The notes below the pieces were generated by a model. The model ran no database searches, was not told where the DNA came from, and worked only from the letters and a program-made list of their open reading frames with translations. Source: an uncultured Dehalococcoidia bacterium (GTDB lineage: Bacteria > Chloroflexota > Dehalococcoidia > Lucifugimonadales > UBA1127). From it: a stretch of DNA of 43,675 bases. Positions 1 through 43,675 of the stretch are shown piece by piece. The stretch's first letter is position 1, and each line of letters opens with the position of its first letter. A program made the translations under genes and the position numbers. The stretch is taken from positions 1 to 43,675 of the forward strand of contig CAJWXP010000018.1 of assembly GCA_913049785.1 (NCBI GenBank). The letters run 5' to 3'.

Positions 1-1
1 G

Positions 2-292
2 CCGGTCCCACCGACTCCAATGGCCACGCCGATTCCACCGACTCCTACAGCCACCGTACCGCCGACGGCTACTCCAGTTCCTCCAACGGCAACTGCAGTG
101 CCACCGACGCCTGTACCAACAGCTACGGCTGTACCGCCTCCGCCGACCAAAGTCGCGGCACCAGTAGCCACGACGGTGGTTGTTGAAGAAACAGCGGGTA
201 CTTGCGCCCAGTCCGGCGTGGCTGACCTTAGTTTCTTGCTTGCAGGAGTGGCATTCCTAGGCCTGATATGGCGTAGGAAGACACGCAACTAG
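2..292 (+). CDS. C-terminal part of a Pro/Thr-repeat surface protein with a membrane anchor (5' end outside window)
   Basis: The reading frame is open from base 2, so the gene enters from the left edge and only its C-terminus is seen. The visible part starts with about 45 residues of imperfect PT repeats (units such as VPPTATP and AVPPTP). A short non-repetitive stretch with one Cys follows, then one hydrophobic segment (LSFLLAGVAFLGLIW) and a basic tail (RRKTRN). That layout, a stalk-like linker, one transmembrane helix and positive residues at the end, is typical of surface-anchored proteins and resembles a sorting-signal tail without a recognisable LPxTG. PT-rich linkers of this kind are very common in Chloroflexota. 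The N-terminal functional domain is not in the window, so no function is assigned. Confidence 0.7.
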   Translation, partial: PVPPTPMATPIPPTPTATVPPTATPVPPTATAVPPTPVPTATAVPPPPTKVAAPVATTVVVEETAGTCAQSGVADLSFLLAGVAFLGLIWRRKTRN

Positions 293-312
293 CACATTAC
301 TTTGAATGATAT

Positions 313-355
313 GAAACGCCTCCGCTCTGAATAGGAAGGGAGGCGTTTCTTTTTT
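313..355 (+). terminator. Rho-independent terminator after the surface protein gene
   Basis: An 11-bp perfect stem (GAAACGCCTCC at 313-323, GGAGGCGTTTC at 339-349) is followed by six T's. It lies 20 bases after the stop codon of the upstream gene and separates it from the heat-shock operon. Confidence 0.85.
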
Positions 356-391
356 AACTGATGGATTGGTTAGAGATGGCGTAGATTCACC

Positions 392-421
392 TTGACAGCG
401 TCTTTCTGCGAATGCTACTGT
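392..421 (+). promoter_or_regulatory. Sigma-70 type promoter of the hrcA operon
   Basis: A perfect -35 box TTGACA (392-397) is followed by an 18-base spacer and TACTGT (416-421). The TG at 413-414 makes it an extended -10 (TGCTACTGT). The predicted transcription start is near 428, just before the CIRCE-like element. Confidence 0.6.
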
Positions 422-430
422 TGGGCCACT

Positions 431-457
431 TGAGCAGGCTCCGTAAGCGAGTGCCAA
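431..457 (+). promoter_or_regulatory. Degenerate CIRCE operator (HrcA-binding site)
   Basis: TGAGCAGGC, 9 bases, GAGTGCCAA. Against the CIRCE consensus TTAGCACTC-N9-GAGTGCTAA the right half matches 8 of 9 bases and the left half 6 of 9, with exactly the canonical 9-base spacer. It ends immediately before the hrcA start codon at 458 and just after the predicted transcription start, where an HrcA autorepression operator is expected. No good Shine-Dalgarno sequence is visible, as the operator occupies that place. Confidence 0.55.
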
Positions 458-1498
458 ATGACTACAAAATCGCACCTTTCTCCCAGACGCGAGACCATCC
501 TTAAGACCATCCTTGATGGATACATTGATACGGCTGTGCCTGTGCCGTCAGAAGTGGTCACCCACAAGCACGGTCTTGGCGTGAGCGCAGCAACTGTGCG
601 ACACGAGATGGCGGCCCTGGAAGAGGAAGGGTACATCAGCAGGCCTCATCTATCAGCGGGTGGAGTGCCCACGGACAAGGGATATCGCTACTACGTCGAG
701 GCGTTGACCACCACCCAAGAGCTACCCTTGGAAACCAAGCGCTCCATGCGTCGGGAATTGACCTCTGTTAGTAAAGATGTGGATGTGTGGACGAAGCTCT
801 CTGCGCGTATGTTGGCAGAGGTTGCCAGCAACATGGCGCTGGTTACCATGCCTCGAACGATACAAACGCGTATCCGCAACCTGCAATTGTTGTATTTGAA
901 CGAACTTCTTGTGATGCAGGTAGTGGTGCTCCAGGAAGCTCGCCTTCGCAAGGAACTGGTCCCGCTGACCGAGCCGGTCTCAGAAGAGGATATCAGTCAC
1001 GTGTCCGGCAAGCTCAACAGCCATGTGAAGGGCCTGTCCTATCACGAGGTGTTGGGCAGAAGCATCGAGACGACACCCCTCGAGCAAAACGTGCTTGACG
1101 TAGCGCTACGCATCTTGCAGGAGGAAGACCAGGCAAGCTTTGCTGACTACATCATTGAGGGGCTCCGGCATGTGATAGACCAGCCGGAATTCAAGGGATC
1201 GGCACAGGTTCACGACCTCATTGAGGTGTTGGAAAGCCGTCGACTTGCTGAGGCGATACTGACAGAGAGCCCTGGTGTCGGCGAGATACGGGTGGTCATC
1301 GGCGGCGAGAACCATGAGGATGCCCTCAAACCAATGAGCCTGGTCATTACGCAGTATGGGGTGCGGAACCAGGTCTTCGGGACTATCAGCATCGTTGGGC
1401 CCATGCGTATGCACTATGAGAAGACCATTGCCGGAGTCAACTATTTCTCATCGTTGATGAGCCAGATGTTGGAAGAAGTCGGGTTAGGGCCATCGTAA
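458..1498 (+). CDS. hrcA: Heat-inducible transcription repressor HrcA
   Basis: Represses heat-shock genes by binding CIRCE operators; in known systems its active folding depends on chaperonin. The 346-residue length is normal for the family. The N-terminal winged helix (about residues 5-75) shows the family pattern: RRETILKTILDGYI, then SAATVRHEMAALEEEGYI, then the wing region with PHLSAGGVPTDKGYRYYV. The C-terminus has the ligand-type domain, with IRVVIGGENH and GTISIVGPMRMHYEKTI. It is the first gene of hrcA-grpE-dnaJ-prmA, behind a TTGACA promoter and a CIRCE-like element, so autoregulation is likely. The GTA-to-TAA end leaves 27 bases before grpE. Confidence 0.95.
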   Translation: MTTKSHLSPRRETILKTILDGYIDTAVPVPSEVVTHKHGLGVSAATVRHEMAALEEEGYISRPHLSAGGVPTDKGYRYYVEALTTTQELPLETKRSMRRELTSVSKDVDVWTKLSARMLAEVASNMALVTMPRTIQTRIRNLQLLYLNELLVMQVVVLQEARLRKELVPLTEPVSEEDISHVSGKLNSHVKGLSYHEVLGRSIETTPLEQNVLDVALRILQEEDQASFADYIIEGLRHVIDQPEFKGSAQVHDLIEVLESRRLAEAILTESPGVGEIRVVIGGENHEDALKPMSLVITQYGVRNQVFGTISIVGPMRMHYEKTIAGVNYFSSLMSQMLEEVGLGPS

Positions 1499-1525
1499 AG
1501 AGCAGCAGGAAGGCTGGAGAAGCCT

Positions 1526-2161
1526 ATGGATACACAAGAGAGCACTGATGGGGCCGCACGGGAAGAACCGACGGCTCCTAACCATGGTCAGGAGGATTCT
1601 ACCGTTGGTGGCGAGGCCCCTGACGCTCCACCAACGAAGGTGCAGGAGCTGGAGGAGCGAGCCGATCGTCTTATGGCGAATTGGCAGCGCGCGCAGGCGG
1701 ACTTGGCCAACTATCGCAAACAGGTAGAGCGTGAGCAACTGGAGTTGGTGCAGCTCACCACTGAGGGACTGACTGCAGATACACTCTCTGTTCTCGACGA
1801 CTTCGAGAGAGCTTTCACCACCATACCGCAGAACCTGCAGTCATTGACGTGGATCGAAGGGGTCTGGTTGGTCTACAAAAAACTGGAGGCAATACTCAAG
1901 GCGCGCGGTTTAACGGCTATTGAAGCTGAGGCGGCGCAATCCTTTGATGCCAACCTCCATCAGGCTCTTTCTGAAGTCGAGGGAGACACAGGAACCATCG
2001 TCGAAGTGATCCAGAAGGGGTACACCATGGGTGGACGCCTTTTACGGCCTGTTTTGGTCAGTGTAGGAAAGGGTAGCGCCACAACAGAAGAGCAAACTGC
2101 TGGGAAAGACAGCAGTGACGGGCCACCCTCCGACGAAAGTACCTCAGAAGCCAAAGACTAG
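1526..2161 (+). CDS. grpE: GrpE, nucleotide exchange factor of DnaK
   Basis: Cytoplasmic dimeric co-chaperone that releases ADP from DnaK. The 211-residue protein has an acidic N-terminus, then a long coiled coil (about residues 38-85, KVQELEERADRLMANWQRAQ onwards, with the family pattern DLANYRKQ). The C-terminal beta wing carries the signature ending in IQKGYTMGGRLLRPVLVSV. A Shine-Dalgarno GGAG lies 7 bases before the ATG. It follows hrcA in the same operon. The last 30 residues are a low-complexity acidic Ser/Glu tail, not expected to be structured. The DnaK partner gene is not next to it, which is unusual. Confidence 0.95.
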   Translation: MDTQESTDGAAREEPTAPNHGQEDSTVGGEAPDAPPTKVQELEERADRLMANWQRAQADLANYRKQVEREQLELVQLTTEGLTADTLSVLDDFERAFTTIPQNLQSLTWIEGVWLVYKKLEAILKARGLTAIEAEAAQSFDANLHQALSEVEGDTGTIVEVIQKGYTMGGRLLRPVLVSVGKGSATTEEQTAGKDSSDGPPSDESTSEAKD

Positions 2162-2237
2162 GTGCCCTCCCCCATCCGTAGTAATGACCATAGTGTACAA
2201 TTGGATTACCTATGATTTTGGAACTGACGTTTAACTG

Positions 2238-3389
2238 ATGGCAAGCAGCAAAAACTACTATGAACTCCTGGGCATTCCTAAAGACGCCTCAGAGGAGCAG
2301 GTCCGTAAGGCGTTCCGCAGCCTTGCTATGGAGTGGCACCCTGACCGCAACCGCTCTACCGATGCGGAGGAACGCTTCAAAGAGATCAATGAGGCGTACC
2401 AGGTTCTTATAGACCCCTCAAAACGACAGATGTATGACCAGTATGGTCGCGTGGACATCGACCCGAACGGCGGGTTCCCGGGGCGAGGGTTTGATGGGTC
2501 CGACTTCCAGGGTGGTGTAGGCGACATCTTTGATGCGTTCTTCGGCGGATTCGGTGGCGGAGGCCAGAACGACGCTTCCCGCGGTAACGATATCCAATAC
2601 GCTATGACGATCACCTTCAAAGAAGCGGCATTTGGCGTTGAGAAGGAGCTGGGGATCACTCGGAACGAGATCTGTTCTACCTGCAACGGTGATCTAGCTG
2701 CTCCCGGCACCTCTACCGATAAGTGTGGCAATTGCAACGGGGCAGGCAAGGTCCGTAGGGCCCAGAACAGCATCTTTGGACAGTTTGTTCAGGTGATAGC
2801 CTGTAACGTGTGCAGAGGTCGCGGCCAGACGGTGAAGACGCCCTGCCCTACGTGTAAGGCCTCCGGTCGTGAACGACAGACACGAAACGTCATGGTCAAC
2901 GTCCCGGCTGGCGTTGAGGACGGCATGCGCGTGAGGCTTTCCGGCGAAGGCGATGCTGGGTCCAGCAAGGGGCGCGCAGGCGATATGTACGTCACGTTGT
3001 CTGTGAAGTCCCACCCGTTGTTCCGACGTGAGAAGGAGCACCTGGTCTTTGACCTGCCTTTGAACGTTGCCCATGCGGCATTGGGGAAGACCATTGAAGT
3101 GCCTATGCTTGACGGGGAGACCGAAGAGTTCGTGGTGCCCGCCGGTGTCCAATCCGGTGCTGTTCTTCGCAAGAAGGGAAAAGGTGTCCGAAACCTGAAC
3201 AACAGTAGGTATGGAGACCTGGTTGCGCTGGTGACGATCATCACTCCCAAGCAGATGGGCGCCCGCACACGTGAGCTCTTCGACGAACTGGCTGTCTCTC
3301 TGGAAGTAGACGAAGAAGCACATTCTCCCAGCAATGGAAAGTCCTGGGTTCGCAAACTCAAGGATGTCCTGGCTGGGGAAAACTGCTAA
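2238..3389 (+). CDS. dnaJ: Chaperone protein DnaJ (Hsp40)
   Basis: Stimulates the DnaK ATPase and delivers unfolded clients. Domains in order: J domain (residues 5-70) with the HPD motif at 34-36; Gly/Phe-rich linker (about 75-115); a zinc-binding region with four CxxC motifs (CSTCNGD, CGNCNGAG, CNVCRGRG, CPTCKASG); and the C-terminal substrate-binding domain. The first and fourth zinc motifs deviate from CxxCxGxG at the last positions, but all eight cysteines are present. The 383-residue length is normal for type I DnaJ. No strong Shine-Dalgarno sequence precedes the ATG. The 76-base gap from grpE holds a TATGAT sequence but no convincing -35, so a separate promoter is only possible. Confidence 0.95.
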   Translation: MASSKNYYELLGIPKDASEEQVRKAFRSLAMEWHPDRNRSTDAEERFKEINEAYQVLIDPSKRQMYDQYGRVDIDPNGGFPGRGFDGSDFQGGVGDIFDAFFGGFGGGGQNDASRGNDIQYAMTITFKEAAFGVEKELGITRNEICSTCNGDLAAPGTSTDKCGNCNGAGKVRRAQNSIFGQFVQVIACNVCRGRGQTVKTPCPTCKASGRERQTRNVMVNVPAGVEDGMRVRLSGEGDAGSSKGRAGDMYVTLSVKSHPLFRREKEHLVFDLPLNVAHAALGKTIEVPMLDGETEEFVVPAGVQSGAVLRKKGKGVRNLNNSRYGDLVALVTIITPKQMGARTRELFDELAVSLEVDEEAHSPSNGKSWVRKLKDVLAGENC

Positions 3390-3496
3390 AGGGCCCACAA
3401 ACTCCCGGGTCTTCATGGGTAGACACTCGCGCCAACGCTATTGTTCGATTCACTCATTTTGCTCGCCTTCAAACGAAATAATTGTTAGGAGACCCA

Positions 3497-4390
3497 GTGG
3501 ATTATCTTGAGCTAACGGTTCGGGCACCTCCAGAGCTAGTTGAGCCCTTGGTGCAGTTGTTTCAGACCTACGGGAAGCAACGAGTGGCCGTGGAGGAGGC
3601 TGGTGGGTACAACCCGGACGAAGGTGAACGACCCACAGAGGGCGCACCAGTCATTGTTCGGACGTACTTGCCTAAGGACCGCCGCGCGGACGATCGCAGG
3701 GCACGCATCGAGGCTGGGGTGCACCTGATGGGGTTGATCAAGCCCCTTACGCCCCTGGAGGTCCGAACCGTGGAACCGCAGGAGTGGGAAGAAGCGTGGA
3801 AGGCCCATTTCCACCTCCTGCACATCGGCAAACGGCTGGTAGTGCGCCCTTCATGGCAGGAGTACGAACCTGAGGGCGATCAGATCGTGCTCAAGCTGGA
3901 TCCCGGGCTGGCTTTTGGCACAGGACACCACCCCACAACCTACATGTGCCTTGAGCAGCTGGAGCAACGGGTTCAGGACGGTATGCATGTGCTGGATCTG
4001 GGAACTGGCTCTGGCTTGCTCGCGCAGGCGGCGTTGCTGCTGGGAGCCTCCTGGGTGCTGGCTGTAGATACAGAAGCGGACTCCATCCGCGCCTCTCGAC
4101 GGAACTTGAAGGAAGCAGGCCTCGCCAAGCGGGTAAAGATCATTCGAGGCTCCATTCCGCAGCCCCTGGGTGTGGACATGGACATGGTAGTTGCGAACAT
4201 CTCCGCCAAAGTGCTTATAGCGCTATCCGGGGACATCACAGCAAGCCTGAAGCCGGGAGGCATCCTGGTAGCTTCCGGAGTGCTGGAAGAACGGGGCGAT
4301 GAAGTGAAGGAAGCTTTTGCGGCCGCGGGCCTGACCGAGGTGGAGATCAAGCATAGCGAGGACTGGTTGGCCTTGGTGTACAAGCGTTAG
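3497..4390 (+). CDS. prmA: Ribosomal protein L11 methyltransferase PrmA
   Basis: SAM-dependent methyltransferase that methylates ribosomal protein L11. The GTG at 3497 is chosen as start because AGGAG lies 5 bases upstream and the protein then begins VDYLELTV, as in the family; an in-frame TTG at 3482 lacks such a site. The 297-residue product has the small N-terminal substrate-recognition domain, a central FGTGHHPTT loop and SAM motif I VLDLGTGSGLLAQAA near residue 165. The adenine-binding acidic position follows (AVDTE), then the post-I motif MVVANISAKVL, which stands where the ANI motif of PrmA is expected. prmA next to dnaJ is a common bacterial arrangement. Confidence 0.93.
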   Translation: MDYLELTVRAPPELVEPLVQLFQTYGKQRVAVEEAGGYNPDEGERPTEGAPVIVRTYLPKDRRADDRRARIEAGVHLMGLIKPLTPLEVRTVEPQEWEEAWKAHFHLLHIGKRLVVRPSWQEYEPEGDQIVLKLDPGLAFGTGHHPTTYMCLEQLEQRVQDGMHVLDLGTGSGLLAQAALLLGASWVLAVDTEADSIRASRRNLKEAGLAKRVKIIRGSIPQPLGVDMDMVVANISAKVLIALSGDITASLKPGGILVASGVLEERGDEVKEAFAAAGLTEVEIKHSEDWLALVYKR

Positions 4391-4491
4391 CTAAACCGGT
4401 CATTCATATCCCTGAATCGACGAGCCTACGCGAGTGGCGATAGCGCTCATGACTACGGAAGACTCGGGAGTCGTTGAGTGAGGTGTCCAGG

Positions 4492-5054
4492 ATGCTAATC
4501 GTTGACTTCGACCCCAACCAGGAAAAGGCCATCGAGCAAGCGGCGTCACTGCTTGTAGAAGTGTTCAGCGAGCACTGGCCAGACGCTTGGCCGACCATGG
4601 CAGCCGCATTGAAAACCGTCCGGGATTCCTATGGGTCCAACGGAATTGGGAGAGCTGCCATTGATGATGTCGGCAACGTTATAGGATGGATAGGCGGACT
4701 CAGCGAGTACAACGGTAAGGTGTGGGAGCTCCATCCCTTGGTTGTGCGGTCGGATTACCAGAGGAAGGGAATCGGGCGAGCGCTGGTGTCAGACCTTGAA
4801 GGACAAGTGCGACAAGGCGGTGGGATCACGCTGCGGGTCGGCACGGACGACGAGGATAACATGACATCACTTGGGGGAATGGACCTATACCCAAACGTCC
4901 TAGAACACTTGTCCAATATTAAAAATCTGAAGGCTCATCCATACGAGTTCTACCAGAAAATGGGTTTACCATCGTAGGCGTGATGCCTGACGCAAACGGA
5001 TTCGGAAAGCCTGACATTATCATGGCTAAATCATTGGTAGAGTCGCAACGGTGA
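4492..5054 (+). pseudogene. AAC(6')-Ii-like GNAT acetyltransferase gene broken by a one-base frameshift
   Basis: The N-terminal part (4492 to a stop at 4977) is a GNAT fold with VWELHPLVV, the acetyl-CoA loop QRKGIGRAL and GGITLRVGTDDEDN. This closely follows the pattern I recall for aminoglycoside 6'-N-acetyltransferases of the AAC(6')-Ii type. The frame stops early after YEFYQKMG. Reading on from 4965 in the next frame gives FTIVGVMPDANGFGKPDIIM, exactly the expected family C-terminus, ending at a TGA at 5052-5054. One base is therefore missing around 4963-4965. Restored, the protein would be about 187 residues, close to the family length. The start ATG 4492 has GAGGTG 6 bases upstream; a TTG at 4474 is less likely. 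A real pseudogene and a sequencing error cannot be told apart here. Confidence 0.8.
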
Positions 5055-5096
5055 AAAGGCCCAAAGCTGGAGTCCTGTGGTGTACCAACGCCAGGC

Positions 5097-6113
5097 TTAG
5101 CGCAAGTCTGTAGGCCATTCCTGGCCGGGGGTTCTGTTCAACAACGATGCCGTAGCTTCCTTGGGGTCCAGACCTTCAAACAGAATGCGTGCGGTGAGTT
5201 CTGTGATAGGCATTTCCACGCCGTGCTGCTTCGCCAACTGTAGCGCTGCCTCTGTGGTACCGACACCCTCTGCCACGTGGACCATGCCGCCAAGCACTTC
5301 TGAAAGCGGATGACCCAGCCCTATCTGCTCTCCTACGTAGCGGTTGCGACTGAGGTTGCTGAAACAGGTGGCTACCATATCGCCAAGGCCTGCCAGACCG
5401 GACATAGTGAGGGGCTTTGCGCCGCATGCCACGCTCAATCGGGTGATCTCCGCCAGCCCCCTGGTCACAAAGGCGGCCTTGCCGTTCGCTCCGTGACCAA
5501 GGCCATCGCTTATTCCGGCACCTATGGCGATGGCGTTCTTCAGCGCCCCACCTAGCTCCACACCCACAACATCGTCGTTGGTGTAGACGCGGAACGTATT
5601 GGAGTTGTAGATCTCCTGCACCCACTCTGCCACCCGATGGTCGTGAGCAGCTACAACGGTCGACGATGGCTTTGCCTCGACCACTTCCTTCGATAGGTTC
5701 GGGCCGGAAAGCACGCATAGCTGACTATCGGCAACATCGGGGAGTTCCTCATGGATGACCTCGGTCATACGCTTACCGGGGCCCTTCTCCAGGCCCTTGA
5801 TTGCACTGAGAAGCACGGTTGAATGTTGGATATGAGGCCTTAGTACGGGAAGGTTCTCTCGGAGGCGCTGCGAGGGCGTACAGAGCACGACTAAGTCGAC
5901 ATCGCTGAAGGCGGACGATGCATCGGCTGTGGCGGTGAGGGTAGAAGGGAAAGTCACGCCGGGGAGTAACCGTTTGTTCTCCTGATCTCGAACCAGGTCA
6001 TCGGCCTCTGCTTCAGAGCGAGCCCAGAGGGTGACCTCATGGCCTCGTCGAGCCAGAAGGATGCCAAGAGTGGTGCCCCAACTGGTTGTCCCTAAAACTC
6101 CAACGCGGGCCAT
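5097..6113 (-). CDS. gpsA: NAD(P)-dependent glycerol-3-phosphate dehydrogenase GpsA
   Basis: Makes sn-glycerol 3-phosphate from dihydroxyacetone phosphate for phospholipid synthesis. The 338-residue length is typical. The N-terminal Rossmann motif GTTSWGTTLGILLARRG starts at residue 8; family motifs VLCTPSQRL, LSGPNLSKEV and GGALKNAIAIGAGI (with the catalytic Lys) follow. The C-terminal helical domain has GLAGLGDMVATCFS and RNRYVG. It is the last gene of argF-der-plsY-gpsA and starts 2 bases after plsY ends. Its pairing with plsY makes biochemical sense because PlsY consumes its product. Confidence 0.96.
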   Translation of the reverse strand: MARVGVLGTTSWGTTLGILLARRGHEVTLWARSEAEADDLVRDQENKRLLPGVTFPSTLTATADASSAFSDVDLVVLCTPSQRLRENLPVLRPHIQHSTVLLSAIKGLEKGPGKRMTEVIHEELPDVADSQLCVLSGPNLSKEVVEAKPSSTVVAAHDHRVAEWVQEIYNSNTFRVYTNDDVVGVELGGALKNAIAIGAGISDGLGHGANGKAAFVTRGLAEITRLSVACGAKPLTMSGLAGLGDMVATCFSNLSRNRYVGEQIGLGHPLSEVLGGMVHVAEGVGTTEAALQLAKQHGVEMPITELTARILFEGLDPKEATASLLNRTPGQEWPTDLR

Positions 6114-6115
6114 AG

Positions 6116-6772
6116 CTACGCCTCTGTTTTGGTTTTAGCCGGCTGTCCCAACTGCGCTTCCGTACCTGCGAGGAGTCGAACGATGTTGGCACGGTGCCGC
6201 CCGACGATGATGATCGTCGCTGCGCCGCCGTAGATCCCGTAGACCGCCGAGAACTCGCCAAGGAACCCGAAGAGCACCAGGGACAATCCCCCTAGAGGTA
6301 CGCCTACGATGCTGCCCAGAGAGATGTACCGGGTGATCTTCATCAGAGATACGCCGATGATGAAGGCGATGAGGCCGCCGATAGGGAAGAGGGCGAGCAT
6401 GCCACCCAGTCCGGTGGCTACACCCCTGCCGCCTTTGAATTTCAGGTATATCGGCCAGTTGTGGCCTACCAGGGCGGCAACAGCAGCGCTCATCTCAAGG
6501 TAGGAGGTTTCCAGGGACGAGAGCTCTGCTACATCAGCCAGGGCCGTTGCCGTCAGGACTGCACCTGTACCTTTGGCAATGTCCAGGAAGAGCACTAATG
6601 CTGCCTGTTTGGCGCCGATGGACCGAAGAACGTTGCTGCTGCCGATGTTGCCGCTACCGATACTCCTGACATCAACGCCGCTGCTCCATTTGCCGATCAA
6701 CAAACCCCAGGGGACTGCACCAACCAGGTATGCCCCCGGTATGAGGAGCAGGAACAGGGGCAGGGCGTTCAT
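6116..6772 (-). CDS. plsY: Glycerol-3-phosphate acyltransferase PlsY
   Basis: Membrane enzyme that transfers an acyl group from acyl phosphate to glycerol 3-phosphate, forming lysophosphatidic acid. The 218-residue protein is strongly hydrophobic, with about five transmembrane stretches, and contains the conserved loops RSIGSGNIGSSNVLR, LDIAKG and GHNWPIYLKFKGGRGVATG. Its ATG overlaps the stop codon of der (ATGA), so the two are translationally coupled. A short basic tail (AQLGQPAKTKTEA) extends beyond the usual core. Confidence 0.95.
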   Translation of the reverse strand: MNALPLFLLLIPGAYLVGAVPWGLLIGKWSSGVDVRSIGSGNIGSSNVLRSIGAKQAALVLFLDIAKGTGAVLTATALADVAELSSLETSYLEMSAAVAALVGHNWPIYLKFKGGRGVATGLGGMLALFPIGGLIAFIIGVSLMKITRYISLGSIVGVPLGGLSLVLFGFLGEFSAVYGIYGGAATIIIVGRHRANIVRLLAGTEAQLGQPAKTKTEA

Positions 6773-8184
6773 GTACTCTTCTTTCTCAGGCCTTTGCGGA
6801 ACTCCAGCCTCACCGGGACCCGCCGGATGTGGAAGGTGGTACGGATAGTGTTCATCAGATACCGCTGATAGGAGAAATGAACCATCTCCGGGTTGTTCAC
6901 ATAGATAGTGAACGTCAACGGGTGTATATGCTTCTGTTCACCTCGCAATAGGCGAAGGTGTCGGCGACCCTTGGAAGGTGGCGGATGTTTGGCCAAAGCC
7001 TCCATCAAGGCAATATTCAACTCTGTGTCTTTGACCTGGGTGGCCTGCTCAGCATACAGCTCCTGTGCCGTCTTCAGCAGTGCGGGTACGCCCTCCCCTG
7101 TGAGGGCAGATATGAAGTGGATGGGGACATAAGGCGCCCAGTGGAGTCGCTTCCTGACATCTTTGACCACTTCGTCGGCGTTCAGTCCATATTCCTTTGC
7201 CAAGTCCCACTTGTTGATGGCAACGACCATGGAATGGTAGGACTCCAGCACATACCCTGCCACATGGATGTCCTGGGCTGTGGCGATCTCTTCCGCATCT
7301 ATGACCAGGATGGCAACGTTGCATCGCTCAATGGCCTGAATAGAACGCAGGGCGCTGAATTTCTCTGGCCCGGGCTCTATGTGCCCCCGCTTCCGGATTC
7401 CTGCGGTATCTATGAGCATCAAGGGCTGGCCTTCGTAGCTGACCCAGCTGTCCAGCGAGTCTCTGGTAGTCCCGGGCACATCGTGGACGATGGCGCGCTC
7501 CTCGCCAGTGATGTTGTTCAACAGGCTGGACTTCCCAACGTTCGGACGACCGACGATGGCAAGCCGCAGTACGTTGGTGTCCATCTTCTCGTCGCCACCC
7601 GGAGGAAGAAGGTCTTCGATCGCATTCAGAAGGTCGTCTATACCCTCTCCCTTGATGGCGCTGATAGACATGGGATCACCTAGACCAAGGCTGAAGAACT
7701 CTGTGGTGGCGAACCGGCGACGCTCACCCTCGTTCTTGTTCACCACGGTGATGATGGGCGTACCGATCCGCCTGATGGAGTCAGCGATCTCAGCGTCGGC
7801 GGGCTGCAGTCCGGCAATAGCGTCCGTGAGGAAGATGATGACGTCTGCATCGGTAAGGGCCGCCTGAACCTGTTCGAATACCTTGCCCCACAACGGTTCA
7901 TCACTATCGATGGCGATGCCGCCTGTATCCACAAGGAAGAAACGCCTTGTGATGCCTTCCACCGGCATAATGACCCGATCGCGAGTGGTGCCAGCCTCAT
8001 CGGCGACGATAGCGCGGCGTTGTCCGGCTAGTCGATTGAAAAGGGTCGATTTTCCTACGTTCGGTCGACCAACGATGGCGACAACCGGCATCAGGCCGGA
8101 AGCGTCACCTGTGGGAGCTTCGGTGGACTCGGCTGGCAAGAATTCTTGGACAGCGTCGTCATTTTCAGTGCTTGGCTTAGCCAA
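6769..8184 (-). CDS. der: GTPase Der (EngA), ribosome assembly factor
   Basis: Tandem GTPase needed for 50S subunit assembly. It has two G domains, each with a P-loop GRPNVGKS(T/S), a switch motif (DTGGI and DTAGI) and a base-recognition motif (NKNE and NKWD), followed by the C-terminal KH-like domain. The start chosen is the TTG at 8184: GGAGG lies 6 bases upstream, inside the end of argF, and it overlaps the argF stop codon, giving 471 residues. An ATG at 8091, immediately before PVVAIVGRPNVGKS, is the conservative alternative (440 residues). The first ~30 residues in the longer form are acidic and poorly conserved in type. Confidence 0.95.
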   Translation of the reverse strand: MAKPSTENDDAVQEFLPAESTEAPTGDASGLMPVVAIVGRPNVGKSTLFNRLAGQRRAIVADEAGTTRDRVIMPVEGITRRFFLVDTGGIAIDSDEPLWGKVFEQVQAALTDADVIIFLTDAIAGLQPADAEIADSIRRIGTPIITVVNKNEGERRRFATTEFFSLGLGDPMSISAIKGEGIDDLLNAIEDLLPPGGDEKMDTNVLRLAIVGRPNVGKSSLLNNITGEERAIVHDVPGTTRDSLDSWVSYEGQPLMLIDTAGIRKRGHIEPGPEKFSALRSIQAIERCNVAILVIDAEEIATAQDIHVAGYVLESYHSMVVAINKWDLAKEYGLNADEVVKDVRKRLHWAPYVPIHFISALTGEGVPALLKTAQELYAEQATQVKDTELNIALMEALAKHPPPSKGRRHLRLLRGEQKHIHPLTFTIYVNNPEMVHFSYQRYLMNTIRTTFHIRRVPVRLEFRKGLRKKST

Positions 8185-9106
8185 TGAGGGCCTCCAACAG
8201 CGCTTGCTGTGCATGTAGGCGATTTTCTGCTTGATCAAAAACCACGGACTGGGGGTGTTCCAGGAACCCCTCGGGAACCTCTTCACCATAGTGTGCCGGA
8301 AGGTCATGCATGAAGATGGCGTCTGGCGCGGCCTGCTCCATAAGCTCCGGGTTGACCTGGTAGCCTATGAAGGCCTCTTTCCGCTCCCCGGACTCGCCTT
8401 CATGACCCATGCTCGCCCAAACATCTGTGTATACCACGTGGGCGTCCTCTACGGCAGCAACAGGGTCCCGAAGAAATTCTATCTGGCCCCCATTTGCCGC
8501 CGCTATCTGTGCAGCTTGTCTCAATACTGGGGTAGTCAGCTCATATCCCGGAGGAGAGGCGATACGGAACGTCATCCCCATAGAAGCCGCGCCGTACGCA
8601 AGGCTGCGCGCAACGTTGTTCCCATCACCTATGTAGGCCAGCACCGTCCGGTCCAGGCTGCCACGATGCTCTAGCATCGTCGTCAGGTCAGCCAGGGTCT
8701 GGCAAGGGTGTTCATCCTCTGATAGGGCGTTTACAACCGGCACAGTAGCGTATTGCGCCAACTCTTCCAGGTTCTTGTGCTCGAAGCACCGATAGACAAT
8801 GCAGTCCACGTACCGGGACAGTACTTGGGCGACATCGCTCACTGCCTCTCGACCCCCCACGCCTACTTCCTGAGGACTGAGATAGAGGGAGTTCCCTCCA
8901 AGGTTCGTTATGGCGACCTCAAAGCTGACGCGAGTGCGCAGAGAAGGTTTTTCAAACAATAGCGCCACGGTCTTCCCCTGCAGTGGCTTTTCAGTGTTCG
9001 TAGACGCTTTCATGCTTCTTGCCCGGTCAATCAAGCCCTTCAATTCACCGGGAGCAAGATCGGCCACGGACAGCAGATGTTTCGTGTTTATCGTTACCTT
9101 TGGCAT
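8177..9106 (-). CDS. argF: Ornithine carbamoyltransferase
   Basis: Forms citrulline from ornithine and carbamoyl phosphate in arginine synthesis. The start ATG at 9106 gives MPKVTINTKHLLSVADL and 309 residues, the normal family length. Carbamoyl phosphate-binding motifs are present (SLRTRVSFEVA and HPCQTLADLTT), as is the ornithine-loop motif DVWASMG. The usual HCLP motif reads HDLP here (Asp268), an uncommon replacement of the ornithine-contacting Cys. An extended -10 box lies only 9 bases before the ATG, so the transcript may be nearly leaderless. It is the first gene of a four-gene operon with der, plsY and gpsA. Confidence 0.92.
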   Translation of the reverse strand: MPKVTINTKHLLSVADLAPGELKGLIDRARSMKASTNTEKPLQGKTVALLFEKPSLRTRVSFEVAITNLGGNSLYLSPQEVGVGGREAVSDVAQVLSRYVDCIVYRCFEHKNLEELAQYATVPVVNALSEDEHPCQTLADLTTMLEHRGSLDRTVLAYIGDGNNVARSLAYGAASMGMTFRIASPPGYELTTPVLRQAAQIAAANGGQIEFLRDPVAAVEDAHVVYTDVWASMGHEGESGERKEAFIGYQVNPELMEQAAPDAIFMHDLPAHYGEEVPEGFLEHPQSVVFDQAENRLHAQQALLEALIG

Positions 9107-9115
9107 AGCTACACC

Positions 9116-9121
9116 AGTATA
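9116..9121 (-). promoter_or_regulatory. Extended -10 promoter of argF, probably giving a leaderless transcript
   Basis: On the minus strand TGCTATACT is an extended -10 element. Its end is 9 bases from the argF ATG (9106), so the expected transcription start falls within about 0-3 bases of the start codon. No good -35 box is seen at the right distance. Confidence 0.45.
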
Positions 9122-9273
9122 GCATGGCGCCGGGCCGTGAGTGCCACGTGCAGGCTCTCTGTGCGTTGAGGGAAATAGGCTGGATTGTGGGGGCAATTGG
9201 TAATTCAGGGAAATTTTAATACGTGGGGTTTTCTCCTATTCTGGTTGTAGACGTTTTAGGAGAGCAATGACTC

Positions 9274-9549
9274 ATGGTGTTGCTAGCGTGGATGGGAGTC
9301 AATGGAGCTGACGCACTGCTCACAGCGCTGTCTTTGGCATTGGGTGCGTCTGAACTCAATCCGTTCCTCGGCACCATCGGCATAGCCCTTGGCACTCAGA
9401 CGATGCTGGCGATCAAGCTCCTGTTTGTCCTCTCCATCGGTGGCGTCCTCTGGGAACGCGGAGCCTTCCGCATGATGCGCACCCCGAACATCGCCATGGT
9501 GCTTGTCGTCTGCTACAACGCTCTTGTCATCAGTTACGGCTTAAACTAA
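9274..9549 (+). CDS. Small three-helix membrane protein (DUF5658-like)
   Basis: A 91-residue protein with three hydrophobic segments (about residues 3-25, 36-61 and 72-90). The first loop carries the pattern NGADALLTALSLALGASELN followed by P, which resembles the DUF5658 signature (D...T...G..E.NP). No enzymatic motif is visible and no function is known for the family. An AGGAGA sequence sits 10 bases before the ATG. The gene stands alone between the divergent argF operon and the tetrapyrrole operon. Confidence 0.7.
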   Translation: MVLLAWMGVNGADALLTALSLALGASELNPFLGTIGIALGTQTMLAIKLLFVLSIGGVLWERGAFRMMRTPNIAMVLVVCYNALVISYGLN

Positions 9550-9787
9550 CCCCACATCGCTTTAACGGCCTCATCCCAATGGTTGAATCTCTTTATCCTC
9601 TGAATTTTGTGTAAAACGTAGAATTTCAACGTAGGTTTCCTCGGAATGAGACCCTTGATTTCACCTCGTATTTCCTCCCTCAGCCCATAACCAAACTAGC
9701 GATTGCGTGCAAATGAGCTCATGCTGTAAATACGAAGTGGCCGGTAAATGTGGGAAATCACCCATTCAATAAACGGGGTACTTCGTG
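9550..9787. other. AT-rich intergenic stretch without a recognised gene
   Basis: The region between the small membrane protein gene and the promoter at 9788 is AT-richer than its surroundings. No open frame with coding character, tRNA or clear terminator hairpin is seen. Together with the promoter and leader that follow, the gene-free stretch is 329 bases. Confidence 0.6.
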
Positions 9788-9816
9788 TTGACCGTCACTA
9801 TCCAACATGGTATCTT
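9788..9816 (+). promoter_or_regulatory. Promoter of the tetrapyrrole operon
   Basis: TTGACC (9788-9793), 17-base spacer, TATCTT (9811-9816). The -35 matches 5 of 6 consensus bases and the spacing is ideal. The predicted start near 9823 leaves a leader of about 56 bases before the regulator gene. Confidence 0.6.
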
Positions 9817-9836
9817 GGCCTTGTACCAGTTCTTTT

Positions 9837-9869
9837 ACAGATTTTTTAGATTTCCACAGATTTTTTTAG
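9837..9869 (+). repeat. Direct repeat in the leader of the tetrapyrrole operon
   Basis: ACAGATTTTTTAG (9837-9849) and ACAGATTTTTTTAG (9856-9869) are repeated at a 19-base pitch, nearly two helical turns. They lie between the promoter and the first start codon, a plausible place for a regulator to bind, perhaps the HTH protein encoded next. Confidence 0.5.
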
Positions 9870-9878
9870 GCGAGTGTT

Positions 9879-10550
9879 ATGGAAGCCGTCGAAGCACAGC
9901 CCCAAGAAGGAAAATGGGTATCCCTTGGCGCCGCCTGCAGGTTGCTGGGTGTCAATGAATCCACGCTTCGGACGTGGGCTGATGGCGGTGTCATCCGCGC
10001 ATTCAGGACCCCTGGTGGTCACCGACGATTCCTTCGGGATGACCTCTATGCAGCGCTCCAACGCACTGAAGAGGCACACCCCGGCCACACGTTGACCGCT
10101 CAGGCATTCAGTGACGGGGCAACGAAACGGATCCGCCGGTTGCTCCATGGCGAGCATTCAGAATCCTTCCCCTGGTACGACGAGATGGACGACGCTACAC
10201 GTGGCAGACTCCGACTGTTCGGTCGTCGTTTGCTGGATGTGACCGCCGGGCTTCTGGACAAAAAGCGCCCGTCTCCCCAGGCGATGGAAGAGGTACGACT
10301 CATTGGAGAGGAGTACGGAGACGCTCTTGCCAATCGAGGCCTCACTATACGAGAACTTATGGAAGCCTTTGTGTTCTTCCGTACACCACTGACGGAGGCG
10401 GTGCGCGCCTCGAGTCGCAAGTCATCCACAGAGTCAGAAGAGCTTGCCCAAGCGTGGCAGCAAGTGGAGGCGGTAGCGGACATGTTGATGATCGCTATGG
10501 CCGATGCCTATGAAAGGAACCGCAATGGCAAAACAGTCAACACCGTCTAA
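9879..10550 (+). CDS. MerR-like helix-turn-helix regulator with a C-terminal helical domain
   Basis: A 223-residue protein. Residues 13-51 form a MerR/excisionase-type winged helix with the hallmark RTPGGHRRF. Residues about 60-215 are helical (RRLLDVTAGLL, TIRELMEAFVFFRTPLTEAV, ADMLMIAMADAYE) and resemble the N-terminal sensor module of RsbR-type proteins; this resemblance is from memory and tentative. It is the first gene behind the operon promoter. Its 3' end overlaps the start of the siroheme decarboxylase gene by 26 bases, so the two are co-expressed. The likely role is control of tetrapyrrole synthesis, perhaps with a ligand sensed by the helical domain. That is inference from position only. 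Confidence 0.75.
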   Translation: MEAVEAQPQEGKWVSLGAACRLLGVNESTLRTWADGGVIRAFRTPGGHRRFLRDDLYAALQRTEEAHPGHTLTAQAFSDGATKRIRRLLHGEHSESFPWYDEMDDATRGRLRLFGRRLLDVTAGLLDKKRPSPQAMEEVRLIGEEYGDALANRGLTIRELMEAFVFFRTPLTEAVRASSRKSSTESEELAQAWQQVEAVADMLMIAMADAYERNRNGKTVNTV

Positions 10551-11562
10551 TGCTGCTACAGAAACCAAGGGCGGCCCGGCAGAAATGGACCTGCTGGATA
10601 AGCAGATCCTCAACGTCATCCAATCATCGTTTCCGATGACTGAGCGACCGTACCAGGCCGTTGCCGACGAGATCGGGCTGACTGAGTCAGGGATCATTGA
10701 GCGCATCCGGCGGTTGCGACGCGAGAACGTGGTGCGGCAGATCAGCGGCATCTTTGATACCCGAAGGTTGGGCTACAAGACCTCTTTGATCGCCTTCACA
10801 TATCCAGAGGACAAGCTGCACAAGGCTGCTCTGTACATCAATAAGCACCCTGGTGTCAGCCACAACTACGCCCGGATAGGGCATCAGTTCAACCTCTGGT
10901 TCACGTTGGCCGTGCCCCCCTATGAAAGCCTGGAAGAGACTGCTGCCGATCTGGCTGAGAAGACCAAAGCGACGAACTGGCGCCTTCTCCCAACCATCCG
11001 GTTCTTCAAGATCGGTGTGAACTTTGACATGGTCAACGGCGAGGGGAACGCTGCCGATTACGCGCCAGACAATGACACCTGGAACAAGGTTGAAGAGCTT
11101 ACGGACTTTGAGATACAGGTAATCCGTGAGGTACAGGAAGACCTTTCTCTTGAAGAACAACCATTCGGTGAGATGGCTGAACGGCTCGGCATACCGCTTA
11201 CGGAGATGTTCTCCATCCTCCAGGGATTTGAGAAGCGTGGCGTGATGCGACGGTATAGCGCCGTACTCCACCACCGCAAAGCAGGGTTCCGCTCCAATGC
11301 GATGACGGTCTGGAATGTGCCGGAAGACCGGAAGACAGAGGCCGGGAAAGCCCTGGCGGAATCCAAGTGGGTGAGCCACTGCTACGAGCGGCCCATATTC
11401 CCCGACTGGCCATACAGCCACTTCGCCATGATCCATGCGACGAGTCGCGAACGGTGCGAGGAAGTAGCCAAGGAACTGGCAGCAGCCACAGGAGTCGATG
11501 ACTACCTGCTTCTGTACAGCACACGGGAGTACAAGAAGACCCGCGTCCGATACTTCGTATAG
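10525..11562 (+). CDS. ahbA-ahbB: Fused siroheme decarboxylase (AhbA-AhbB type, Lrp/AsnC-like fold)
   Basis: AhbA/AhbB decarboxylate siroheme at two acetate groups to give 12,18-didecarboxysiroheme, in the alternative heme route or, as NirDLGH, in heme d1 synthesis. They are usually two separate proteins of about 160 residues. Here one 345-residue chain contains two such units. The first (about 18-170) has VVRQISGIFDTRRLGYKTSL and GVSHNYAR with FNLWFTL. The second (about 185-345) has VMRRYSAVLHHRKAGFRSNA and WVSHCYERP. Each begins with an HTH-like helix set that is structural in this family. The ATG at 10525 is chosen because AAAGGA lies 6 bases upstream; earlier in-frame ATGs at 10504 and 10510 lack a site. 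The precorrin-2 dehydrogenase gene follows. Confidence 0.88.
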   Translation: MAKQSTPSNAATETKGGPAEMDLLDKQILNVIQSSFPMTERPYQAVADEIGLTESGIIERIRRLRRENVVRQISGIFDTRRLGYKTSLIAFTYPEDKLHKAALYINKHPGVSHNYARIGHQFNLWFTLAVPPYESLEETAADLAEKTKATNWRLLPTIRFFKIGVNFDMVNGEGNAADYAPDNDTWNKVEELTDFEIQVIREVQEDLSLEEQPFGEMAERLGIPLTEMFSILQGFEKRGVMRRYSAVLHHRKAGFRSNAMTVWNVPEDRKTEAGKALAESKWVSHCYERPIFPDWPYSHFAMIHATSRERCEEVAKELAAATGVDDYLLLYSTREYKKTRVRYFV

Positions 11563-11598
11563 GCCAAAAGGTAGCCGACTACCTAGGAGAGAGAACCG

Positions 11599-12273
11599 AT
11601 GAGCCAGCCTCAGGGTGCGCAAAAATACTATCCAGTCTTCTTGAACATGCAGGGACAGTTGTGCGTCGTCATCGGTGGCGGCGAGATAGCTGAACGCAAG
11701 GTACAGGCGCTTCTGGAAGCAGGGGCGGTTGTGACCCTCATTGCTCCAGAGTGCACCGATGGCCTCGTAGCCATGACATCGGATTCGTCAGTAACTTGGC
11801 GCCAACGCACGTACGAGACGGGCGACCTTGAAGGTGCTTTCATCGCCATTGCAGCTACGGACAATAGGGACGTGAACGAGGCTGTCACCAAAGAGGCTTC
11901 TGAACGGAACACACCATTGAATGTTGTGGATGTCACTGATCTTTGCACGTTCATAGCGCCATCAGTGATACGCAGAGGACCAGTGACCCTGGCGATCTCC
12001 ACCGGTGGGATGGGGCCTGCGCTGGCCCGGAAGCTTCGGCAGGAACTTGAACGCAATGAGGCTCTGGCCTTCGCCGATATGGCGGAGACCGTGGCCGATG
12101 TACGGGCAGAGCTTAAAGCTCGAAAACTGACTGTAGACCCGGAAGGGTGGCAGGCGGCGTTGAACACAGAGGTGTTGGGCATTTACCAGAGCGGACAGCC
12201 GAAGCAAGCTCGTGAACGGATGATAGAGCTGTTGGAGACCTGGAACGATCGGGCACAGGCGGGGGTATCGTGA
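11599..12273 (+). CDS. Precorrin-2 dehydrogenase / sirohydrochlorin ferrochelatase (Met8p/CysG N-terminal type)
   Basis: Oxidises precorrin-2 to sirohydrochlorin with NAD and, in bifunctional members, inserts iron to give siroheme. The 224-residue protein opens with YYPVFLNMQGQLCVVIGGG and continues EIAERK, the family's Rossmann motif. It has NVVDVTDLCTFIAPSVIRRG (the family's NVxDxPxxCxFxxP region with the candidate catalytic Asp) and ISTGGMGPALARKLRQELE. It lies directly after the siroheme decarboxylase gene and its stop overlaps the GTG start of hemA (GTGA). Its product is the expected substrate of the upstream enzyme. Ferrochelatase activity is inferred from the family, as no separate chelatase is nearby. 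Confidence 0.9.
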   Translation: MSQPQGAQKYYPVFLNMQGQLCVVIGGGEIAERKVQALLEAGAVVTLIAPECTDGLVAMTSDSSVTWRQRTYETGDLEGAFIAIAATDNRDVNEAVTKEASERNTPLNVVDVTDLCTFIAPSVIRRGPVTLAISTGGMGPALARKLRQELERNEALAFADMAETVADVRAELKARKLTVDPEGWQAALNTEVLGIYQSGQPKQARERMIELLETWNDRAQAGVS

Positions 12274-13562
12274 AGCTTGCCGTTGTAGGGATCAACCATC
12301 GCACAGCGCCGCTTGAGGTGCTGGAGCAACTGGCGGTCGTAGGCACAGACCTAGAGGGCGCAGACAAACGACTTGCGGCTCGTACCGGGCAGGCTGTGGT
12401 ACTCCACACGTGCAACCGCACAGAGTTCTATACCATTGCAGAAGACACGCAGAATGCAGAAGAAGCCGTATCGGAGTTCCTTGAAGAGAAGTATGGCATC
12501 CTCTACGCCTCACTGGCTCCCTATGTTTACAGCTACTTCCATACTGACGCGGTGAACCATCTCTTCCGGGTGACATGCAGCCTGGACTCCATGATCCTTG
12601 GCGAGTCAGAAGTCCTAGGCCAGGTACGGGAGGCCTTCGGGGCTGCCGTGGCCGCCAAGAGCGCGTCTACTCCGATAACCCGGGTGTTCCACCAGGCTCT
12701 GCGAGTAGGGAAGCGCGCCCGACATGAGACAGCTATCGGCCAGAATGCGCTATCTGTGAGCTACGCGTTTGTGGAGCTAGCGAAGCGTACCCTCGGCGAC
12801 ATCACTGGAGCGAGGGCATTGGTCGTCGGCGCTGGCGAGGCCGGGAAGCTGGCTTCGGTAGCCCTGCGAAACGTAGGGGTGGAGCACCTGACGGTGATGA
12901 ACCGTACACATGAAAGAGCTACAGAGCTTGCGGTGGAGTTGGACGGGGCGCATGTGCTGCCGTTGGATGACCTTCAAGTCGCGTTGGGCGATAGCGACAT
13001 CGTCATTGCATGCACCGGCTCGCCGGACTACATGATCACGGAAGATGCGGTGTCTCGGGCCATTGTTGACCGGGCAGGCCGACCGTTGTTCTTGCTGGAT
13101 GTGGCCGTTCCACGGGATGTTGACCCTGCTATCAAAGACCTTGAGTCAGTGTATTTGGCTGACATCAATGACCTCGATGCAGTAGCAGACGTCAACCGGC
13201 AACGTCGAGAGCAAGAGGTCGAGCACGTCGAACTGATCATCGAAGAAGAGGTTCGGAAGTTCCAGTCGTGGTGGGACGGGCTACGGATCATTCCAACACT
13301 GGCAGACCTTCGCCGACAATCGGAGTCCCTGCGAGAGCGGGAGTTGGCGCGGACGCTCAAGCGCTTGCAGCACCTCTCGCCTGCAGACCAGGACATCATC
13401 ACCTCACTCAGCAATTCACTGGTCAACAAGCTGCTACACAACCCGGTGACTCGCCTCAAAGGTGAGGGCAATCCGGCGGACATCCAGTCCCTTCGCTGGC
13501 TATTCCGGCTGGATGGCGATGTTGTGGATAATTCTGACGACACCTTACCTGAGCAGGTTTAG
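12270..13562 (+). CDS. hemA: Glutamyl-tRNA reductase HemA
   Basis: First committed step of C5-pathway tetrapyrrole synthesis: glutamyl-tRNA to glutamate-1-semialdehyde. The 430-residue length is normal. The N-terminal catalytic domain has GINHRTAPLEVLEQLAV and LHTCNRTEFY, with the nucleophilic Cys. Then follow the substrate motif SMILGESEVLGQVREAF, the Rossmann domain (ALVVGAGEAGKLASVALRNV) and the helical dimerisation domain (residues about 310-420). The GTG start overlaps the upstream stop codon, so translation is coupled. With hemL further down, the operon makes 5-aminolevulinate from glutamate. Confidence 0.97.
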   Translation: MKLAVVGINHRTAPLEVLEQLAVVGTDLEGADKRLAARTGQAVVLHTCNRTEFYTIAEDTQNAEEAVSEFLEEKYGILYASLAPYVYSYFHTDAVNHLFRVTCSLDSMILGESEVLGQVREAFGAAVAAKSASTPITRVFHQALRVGKRARHETAIGQNALSVSYAFVELAKRTLGDITGARALVVGAGEAGKLASVALRNVGVEHLTVMNRTHERATELAVELDGAHVLPLDDLQVALGDSDIVIACTGSPDYMITEDAVSRAIVDRAGRPLFLLDVAVPRDVDPAIKDLESVYLADINDLDAVADVNRQRREQEVEHVELIIEEEVRKFQSWWDGLRIIPTLADLRRQSESLRERELARTLKRLQHLSPADQDIITSLSNSLVNKLLHNPVTRLKGEGNPADIQSLRWLFRLDGDVVDNSDDTLPEQV

Positions 13563-13564
13563 CC

Positions 13565-14509
13565 ATGGCTGCTCAGGGTGCTGATGCACCGCTACAACAC
13601 CTTGTCATCGCCACCAGGGGAAGCACCCTTGCTCGCGTGCAGACCGATAGTGTCATCGCTCACCTGAACATACACCACCCGGGTCTGGCTACAGAGGTGC
13701 GTGTGATCAGGACCACCGGTGACGTGTCCCAAGAAGCATCGCTGACAGAGCTTGGCCTTGGCGTTTTCACCAAAGAACTTGAAGTTGAACTCCTCTCGCA
13801 TCGCGCAGACCTGGCCGTCCACAGCCTCAAAGACATGTCCACAGAGGCTCCTGCTGGCCTGGATGTTCTGAGCGTCATGAAGCGGGAAGACGCCCGGGAC
13901 GTGCTGGTAAGCCGTGTCGGGTTGAATCTCGCAGAACTTGCCACAGGCGCGATTATTGGCACTAGCAGTCCACGACGAGCGGCGCTGATCCTGGCGATAC
14001 GACCCGACGTAGCTGTAGCGCCCATCCGCGGCAACGTGGAAACACGACTTCGAAAACTCAACGAGGGCAGTTTTGACGCCATTGTGTTGGCTGCCGCTGG
14101 CCTCATACGATTGGGTCTACAGGCCGAAGTGACTGAATACCTAGACCCACTGACGTTCACACCAGCTGTAGGGCAGGGTGCAGTGGCCCTTCAAGGCAGG
14201 AGCGACGACACCGGATTGGCTACGTTGCTGGAGCCGCTGGATCATGCGGATACCCATTCGGCGGTGCTTGCAGAGCGGGCGTTCCTGGTGGCGTTGGGCG
14301 GAGGGTGCCGGATGCCCATGGGAGCTCATGGCGTGATAGCGGGCAATGTCCTGCATGTGGCGGGAGTGGTTGCCAGCGTGGATGGAAAACAGTGCTACCG
14401 GGCTGATGTAGAGGGCCCTGTAGGCGATGCGGACGCCCTTGGGCGAAGGTTGGCCCAGGAAGTTCTGGATCAGGGAGCAACAACGTTGCTTACCGAGGGG
14501 GCCGTATGA
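13565..14509 (+). CDS. hemC: Hydroxymethylbilane synthase HemC (porphobilinogen deaminase)
   Basis: Condenses four porphobilinogens into hydroxymethylbilane. The 314-residue protein has the family motifs IATRGSTLARVQTDSV, VHSLKDMS, IIGTSSPRRAAL and PIRGNVETRLRKL. The dipyrromethane cofactor Cys is in LGGGCRMPMGAHG. The gene starts 2 bases after the hemA stop codon, and its TGA overlaps the ATG of the cobA-hemD fusion, so the three are tightly coupled. Nothing unusual is seen in the catalytic residues. Confidence 0.96.
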   Translation: MAAQGADAPLQHLVIATRGSTLARVQTDSVIAHLNIHHPGLATEVRVIRTTGDVSQEASLTELGLGVFTKELEVELLSHRADLAVHSLKDMSTEAPAGLDVLSVMKREDARDVLVSRVGLNLAELATGAIIGTSSPRRAALILAIRPDVAVAPIRGNVETRLRKLNEGSFDAIVLAAAGLIRLGLQAEVTEYLDPLTFTPAVGQGAVALQGRSDDTGLATLLEPLDHADTHSAVLAERAFLVALGGGCRMPMGAHGVIAGNVLHVAGVVASVDGKQCYRADVEGPVGDADALGRRLAQEVLDQGATTLLTEGAV

Positions 14510-16044
14510 GTGGACCAGGCAAGGTCTATCTGGTAGGCGCAGGTCCAGGAGACCCGGGGCTCATCACGGTTAAGGGACTTCGGCTCCTGCAAGAGGCTGA
14601 TGTGGTCATCTACGATCGACTTGTAGACACACGGTTGTTGGAAAACGCCAGGGCAAACGCTGAGATGATCAACGTGGGCAAAGGACGTGACAACCACTCA
14701 TACACCCAGGAGGAGATCAATGCGCTGCTTGTGGAGCACGGCTCTGCGGGCAAGATGGTGACGCGATTGAAGGGCGGAGACCCCTTCGTGTTCGGTCGGG
14801 GCGGCGAAGAGGCCTTGGAGCTTGTAGAAGCAGGCATTCCTTTCGAGGTCGTCCCGGGCATTACCTCTGCTATAGGCGCCCTGACATATGCCGGGATCCC
14901 GATAACCCATCGCAAGGTGGCGGCATCGTTTGCAGTCGTGACCGGCAGCGAAGACCCTTCACGCCCCAATTCTGGCGTCGACTGGCCTGCGCTGGCTCAC
15001 ATAGACACGCTGGTCGTGCTTATGGGCATGGAAGCGCTGCCGAACGTGGTGGAAGCGGTTCTGGCGGAGGGCAAGCCCTCAGATACGCCGGTAGCACTGG
15101 TGCGTTGGGGCACCCGACCCGACCAGGAGACGGTGTCCGGCGATCTAACGAACATCGTGGCCCGAGTCAAAGCGGCAGGCCTTCAGGCTCCGGTGGTGAC
15201 GGTGATCGGCCCGGTAGCTGCTCTTCGAGAGAAGCTCCAATGGTTCGATACAGGCCCGCTGTTCGGACAGCGCGTGCTCGTTACGCGGACTCGACAGCAG
15301 GCTTCGGTCCTCAGCTCGATGCTGACAGAGCGAGGTGCAATGCCCATCGAGTTGCCGACTATCGCCATAGAACCGATGGAAAGCGGCGGGGCGATGGATA
15401 AAGCGCTGGATGGGCTGACGGACTATCGCTGGACGGTGTTCACCAGTGCCAATTCGGTAGCCGTCTTCTTTGAACGTTTGGCCGCCAGAGGTCTGGACGC
15501 CCGGGCGCTCGGGGCCGTGCAGGTGTGCGCCATCGGCCCGGGAACATCGAAAGCACTGGGAGAGCATGGCATCAAAACCGACTTCATCCCGGGCAAGTTC
15601 GTAGCAGAATCGCTGATAGACGGCATGCGAGAGCGGTTGCAGTCGGGAGACCGGGTGTTGCTGCCCCGGGCGGAGGGCGGACGGGCGCTGCTTGTTGATG
15701 GCTTGAAGGAAGCCGGAGCGGTGGTGGATGAGGTTCACCTATATCGCTCGGTGCCCGCAGAGGACATCGCAGTGAACGCGCGCGGGGTCTTTGAAGCCGG
15801 AGTGGACACGATAACCTTCGCCAGTTCATCCACCGTCAAGAACCTGGTGGACGCCCTGGACGGCGATGTCGAGGCGATAAACCGCTGCGTTGTGGCGTGC
15901 ATAGGCCCGGTGACGGCAGAGACCGCCCGGGGGTTGGGCGTCAAGGTGGACGTTGAGGCAACAGAGCATACCGTCCCGGGCATAGTTGAGGCACTTGAAG
16001 TATTTTACGCCCGGGAAAAGCTGGGTGCTGTTAGCTCAAGGTAG
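14506..16044 (+). CDS. cobA/hemD: Fused uroporphyrinogen-III C-methyltransferase and uroporphyrinogen-III synthase
   Basis: One 512-residue chain joins two consecutive enzymes. Residues 1 to about 245 are the SAM-dependent methyltransferase (CobA/SUMT) with VGAGPGDPGLITVKG, DRLV, TRLKGGDPFVFGRGGEE and VVPGITSAIG. Residues about 255-505 are HemD, the ring-closing uroporphyrinogen-III synthase (VLVTRTRQQASVLSSML, FTSANSV, GPGTSKAL, ITFASSSTVKNLV). The fusion would hand uroporphyrinogen III straight to methylation, towards precorrin-2 and siroheme. It overlaps hemC by ATGA. Such cobA-hemD fusions are known in several bacterial phyla. In this operon the downstream branch genes are present and the protoporphyrin branch genes are not. 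Confidence 0.95.
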   Translation: MSGPGKVYLVGAGPGDPGLITVKGLRLLQEADVVIYDRLVDTRLLENARANAEMINVGKGRDNHSYTQEEINALLVEHGSAGKMVTRLKGGDPFVFGRGGEEALELVEAGIPFEVVPGITSAIGALTYAGIPITHRKVAASFAVVTGSEDPSRPNSGVDWPALAHIDTLVVLMGMEALPNVVEAVLAEGKPSDTPVALVRWGTRPDQETVSGDLTNIVARVKAAGLQAPVVTVIGPVAALREKLQWFDTGPLFGQRVLVTRTRQQASVLSSMLTERGAMPIELPTIAIEPMESGGAMDKALDGLTDYRWTVFTSANSVAVFFERLAARGLDARALGAVQVCAIGPGTSKALGEHGIKTDFIPGKFVAESLIDGMRERLQSGDRVLLPRAEGGRALLVDGLKEAGAVVDEVHLYRSVPAEDIAVNARGVFEAGVDTITFASSSTVKNLVDALDGDVEAINRCVVACIGPVTAETARGLGVKVDVEATEHTVPGIVEALEVFYAREKLGAVSSR

Positions 16045-16083
16045 AAGTCCCGGGCACCCCATAGCGTTTTGAGGAGTAGATTC

Positions 16084-17067
16084 ATGGCAGGCTTCCCCAC
16101 AGTTCGATTACGTCGGTTGCGAGGCTCAGAGACGATGCGTCGCCTCGTGCAGGAAACACGGCTGTCGGCCTCTGAGTTCGTGTACCCGCTCTTTGTGACC
16201 GAGGATCCGGCCGGTCGACAGGAAATCGAGCCGATGCCCGGGTGTTTTCAGCTTCCTTTGAGCGATCTGGCGGCTGAGGTCCAGGAGATCGCATCGCTGG
16301 GGATACCGGCAGTGCTACTGTTCGGGCTGCCCAACGAAAAAGACCCACTAGGAACCCAGGCCTATGACTCCCAGGGCATCATCCAGGAAGCGGTACGCGT
16401 CATCAAGAAGGCTGCTCCGGAGCTGTTGGTGATGACTGACGTGTGTCTCTGCGAGTACACGGACCACGGCCACTGCGGCGTGTTGCTGGGCGAATCCGTG
16501 GACAACGATGCTACGTTGGAGCTCCTGGCCAAGGCGGCAGTAGCCCAGGCAGAAGCAGGGGCGGACATCGTGGGTCCTTCAGCCATGATGGACGGCCAGA
16601 TAACCGCCCTCAGGGCAGGCCTGGACGCCGCCGGGTACAGCAATCTACCCATCATGGCGTATGCATCCAAGTATGCATCGGTATTCTACGGCCCCTTCCG
16701 CGTTGCTGCCGATTCCGTGCCGCAGTTGGGCGATCGAAAGGGCTACCAGATGGATCCGGCAAACTCCCGTATGGCGCTCCGAGAGCTTGAGCAGGACGCC
16801 GAAGAGGGCGCAGACATCTTGATGGTCAAGCCCGCTCTGTCGTACCTGGACGTTATCAGCAAAGCCCGGGAGCAATTCGACCACCCGATAGCCGCCTACA
16901 ACGTCAGCGGTGAGTACAGCATGATCAAAGCTGCCGGCGACCGGGGTTGGCTGGATGCCGACCGTGTGGCGTTCGAGGTACTGACTTCCATCAAACGTGC
17001 CGGGGCTGACATCATCATCACCTACTTCGCCAAGGATGTAGCCCGGTGGCTGAAGGACGAGGCGTAA
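16084..17067 (+). CDS. hemB: Delta-aminolevulinic acid dehydratase (porphobilinogen synthase) HemB
   Basis: Condenses two 5-aminolevulinates into porphobilinogen. The ATG at 16084 is chosen because GAGGAG lies 7 bases upstream; a TTG at 16069 would overlap that site. The 327-residue protein carries the Cys-rich zinc-site sequence [15 protein letters not shown], marking the zinc-dependent type. The two Schiff-base lysine regions are present ([16 protein letters not shown] and [13 protein letters not shown]). It follows the cobA-hemD fusion by 39 bases and overlaps the next gene by one base (TAATG). Confidence 0.97.
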
Positions 17068-17846
17068 TGACTACCAAACGAATCATCTCCTGGAACGTGA
17101 ATGGCCTGCGGGCTGCGCACAAGAAAGGTCTTTTGGAGTGGATGGCCGGGGATGACCCGGACATTTTGTGTATCCAGGAGACGAAGGCCAACGAGGACCA
17201 GCTTCCAGACGAAGTCCGGGAGATAGACGGCTATAAGTCGTATTTTGCCTCCGCAGAGCGAAAGGGCTACAGCGGTGTAGCAATCTACTCGAAGGTTGAG
17301 CCGGTGTCTGTGACCAAAGGTTTCGGCGTCGAGGCATTCGACAGCGAAGGCCGGACGTTGGTGGCCGACTTCGGTGAGTTCCTGCTGTACTGCGTTTACT
17401 TCCCCAACGGCAAAGGCTCACCGGAGCGCCTCGACTACAAGATGCGGTTCTACGACGCTTTTCTTGAGGTCATCGACCGTGAGGTGGACGCTGGCCGAAA
17501 CGTGGTCATCTGCGGCGATGTGAACACGGCCCACAAGGAGATCGACATCGCCCGGCCAAAGGAGAACGCGAAGGTGTCCGGTTTCCTGCCCATGGAGCGA
17601 GAATGGCAGGACAAACTGCTGAGCCACGGGCATCTGGACACGCTACGGATGTTCAAAACCGACCCGGATCTATACACGTACTGGGACATGATCACCCGGG
17701 CCCGGGATCGCAACGTGGGTTGGCGCATCGACTACTTCTACGTGAACGAAGCGTTGTCGTCGCAGGTGAAGGACGCCTACATCCTTGCGGACGTCATGGG
17801 CTCCGATCACTGCCCCATCGGCATCGACCTGGAGCTGACGAACTAG
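17067..17846 (+). CDS. xthA: Exodeoxyribonuclease III (ExoA/XthA type AP endonuclease)
   Basis: Repairs abasic sites and trims 3' blocks in DNA. The 259-residue protein has the endonuclease/exonuclease/phosphatase fold motifs: [10 protein letters not shown] at the N-terminus, CIQETKA with the metal-binding Glu, [23 protein letters not shown] and the C-terminal SDHCPIG. Its ATG overlaps the hemB stop codon (TAATG), so it is translated with the tetrapyrrole genes despite having no role in that pathway. A link to oxidative or photodynamic damage from tetrapyrrole intermediates is conceivable but speculative. Confidence 0.95.
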
Positions 17847-17883
17847 CATTCCCAACGACACTATCAACGGAGAACGCCTGAAC

Positions 17884-19164
17884 ATGGAAAACCGCCTATC
17901 ACATCGTTTGTTTGAAGAGGCTCAGAAAGTCATTCCCGGGGGAGTGAACAGCCCGGTTCGTTCGTTCCGAGGCGTAGGCGGAGAGCCGCCTTTCATCGTC
18001 CGGGGCAGAGGCTCCCGGGTGTGGGACGCCGACAACAATGAGTACGTAGACTACCTGGCTTCTTGGGGACCGCTGATCATGGGACACGCCCACCCATCCG
18101 TGGTGCTGGCGGTGCAAGAGGCTGCGAAAAGAGGGATGAGCTTTGGCGCGCCCACCCCGGGAGAAGTGGAGCTGGCTCGGCTGGTATGTGAAGCATTCCC
18201 CTCCGTTGAAATGGTACGCATGGTGAGCTCCGGTACTGAAGCGTGCATGAGCGCAATTCGCGTGGCCCGGGCGTTCACCGGGCGGTCAAAGGTGCTGAAG
18301 TTCGTTGGCTGCTACCACGGACACTCTGACGGGTTGCTGGTGAAGGCAGGCTCTGGCGCTGCTACCCTGAGCGTCCCTGACAGCGCTGGAGTGCCCGCGG
18401 GCTATGCTGCCGAGACGCTGGTGGCCGACTATAACGACCTTGACGGTGTACGAGCGCAGTTCGAGGCGCACTCAGACGAAATCGCAGCCATCATCGTAGA
18501 GCCGATTGCGGCGAACATGGGGGTCGTGCTCCCACAGGACGGTTTCCTGCAGGGCCTGCGCGACATCACCAAACAATACGGCTCTCTCCTCATACTGGAC
18601 GAGGTCATCACCGGCTTTCGCGTGGGCTATGGCGGCGCACAGGCCCTCTACGGCATAACACCGGACATGACCACGATGGGAAAGATCATCGGCGGCGGGA
18701 TGCCTATCGGTGCGTACGGCGGTCGAGCAGACGTCATGGAGCAGGTGGCGCCCCTGGGCCCTGCGTACCAGGCCGGAACGCTGTCGGGGAACCCGGTAGC
18801 CGTAGCGGCGGGCATTGCTATGCTGAAATCGCTGCAGATCCCGGGCATCTACGAGAACCTTGAAGAGATAGGCGCTGAGTTGGAGACGATCCTGCGAGAA
18901 GCTGCTCAGGAGAACGAGCGACCCCTGACGATAAACCGGGTGGGCTCTCTTCTTGGCATGTTCTTCAACCCGGGCCCGATCCATAGCTGGGAAGATGTCA
19001 CTAAATCCGACGTTGAGGCGTATAAGAGCTACTTCCACTCAATGATGGATCAGGGTATCTACGTGGCACCATCGGCGTTTGAAGCGGCGTTCGTGTCTAC
19101 CGTGCACTCGCCTGAAGACCTGGAACTGACGCGAGTCGCAGCCAGGAAAGCGATGGCCCGCTAG
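17884..19164 (+). CDS. hemL: Glutamate-1-semialdehyde 2,1-aminomutase HemL
   Basis: PLP enzyme that converts glutamate-1-semialdehyde to 5-aminolevulinate, completing the C5 route begun by HemA. The 426-residue length is normal. Motifs: IPGGVNSPVRSFRGVGGEPP at the N-terminus, MVSSGTEACMSAIRVARAFT, GCYHGHSD, LILDEVITGFRVG, the PLP lysine in TMGKIIGGGMPIGAYGG, and AGTLSGNPVAVAAG. It lies 37 bases after xthA, with GGAG about 11 bases before the ATG, and is the last tetrapyrrole gene of the operon. Confidence 0.97.
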   Translation: MENRLSHRLFEEAQKVIPGGVNSPVRSFRGVGGEPPFIVRGRGSRVWDADNNEYVDYLASWGPLIMGHAHPSVVLAVQEAAKRGMSFGAPTPGEVELARLVCEAFPSVEMVRMVSSGTEACMSAIRVARAFTGRSKVLKFVGCYHGHSDGLLVKAGSGAATLSVPDSAGVPAGYAAETLVADYNDLDGVRAQFEAHSDEIAAIIVEPIAANMGVVLPQDGFLQGLRDITKQYGSLLILDEVITGFRVGYGGAQALYGITPDMTTMGKIIGGGMPIGAYGGRADVMEQVAPLGPAYQAGTLSGNPVAVAAGIAMLKSLQIPGIYENLEEIGAELETILREAAQENERPLTINRVGSLLGMFFNPGPIHSWEDVTKSDVEAYKSYFHSMMDQGIYVAPSAFEAAFVSTVHSPEDLELTRVAARKAMAR

Positions 19165-19202
19165 TAGGGACGAGCTAAAGCCTCGTAGGAGAAGCTTGGA
19201 TC

Positions 19203-19781
19203 ATGCCGACCTACGCTGAGTTAGAAGGCAACCTCATTCGGCTTCAGCCAATTCAGTCCGGTGACGCCAAAGCAGCATTTCTTCTTGCCCATGACGACCG
19301 CGTGACTCGCACACTTATATGGGACGGCCCGACTACCCAAGAAGTATTGACCGAAGCATATGAAAGATTCTCTGGCCAGTGGCAGCAGGGCGATACCTAC
19401 CACTTTGCGATAGAACCTCTTCAAAACCCTGTGTTCTCAGGCTCTATCACGGTACGTTCTGAAACTCCGAAGTCAGCAGATATTGGTTATTGGCTTGGGT
19501 TTCCGTATTGGGGCAAAGGGTATATGACCGATGCTATCAGGCTTGTGACGTATTTTGTGTTTACACATTTGTCAGCGGACGGAGTGCATGCAGACGTGTT
19601 CGCAGGGAACCTGGCAAGCCGGCGTGTATTGGAGAAAAACGAGGTTCGGTTTGAAGGTGTTTTAGCGCAGCATCATGTGAAGCAGGGTGAATCAATAGAT
19701 GCTTGCCGGATGGTGCTGGGTCGGAAGGAATGGGAGAAAGGCCTGGGAGGATTCCGGCCAGCTATTGAAAATATCGTTTGA
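19203..19781 (+). CDS. GNAT-family N-acetyltransferase (RimJ/RimL type)
   Basis: A 192-residue acetyltransferase with the RimJ/RimL-like pattern: IRLQPIQSGDAKAAFLLAHD near the N-terminus, DIGYWLGFPYWGKGYMTDAI (acetyl-CoA-binding region) and AGNLASRRVLEKN towards the C-terminus. Family members acetylate protein N-termini or small amines; the substrate here cannot be read from the sequence. An AGGAG sits 11 bases before the ATG. It is the last gene before the terminator at 19808 and may be transcribed with hemL, 38 bases upstream. Confidence 0.85.
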   Translation: MPTYAELEGNLIRLQPIQSGDAKAAFLLAHDDRVTRTLIWDGPTTQEVLTEAYERFSGQWQQGDTYHFAIEPLQNPVFSGSITVRSETPKSADIGYWLGFPYWGKGYMTDAIRLVTYFVFTHLSADGVHADVFAGNLASRRVLEKNEVRFEGVLAQHHVKQGESIDACRMVLGRKEWEKGLGGFRPAIENIV

Positions 19782-19803
19782 AGATATTCGATAGTAAAAC
19801 AAA

Positions 19804-19837
19804 GAAAGCCGCCCCGATTACCGGGGCGGCTTTTTAC
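19804..19837. terminator. Bidirectional terminator between the tetrapyrrole operon and sodB
   Basis: A 9-bp GC-rich stem (GCCGCCCCG at 19808-19816 and CGGGGCGGC at 19822-19830) has T5 on the plus side and an A-rich flank that becomes T-rich on the minus strand. It lies between two convergent genes and can stop transcription from both. Confidence 0.85.
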
Positions 19838-19853
19838 ATGTCTTGGTACGGGC

Positions 19854-20435
19854 TTAGGCTACGCCTTTGGCGACGGCCTCCCAGTTGATGAGTCTCCACC
19901 ACGCCTCGAGGTAGTCGGGGCGACGGTTACGGTAGTCGATGTAGTAGGCGTGCTCCCACACATCGCAGGTGATGATGGGTGTCTGGCTATTGGTTAGCGG
20001 GTTGCCTGCGTTGCTGGTGTTCTCGATGGCGATGGTGCCATCGGAGTTCTTGACCAACCACGTCCAGCCGGCGCCGAAGTTGGTGGTGGCTTTCTGGGTG
20101 AACTGCTTCTTGAACTCCTCAAAGGAGCCGAAAGCAGTGTTGATGGCGGTTGCAGCAGCGCCGGAGGGGTCTCCGCCACCCTGAGGGCTCATGCTGCTCC
20201 AGTAGCAGGTGTGGTTCCAGATCTGGGCGGCGTTGTTGAAGATGGTGCCCGCCGGAGCCTTAGCGATGATGTCCTCAAGGGAGGACTCCTCAAACTCCGT
20301 GCCTGGGACCAGGTTGTTCAGGTTGTTTACATAGGCCTGGTGGTGCTTCCCATAGTGGAATTCCAGGGTCTCCGCAGAGATATGGGGTGCCAGGGCGTTT
20401 TGCGCGTAAGGCAGATCAGGTAGCTCGTGCTTCAC
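19854..20435 (-). CDS. sodB: Superoxide dismutase, iron type
   Basis: Cytoplasmic detoxification of superoxide. The 193-residue protein has the metal ligands in HYGKHHQAYVNNL, WNHTCYW and DVWEHAYYIDYRN. The sequence around AAQIWNHTCYWSSMSPQGGG and the ending YLEAWWRLINWE follow the iron-type subgroup better than the manganese-type. The start is a GTG with GGAGG 5 bases upstream on the minus strand. It is monocistronic, with a terminator just after the stop codon. No signal peptide is present. Confidence 0.93.
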   Translation of the reverse strand: MKHELPDLPYAQNALAPHISAETLEFHYGKHHQAYVNNLNNLVPGTEFEESSLEDIIAKAPAGTIFNNAAQIWNHTCYWSSMSPQGGGDPSGAAATAINTAFGSFEEFKKQFTQKATTNFGAGWTWLVKNSDGTIAIENTSNAGNPLTNSQTPIITCDVWEHAYYIDYRNRRPDYLEAWWRLINWEAVAKGVA

Positions 20436-20581
20436 AATTTCCTCCTCTGGATTGTGTCAGACGTTCTTTGCGTCCTACGGCCGATAATAGCCATAGCTGG
20501 CGCAAAGGTTTGAACGGACGTTAGTCTAAACCAGAGAAGGGGCGCTTGCAAGGCCGCTGAGGAGTAACGGGAGTGCTGTGC

Positions 20582-22099
20582 TCAAATGAGGGACTCAATG
20601 TCCTTCAATTGCGTGAGGAGCCACTGTATCGAGTCTTCCCGCTCTATCGACTCGACGAGGGTTGTCGAGCGTCGTGCGCGTTCCTCTGGTGACATGATGA
20701 CAGCCTCGTACAGAGCCTGTGCCGTGCCCTCGATATCGGCAGGTGCGACAGCCAATGCGCCCTCGCGGAGCTGATCGAAGGCGCTGGAGCCTTCTGAGAT
20801 GACCAGGACGCCGTCTTTGATGTTCACGATGGGCCCTTCTTTGGCTACGGGGTTCATGCCGTCTACAACGGGGTTGACCAGCAGCGTGTCATAGAGCTTC
20901 AGCCCGGCGATGGCCTGGGTGTAGTTGTTCTCGCTGAACACGTGGATCGGTTGCCAGTTGGGGCTTCCGTGGGTCGTGTTGATCTGCCGGACCAGGGCCT
21001 CGATCTCCTCCATGTACCGCTCGTATTGCTTGATGTGGGTACGGGAGGGCACCAGGAAGGCCAGGAACGTGACCTCTTCCTTCAATTCCGGGTGGGCGTC
21101 AAGCATGGTCTGGTATGCGCGGAACCCGCGGATGATGTTCTTGTTCGGCTCTGCCCTGTCCACCCGGACGATCGTGTGTTTGCCCGTGAACTCCCCAACG
21201 CGACCGAGATACTCCTGAGCCCGCTGAGACTCCGCGATCGCACGTACTTCATCGACATCGATGGATGAGGGGTAGGCCCGGACCAACGTGGTGTGGCCAT
21301 TGAACTCTACCGTGTTCTGCCCGTAGTCGGCGATAGCGCCCGGGACGAAAGCCTCGCAACACTCCAGGAAGCTGCGTACGTCCCACTTCGACTGAAACGC
21401 CACGATGTCGGACGCGCAGAGGCTGGCGCATATCTCGTTGCGAATGTAGATAGGGAGAAGCTGCCATATTCGCATGGACGGCCAGGGGATATGGACGTTG
21501 TGATAGATGATCGCCTCAGGGAGGTCTTTGCGCACCATGCCCGGGACAAGATAGAGGTGGTAATCGTTCACCATCACAATCGGGGCAGGGCCGTCTCCGG
21601 CTTCAGCTACGATAGCGTCAGCAAAGGCCTGGTTGACCGGCGTGTAGCCGGTAGCCCACGTATCGTGGACGGTACTGTCGATGTTCGGTGTGTAGGCTGA
21701 ACTCCACATAGAGTGCTGCAGGAACCACAGCAGCGGATTGCAGAAGATGTTGTAGAACTTGTGGTACATGCGCCTGGGGGTGAGGACGTAACGGGCGGAG
21801 ACCTTCTGCTTGGGCAGTGGAGACTTAATGTTGCCGTTCTCGACCTCTCCCTGGGCTCGCCGGTCGCCTTCACCCATGGCGTTGGCTACCCAGGTGAACT
21901 CAAAGTTCTGGATCAGACTGTTGAGGGCAGTGACGATGGCACCGCTGCCTCGACGAGGTTGGAGTTGGCCTTCAGGACTGAGGTGGTGCTCAAGTGGGCC
22001 ACGGTTGCTGGCCACGATGAGGGGGTGCTGTTCTAGGAGGTTGGCGCACAACTCAAACATCTGCTGACGACGAGTATCTTCCGTAACGGGTATCTGCAT
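20582..22099 (-). CDS. Atypical GT20 glycosyltransferase, trehalose-6-phosphate synthase-like
   Basis: Retaining GT20 enzymes join a nucleotide sugar to a sugar phosphate, usually making trehalose 6-phosphate. This protein (505 residues from the ATG at 22099; an in-frame ATG at 22174 is possible but has no ribosome site) has ASNRGPLEHH at the N-terminus, VNDYHLYLVPGMVRK, IIYHNVHIPWPS, VDRAEPNKNIIRGF and NPVVDGMNPVAKEG. The canonical OtsA GGL loop is replaced by RRGSGAIVTAL, and the DGMNLVAKEY motif by DGMNPVAKEG. It therefore belongs to a divergent GT20 subgroup whose product may not be trehalose 6-phosphate. No trehalose phosphatase gene is nearby. Confidence 0.8.
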   Translation of the reverse strand: MQIPVTEDTRRQQMFELCANLLEQHPLIVASNRGPLEHHLSPEGQLQPRRGSGAIVTALNSLIQNFEFTWVANAMGEGDRRAQGEVENGNIKSPLPKQKVSARYVLTPRRMYHKFYNIFCNPLLWFLQHSMWSSAYTPNIDSTVHDTWATGYTPVNQAFADAIVAEAGDGPAPIVMVNDYHLYLVPGMVRKDLPEAIIYHNVHIPWPSMRIWQLLPIYIRNEICASLCASDIVAFQSKWDVRSFLECCEAFVPGAIADYGQNTVEFNGHTTLVRAYPSSIDVDEVRAIAESQRAQEYLGRVGEFTGKHTIVRVDRAEPNKNIIRGFRAYQTMLDAHPELKEEVTFLAFLVPSRTHIKQYERYMEEIEALVRQINTTHGSPNWQPIHVFSENNYTQAIAGLKLYDTLLVNPVVDGMNPVAKEGPIVNIKDGVLVISEGSSAFDQLREGALAVAPADIEGTAQALYEAVIMSPEERARRSTTLVESIEREDSIQWLLTQLKDIESLI

Positions 22100-22281
22100 A
22101 TCCTGCCCACTCCCCAGGTTCTCCCTGGAACGGTCTGGCAGACCATCCGGCCCCTGACGTTTGCCAGGGGGCATTCATCTGTCTATCTACTATCGCGACG
22201 ACGTTACTACAGCGGAACGACGCGCGTACCACACAGTATACCGCCATGTGCAAGTATTGGCGCAAGAGGGGACTTTGCACC

Positions 22282-22310
22282 TTGTGTGAGGTATGGCCCT
22301 TTGCTATAGT
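22282..22310 (+). promoter_or_regulatory. Promoter of the tRNA-Ala region
   Basis: TTGTGT (22282-22287), 17-base spacer, TATAGT (22305-22310) preceded by TGC, forming an extended -10. It points to the tRNA relic and the tRNA-Ala gene. Confidence 0.5.
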
Positions 22311-22336
22311 TAAAGGTGCTTTCCGCAAAGACCGTT

Positions 22337-22400
22337 GGGATATAGCTCAGCTGGGAGAGCACTCCGATGACTCGGAGGGGTCGGGACGGTGGTCTAGCCT
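22337..22400 (+). pseudogene. tRNA-Ala 5'-half relic
   Basis: The 26 bases at 22337-22362 are identical to bases 2-27 of the intact tRNA-Ala (22411-22436), covering the acceptor strand and D arm. After that the copy diverges: a strong hairpin (CTCCGA-TGAC-TCGGAG) stands at the anticodon arm, and there is no TTCGA T loop, no matching acceptor strand and no CCA. It is a truncated or remodelled tRNA copy 74 bases upstream of the true gene. Confidence 0.7.
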
Positions 22401-22409
22401 AACTTCTGT

Positions 22410-22485
22410 GGGGATATAGCTCAGCTGGGAGAGCACCTGCATGGCATGCAGGGGGTCGAGGGTTCGAGTCCCTCTATCTCCACCA
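22410..22485 (+). tRNA. tRNA-Ala (anticodon GGC)
   Basis: A 76-base cloverleaf. The acceptor stem is GGGGATA with TATCTCC (one G-U pair), the D arm begins AGCTCAGCTGGGAGAGC, and the anticodon stem CCTGC/GCAGG encloses the loop ATGGCAT with anticodon GGC at positions 34-36. The T arm is GAGGG-TTCGAGT-CCCTC, followed by discriminator A and an encoded CCA. It decodes GCC and GCU alanine codons. Confidence 0.95.
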
Positions 22486-22550
22486 CTACTTTCCAGCGAA
22501 ACCCACTAATTCATTTTCTCTTTCAAATCTGTACGTAGGACTGTACCTCT

Positions 22551-23069
22551 ATGCCTAACCAACAACGCTCTAACGAAGAGATGGATGCACTAGCCAGTCG
22601 TCCGGCGATGGCTGAAGGCTATGGTATCGCGCCAGCCACAGAGGGAAAGCTACTCCCTTGGCAGTGGGTTGAAGCCCAGATAACGGTATCAAGGAACTGC
22701 TGGGTAGGGACTGTGGACGCCGATGGTAGGCCCCACATCACGCCGGTGTGGGGAATGTGGTTTGAGGGAGCGTTCTACTTCGGCACGGATGCGAAATCGC
22801 GGAAGGCAAGCAACCTGACGGGCAACACGAACATTGCGGTGCATCTTGAAAGCGGTGATGAGGCGGTGATCCTGGAAGGTTCGGCTGAGAAGGTGACCGA
22901 CCATGATTTCCTGAACCGGTTCGCCGATGCCTACAAGGTGAAGTACGAGTTCCGACCGGACTTGACCGACGATACCACCGTCACGTACATCCTGGCTCTC
23001 CGCGTGGCCTTTGCCTGGATGGAGGCCAGCTTCCCCCAGACCGCCACTCGGTGGGTACTCCCCAGCTAG
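22551..23069 (+). CDS. PPOX-class (pyridoxamine phosphate oxidase fold) flavin/F420-binding protein
   Basis: A 172-residue single-domain protein of the split beta-barrel flavin-binding superfamily. It shows the usual pattern NCWVGTVDADGRPHITPVWG, then the strand AFYFGTD, the phosphate-contact segment KSRKASNLTGNTNIAVHLES and GDEAVILEGSAEKV. Relatives bind FMN, F420 or heme and reduce or oxidise small molecules; the cofactor cannot be fixed here. A deazaflavin-type protein elsewhere in the window (35728-36096) makes F420 possible. The gene stands between the tRNA and a convergent MFS gene, with only a weak ribosome-binding site. Confidence 0.8.
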   Translation: MPNQQRSNEEMDALASRPAMAEGYGIAPATEGKLLPWQWVEAQITVSRNCWVGTVDADGRPHITPVWGMWFEGAFYFGTDAKSRKASNLTGNTNIAVHLESGDEAVILEGSAEKVTDHDFLNRFADAYKVKYEFRPDLTDDTTVTYILALRVAFAWMEASFPQTATRWVLPS

Positions 23070-23078
23070 TCATCCAAC

Positions 23079-24353
23079 CTACAGCTTGCGCATCTCCCGG
23101 GCGTAGTACGACAGGATGGCGGTCAACACCACGCCGACACCGGCGCTGATGCCGACGGCCTTGGCTGGCCCGAATAGCTCAGCCATACCACCCACCAGGA
23201 CCATCGCCAGTGGGAGGATGCCAATCGTCATGCTGACGATGCCCAGCAGTCGACCACGAGTGGCGTCGTCAGTGGAGAGGATGATGAGCACAGGCTGCAT
23301 GGTTGCGAACCCTGCTATACCCATACCGGCTATCACCAGCGCCGCGATGGATAGTGAGTAGACCTGGGACAGGGAGAAGACGAAGAGGCCAGCAAGGGCG
23401 AGGAGCGTCCCCTTGTAGTAATAGCCTGACTTCTTATCGATCCTGCCACGAAGCGCAATGAAGCCCGCGCCAATAAAAGCGCCGATGCCGTGGGCGCCGC
23501 CCAGCAGCCCCATGAGGGTGGGGCCGACATCCAGCACCTTCTCTGCGAACACCGGGATGAGCGGCACGTAGGTGAAGAAGAACATGTTGGCCATCAGCGT
23601 GATGCTCAGTGTCCCAATGATGGCAGGGTTGTGTGCGGCTATCTTGAACCCTTCTGCTGCGGCCTGAATGACGTTGCCACTAGCAATGTGGACCGCTCCG
23701 CCCTGCATTGGCGCTCTCACCCTCAAAAGTAGGAGGACGGCAGCAACGTACAGCACGACCACTGCTATGTATGGCGTAGCAAGCCCCTCGCCCTTGCCTA
23801 GAGGCAGGAAGTCGATCAGCGCTCCACCGACGAGCGGCCCTACCATCACCGAGCCCATCTGCACCATCGTCTCTAGCGCCAGGGCGTGTGAGAGATGCTC
23901 TCGCGCAACGAGGTCGCTGACGAGGCCTCGTCGCGTCACCTGGTCGAGGGTGTGCATACTGCCGAAGGCGAGAGTCATGACGAGGATGTGCCACGGCTCA
24001 ATGACGCCGGTCAGGGTCAGGACGGCTGCCATCACCGCGAGGCCCAGATTGACGACGTGCCCCACCAGCAGTATGTTACGTCGGTTAAACCCATCGGCAA
24101 TGACGCCACTGATGACGCCGCCCAGCAGCATCGGACCGAAAAACACTGCGCCAATAAGCGATGTCTGGAATGTGGAGTCCGTAAGCTGAAGCACGATGTA
24201 GGCCGACATGATCATCCACATCCACCGCCCAAGCTGCCATGCCCAGTTAGCCGTCCACAGGTTTCGGTACTGTTTGTTGCCTAGCACTTGCATGACCGGA
24301 GACCGCTCGGTGGCTGGCGTGGTTGTAGGATGTGTGTCCAAAGGTTCGTCCAT
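23079..24353 (-). CDS. Major facilitator superfamily transporter
   Basis: A 424-residue integral membrane protein with about 10-12 hydrophobic helices. The loop between helices 2 and 3 carries GVISGVIADGFNRRNILLVG, an MFS motif A variant (G...D..NRR). The overall pattern is like the enterobactin-exporter-type MFS_3 group. The ATG at 24353 is chosen because the open frame further upstream runs through the terminator hairpin of the preceding operon. No Shine-Dalgarno sequence is evident. It lies downstream of, and in the same orientation as, the catabolic island, but is separated from it by that terminator. The substrate is unknown. Confidence 0.82.
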   Translation of the reverse strand: MDEPLDTHPTTTPATERSPVMQVLGNKQYRNLWTANWAWQLGRWMWMIMSAYIVLQLTDSTFQTSLIGAVFFGPMLLGGVISGVIADGFNRRNILLVGHVVNLGLAVMAAVLTLTGVIEPWHILVMTLAFGSMHTLDQVTRRGLVSDLVAREHLSHALALETMVQMGSVMVGPLVGGALIDFLPLGKGEGLATPYIAVVVLYVAAVLLLLRVRAPMQGGAVHIASGNVIQAAAEGFKIAAHNPAIIGTLSITLMANMFFFTYVPLIPVFAEKVLDVGPTLMGLLGGAHGIGAFIGAGFIALRGRIDKKSGYYYKGTLLALAGLFVFSLSQVYSLSIAALVIAGMGIAGFATMQPVLIILSTDDATRGRLLGIVSMTIGILPLAMVLVGGMAELFGPAKAVGISAGVGVVLTAILSYYAREMRKL

Positions 24354-24370
24354 ACTATTCAGGTTACAGT

Positions 24371-24408
24371 AAAAAAGCAGGGGAGCCCCGATATGCCGGG
24401 GCTCCCCG
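24371..24408 (-). terminator. Terminator of the FAH-family genes
   Basis: An 11-bp stem (GGGGAGCCCCG at 24380-24390, CGGGGCTCCCC at 24397-24407) is followed on the minus strand by a run of six T's (24371-24376). It lies after the stop codon at 24462 and before the MFS gene. Confidence 0.85.
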
Positions 24409-24461
24409 CTCATTCTCAAAGGATTTTTCAGATCAGACCTGGTGCCTTTAGGCCGTATTTG

Positions 24462-25385
24462 CTAGCGCTTTGCCCAGGCTGGTGGCTCTGCACTGCGACC
24501 AGCCACCCAGTCTGCCATGTCACTGTCCAGCCCGCGATGCCATTCCCGGTTCAACTCGTCTGAGACGTTGACCGTTATCTTGCCCAGGCCGGCGATCTCC
24601 ATCTCCATGACATCGCCGTTCTGGATGGGGCCAAGGCCCTGGTGGTTAGTGCCGGAGGCGATGAGGTCACCTGGATCAAGCTGCAAGATAGAAGTCAGCC
24701 ACTCGATCATCTTGGGGATCTTGTGGCCCATGTCGCTCGTGTTGTAGTCCTGTCGTATCTCACCGTTGACCCACAAGCGCACCTGGAGGTTCTGGGCGTC
24801 TGCTATCTCGTCGGCTGTGACCAAGTAGGGCCCCATGGGGCCGAAGGTATCGTGCGATTTCATCCACAAGAAGCTGGTGGGATGGAGACCTCTGGCGGAT
24901 ACATCGTTGAAATTGACGTAGCCAAAGATGTGGTCATACGCGTCTTTCTCCGAAACGTTGGCGGCTGTCTTGCCGATGACGACGCCAAGCTCTGCCTCGT
25001 GGTGGAACACGGCGGCCTGGTGCGCTGCGGGAAGCACCACAGTCTCGCCCTCGCCGATGACGGACTCCGGTGACTTCAAGAAGCCGTTGAGGGGCTTGGG
25101 TTCACTCAATGCGCCGTTCTCGAAGTAGTTGGCTGCCATTGCAACGATCTTGCCAGGCCGCGGTAGCGGAGGACGCAGGTGCACCTGGTCCATGGGAATC
25201 GGCTGGACTTTGCCGGCGATCTCCTTGATACGTGCTCTGTATGTGCCCTCAAAGTCGGCAATGACCGCGTTGATCATATCCTGGGGAGTTGGGGCGTTGA
25301 TCTCCGTCAGGGATTCAGACAGGTTGTACACCTGATCGTCTTGATACAGCCCTAACTGATAGTTGTTGTACATCACCAGCTTCAT
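24462..25385 (-). CDS. Fumarylacetoacetate hydrolase (FAH) family protein, copy 1
   Basis: FAH-family enzymes hydrolyse, decarboxylate or isomerise beta-keto acids from aromatic breakdown, using a divalent metal. The 307-residue protein has a divergent N-terminal domain (about residues 1-75) and the conserved C-terminal barrel. The metal-binding FHHEAELGVVIGKTA (ExE pair), FGYVNFNDVSARG, GDLIASGTNHQGLGP and DGDVMEMEIAGLGKI are all seen. The usual NDVSARD reads NDVSARG. It follows a clear paralogue by 53 bases. Candidate reactions in this context are oxaloacetate decarboxylation or a hydratase step; these are inferences. Confidence 0.85.
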   Translation of the reverse strand: MKLVMYNNYQLGLYQDDQVYNLSESLTEINAPTPQDMINAVIADFEGTYRARIKEIAGKVQPIPMDQVHLRPPLPRPGKIVAMAANYFENGALSEPKPLNGFLKSPESVIGEGETVVLPAAHQAAVFHHEAELGVVIGKTAANVSEKDAYDHIFGYVNFNDVSARGLHPTSFLWMKSHDTFGPMGPYLVTADEIADAQNLQVRLWVNGEIRQDYNTSDMGHKIPKMIEWLTSILQLDPGDLIASGTNHQGLGPIQNGDVMEMEIAGLGKITVNVSDELNREWHRGLDSDMADWVAGRSAEPPAWAKR

Positions 25386-25438
25386 GACAGTTCCCTTTCT
25401 CCTGGGCGAGCGTTGTAGCTTTGGACTAGCCTGCTAGA

Positions 25439-26338
25439 TTACCCACGCATCCTATCGGCCATAGCCTCGTCTACCCCGCGAGCCCATTTCCGCTTCCTTG
25501 GCTCAGAGACATTGACGGTCAACCTGCCAAGGCCAGGGGTCTCACGCTCTACAACGTCTCCGTCTTGCAGCGAACCAAGGCCCTGATGGTTGGTGCCCAG
25601 CGCGACGACATCGCCCGGGTTCAATGTAGTGATGGAGGAGAGCCACGCAAGGGTTTTGGGGATGGAGTGGCCCATGTCACTGGTGCTGTAGTCCTGGTTT
25701 AGGCTTCCGTTGACCCAGAGCTTCACGTTGGTGTCCTGGGGGTTGGGAACTTCGTCAGCGGTCACCAGGTAGGGCCCCATAGGTGCAAAGGTGTGATACG
25801 ACTTGGACTGAAGGAACACATCCGAGCCCTTTGGTCCAAGACCTCTGGCGGATACGTCGATGAAGTTGGTGTAGCCGAATACGTAGCTGTATGCTTCATC
25901 TTCTGAGATGTTCTTGGCCTTTTTGCCGATGACCAGCCCCAGTTCTGCCTCATGATGGAAGATATCAGCGTCGTCCGGAGGAATCTGGATCGTTTCACCG
26001 TTGCCGATCACTGCACTGGGGTTCTTGAGGAATCCGTTGATGGGCCTAGCCTCTTTCAGGGTGCCGTTCTCCAGGTAGTTGGCAGCCATGCAGAGGATCT
26101 TGCCGGGCTTGGGGATAGGCGCACGGAGTTGGACATCTTCTATGGGAGTGCCTGGCATGTCGAGCATGTTGCGTTCCAGGCGGAGTTTGTAGCCATCCCA
26201 CTTCTCAATGAGCCTGCACATGTAGTCGCCGGGGCCCACACGAGGGATCTCCTCAAGGGTCAATGTCATGTCAATGACCCGGGTCTCATCCTTGTTCAAG
26301 ACTCCTAGCCTGTAATCGTCAAAGAAAACCAGCTTCAT
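25439..26338 (-). CDS. Fumarylacetoacetate hydrolase (FAH) family protein, copy 2
   Basis: A 299-residue paralogue of the neighbouring gene with the same layout. Residues about 1-75 form a small N-terminal domain. The C-terminal barrel has FHHEAELGLVIGKKA, FGYTNFIDVSARG, LNPGDVVALGTNHQGLG and DGDVVERETPGLGRLTV. Copy 2 has Ile in place of the Asn of NDVSAR, so the metal-site neighbourhood differs between the copies. A TAGGAG lies 8 bases upstream of the ATG. It sits 25 bases after the first LigJ-like gene and is probably in the same transcript. The divergence suggests different substrates rather than simple dosage. Confidence 0.85.
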   Translation of the reverse strand: MKLVFFDDYRLGVLNKDETRVIDMTLTLEEIPRVGPGDYMCRLIEKWDGYKLRLERNMLDMPGTPIEDVQLRAPIPKPGKILCMAANYLENGTLKEARPINGFLKNPSAVIGNGETIQIPPDDADIFHHEAELGLVIGKKAKNISEDEAYSYVFGYTNFIDVSARGLGPKGSDVFLQSKSYHTFAPMGPYLVTADEVPNPQDTNVKLWVNGSLNQDYSTSDMGHSIPKTLAWLSSITTLNPGDVVALGTNHQGLGSLQDGDVVERETPGLGRLTVNVSEPRKRKWARGVDEAMADRMRG

Positions 26339-26363
26339 GCGTTGTCTCCTAGCTCGACTGCTT

Positions 26364-27368
26364 TTACTTCAGATAGTTCTTCAGCCGGGGATAGACCTTG
26401 AGGACGTTGCCTTCAAAGAGCTTCGTCCGGTCCTCGTCCGTCAGCCAATCGATGTTGTCGACAGTGGGCTTGATGTCGTCGAAGTAGCGCCCGGTTTCCG
26501 GGTCGATGGCGTTCACGGCGCCGATCATCTCCGAGGCGAACAACACGTTATCGATGCCTGCTACCTTCAGCAGCAACTCAAGGCCATTCTGGTCGTAGAT
26601 AGCTGTGTCGAAGTAGATCTTCTTGATGAACTCGTCGAAGGGTTGGAAACCATCGCGAATGGCGATGCCACGGAACCGTCCGTACTGGTAGGGGATTGCA
26701 CCGCCACCGTGCGGGACTATGATCCGGAGGTCCGGGAAGTCCTGGAACACGGTGGATTGGTGTAGCTGGACGATGGAAGTGGTGTCCGCGTTCATGTAGT
26801 GAGAACTGGTGCTGTGGAAGCTGGGGTTGCAGGTGGCGCTCACGTGGATCATGGCGGGCACGTCCAACTCAACCAGCTTCTCGTAGAAGGGATACCACCA
26901 GTCCTTGTCGCTCAGGGGCGGGTCTGTCCAGAAACCACCTGAGGGGTCCGGGTTCATAACGCAGCCAACAAAGCCCATCTCGTTAACGCATCGCTCCAAC
27001 TCCGCAATGGCAGCCTTGGGCGGAACGCCCGGGGACTGAGGCAGTTGGCATACCGGGACAAAAATATCCGGGTACAGACTGATGACCCGGGCGATCAGAT
27101 CATTGCAGTGTTGGGTCCAGTAGAGGCTTATCTTCTCACCACCGAAGTGGTGACCCATGGACGAGGCTCTGGGAGAGAAGAACATCTTGTCTGTACCACG
27201 CTCACGCAGCCGCTTGATCTGCCCGTTCTCCAGGGTCTCCCGAATCTCGTCGTCGCTGACCTTGATGGAGCCTTTGACCGGCCTGGCCAGCTCCGCGATC
27301 TGACGGGATCGCCACGCATCAATCGCCGGTGGCAGTGTGGTGTAGTGCCCGTGGCTATCTATGATCAT
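26364..27368 (-). CDS. LigJ-like amidohydrolase, tandem copy 3 (most diverged of three)
   Basis: Amidohydrolase_2 superfamily (TIM barrel, metal-dependent). The 334-residue protein has the metal-binding HGH at residues 6-8, MIHVSATC with His175, PHGGGAIPYQYGRF and FASEMIGA. A Glu in that last motif, where decarboxylases such as ACMSD have Asp, is the feature of 4-oxalomesaconate hydratase LigJ. Hydration of a ring-cleavage product is therefore more likely than amide hydrolysis. It shares the QSPGV, WTDPP and RLKNYLK patterns with the next two genes but differs across the middle. AAGGGA precedes the ATG. Confidence 0.82.
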   Translation of the reverse strand: MIIDSHGHYTTLPPAIDAWRSRQIAELARPVKGSIKVSDDEIRETLENGQIKRLRERGTDKMFFSPRASSMGHHFGGEKISLYWTQHCNDLIARVISLYPDIFVPVCQLPQSPGVPPKAAIAELERCVNEMGFVGCVMNPDPSGGFWTDPPLSDKDWWYPFYEKLVELDVPAMIHVSATCNPSFHSTSSHYMNADTTSIVQLHQSTVFQDFPDLRIIVPHGGGAIPYQYGRFRGIAIRDGFQPFDEFIKKIYFDTAIYDQNGLELLLKVAGIDNVLFASEMIGAVNAIDPETGRYFDDIKPTVDNIDWLTDEDRTKLFEGNVLKVYPRLKNYLK

Positions 27369-27396
27369 GTGTATTCCCTTGTCCTTGCTTTGGTGA

Positions 27397-28410
27397 TTAC
27401 TTCAGGTAGTTCTTAAGCCGAGGGTAGACCTTCCGAGCGTTGCCCTCAAATATCTTGGCCTTGTCCTGTTCACTGAGGCCTTGGACGGCGTCGACATAGA
27501 TCTTGGTGTCTTCATAGTATTGCTCGGTGTCAGGGTCAATCTGATCCCTCACGGCGCCGATCATCTCCGTTGCGAAGAGGATGTTGTCCGCCGGTATGAC
27601 GTCCGTCAGGAGGTCAATGCCACGCTGGTGATAGACGCAGGTGTCAAAGAACACGTTGTCCATCAGATGGTCTTTCAACGGCGGCTTCCCCAACGCTTGG
27701 GCGATGCCACGATAGCGACCCCAGTGATAGGGGACCGCACCGCCACCGTGGGGGATGACGAACTTGAGGGTTGGGAAGTCTTTGAAGAGGTCACCCTGGA
27801 TCATCTGCATGAAGAACGTCGTGTCGCCATTGATGTAGTGGGCGCCTGTCCCATGGAAGTTAGGGTTGCAGGACATGCTGGAGTGGATCATGGCGGGGGT
27901 CTCAAACTCCACCATCTTCTCGTAGATCGGATACCACCATTTGTCCTGCATCGGCGGGTCCGTCCAGTAGCCATCGGATGGGTCTGGGTTAAGGTTGAAG
28001 CCAACACAGCCCAACTCGTTGACGCAACGCTCCATCTCCTCAATGCAGGTCTCAGGTGACACGCCTGGAGACTGGGGAATCTGGCAGACGGGGATAAAAC
28101 TTTCCGGGAAGAGGTCAGAGACCCGCTTCACCAGGTCGTTTACCGTCCGCGTCCACTGAAGGCTGGTTGCTGCATCGCCGTAGTGGTGCGCCATGCCGCC
28201 TGCGGTGGGAGAGAAAAGGGCCACATCCGTACCACGGGCCTGTTGCAGCTTCAACTGTCCGTTGATGATCGTTTCCCGAATTTCATCGTCACTAATGGTC
28301 AGGGTGTCTGTGAAAGGAACCCCCGGCTTGAACTCTTCAATCTGCTTGTTCCGCCATGCCCTTAGCTGCCGCGGCGCAGTTGTGTAGTGACCGTGTATAT
28401 CGATGATCAT
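27397..28410 (-). CDS. LigJ-like amidohydrolase, tandem copy 2
   Basis: A 337-residue member of the same subgroup, very close to the next gene: long identical blocks include the segments around GGMAHHYGDA, MIHSSMSCNPNFHGTGAHYI and GDTTFFMQMIQGDLFKDFPT. Metal ligands are in place: HGH at residues 6-8, His in MIHSSMS, PHGGGAVPYHWGRYRGI and the Glu of FATEMIGA. It ends with the shared tail YPRLKNYLK. It is separated from both neighbours by about 25-30 bases, each with its own ribosome-binding site, consistent with one transcript made by gene duplication. It probably hydrates a dicarboxylic enol or keto acid as LigJ does; the substrate is unproven. Confidence 0.83.
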   Translation of the reverse strand: MIIDIHGHYTTAPRQLRAWRNKQIEEFKPGVPFTDTLTISDDEIRETIINGQLKLQQARGTDVALFSPTAGGMAHHYGDAATSLQWTRTVNDLVKRVSDLFPESFIPVCQIPQSPGVSPETCIEEMERCVNELGCVGFNLNPDPSDGYWTDPPMQDKWWYPIYEKMVEFETPAMIHSSMSCNPNFHGTGAHYINGDTTFFMQMIQGDLFKDFPTLKFVIPHGGGAVPYHWGRYRGIAQALGKPPLKDHLMDNVFFDTCVYHQRGIDLLTDVIPADNILFATEMIGAVRDQIDPDTEQYYEDTKIYVDAVQGLSEQDKAKIFEGNARKVYPRLKNYLK

Positions 28411-28435
28411 GTGTACTCCCCAGTCCGCCCGGTAA

Positions 28436-29446
28436 TTACTTCAGGTAGTTCTTCAGTCGCGGGTAGACCCTGCGGGCATTGCCTTCAAAGATCTTGGCCT
28501 TGTCTTCATCACTGAGGCCAGGGGCGTTATCAACATAGGGCTTGGTATCGTCGTAGTAGCGATCAGTACGGACATCAATGCCTCGTACTGCGCCGATCAT
28601 CTCTGACGCGAACAGGATGTTATCCGCAGGGAGGACATCAGCCATGAGGTCAATCCCCCGCTGGTGGTAGACGCAGGTGTCAAAGAAGATGTTGTCCATC
28701 AAGTGCTCTTCCAGGATGGGCTTGCCCATGTCCTGGGCGATACCGCGATATCGACCCCAGTGGAAGGGAACTGCGCCGCCGCCGTGGGGGATGACGAACT
28801 TGATGGTTGGGAAGTCCTTGAAGAGGTCACCCTGGATCATCTGCATGAAGAAGGTTGTATCCCCGTTGATGTAGTGTGCTCCCGTGCCATGGAAGTTGGG
28901 GTTGCAGGACATACTGGAATGGATCATAGCGGGCACTTCAAGCTCTGCCATCCGCTCATAGAGCGGATACCACCACTTGTCTTGCATGGGGGGATCGGTC
29001 CAGTAGCCGTCTGAGGGGTCAGGGTTCACGTTGAGGCCTACAAACCCCATCTCGTTGACGCAGCGATCCAACTCTTCAATGCAGTTCTCCAGGGAAACGC
29101 CCGGAGACTGGGGGATCTGGCAGACCGGAATGAAGCTGTCCGGAAAAAGGTCGCAGACTCGCTTGATCAGATCGTTCACTGTCCGCGTCCAATGGAGGCT
29201 CATGGCTGCATCACCGTAGTGGTGAGCCATACCGCCAGCGGTGGGGGAGAACAGCGCCACATCTGTACCGCGGTCCTGTTGAAGCTTCAACTGGCCATTG
29301 GTGATGGTCTCGATGATCTCATCGTCAGTGATGGTGAACGTGTCCTTGAAAGGGACACCTGGTTTGAAGTCTGCAATCATCTTGTTACGCCAATCCCTTA
29401 GCTGGGGCGGAGCTGTGGTGTAGTGTCCGTGGATATCAATGATCAT
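28436..29446 (-). CDS. LigJ-like amidohydrolase, tandem copy 1
   Basis: The first of the three tandem amidohydrolase genes in transcription order, 336 residues. Metal-site residues: His6 and His8 (DIHGHY), His176 (AMIHSSMS) and Glu282 (FASEMIGA), close to the His6/His8/His178/Glu284 set known for LigJ. The Glu rather than Asp argues for the hydratase subgroup. AAGGAG lies 7 bases before the ATG. It follows the first Rieske gene and its terminator, so it should have its own promoter; none is convincing in the 100-base gap. Nearly all differences from copy 2 are conservative, pointing to a fairly recent duplication. Confidence 0.83.
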   Translation of the reverse strand: MIIDIHGHYTTAPPQLRDWRNKMIADFKPGVPFKDTFTITDDEIIETITNGQLKLQQDRGTDVALFSPTAGGMAHHYGDAAMSLHWTRTVNDLIKRVCDLFPDSFIPVCQIPQSPGVSLENCIEELDRCVNEMGFVGLNVNPDPSDGYWTDPPMQDKWWYPLYERMAELEVPAMIHSSMSCNPNFHGTGAHYINGDTTFFMQMIQGDLFKDFPTIKFVIPHGGGAVPFHWGRYRGIAQDMGKPILEEHLMDNIFFDTCVYHQRGIDLMADVLPADNILFASEMIGAVRGIDVRTDRYYDDTKPYVDNAPGLSDEDKAKIFEGNARRVYPRLKNYLK

Positions 29447-29551
29447 CTATATCTCCTTGTTGGATAGGCATAGCCATAGCGCGCGTAGGCGCAGGACTTG
29501 GGGATGCTACCACGCTACGGGCCCAAGTGGAAGGGGCGGGAGCTTGAGCAC

Positions 29552-29595
29552 AAAAAGAGGGGCCTGGCCAGGTTTCTCCGGCGCAGACTCCTCTT
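29552..29595 (-). terminator. Terminator after the first Rieske oxygenase gene
   Basis: On the minus strand AAGAGG (29595-29590) pairs with CCTCTT (29560-29555), extended by a further five pairs after one mismatch. T's follow down to 29552. It begins 22 bases after the stop codon at 29617. Confidence 0.6.
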
Positions 29596-29616
29596 ATTGC
29601 CAATGGTGATGAGAAC

Positions 29617-30879
29617 CTAGGCTACGGTGATGTCGTCCAGCACTTCCTTATCGTCAGAGAAGAAGACATCCCTTGGGAGCACGGCTCCACCGGAACGGAC
29701 CTTGTACACATCCGCGTGGGTAGCTGCGTAGGGCTCTATGCCCTCTTCAAGGTCACGGGCGGCCTTGGTCAGTGTCTTTCGCATGGCGATGATAGCGGTG
29801 TCGCTGGTGCCCAGATGCTCGTGCGTCCGGTCAATGAGCTTACCCATGGTCTCCATCATGGCGGAGTCCTGTGCACGGCCACTATCTGTGGGTATTCCTG
29901 TGTACGTCTCCTTACGCTGAATCTCTCGATCGATCATGTAGTCGTTCGATAGATTTTGCTTGGGATACCAGGTGCCGGGGATCAGGTCGCGGCAGGCGTA
30001 TATCTCTCGAGACTCATCGTCCGTTGGTGGGCGGTCCTTGTGCCAGAGCACCAGGATGACCCAGGTGTTCTCGTTGTCCATGGGGTACCAGATGCCTAGC
30101 CGGGTGGTTCCGTGGGGCTCCCGGGGGATCATGGAGTAAAAGGGGTACAACCACCGGCTGATGCGCCAGTAGTAGCTATCTTCTTCTGCTTCTCGGCGTG
30201 CGCCGATGAGAAGACCGTGTTCCTTCTCACTCACAAAGAAACGTGCGGCCTTGTCCTTGTATTGATACCTGCCGCCAAGGGTAGTAGCTGTTGCCGCTTT
30301 CTCTTCTGAGTCCAGCCGACTGTGCAGCATCGCCGCGTGGGTGGTATCGATCTCACCCTCGATGGACTGGATGTAGTTGCACTCATAGACCAGCTTGGCG
30401 ATCTTGCGGTTCTCAGCCGGAACGTCCATCCACTCCATATGGGGAAGCTCAGCCATCTTGTCTGCGGGTCCCATGAACGCCCAGACGATGTCGCCCTTCT
30501 CCACACAGGGATATGCGGTGATCTTCACCTTGTCCTTGAAGTTGCTTTCGGCGGGTTCAGAGGGCATGTCCACGCAATCGCCGTTCACGTCAAACTTCCA
30601 GCCGTGGTACACGCAGCGCAGGCCACATTCCTCGTTTCGACCGAAGAACAAGCTGGCACGACGATGCGGGCAGTAGTTATCTACAAGTCCAACCTTCCCG
30701 TCAGTGTCCCGGAAGGCGATCAGCTTCTCACCCAGCAATGTCACTCGAACGGGGTCGCTGTCAGGTCCAGGTAGTTCCTCAGACAGCAAAGCGGGAATCC
30801 AGAACCTGCGCATGAGGTTCCCCATTGGGGTCCCCACATCTGTGTTACAGAGGAAATCGTTTTCTGCTGGTGTTAGCAT
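29617..30879 (-). CDS. Rieske [2Fe-2S] ring-hydroxylating oxygenase, alpha subunit (copy A)
   Basis: Non-heme iron oxygenase of the phthalate/vanillate type that hydroxylates or O-demethylates aromatic acids with O2. The 420-residue protein has an N-terminal Rieske domain with Cys70-His72 (CPHRRASLFFG) and Cys89-His92 (CVYHGWKFD). The catalytic domain has the mononuclear iron motif EIDTTHAAMLH (D-x2-H-x4-H). AAAGG lies before the ATG. No ferredoxin or reductase gene is next to it, so electrons must come from elsewhere. A paralogue lies directly upstream. By context it may prepare methoxylated or phenoxy aromatics for ring cleavage; the substrate is not determinable from sequence. Confidence 0.9.
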   Translation of the reverse strand: MLTPAENDFLCNTDVGTPMGNLMRRFWIPALLSEELPGPDSDPVRVTLLGEKLIAFRDTDGKVGLVDNYCPHRRASLFFGRNEECGLRCVYHGWKFDVNGDCVDMPSEPAESNFKDKVKITAYPCVEKGDIVWAFMGPADKMAELPHMEWMDVPAENRKIAKLVYECNYIQSIEGEIDTTHAAMLHSRLDSEEKAATATTLGGRYQYKDKAARFFVSEKEHGLLIGARREAEEDSYYWRISRWLYPFYSMIPREPHGTTRLGIWYPMDNENTWVILVLWHKDRPPTDDESREIYACRDLIPGTWYPKQNLSNDYMIDREIQRKETYTGIPTDSGRAQDSAMMETMGKLIDRTHEHLGTSDTAIIAMRKTLTKAARDLEEGIEPYAATHADVYKVRSGGAVLPRDVFFSDDKEVLDDITVA

Positions 30880-30982
30880 TCGGTTGCCTTTCTTTCCACG
30901 TACTTGATTGAAAATTTACCACACATAGAAACGCCCAAGGTGCCAACATTCAGCTAGCCTCCCCTGAGCGTTCCTTTACAAG

Positions 30983-32284
30983 CTAACGGAGCCGTTCGCC
31001 GCGCTTTGTGGTCTCACCGGCACCTGCGGCCACCAACCAAGGATCCTCGTCCGGGCCGATGATGATCTCTTCAGACCGGATCTTTTGGGTCGGGATGCTC
31101 GGGTCCAACCCGGGAGGCTCAATGCCCTCCTGGAGGTTCCGGGCCATAGAAAGGAGCATCTGCCTGCACCGGATGATGGCTGCATCTCCGCCGTAAAGGT
31201 GCTCCTTGGAGCGGTCATAAATGGGTCCCATGGTCTCAATAAGGGCGTAATCCTGCTCTGGAATGGGCCAGATGCCTGCCAGAATAGTGTTCTTCTGTGC
31301 CCAGCGATCAATCATGTAGTCGTTGTCCATCCTCTTGAGCCGCTTCTTGGGATCAGCGGGGTCCATCAGGGCGCCTTGCTCAATAGCGGCCCTGCGGTCA
31401 GAGGCTGTGAATGGTTCATTGACGTTGTATCGGATGCCCACCCGCTGATTGTTCTCATCGTCAATGGGCACCTGGATCAACACACCGCCGTTCATCCCTT
31501 GTGATGCGATAAATGCTGTGTATGGCAACACGAAGCAATTGGTGCGGATGTACTTGTTGCCCGCGTCCGTTGGGCGATCCGCAATGAGGCGGAAACCGTA
31601 GTCCGTGTCCTGGACATCCACCCGCGCAAAGCGATACTTCGCTCTGGTGTACAGGGCAAACTTGGATGACGGGTAACCCGGCTTATCGGTCTCAAGGTCT
31701 ACTGGCACCTTGTCTTGATGATAAACGTGCAGCGTACCCAGGTGGGTGGAGTCTATGTTCCCTTCCATGCTCTGAAGGTAATTGCACTCAATAGGAACCC
31801 GGAAGGCGATCACATGATCGGCTGGGAGGTTGTTGAAGATGTAATTGGGAGGTGGGGGTTGCTTGTCCTTTGGCCCCATGTATGCCCAGATGACCCCAGC
31901 CGACTCTACAGTTGGGTAGGAAGTGGCGTGAACTTTGTCTTTGTAGTTGCTTTCCGGCAGATCCGATGGCATATCCACACAGTTGCCATCTACATCGAAC
32001 TTCCAGCCGTGGTAGATGCACATGATGCCGGATTCCTGGTTGATGCCAAAGAACAGGGAAGCGCCCCGGTGCGGACATTGTTCAGCCAAGAGTCCAACCT
32101 TTCCGTTGGTGTCACGGAACGCGATCAGGTCTTCGCCGAGCAAACGCGCGCGAATTGGTGCACAGTCTGGCTCCGGCAGTTCGTCAGAGATGATGAGAGG
32201 GTGCCAGTATCGGCGCATCACGTCACCCATAGGCGTCCCAGGGCCAACTCGACAAATCAGTTCATTTTCTTCTGGAGTAAGCAT
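30983..32284 (-). CDS. Rieske [2Fe-2S] ring-hydroxylating oxygenase, alpha subunit (copy B)
   Basis: A 433-residue paralogue of copy A with the same spacing of the Rieske ligands: Cys70, His72 (CPHRGASLFFG), Cys89 and His92 (CIYHGWKFDVDG). The catalytic iron motif is NIDSTHLGTLH. The central part of the substrate pocket (about residues 200-300) differs strongly from copy A, so a different substrate is likely. GGGGAGG precedes the ATG by 7 bases. A good minus-strand promoter lies about 140 bases upstream. It appears to be the first gene of a transcript that includes copy A, 103 bases further on. Confidence 0.9.
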   Translation of the reverse strand: MLTPEENELICRVGPGTPMGDVMRRYWHPLIISDELPEPDCAPIRARLLGEDLIAFRDTNGKVGLLAEQCPHRGASLFFGINQESGIMCIYHGWKFDVDGNCVDMPSDLPESNYKDKVHATSYPTVESAGVIWAYMGPKDKQPPPPNYIFNNLPADHVIAFRVPIECNYLQSMEGNIDSTHLGTLHVYHQDKVPVDLETDKPGYPSSKFALYTRAKYRFARVDVQDTDYGFRLIADRPTDAGNKYIRTNCFVLPYTAFIASQGMNGGVLIQVPIDDENNQRVGIRYNVNEPFTASDRRAAIEQGALMDPADPKKRLKRMDNDYMIDRWAQKNTILAGIWPIPEQDYALIETMGPIYDRSKEHLYGGDAAIIRCRQMLLSMARNLQEGIEPPGLDPSIPTQKIRSEEIIIGPDEDPWLVAAGAGETTKRGERLR

Positions 32285-32348
32285 ATTGTTTCCTCCCCTG
32301 CGGTTTTTTGGTCAGTTCATTGCTGATGCTGCTTGGGAACGAGAATTC

Positions 32349-32371
32349 TATACTAGATACAAGCCAGTATA
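32349..32371 (-). repeat. Inverted repeat in the leader of Rieske copy B
   Basis: TATACT (32349-32354), 11 bases, AGTATA (32366-32371). It could be an operator. Read on the minus strand, its first arm also forms an extended -10 (TGTTATACT) with no -35 at the right distance, so it might be a second promoter. Confidence 0.35.
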
Positions 32372-32425
32372 ACAGGCATGGAGCTTGGTACTCCTATGGA
32401 ACCAAATGCCCGTTTATTTACCAAA

Positions 32426-32454
32426 AGAATAGTATTCTTTTTTAACTGGGTCAA
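32426..32454 (-). promoter_or_regulatory. Promoter of the Rieske oxygenase transcript
   Basis: On the minus strand TTGACC (32454-32449), 17-base spacer, TATTCT (32431-32426). It lies between the end of the alpha/beta hydrolase gene and Rieske copy B and gives a leader of about 135 bases. The AAAAGAA...TTCTTTT palindrome at 32423-32441 overlaps the -10 and spacer and could be an operator. Confidence 0.55.
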
Positions 32455-32459
32455 GCGTA

Positions 32460-34472
32460 TCAGCTTGCATTTAGAACCAGTGGCAACAATGGCACGTTGG
32501 GGTCTAACGGGTTCCGCTTCTTTGCCGCTTCTATGTATCGGTCTGCGTCTTCCTGGATGAGCAGGTCATCAGCAAGCAAAATCTTGGTCGCCTCGGTGAT
32601 AGCTTTTACATAATCATCGTGGCTGCTATACCGCTCTTCGATGGAAAGCCGAGGGTCTTTGGTGGCCTCCCGCTCTTTCTTTGTCCTGGCAAAAGGCACG
32701 AAGCTCCCTGTCAGTGAGAAGAAATCGCCCTTAGCAACGCCTTCTTTGCGAAGGCTCCAACCGGTGTGGGTTCCAATAGGCACCTGGATTTCCGGGGTAC
32801 GAACGCCTGCAAGGTCATTGCCGTCCTCATCCACCACCGGTAGCTGCACCTGGTACTCCTGACCTGCAACCGGCTGTGGTGGGTATTCCGTGACGAAGCC
32901 ATCTTCAAAGTCCGGGCCATAGTTGTACTTCGGCAACCGGCTGGGCGATGGCGGCAAGTTGAACCCGGGGATGTCCGGGTAATTCGCTAGCACGTCGTCC
33001 GGGAGGCCAAGCGTGTTCTCCGCACGACGCGGCACACGACTTGCAGGCGGAGGGGTGCCGTCCGTGGCCCAACGGTCCATGGCTACCAGGATGGCACGTA
33101 GCGTGGGGCCGGTCGCCATCGAATTCGAAAGCTGCTGCGTGTAATCGCCCTCCACCAACCAGGAGCCGCCGTGTTGAGCGCTGGCAATGACGTACATACG
33201 GACGTTGTCCGGGAACTCCAGGTCATCACCGTTCCTGGGGTCCGTATGGCCCAGAGAGGCGTGACGCTGCCAGTACTCTGTGTTGGTGTGCGAATGTACT
33301 ACTAGAGGGTCTGTATCAGGTCGTTTGAGGACGGAATCCAAAGCTTCAGTGAACGGGTCAGGCACTGCGGAATAGGCGAAGGGGTACCATTCTGATGGCC
33401 ACTGGTGCTCCTCATGCTGCCGCGGGTACCGGCCGACCTGGGAGAATCGACTGTTCATGAAAAGCCTGCCGCCCCCGGAGACGTGGGGATAGACGGCGTC
33501 AAAGACCTTTCGTCCTGACGGGTCCGCGTTGTAGCCGTCATACACGAACTGTCGGATCGTCCGGGATGACAGCGATTGGCCAAAGGTGTAGGTCTTATCG
33601 ATTGCACCTGCCAGGGGGTTTGGCGTTCCGTCCTCATCAGTGTCGTCATAGCGTAGGAACGACAGCAGGTCTCGAATGCCTACCATGCCGAGGCCCATGA
33701 CCCGGGATTCCTTAGTGTTGTAGATGAGTTCGTAGATGTGTCCGGCCTTGAACCCGCTCTTCATATAGAGGTGTGTGGATGATGGGGTGACCTTCAAGTT
33801 GCCGGTGGGGTCAGGGGATACCGTTGAGAACGACCACTCGTCGCGGGCAACGGGCTGTCGGTCATCCCTTTCAAGCTCCCGAACCGTCAGGGTGGCGCTG
33901 TCCGGGTCTGTGGGCTCGTAACTCCTGATGACTTTGTGCCCACTCAGCGGCATCGATAGCACGTCCTGATCGTTGGCAATGAACTCTTGTCGAACGGTGC
34001 CCTCTAGGGATTTGCCGTCCTTCATAGCCTCTGGGAGTTCTGCGACAACAAGGGTGGGGTCCGGCAAAAGGTCTCCCTGCCAGCCTGAGATGACCAGGGT
34101 GTAGCCCATGCGCATAAGGAACCCATTCCCGCCGTCCGCGAGCGTGAGGGGGTCGGTTACTCTTGGCGCATCGTTAAAGCTTGTCAGAGCGGTCTTGTTG
34201 CCACGGTTGTTCACGTCGTACAGAATCCGGCGATTTCCTTTAGTCAGGTCCACAGGCTTCAGGATGTCTAGGTCCGCGCTGAACTCCACCAGCCCCTGGG
34301 CATTCCGCGGCGCGTACTCCAGATCTACGATGTTGCTGTTCGCCGAGTCATCGGGGTCTAGAGCGAACTTGGCTGTACCCACCCATCGCTCGTAAGGGCC
34401 GACGTCTCCGTATGAATGCCCCTCAGCAAAGCTGACTTTGCGATTGAAGTTAATCCGGATTTCTGTGTTCAT
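32460..34472 (-). CDS. Large alpha/beta hydrolase-domain protein (PF20091-like)
   Basis: A 670-residue cytoplasmic protein; no signal peptide is seen. It resembles the large alpha/beta hydrolase-domain proteins often annotated hypothetical. The N-terminal third is beta-rich (NFNRKVSFAEGHSYGDVGPY, YDVNNRGNKTAL). The candidate nucleophile Ser lies in FGQSLSSR, followed by QFVYDGYNADPSGRKVFDAV, the typical segment after the nucleophile elbow. YPHVSGGGRLFMNSRFSQ and VIASAQHGGSW come later. Such proteins are predicted esterases or lactonases, unproven. The ATG at 34472 has GAGGG about 8 bases upstream. It is divergent from the SDR gene and precedes the Rieske genes, so it may release aromatic acids from esters; this is inference. 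Confidence 0.7.
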   Translation of the reverse strand: MNTEIRINFNRKVSFAEGHSYGDVGPYERWVGTAKFALDPDDSANSNIVDLEYAPRNAQGLVEFSADLDILKPVDLTKGNRRILYDVNNRGNKTALTSFNDAPRVTDPLTLADGGNGFLMRMGYTLVISGWQGDLLPDPTLVVAELPEAMKDGKSLEGTVRQEFIANDQDVLSMPLSGHKVIRSYEPTDPDSATLTVRELERDDRQPVARDEWSFSTVSPDPTGNLKVTPSSTHLYMKSGFKAGHIYELIYNTKESRVMGLGMVGIRDLLSFLRYDDTDEDGTPNPLAGAIDKTYTFGQSLSSRTIRQFVYDGYNADPSGRKVFDAVYPHVSGGGRLFMNSRFSQVGRYPRQHEEHQWPSEWYPFAYSAVPDPFTEALDSVLKRPDTDPLVVHSHTNTEYWQRHASLGHTDPRNGDDLEFPDNVRMYVIASAQHGGSWLVEGDYTQQLSNSMATGPTLRAILVAMDRWATDGTPPPASRVPRRAENTLGLPDDVLANYPDIPGFNLPPSPSRLPKYNYGPDFEDGFVTEYPPQPVAGQEYQVQLPVVDEDGNDLAGVRTPEIQVPIGTHTGWSLRKEGVAKGDFFSLTGSFVPFARTKKEREATKDPRLSIEERYSSHDDYVKAITEATKILLADDLLIQEDADRYIEAAKKRNPLDPNVPLLPLVLNAS

Positions 34473-34573
34473 AGTGTTCCCTCGCGTACGTCTAAATATT
34501 GTTGCTTGCACGTGACGGTTGCAGTCTATCCAGCCGGGGAGAACCTGGCAAGGCGAGGGTGTGCTTTATCCCC

Positions 34574-34579
34574 TATACT
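34574..34579 (+). promoter_or_regulatory. -10 element of the SDR gene
   Basis: TATACT matches the -10 consensus at 5 of 6 positions and lies 35 bases before the SDR Shine-Dalgarno sequence. No clear -35 is present at 16-18 bases, so support is partial. Confidence 0.35.
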
Positions 34580-34616
34580 GGCGAAGCCAATACAAGCATG
34601 GAAATCTGGAGGAATG

Positions 34617-35366
34617 ATGCGACTCGAGGGAAAAGTAGGGATAGTCACCGGGGGAGCGCGCGGCATGGGCGAGGCTGAGGCCAGGCTCTTCGCGAGCGAA
34701 GGCGCGAAGGTCGTTGTCGCCGACCTGTTGGACGTTGAGGGCCAGGCCGTAGCTGATGCGATCAACGATGCAGGTGGCGAGGCTGTCTTCAGCCACCTCA
34801 ACGTGACTGACGAGAAGAACTGGGAAGCTGTGGTTTCTGATGCCGTATCTAGGTTCGGGAGATTGGACATCCTGGTGAACAACGCCGGGATGGACGGAGT
34901 TCACGAGCCTCACCTACTGGACACGGACGCATGGGATGCCGTGATGGATGTGAACGCCAAGGGCGTCTTCCTTGGCATGAAGTATGCCATCCTTGAGATG
35001 CGGAAGACCGGTGGCGGCTCCATCATCAACATCTCATCCATTTCTGGCTTCGTCGGGATGGAGCAGACACACATGGGCTACAACGCATCTAAAGGCGCGG
35101 TACGTATCATGAGCAAGTCGGCAGCGGTGCAGAACGGCCGGAAAGGTATTCGCGTCAACTCCGTACACCCGGGCATCATGCCACCCATGAGCGGCACGAT
35201 ACGGCCGCCTGAGCGGCACGAGTATCTGGTCACGGAAAAGATCCCCATGGGTCGAGTCGGCGAGGTTGAAGAAGTGGCGGCTGCCGTACTGTTCCTGGCC
35301 TCTGACGATGCGTCCTACATCACCGGCACCGAGTTGGTCGTCGATGGTGGTTACCTGGCGATCTAG
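34617..35366 (+). CDS. Short-chain dehydrogenase/reductase (SDR)
   Basis: NAD(P)-dependent oxidoreductase acting on alcohol/ketone pairs. The 249-residue classical SDR has the cofactor motif TGGARGMGEAEARLFASEG, NNAGMD, and the catalytic Ser in INISSISGFVG with Tyr-x3-Lys in GYNASKGA. VNSVHPGIM and ITGTELVVDGGY complete the family pattern. GGAGG directly before two successive ATGs fits the second (34617) best. The next gene, a VOC protein, starts 17 bases later and is probably co-transcribed. In this island it could play the role of a LigC-like dehydrogenase, but the fold is different from LigC, so that is only a possibility. Confidence 0.9.
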   Translation: MRLEGKVGIVTGGARGMGEAEARLFASEGAKVVVADLLDVEGQAVADAINDAGGEAVFSHLNVTDEKNWEAVVSDAVSRFGRLDILVNNAGMDGVHEPHLLDTDAWDAVMDVNAKGVFLGMKYAILEMRKTGGGSIINISSISGFVGMEQTHMGYNASKGAVRIMSKSAAVQNGRKGIRVNSVHPGIMPPMSGTIRPPERHEYLVTEKIPMGRVGEVEEVAAAVLFLASDDASYITGTELVVDGGYLAI

Positions 35367-35383
35367 CGAAATGGGAGGGCGGA

Positions 35384-35722
35384 ATGACGCAGCCAAGGAT
35401 TCGGCACATCGCGGTCAACGTTGAGGACCGGGAAGCAAGCGCAAACTACTACGAGAGCGTCTTTGGCATGGAGATCAAACTGCGTGGCGAGAACGGTACC
35501 ATCTACCTCTCTGACGGCTACGTGGGTTTGGCGCTGATCAATTTCCCGGACAGGCCATGGGGGATAAACCACTTTGGCTTCCACGTCGATAGCGTTGATG
35601 CAATCGAAGAACAAGCTAAGACAACCAGGCGGAGCCCGGTCGGCGGCGCTGTGGCGGAGAGCTGGATACCGGACCCTGAGGGCAACCGGGTAGACGTTAC
35701 GGAAGAGTGCTGGCCCGTTTAG
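35384..35722 (+). CDS. VOC-superfamily (glyoxalase/extradiol-type) protein 1
   Basis: A 112-residue metal-dependent vicinal oxygen chelate protein. Candidate ligands: His in RHIAVNVED, His in NHFGFHVDS and Glu in VDVTEE. It is shorter than its two relatives downstream because a C-terminal loop region is reduced (only TTRRSPVGGAV stands between the motifs). A GGAGGGCGG ribosome site precedes the ATG. It follows the SDR gene closely and converges with the deazaflavin-type gene. VOC proteins include dioxygenases, isomerases and epimerases; one domain of this size would need to dimerise to form a complete site. Confidence 0.8.
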   Translation: MTQPRIRHIAVNVEDREASANYYESVFGMEIKLRGENGTIYLSDGYVGLALINFPDRPWGINHFGFHVDSVDAIEEQAKTTRRSPVGGAVAESWIPDPEGNRVDVTEECWPV

Positions 35723-35727
35723 CCCAG

Positions 35728-36096
35728 CTACTCCATCAACTCCACCAGCACCAATGGGCTCTCGGCAACCCAGACGTCGATGTCCATGTGCGACATGCGA
35801 GACTCGGTGCCCTTCATCTTCGCAAACACATCGCGCTTGGTGGCCGGGTCTGTTATCGGTGTAGCCCAGGCGGCTACGTCGCGGACGAGGCTCTGCTTGA
35901 AGTGGAATGTGAAACCCGGGTTCGCCAGCAGGTTGGCATTCCATGAACGTTTCCCCGGCATACTGCTGAGGTAGACGGTGTCATCAATGACGTGAAACCA
36001 TATCTCGATGCGACGTGGCTGGCCGCTGCTCCGACCGATCGTCGTGATGTCGATGACCTCATCGAGTTGAAGTGCGCTCCGAATCGCGTCGCCCAT
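35728..36096 (-). CDS. Deazaflavin-dependent nitroreductase (DUF385/Ddn)-family protein
   Basis: A 122-residue split-barrel protein with the Ddn pattern: TTIGRSSGQPRRIEIWFHVI (the TxGRxSGxPR signature), then YLSSMPGKRSWNANLLANPG. Family members use coenzyme F420 or fill related roles. The start ATG at 36096 is chosen because GGGGAG lies 6 bases upstream; the open frame continues upstream without any such site. It ends 5 bases from the stop of the convergent VOC gene. If F420 is made by this organism, this enzyme could reduce quinones or enones from aromatic breakdown. The substrate is unknown. Confidence 0.8.
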   Translation of the reverse strand: MGDAIRSALQLDEVIDITTIGRSSGQPRRIEIWFHVIDDTVYLSSMPGKRSWNANLLANPGFTFHFKQSLVRDVAAWATPITDPATKRDVFAKMKGTESRMSHMDIDVWVAESPLVLVELME

Positions 36097-36166
36097 CCCG
36101 TTCTCCCCAATCACCTGATTGCTTGCCACTGTACCTTTCACTGCCAGCTTCTGTCCATGTGGTGCG

Positions 36167-36195
36167 TTGACGTTGCATAATGTGCTCACTACACT
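36167..36195 (+). promoter_or_regulatory. Promoter of the VOC 2-VOC 3 pair
   Basis: TTGACG (36167-36172), 17-base spacer, TACACT (36190-36195). It lies between the divergent Ddn-like gene and VOC 2, giving a leader of about 36 bases. Confidence 0.5.
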
Positions 36196-36237
36196 ACGTA
36201 CAATGCGCGAGGAATGAGCACGTTTGGAGGGGAAGAG

Positions 36238-36642
36238 ATGACCAGAATTCGACATATCGCTCTAGCAACGCAAAACGTGGAAGCAACGGCGAAGTTCTAC
36301 ATCGATGGCCTTGGTCTCAAGGAAGTCGGTAAGGTGAATTCCCTCACTTCAGAGGGGGTTTACCTCAGCGATGGTCACGTCAACTTAGCCATTCTGAAGT
36401 TCAAGTACGACGACCCTGCCACGACGGAGGGTGAGCTTCGCTACACCGGCATCCACCACTTTGGGGTTCAGATAGAGAATATGGACGAAGCGCGAGCGAA
36501 GATCGAAAGCGCTGGCGCGGTGCATCGCCCCTACCCCGGAACTGAAGCGATGGAGGCTCGAGGGAACGTTGAGGTCAAGTTCAGCGGCCCGGACGGCGTA
36601 ACGGTAGACCTATCCGAGACTGGCTGGGCAGGAGCCTCATAA
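36238..36642 (+). CDS. VOC-superfamily protein 2
   Basis: A 134-residue single-domain VOC protein. Ligand candidates: His in RIRHIALATQ, His in GIHHFGVQIEN and Glu in VDLSETGW. The strand pattern KFYIDGLGLKEVGKVNS with YLSDGHVNLAILKFK is typical of glyoxalase-fold proteins. The ATG at 36238 has GGAGGGG about 8 bases upstream; an earlier ATG (36214) would put this site inside the coding region. It is followed after 35 bases by a close paralogue, so the two form a duplicated pair behind one promoter. Confidence 0.82.
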   Translation: MTRIRHIALATQNVEATAKFYIDGLGLKEVGKVNSLTSEGVYLSDGHVNLAILKFKYDDPATTEGELRYTGIHHFGVQIENMDEARAKIESAGAVHRPYPGTEAMEARGNVEVKFSGPDGVTVDLSETGWAGAS

Positions 36643-36677
36643 ATACACCACGGAAGTAGAAGGCGGAGGGAGAAGTC

Positions 36678-37094
36678 ATGGCAAGGATCAAGCACATAGC
36701 AATCGCAACGCAGGACCCGGACGCAACGGCTAAGTTCTACGTGGAAGGCCTGGGGCTTGAGATAGCAGGCAAGGTCAACTCCGTAGCTGCTGAGGGGTAC
36801 TACCTCACGGACGGCTACATCAACCTGGCCGTGCTCAAGTTCAAGAACGACGATGCTGCCGATACCGAAGGCGCGCCAAGGCACACAGGAATCCACCACT
36901 TCGGTTTCAAGGTGGAGGGCATGGAAGAGGCCCAAGAACAGATCCTCAGCGCTGGCGCGACAAAGAAGCAGAGCGCTATCACCGATGCCAACGGCCACGC
37001 TCGTACAGGCAACGTAGAAGTGAAGTTCACCGGCCCTGACGGCATAACCGTAGATCTCTCTGAGACCGGCTGGGCAGGCGCGTCTAAAGACTAA
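36678..37094 (+). CDS. VOC-superfamily protein 3
   Basis: A 138-residue paralogue of VOC 2 with the same landmarks (IKHIAIATQDPDATAKFYVE, TGIHHFGFKVEGMEEA, VEVKFTGPDGITVDLSETGW), so the His/His/Glu metal set is retained. It differs mainly in the loop before the last strand (KKQSAITDANGHARTG). AGGCGGAGGGAG precedes the ATG. Its stop codon overlaps the end of the convergent LOG-like gene by 4 bases, with no terminator between. Heterodimer formation with VOC 2 is possible but not shown. Confidence 0.82.
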   Translation: MARIKHIAIATQDPDATAKFYVEGLGLEIAGKVNSVAAEGYYLTDGYINLAVLKFKNDDAADTEGAPRHTGIHHFGFKVEGMEEAQEQILSAGATKKQSAITDANGHARTGNVEVKFTGPDGITVDLSETGWAGASKD

Positions 37095-37723
37095 TCGTCC
37101 GGGGCACCGTCTGGGTCATGGCCTTCCATGGCCTTGAGGTACTTGGGGAAGATCAGTTCCATATACGATCGTTCCAGTGTTTCTAGGAGATGGAGAGGGT
37201 CGCTGTCGTAGCAGACGATTCCACCCGTTTCTTTGTCGATCATCTCAATGATGGGCTTGAGATGGCTGGTGATGCCGCCTGTGCCCTCTAACACCCCGAT
37301 GACCTTTGCCTCGTCGTATGCGATGGCGAACTCGCCCAGGGTTCCTGAGCGTCCGCCGACGAAGACCACGACATCACAGCTGCGTATGTTCTCTACTTCT
37401 CTGCCCATCAGGCCGCTGCCGGTGTAGATGATGGCGTCATACCCTTTGGTTGGGGAGTTGTACTTGAGAATGTGCCCTTCCATGTTCAGGGCGGGGGACA
37501 CGCCTACAACCACACCACCCTTGGATTTGGCCCCTTTCACCGCTTCCTGCGGGTAGCCCGGACACGCGCCGGTGATCAGAACACAGCCCTTTTCAGCGAT
37601 GGCTTGGCCCAGTGTGTAGACCATTGTGCATATCTCCGGGGGTAGATGCCCTCCGGCGGAACCCATGACGCCGACGGTCATTTTGGGGAAGATGTCTCCA
37701 GGGGCGGTCGTTTCGGTTGCCAT
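37091..37723 (-). CDS. LOG/TIGR00725-like SLOG-fold protein
   Basis: A 210-residue Rossmann-like protein of the SLOG group. The N-terminus has VGVMGSAGGHLPPEICTMVY, then a nucleotide-binding loop ITGACPGYPQEAVKGAKSKG, and the family's loop FVGGRSGTLGEF in place of PGGxGTxxE. Relatives release cytokinin-type nucleobases from ribotides or bind nucleotides; many are of unknown function. GGAGG is 6 bases before the ATG. It lies downstream of the RraA operon hairpin. A role in aromatic catabolism is not obvious, so it may just be a resident of the island. Confidence 0.75.
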   Translation of the reverse strand: MATETTAPGDIFPKMTVGVMGSAGGHLPPEICTMVYTLGQAIAEKGCVLITGACPGYPQEAVKGAKSKGGVVVGVSPALNMEGHILKYNSPTKGYDAIIYTGSGLMGREVENIRSCDVVVFVGGRSGTLGEFAIAYDEAKVIGVLEGTGGITSHLKPIIEMIDKETGGIVCYDSDPLHLLETLERSYMELIFPKYLKAMEGHDPDGAPDD

Positions 37724-37798
37724 GTACTTCCTCCGGGGTGTTCGTAGATACTATTTTATACGAGAAACTATCGTTTTGTAGCTCTGCGGGTGAAATGA

Positions 37799-37834
37799 AG
37801 AGTACCCCACACGTACATACGCGTGGGGTACTCT
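37799..37834 (-). terminator. Hairpin after the RraA-like gene pair
   Basis: A 12-bp perfect stem (AGAGTACCCCAC at 37799-37810, GTGGGGTACTCT at 37823-37834) lies about 29 bases past the stop codon at 37863. There is no proper T run on the minus strand, so it may be a terminator assisted by other factors or an mRNA-end stabiliser. Confidence 0.5.
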
Positions 37835-37862
37835 ATCCAGCTCAGTTGATAACGGTTTTGGG

Positions 37863-38519
37863 TTACTTCTCGTCGCGGGTCTGAAGGGCGTGATACTTGA
37901 ACTTCTCCCGTGCTGCATCAAGCCTTGAACCCTTGGCGATCTCTGCACGGATGTTGTCCTCGGCAGACTCGATCTGCTTGCCGATCTTCAGCACTTCGTC
38001 AAAGCGCTCCTGTGGGATGACGAGGATGCCATCAGCATCGCCGATGATCACATCGTTCGGGTTGACGTGGACTTCGCCCAGAGAGCAGGCCTCGTTGATG
38101 GCCACACACTCAACGCGGTCTTTGCCCGTGCGCATGGTGTTGCCTCGACTAAAGATGGGATAGCCCAACTCCAAGCTGCGGGAAGCGTCACGGCAGACGC
38201 CGTGAATGACCGTTCCGGCCAGCTTGTTCCGGTGGGACATGATGGTCAGGATATCGCCCCAAACTGTCGCATTGGGCTTGCCTTCATTGTCCAGAACCAC
38301 TACCTGGCCCTCTTTGACCTCGTCGATGTAGTCGCCGACGTTGCCCGGGTTCACGTTAGCGGACGGGATGGTCTTGACGGTGAATGCCCGCCCAGCCAGC
38401 GTGAAGTTCCGGTCCAAGGGCATGATGCCGACAGCCTGGGCGTTGATGCCCAGCCTGTCACATGCATCGCTCACGGTGGTGGTTCCCAGATCCAACATCT
38501 CTTGAAGTTCTTTTTCCAT
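37863..38519 (-). CDS. RraA-family protein, LigK-like aldolase candidate (copy 2)
   Basis: RraA-fold proteins include 4-hydroxy-4-methyl-2-oxoglutarate/4-carboxy-4-hydroxy-2-oxoadipate aldolase (LigK/ProA type), which cleaves the LigJ product to pyruvate and oxaloacetate, and also RNase E inhibitors. The 218-residue protein has TTTVSDACDRLGINAQAVGI, DEVKEGQVVVLDNEG, WGDILTIMSHR and HGVCRDASRSLELGYPIFSR. The Arg-Asp pair used for substrate and metal binding is kept in GVCRD, with His where the consensus has Asp (IDGxxRD). It starts 2 bases after the previous gene ends, so the pair is co-translated. The aldolase role is favoured by the neighbouring LigB- and LigJ-type genes. Confidence 0.78.
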   Translation of the reverse strand: MEKELQEMLDLGTTTVSDACDRLGINAQAVGIMPLDRNFTLAGRAFTVKTIPSANVNPGNVGDYIDEVKEGQVVVLDNEGKPNATVWGDILTIMSHRNKLAGTVIHGVCRDASRSLELGYPIFSRGNTMRTGKDRVECVAINEACSLGEVHVNPNDVIIGDADGILVIPQERFDEVLKIGKQIESAEDNIRAEIAKGSRLDAAREKFKYHALQTRDEK

Positions 38520-38521
38520 TG

Positions 38522-39196
38522 TTACTTCCTCTCCAACATACTTTCATAATTTGAGCCCATCACTTCGCTGATAGGCTTGCCAGACAGAACATCCTTGGTC
38601 ATCAATGCTTCCCTGTTGGCGATGTCCTCGGCAGCGGAAACAGCCTCTTCCTCATGCTCTGCGGAGATGAACACCACGCCGCTACTATCAGCAATGACTA
38701 GGTCTCCGGGGTGTACCCAGACACCACACATCTCTATGGGCTCGTTGCAGGACTCCTCGATGATGCGTGTTCGAGCGGTGACCTGGACTCCAGCGCGACC
38801 GAAGACCGGCAGGCCTAACTCACGGCTCTCATCCACGTCGCGTACAGCACCATCGACGATGACGCCAGCCACGCCTTTGACTACTGCCCCGTTGGAGAGG
38901 ATGCCGCCCCAGGCGGCGCAGTCCAACCGGCCTCTGTGGTCGATCACGATGATGTCGCCGGGCTTGGACGCTTCGATGGCCGCTGCGCCCAGGTGCCTGG
39001 TGGACTTCTCGCCGCCGAAGGCCTTCATGCGAGTGGTGACCACACGACCGACGATCTTTTGGGTGACGGTCAGTGGCTTGATGCCGATGATCGACCCTTT
39101 AAGCCCCAACCGGTCCAGAGCGTCCGACGCTGCACAGGCATCCACTTTGGAAAGCCTGGCGACCAATGGGTCTTGGGTCGTCTCTTTTGTAGCCAT
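38522..39196 (-). CDS. RraA-family protein, LigK-like aldolase candidate (copy 1)
   Basis: A 224-residue RraA-fold protein and first gene of the pair. Landmarks: VDACAASDALDRLGLKGSII, IVIDHRG, the WGGILSNGAVVKGVAGVIVD region followed by GAVRDVDESRELGLPVFGR, and DLVIADSSGVVFI. It fits the aldolase consensus (IxDGxxRD) better than copy 2. The ATG at 39196 has GGGGG 7 bases upstream; an in-frame TTG (39217) is less likely. A hairpin-forming repeat (39260-39278) lies about 65 bases upstream. It probably performs the last step (4-carboxy-4-hydroxy-2-oxoadipate to pyruvate and oxaloacetate); this is inference from family and context. Confidence 0.8.
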   Translation of the reverse strand: MATKETTQDPLVARLSKVDACAASDALDRLGLKGSIIGIKPLTVTQKIVGRVVTTRMKAFGGEKSTRHLGAAAIEASKPGDIIVIDHRGRLDCAAWGGILSNGAVVKGVAGVIVDGAVRDVDESRELGLPVFGRAGVQVTARTRIIEESCNEPIEMCGVWVHPGDLVIADSSGVVFISAEHEEEAVSAAEDIANREALMTKDVLSGKPISEVMGSNYESMLERK

Positions 39197-39259
39197 AGGA
39201 ATACCCCCAAATGCCAAAGATTTGGGGGATAGTGTAACGCCTTGGGACGCGGAACGCTA

Positions 39260-39278
39260 GCTATCTGCCACAGATAGC
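39260..39278 (-). repeat. Inverted repeat upstream of the RraA pair
   Basis: GCTATCTG (39260-39267), loop CCA, CAGATAGC (39271-39278): an 8-bp perfect palindrome. It is upstream of the minus-strand RraA operon, between it and the terminator of the dioxygenase gene. An operator is a reasonable guess. Confidence 0.45.
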
Positions 39279-39297
39279 AAATGGAGTGTGCATTCGG

Positions 39298-39330
39298 CAA
39301 AAAAAGCCCCGCCGATTGGCGGGGCTTTTT
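39298..39330. terminator. Terminator of dioxygenase copy 1 (symmetric)
   Basis: A 13-bp stem (AAAAAGCCCCGCC at 39301-39313, GGCGGGGCTTTTT at 39318-39330) with loop GATT. The A run at 39298-39305 gives a T8 tail on the minus strand, 20 bases past the dioxygenase stop codon (39352). Confidence 0.88.
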
Positions 39331-39351
39331 CCACATTCCTTTAGGAAGTGA

Positions 39352-40422
39352 TTACGTCCACTGAACCATGCCCCAGCCGCCGCCACTGCCGGCGTTGGTG
39401 CGATATACGGGCTCGTAACCTACCTTCTCTGCCTTCAAGTGCTGAAGAGCTCCAGAAATGGTGACCCAATTCAGGGTCTCTGAAGCTGCGGAGTGCAGCC
39501 GATGGCGCGGGAGGTTCATCAGGATATCAGGGTCACCGTCTACCATGCCCTTGATGGCTGTGCGATCCAGCTCCTCGTCCACCGTGAAGTGGCTGAGGCC
39601 GCCGGAAGTCATGACAGCAACCTTGGTTCCCTTGCCGCCGCCCCAGGACTCGATCGCTCCACGGAGCGCCTGTCCAAAGTTGAAGCAGCGCTTGGCAGAG
39701 GGCTGGTTGGGCGGGTAGCAGGTGTTCTGCCAGATCGGCACAATGGGAATGAGGTTTTCTTTCATTACACGCTTCACTACAAAGCTCCATGCATGGGGAA
39801 GGCCGAATGGGCGAGGAGCGGTAACTCGGGTGGTCTCTATCTCGCCATTGGCTGACGGATAACGGTGCCCAACTGTTCCGCCAGGGTTTTCCCGAAGATA
39901 CTTGGAATGAGAAACGTCAAACTCATGGTCAATCATATATTCAATGATGTGTCGAGCCAAGTCTGTTTGTACGGGAATTTCTAATTCTGTCTGAGGATAG
40001 CCAGCTGCAGAGGCCTTGGCTGCGTCTGAAGCGTCCGGTGCTACCTTGCGGGGGTAGTACTTGATGGAATCACCCCAGTACACCAAGAACGCTGGCATGT
40101 TGTCTTCAAACATCATCTCATCCTGGTCGTCACCTACCATCACCGCGATGTCCGGCTTGAAGCTCTTGTAGGTCTCCGATAGTTGGGTGATTGCAGCATT
40201 AAGGTTCTCATGCTGCTTTTTGTGGACCTCATATTGGTTGAGGTCTGCAATCTTTGGGTTGGCTCGCTCAAGGGCTTCCTCAAAGCTGAGGATCTCGCCT
40301 GAGGGAGCAAAGCAGAGTTCCTTGTTGCGCTGGTCATTCAGTGCGTGGTTGGCCCACAGTTCTGCGGGCTGCATCAGCATAGGGCTATGGGAAGTCCCGA
40401 TACCCAATCCAATTTCTGCCAT
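39352..40422 (-). CDS. LigB-superfamily class III extradiol dioxygenase, copy 1
   Basis: Non-heme Fe(II) ring-cleaving dioxygenase-like protein of 356 residues, similar in layout to 3-O-methylgallate 3,4-dioxygenase/gallate dioxygenase-type members. His12 lies in GTSHSPML (first iron ligand position). GGLSHFTVDEELD holds the catalytic His, and SAASETLNW the Glu expected as third ligand. Where LigB has its second iron His, this protein reads GDDQDE (Gln100). CYPPNQPS with KRCFNFGQALR is a further family block. GGAGGAG precedes the ATG. No separate small LigA-type subunit gene is visible. It lies downstream of the LigJ-like gene and has its own promoter. Confidence 0.82.
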   Translation of the reverse strand: MAEIGLGIGTSHSPMLMQPAELWANHALNDQRNKELCFAPSGEILSFEEALERANPKIADLNQYEVHKKQHENLNAAITQLSETYKSFKPDIAVMVGDDQDEMMFEDNMPAFLVYWGDSIKYYPRKVAPDASDAAKASAAGYPQTELEIPVQTDLARHIIEYMIDHEFDVSHSKYLRENPGGTVGHRYPSANGEIETTRVTAPRPFGLPHAWSFVVKRVMKENLIPIVPIWQNTCYPPNQPSAKRCFNFGQALRGAIESWGGGKGTKVAVMTSGGLSHFTVDEELDRTAIKGMVDGDPDILMNLPRHRLHSAASETLNWVTISGALQHLKAEKVGYEPVYRTNAGSGGGWGMVQWT

Positions 40423-40482
40423 GTTGTCTCCTCCTTCTTCTTGGTGGACGAATCCACCCCCCTGATCGACTCTTGATGCCGG

Positions 40483-40511
40483 ATTATAGCCGCCTAGAGC
40501 AGACTAGTCCA
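40483..40511 (-). promoter_or_regulatory. Promoter of dioxygenase copy 1
   Basis: On the minus strand TGGACT (40511-40506), 17-base spacer, and a perfect TATAAT (40488-40483). The leader would be about 55 bases. The -35 box and spacer lie inside an inverted repeat. Confidence 0.6.
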
Positions 40512-40522
40512 CCCTAGGCGGC
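40489..40522 (-). repeat. Inverted repeat over the promoter of dioxygenase copy 1
   Basis: GCCGCCTAG (40489-40497) and CTAGGCGGC (40514-40522), 9-bp arms with a 16-base centre. It follows the LigJ-like stop codon (40534) and abuts the TATAAT box. It may be a terminator for the gene before, an operator for the gene after, or both; no T run follows it. Confidence 0.5.
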
Positions 40523-40533
40523 CTTCATAGCCT

Positions 40534-41529
40534 TTAGCTTATGGAGAAGCGCGGGAATGCCTTCTTGGCTGTGTCCTCAAAGACGTTCTTCTTGTCCTTG
40601 TCAGAGAGCCAGTCAATGGACTCAATGACGGGCTTCAAGTCATCAAGCCACACGCCGGTGTCCGGGTGTTGGCTGGAACCGGAGCCAGGGTTTTCTGTGC
40701 CGAACATGCAGCGATCCGTGCCAACGATCTGGAACAGGAGGTCCAGGCCCTCCTTGTTGTAGAGCACGGCGTCAAAGTAAAGCTTCTTCAATGAATCGTC
40801 GAAGCTCTCCACGTTCTTGGAGCGCCAGCGATGTGCACGCCATCGGCCGATCTGGTAAGGAACGGAGCCGCCGCCGTGGCACATGATGATCTTCAAATCC
40901 GGAAATGTGTCCAGAGTCTTGCGGTCCATCAGGGACATGATGCCAATGCCCTCTTCAGTGATGAAGTGGTTGGAATAGGTCTCCCGATTGTTCCGACAGG
41001 TTGCTGTGTGGATGAGAGCGGGAACGTCCAGCTCAATCATCTTCTCGTACAGCGGGTACCAGTACTCGTCGCCCATGGGAGGCATGTTGACGTCCAGGCC
41101 CTCTGAGGGGTCCGGATCGATCATAATGCCGACGAATCCCAACTCCTTGACGCAGCGCTCCATCTCATCGAATACGATGTTGACGGGCTGGCCCCATACC
41201 TGGGGAAGGCCGCAGACTCCGCGATACCGGTCCGGATAGTAGTCAATGGACTGCTTGATGGCGTCATTGTTGGCCTTGCAGAAGTCATCGACGATGCTGA
41301 AAAGCGGATCAGAGTGCATGAGCTGGAAGGGGCGCGGGGAGAGGAACTGGATGTCTGTGCCCACTTCGTCGAGCTTCTTGATGTGGTTGTCCACTATGGG
41401 CTTCATCCGCTCGTCAGAGAGCTTGAGGACGCTGCGCCCCCGGTGGATTCGGCTTGAGAGCAGGCCAGACTTGAAGGCCATGAGTTCCGGTGGGCTGTTG
41501 AGGTGACCGTGAATGTCTATGATAGCCAT
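40534..41529 (-). CDS. 4-oxalomesaconate hydratase-like amidohydrolase (LigJ type)
   Basis: LigJ adds water to 4-oxalomesaconate in the protocatechuate 4,5-cleavage and gallate pathways. The 331-residue protein follows LigJ in length and landmarks: IIDIHGHLNSPPELMAFKSG with His7 and His9, TDIQFLSPRPFQLMHSDP, LPQVWGQPVNIVFDEMERC, His174 (ALIHTATC), MCHGGGSVPYQIGRWRAHRW and Glu279 (FGTENPGSG). These match the His/His/His/Glu metal set of LigJ. It is clearly diverged from the three tandem LigJ-like copies and is the best LigJ candidate here. GGGAG is 8 bases before the ATG, and a TTGACA-type promoter lies about 120 bases upstream. It is flanked by the two dioxygenase genes. Confidence 0.85.
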   Translation of the reverse strand: MAIIDIHGHLNSPPELMAFKSGLLSSRIHRGRSVLKLSDERMKPIVDNHIKKLDEVGTDIQFLSPRPFQLMHSDPLFSIVDDFCKANNDAIKQSIDYYPDRYRGVCGLPQVWGQPVNIVFDEMERCVKELGFVGIMIDPDPSEGLDVNMPPMGDEYWYPLYEKMIELDVPALIHTATCRNNRETYSNHFITEEGIGIMSLMDRKTLDTFPDLKIIMCHGGGSVPYQIGRWRAHRWRSKNVESFDDSLKKLYFDAVLYNKEGLDLLFQIVGTDRCMFGTENPGSGSSQHPDTGVWLDDLKPVIESIDWLSDKDKKNVFEDTAKKAFPRFSIS

Positions 41530-41647
41530 TGGTAGTTCTCCCTCTATGTTTGTATTTGCCTAACAGTCTTTGCGGGTAGACACGCGACGCGAGATGCGAA
41601 AGGGCAACACACGACACGAAAATAGCCACAAGGCTGAAATTGCGACC

Positions 41648-41676
41648 AGTATCGTAGCGCATACCGCGTGTGTCAA
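41648..41676 (-). promoter_or_regulatory. Promoter of the LigJ-like gene
   Basis: On the minus strand a perfect TTGACA (41676-41671), 17-base spacer, GATACT (41653-41648). It lies just past the long hairpin and gives a leader of about 110 bases. Confidence 0.6.
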
Positions 41677-41706
41677 GGTGTGGGTGTTGGCCTGTGAAAC
41701 CTGGGA

Positions 41707-41769
41707 ACACTCCAAACCAATAGAAAAGGGGCGTGGATAACACGTCCCTTTTCTATTGGTTTGGAGTGT
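41707..41769. terminator. Very long (29-bp) hairpin between dioxygenase copy 2 and the LigJ-like gene
   Basis: Bases 41707-41735 pair with 41741-41769 along 29 positions with one G-U pair and a 5-base loop (GATAA). The inner part, AAAAGGG(G)CGTG paired with CACGTCCCTTTT, looks like a symmetric terminator with T4 on either strand. The outer 14 pairs lengthen it far beyond a normal terminator. It begins 11 bases past the stop codon of dioxygenase copy 2 (41780). Confidence 0.75.
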
Positions 41770-41779
41770 GGCAGTAAGA

Positions 41780-42856
41780 CTACTTCCCGTTGCCGTTCCA
41801 ACGGACCATGCCCCAACCACCTCCGGTGCCTGCGAGGGTGCGATATACCGGCTCGTAGGCCAAGATCTCCGCTTTCAGGTGCTCTGAGGCGCCCGCTGTG
41901 GCAACCCAGTTGCGTGTCTCTGACGCTGCAGAGTTGAGGCGGTGCTTCGGGAGGTTGGACAGCGTTTCGCCGTCGTTCTCCACCATTGCTTTCAACGCGG
42001 CTCGGTCCAGCTCCTCGTCAACGACGAAGTGGCTCAACCCGCCGGACGCAATGACCACCACGCGCGCGTCAGTGTCCCATGACTCTACTGCCTTGCGGAC
42101 TTGCTGACCAAATGCGAAGGTGCGTTTTGGTGACGGCTGGTTGGGTGGATAGCAGGTGTTCAAGGAGATGGGCACGATTGGCACGGGCTTGTTGTCCATA
42201 AGCCGCTTAACCACAAAGCTGAAGCCGTGGGGCATACCGAAGTTGCGTGGCTCTGTGACCCGCACGTACTCTGACTCACCGTCCGGCGTTGGGTACCGAC
42301 GTGCGATGGTGCCGCCGGATTCCTCACGCAGGTACTTGGAGTGAGAAACGTCGAACTCGTTGTCGATCATGTGCTCAATGATGTGTCGGCCCAACTCCGC
42401 GTTCACGGGCACGTCCATGGAGACATCGCCGTAGCCCCAAGCCATCGCTTTGACGGCGGGTGGTGCGTCATCTGCGGGTACACGGGCGATGAGGGGCATG
42501 GTGTTGCCCCAGTAGACCGAGAACATGGGCATGTTGTCTTCAAACATGACCTCGTCCTGGTCATCGCTGATGATGATGACGGCGTCTGGCTTGGCGTCTG
42601 CCAGGCTCTTGGCCAACTCATCGATAGCCTTGGTGAGGTTGGCATGCTGCACCTTGAAGTGCTCTATATCCACGTGCTTTGCAATGTCCGGATTTGCCCG
42701 TTCCAGGGCTTCTTCATAGGAGTAGACGAGTCCTTCCGGAGGAAAGACCAATTCTCGGTTTCGTGCATCGTTTTCACCATGCACTGCCCAGAGTTCTGGC
42801 GGCTGCGCCAGCATTGGGCTATGGGACGTGCCGAGGCCCAAGACGATCTTAGCCAT
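41780..42856 (-). CDS. LigB-superfamily class III extradiol dioxygenase, copy 2
   Basis: A 358-residue paralogue of copy 1 that keeps the same landmarks: His12 in GTSHSPML, SDDQDEVMFEDNMPMF with Gln100 at the LigB His position, DVSHSKYLREESGG, CYPPNQPSPKRTFAFGQQVR, GGLSHFVVDEELD and SAASETRNW. The mid-region around PADDAPPAVKAMAWGYGDV differs from copy 1, so the substrate may differ. GGGGAGGG is 7 bases before the ATG. It is the first protein gene downstream of the 16S rRNA gene on the same strand. Ring cleavage of a gallate-like catechol is the best guess; evidence is family and context only. Confidence 0.82.
   Translation of the reverse strand: MAKIVLGLGTSHSPMLAQPPELWAVHGENDARNRELVFPPEGLVYSYEEALERANPDIAKHVDIEHFKVQHANLTKAIDELAKSLADAKPDAVIIISDDQDEVMFEDNMPMFSVYWGNTMPLIARVPADDAPPAVKAMAWGYGDVSMDVPVNAELGRHIIEHMIDNEFDVSHSKYLREESGGTIARRYPTPDGESEYVRVTEPRNFGMPHGFSFVVKRLMDNKPVPIVPISLNTCYPPNQPSPKRTFAFGQQVRKAVESWDTDARVVVIASGGLSHFVVDEELDRAALKAMVENDGETLSNLPKHRLNSAASETRNWVATAGASEHLKAEILAYEPVYRTLAGTGGGWGMVRWNGNGK

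Positions 42857-43675
<819 letters not shown>

Follow-up and report, generated by a model that had tools for sequence, protein, structure and literature searches.

Gene content and conservation of an aromatic ring-cleavage cluster in a SAR202-related bacterium suggest a candidate route through LigY-type cleavage

The window analysed here, an entire contig of 43,675 bases (G000:C18) from a SAR202-related bacterium of the Chloroflexota, holds a gene cluster whose enzymes are predicted to cleave aromatic rings of plant or humic type and to convert the fragments to pyruvate. Pfam matches confirm two LigB, four Amidohydro_2, two RraA-like and two FAA_hydrolase proteins, two proteins with Rieske and LigXa_C domains, one SDR oxidoreductase and one Abhydrolase_10 protein; three VOC/Glyoxalase proteins accompany them. 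The FAH, LigJ-type and Rieske genes form a minus-strand run, followed on the same strand by a large α/β hydrolase (Abhydrolase_10, PF20091; 32460–34472), which has four relatives at 75–86% identity; its probable ATG start lies at 34472, whereas the open reading frame list places a GTG start at 34511, and its AlphaFold model has a pLDDT of 31.7. The plus strand then carries the SDR gene (34614–35366, scanned as ORF 34416–35366) and the three VOC genes: VOC1 (35384–35722), VOC2 (36238–36642, scanned as ORF 36214–36642) and VOC3 (36678–37094, 65% identical to VOC2). All the genes listed by the sequence-only reading are present, but that list omitted two minus-strand genes, one at 35728–36255 for a peripheral F420/nitroreductase-family-like protein (PF04075, barely above cut-off) and one at 37091–37723 for a LOG/SLOG cluster 4 protein (PF18306) that is probably peripheral. 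Among Pfam and NCBIfam matches inside the window there is no LigC-, LigI- or LigU-like gene, in agreement with the earlier statement that LigC and LigI are not seen here.

The same inventory had placed all four amidohydrolases with LigJ, an assignment that holds for three of them. For the protein encoded at 40534–41529 (minus strand), the nearest solved amidohydrolase by sequence is LigY: a PDB phmmer search gave 313 bits for LigY (5vn5/6e6i) against 211 bits for the next match, LigJ, and identity is 46% to LigY as against 32–34% to LigJ. In the tree it falls outside the LigJ clade (100/100 support) and joins SYK-6 LigY through weakly supported branches only, the LigY-type backbone of the tree being weak; score and placement together rule out LigJ. 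We class this protein as LigY-type and as a candidate C–C hydrolase of ring-opened, meta-cleavage products; LigY itself is the C–C hydrolase in the DDVA (lignin biphenyl) route. LigJ1 (26364–27368), LigJ2 (27397–28410) and LigJ3 (28436–29446), all on the minus strand, score 409–497 bits against LigJ and 196–248 against LigY, and lie in the 100/100 clade with the LigJ proteins of SYK-6 and Rhodopseudomonas palustris, as expected of the LigJ-type hydratases that had been proposed. LigJ1 is a deeper member of that clade, a hydratase candidate carrying HGH, HGGG and SE motifs that we take to be metal-site residues. LigJ2 and LigJ3 (84% identical to each other) are 62–63% identical to R. palustris LigJ, LigJ3 at 62%; they form a tandem pair here, with one such gene seen in each of four relatives of the same genus (G001–G004).

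LigB1 (39352–40422) and LigB2 (41780–42856), both on the minus strand, lie on either side of the LigY-type gene. The sequence-only reading had favoured gallate-type dioxygenases, yet on the gallate dioxygenase model (NCBIfam NF009904, cut-off 412) LigB1 scores 37.5 bits and LigB2 46, against 799 bits for a plasmid gallate dioxygenase run as a control, and both proteins also fall far under the protocatechuate dioxygenase models; these scores, with controls run, rule out assigning them as gallate or protocatechuate dioxygenases. None of six LigB proteins scanned, all with the Gln substitution described below, reaches any NCBIfam cut-off, so that current models leave this group unnamed. At 356 and 358 residues, LigB1 and LigB2 have no LigA-model match, and DesB aligns over its residues 2–280 only; the control GalA does give LigA-model matches, the best at 294–411. 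The predicted structure of LigB2 (pLDDT 92.6) nonetheless has a class III (LigB-superfamily) extradiol dioxygenase fold, its nearest solved folds being DesB (Z 29.1), LigAB (Z 28.5) and MhpB (Z 26.4).

Residues H12, Q100, E102, H276 and E313 of LigB2 are invariant in 24 aligned diverse members. Sequence and profile alignments show that Gln100 replaces the second iron-ligand His, the position at which LigB, GalA and MhpB carry one, with H12 and E313 kept. The iron ligands of LigB we take to be H12, H61 and E242; LigB1 and LigB2 thus depart from the two-His-one-Glu set of class III enzymes at its second His. Gln occupies this position in 24/24 of the diverse members and in 42 of 43 aligned LigY-linked ones (from the best 80 of 525 LigY-type loci, a length filter having removed two rows); at locus L162 the LigB next to LigY is His-type. 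A genomic paralogue, C8, outside the 24 but kept in a separate LigB comparison from which near-copy rows were dropped, has also lost two further site residues. The change could mean that iron binding by these LigB proteins departs from the norm; a literature search for such a His-to-Gln change, a weak test owing to strict phrase matching, returned nothing.

RraA1 (37863–38519) and RraA2 (38522–39217), again on the minus strand, are the only RraA matches found in the genome. The metal and catalytic motifs of RraA-family aldolases read D-X20-R-D or G-X20-R-D-X2-E/D. RraA1 has D-X20-R-D and RraA2 has G-X20-R-D followed by X2-E, and the existence of two motifs in this family has been described (PMC5065237). 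The proteins therefore stand as RraA-family aldolase candidates; the LigK-type label given to them does not extend that far, both falling below the LigK model TIGR02798 (76.9 and 77.8 bits; cut-off 304.5). In a tree they represent two old subfamilies, with one of each in 25/25 loci that hold a pair, a count that leaves out RraA ORFs under 160 bits and excludes loci with a single RraA gene (L108, L140, L150, L170 and others). The tree itself omits near copies (L114, L131, L154, L166 and L167, the L114 genome being kept as G011) and rows outside 190–280 residues. Because it keeps the second of the two motifs and the pairing is conserved, the idea that RraA2 is a dead copy is not supported. Paralogue identities within the island are 84, 65, 60, 56, 53, 43 and 30%, a spread for which no single duplication accounts. 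With the RraA tree, these unequal values rule out block duplication of a whole pathway, and the suggestion that one pathway had been copied falls further on the age and cross-phylum occurrence of the RraA pair and on the single-copy state of LigJ2/LigJ3 elsewhere in the genus.

Conservation of the island among relatives, by contrast, was borne out. In G002, G003 and G004 the LigY–LigB–RraA block and the LigJ–FAH block share one contig, with altered order and strand in G002 and G004; in G001, for which the comparison covered the LigY–LigB–RraA block and the LigJ pair, these two sit on separate contigs. The gene set is thus kept together by more than chance. Its core, LigY–LigB–RraA–RraA, recurs in Acidobacteriota, Actinomycetota, Bacillota and Pseudomonadota, phylum labels being read from record titles. 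Among the best 80 of 525 LigY-type loci, LigB lies within 5 kb of LigY in 43 (28/48 outside Chloroflexota), at least two RraA genes lie within 6 kb in 26, and both features occur in 21; in 37 loci no LigB lies that close, and 59 do not show the combination of LigB with two RraA genes, several of the contigs being short. Independent tblastn searches, one with LigY and one with LigB2, share many of their matches on plasmids of Bradyrhizobium, Rhodococcus koreensis, Aminobacter and Polymorphobacter, at positions up to ~6 kb apart. No LigJ-type gene was distinguished in the cross-phylum LigY–LigB loci. A plain ORF layout of high-GC neighbours was too noisy for flank annotation and was set aside. 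A SAR202-VII-2 locus (L084) has the core cassette with no LigJ-type or FAH match within the 20 kb examined, and the SAR202-VII-2 record at L114 carries LigY–LigB–LigB–RraA–RraA–RraA. The core is an old cross-phylum cassette, to which LigJ, FAH, Rieske and Abhydrolase_10 genes have been added in this genus. A search of 385 genomes of one class, aimed at finding LigZ, returned no LigY above 59% identity. We would advance only tentatively the broader proposal that LigB1 and LigB2 represent a hitherto undescribed group of class III extradiol dioxygenases, spread across phyla, whose iron triad has Gln in place of one His. They would act in a conserved cassette with an amidohydrolase-type C–C hydrolase and an obligate RraA pair, in which RraA2 would contribute to catalysis or structure and not be redundant.

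Both Rieske oxygenases (29617–30879 and 30983–32284, minus strand) combine a Rieske with a LigXa_C domain and retain the cofactor motifs, as LigXa-type enzymes do, the mononuclear-iron motif of the first also being intact; the second is kept in G002, G003 and G004 and appears as a contig-end fragment in G001. FAH1 (24462–25385, minus strand, PF01557) is a candidate dienol/enone isomerase or hydrolase whose best PDB matches are the HpcE/HpaG isomerase-decarboxylase (180 bits) and maleylpyruvate hydrolase (163 bits); FAH2 (25439–26338, minus strand, PF01557) is 53% identical to it.

At somewhat better than even odds (roughly 0.55), we propose that the island serves methoxylated or hydroxylated aromatic acids through meta-cleavage of the LigZ–LigY type, which likens it more to a lignin-dimer pathway with an unusual ring-opening enzyme than to a duplicated gallate pathway. 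LigZ belongs to the LigB superfamily, although we do not call LigB1 or LigB2 its orthologues. By demethylation or hydroxylation of the ring, the LigXa-like Rieske oxygenases would produce a catechol-type acid, which LigB1 and/or LigB2, the latter by its predicted fold, may open. The LigY-type amidohydrolase, to judge by its family, would cut a C–C bond of the ring-opened product, giving an aromatic or other acid and a dienol resembling 4-carboxy-2-hydroxypenta-2,4-dienoate. FAH proteins might convert the dienol to a 2-oxo-3-enoate, a role at which we can only guess; LigJ-type hydratases would then add water, and RraA1, with RraA2, would cleave the resulting 4-hydroxy-2-oxo acid, releasing one pyruvate together with either a second pyruvate or oxaloacetate. 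A conversion of CHPD via 4-hydroxy-4-methyl-2-oxoglutarate to two pyruvate, with an RraA-family aldolase, has been proposed (PMC12673573). The LigJ arm could also take a protocatechuate- or gallate-type product of the second LigB.

Could LigB1 and LigB2 instead be gallate, 3-O-methylgallate or protocatechuate-like dioxygenases, yielding a 4-oxalomesaconate that is tautomerised (perhaps by FAH) and passed to LigJ and RraA for conversion to pyruvate and oxaloacetate, with the LigY-type protein a side activity? Three LigJ-clade proteins speak for this, as does DesB, a gallate dioxygenase tied with LigAB as the nearest fold to LigB2. One Paraburkholderia plasmid, moreover, carries a Gln-type LigB alongside a LigJ-type gene, with no LigY-type gene recognised in a 19-kb stretch, and LigB1/LigB2 could therefore feed LigJ instead. 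We nevertheless consider it unlikely, given the gallate model scores, the missing LigA-like domain and the tie of LigB to LigY in cross-phylum loci for which no LigJ-type gene was distinguished. Such a route would also need a tautomerase: ligJ is listed as encoding 2-keto-4-carboxy-3-hexenedioate hydratase and ligU the 4-oxalomesaconate tautomerase (PMC12997858), and this LigU/GalD-like step was overlooked in the sequence-only reading. The earlier interpretation is thus partly supported.

A further alternative, which we regard as rather improbable, is that the genus has united two coupled or separate pathways, LigY–LigB–RraA for one substrate and LigJ–FAH–Rieske for another; the separate minus-strand run of the latter, the changed block order and strand in two relatives and the bare core at L084 would fit, but the blocks stay together in G002, G003 and G004. 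It is more doubtful still that the Gln-type LigB proteins, instead of being dioxygenases, work on a later intermediate with no metal or a different one, as the near-universal Gln and the eroded site of C8 might suggest, since the remaining three site residues are invariant in 24/24 members, the LigB2 model matches the class III fold strongly and the Rieske neighbours suit oxygenase chemistry.

The LigZ–LigY-type reading has its closest parallel in the DDVA cluster of Sphingobium SYK-6, in which, as here, genes for a LigXa-type Rieske oxygenase, a dioxygenase and a LigY-type amidohydrolase lie close together (ligXa, ligZ and ligY share one cluster; PMC6874591); LigY is 46% identical, whereas the island adds the RraA pair and the LigJ-type and FAH genes. 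The island resembles the 4,5-cleavage pathway of protocatechuate and gallate (LigAB or GalA, LigU, LigJ, LigK) in having hydratases of the LigJ clade, three in number, and candidate aldolases of the RraA fold, but its LigB proteins fall far under the gallate and protocatechuate models, its RraA proteins fall under the LigK model, and LigC, LigI and LigU are not seen in it.

SAR202 relatives are regarded as oxidisers of dissolved organic matter that resists degradation. SAR202 group VII, which has RHD paralogues and includes SAR202-VII-2, is placed in the same Chloroflexota order as the island's host by the grouping used here and likewise carries Rieske and ring-cleavage genes in large numbers. 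What has been published on SAR202-VII-2 enumerates gene families and, in the parts consulted, does not describe the cassette. Aromatic-gene expansions in SAR202 were already known (PMC6123686, PMC6946804), although, in the text available, the authors found no single complete aromatic reference pathway in SAR202-VII-2 (PMC6123686) or assembled none from the first SAR202 single-cell genomes (PMC5395668); complete phthalate, benzoate, fluorene and 4-chlorobiphenyl routes are reported for some hadal Chloroflexi (PMC9088039). In the article texts searched, supplements aside, we found no description of the cassette or of a Gln-type LigB. The island offers one compact candidate route, with the likely chemistry shifted from gallate-type to LigY-type cleavage. 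Gln-type LigB proteins, if active, would broaden the accepted iron site of class III extradiol dioxygenases, and the LigJ-like proteins are candidates for the dienoate hydratase listed as not identified in SYK-6 (PMC12673573).

The island at 24462-42856 has in part to be re-read: LigY-type meta-cleavage is probably joined there with LigJ-type hydratases, a variant relative to the known lignin-dimer and protocatechuate lower pathways. Pfam confirmed each gene family that the sequence-only reading had named; that inventory left out the F420-like and LOG-like genes. From FAH1, first of an FAH-family pair, to the alpha/beta hydrolase the genes form one minus-strand run with intergenic gaps of 25-175 bases; the middle is short and mixed-strand (SDR, VOC, F420-like and LOG-like genes); and a second minus-strand run comprises RraA1 (37863-38519), RraA2 (38522-39217), LigB1 (39352-40422), a LigY-type gene (40534-41529) and LigB2 (41780-42856). 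Against solved structures, the amidohydrolases at 26364, 27397 and 28436 (LigJ1-LigJ3) match LigJ at 409, 491 and 497 bits and LigY at 248, 196 and 214, whereas the 40534 protein shows the reverse (313 bits to LigY, 211 to LigJ). A maximum-likelihood tree of 52 rows joins the first three to SYK-6 and R. palustris LigJ (clade 100/100) and places the 40534 protein in the LigY-type part, its exact link to SYK-6 LigY (46% identity) being weakly supported. Judged by sequence, then, the four amidohydrolases are of two kinds, three LigJ-type and one LigY-type; all four had been proposed as LigJ-type or LigJ-like hydratases. The excerpts of PMC12997858, source of the enzyme names LigJ and LigU, and of PMC6874591 enter LigY as a hydrolase, rather than a hydratase, that acts on the OH-DDVA meta-cleavage compound.

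The earlier assignment of LigB1 and LigB2 as gallate-type dioxygenases is not supported: their scores fall well short of the gallate and protocatechuate dioxygenase models, while a plasmid gallate dioxygenase and a plasmid LigB, used as controls, pass the gallate and beta-subunit models, respectively. A confident AlphaFold model of LigB2 (pLDDT 92.6) has as tied best solved matches DesB (Z 29.1; 257 aligned at rmsd 2.7) and LigAB (Z 28.5; 259 aligned at rmsd 2.6). Profile alignment sets LigB2 Gln100 against the His of the NDH/PDH motif in Comamonas LigB, a gallate dioxygenase and E. coli MhpB. Residues H12, Q100, E102, H276 and E313 (LigB2 numbering) are invariant in 24/24 diverse members; the iron ligands of LigB are two His and one Glu (H12, H61 and E242), and Gln holds the second ligand position in 8/8 LigB of the host genome and in 42 of the 43 aligned LigB rows near LigY, the other (L162) having His. 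Compared with these three known enzymes, LigB1 and LigB2 carry an unexpected active-site change at the putative second iron ligand. In a 42-row LigB tree, one group (support 98/93) takes in 32 of the 33 Gln rows; because own_C4b, a host paralogue on a long branch, falls outside it, the Gln label needs two changes, a single change occurring in only 6% of bootstrap trees. Another host paralogue, on contig C8 (L092 9818-10825; outside the set of 24), lacks the first and the catalytic His as well (R, Q, V and E at the four site positions) and is perhaps a non-catalytic relative.

Public genomes were scanned with LigY-type proteins and the best 80 of 525 loci kept. LigB lies within 5 kb of the LigY-type gene in 43 of these 80, at least two RraA genes within 6 kb in 26, and LigB and two RraA together in 21; outside Chloroflexota, among the same best 80 of 525, the counts are 28/48, 21/48 and 16/48. 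By our own estimate of chance, 8 LigB genes per 2.15 Mb would put LigB within 5 kb of ~4% of genes. Among the carriers are Alicyclobacillus, Paraburkholderia, Pigmentiphaga, Modestobacter, Amycolatopsis and Acidobacteriota. The order in SAR202-VII-2 (L114) is LigY-LigB-LigB-RraA-RraA-RraA, and in Pigmentiphaga a LigY 71% identical to that of SYK-6 lies ~3 kb from a Gln-type LigB. When plasmids were searched with LigY and, independently, with LigB2, many turned up in both searches (Bradyrhizobium, Rhodococcus koreensis, Aminobacter and Polymorphobacter), at positions no more than ~6 kb apart. The LigY-type gene has a RidA-family gene as its neighbour on plasmids of Novosphingobium, Sphingobium, Rhodococcus and Bradyrhizobium (L179 13086-14830; L180 11561-11950; L181 11020-12738; L185 3086-4830), with genes annotated RraA-family or menaquinone-methyltransferase-like close by; RidA is perhaps a sign that these versions pass through an enamine or imine.

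All 25 loci holding two high-scoring RraA genes pair one D-X20-R-D with one G-X20-R-D protein, presumably the metal/catalytic motifs. In a 58-row tree, which carries a long-branch warning for 3noj and 3k4i, one group contains solved protein 3k4i (22 rows, support 100/98) and a second has 21 rows (100/100), and each of the two spans several phyla. Where a third RraA occurs, it groups apart with solved HMG/CHA aldolase 3noj and its motifs are mixed. Because these motif-split, multi-phylum groups contribute one member each per locus, we read the pair as old, not a recent copy, with a division of labour between RraA1 and RraA2 likely. That two metal/catalytic motifs exist in RraA-type aldolases is stated in the excerpts of PMC5065237. 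RraA1 and RraA2 are the only RraA matches in the host genome, and neither comes near the cut-off of the LigK model. Copying of one whole pathway, as had been suggested, is likewise not supported, the paralogue identities being unequal: LigJ2/LigJ3 84%, VOC2/VOC3 65%, LigB1/LigB2 60%, LigJ1/LigJ3 56%, FAH1/FAH2 53%, Rieske pair Rie1/Rie2 43% and RraA1/RraA2 30%. Since one LigJ1 and a single LigJ2/3 gene were seen in each of four same-genus genomes (G001-G004), the LigJ2/LigJ3 duplication looks recent, or the second copy lost in those genomes.

In the scheme proposed in excerpts of PMC12673573, CHPD, the product on the LigY side, takes up water to give 4-hydroxy-4-methyl-2-oxoglutarate, which an RraA-family aldolase splits to two pyruvate; the SYK-6 hydratase for CHPD is listed there as not identified. 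The island's FAH proteins are relatives of the isomerase HpcE. LigJ adds water to the homologous 2-oxo-3-enoate, a product of LigU. Taken together, FAH, LigJ and RraA1 would make up a lower pathway that is chemically complete for a LigY-side or LigU-type product. A Paraburkholderia plasmid cluster (L204 9001-14219) holds a LigJ-type gene, an aldolase/citrate-lyase-family gene, a Gln-type LigB annotated hypothetical and an amidohydrolase with weak similarity to lactonases, and in the stretch seen no LigY-type gene was recognised beside them; it is possibly an undescribed cleavage pathway, and by analogy makes a LigJ route with Gln-type LigB, the lower pathway first proposed, possible for the island too.

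The island is real and conserved. Its gene set is kept in G001-G004, on one contig each in G002, G003 and G004 (LigJ and FAH genes of G004 checked separately) and in pieces on two contigs in G001. LigB2 matches occur in 13/60 relatives (10/35 good-quality genomes) and are absent from G005, the sole other same-family genus in the 60-relative sample. Among the matches listed, LigY-type proteins above 400 bits occur in 19/197 genomes of the order: five of the genus, host included, one of SAR202-VII-2's family and 13 of family f18. The LOG/SLOG cluster 4 gene (37091-37723), which adjoins RraA1 within the island, is present in G003, with none detected in the examined stretches of G001, G002 and G004.

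Expansions of aromatic genes in SAR202 are already published. The excerpts of PMC6123686 give SAR202-VII-2 25 ring-cleaving dioxygenases and 30 ring-demethylating monooxygenases, name 4-oxalomesaconate hydratase, and report no single complete reference pathway; those of PMC6946804 put the ring-hydroxylating alpha subunits of each group VII genome at 1-62. Complete reconstruction of an aromatic pathway was not achieved according to excerpts of PMC5395668, and phthalate and benzoate routes are complete in hadal Chloroflexi in those of PMC9088039. The host is a SAR202-related member of the Dehalococcoidia, and the numbers in its draft genome (2.15 Mb, given as 93% complete) fit these expansions: 68 LigXa_C matches, part of them fragments of single genes, 8 LigB and 24 Amidohydro_2 matches. 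Several LigXa_C matches cluster in tight runs on host contig C7. On the island's own contig (C18, the window in full, 43,675 bases), a siroheme/heme biosynthesis run (9879-17067) lies ahead of the island, with MerR- and AsnC/NirDL-like regulators, siroheme synthase, GlutR, HemC, a methylase-HemD fusion and HemB.
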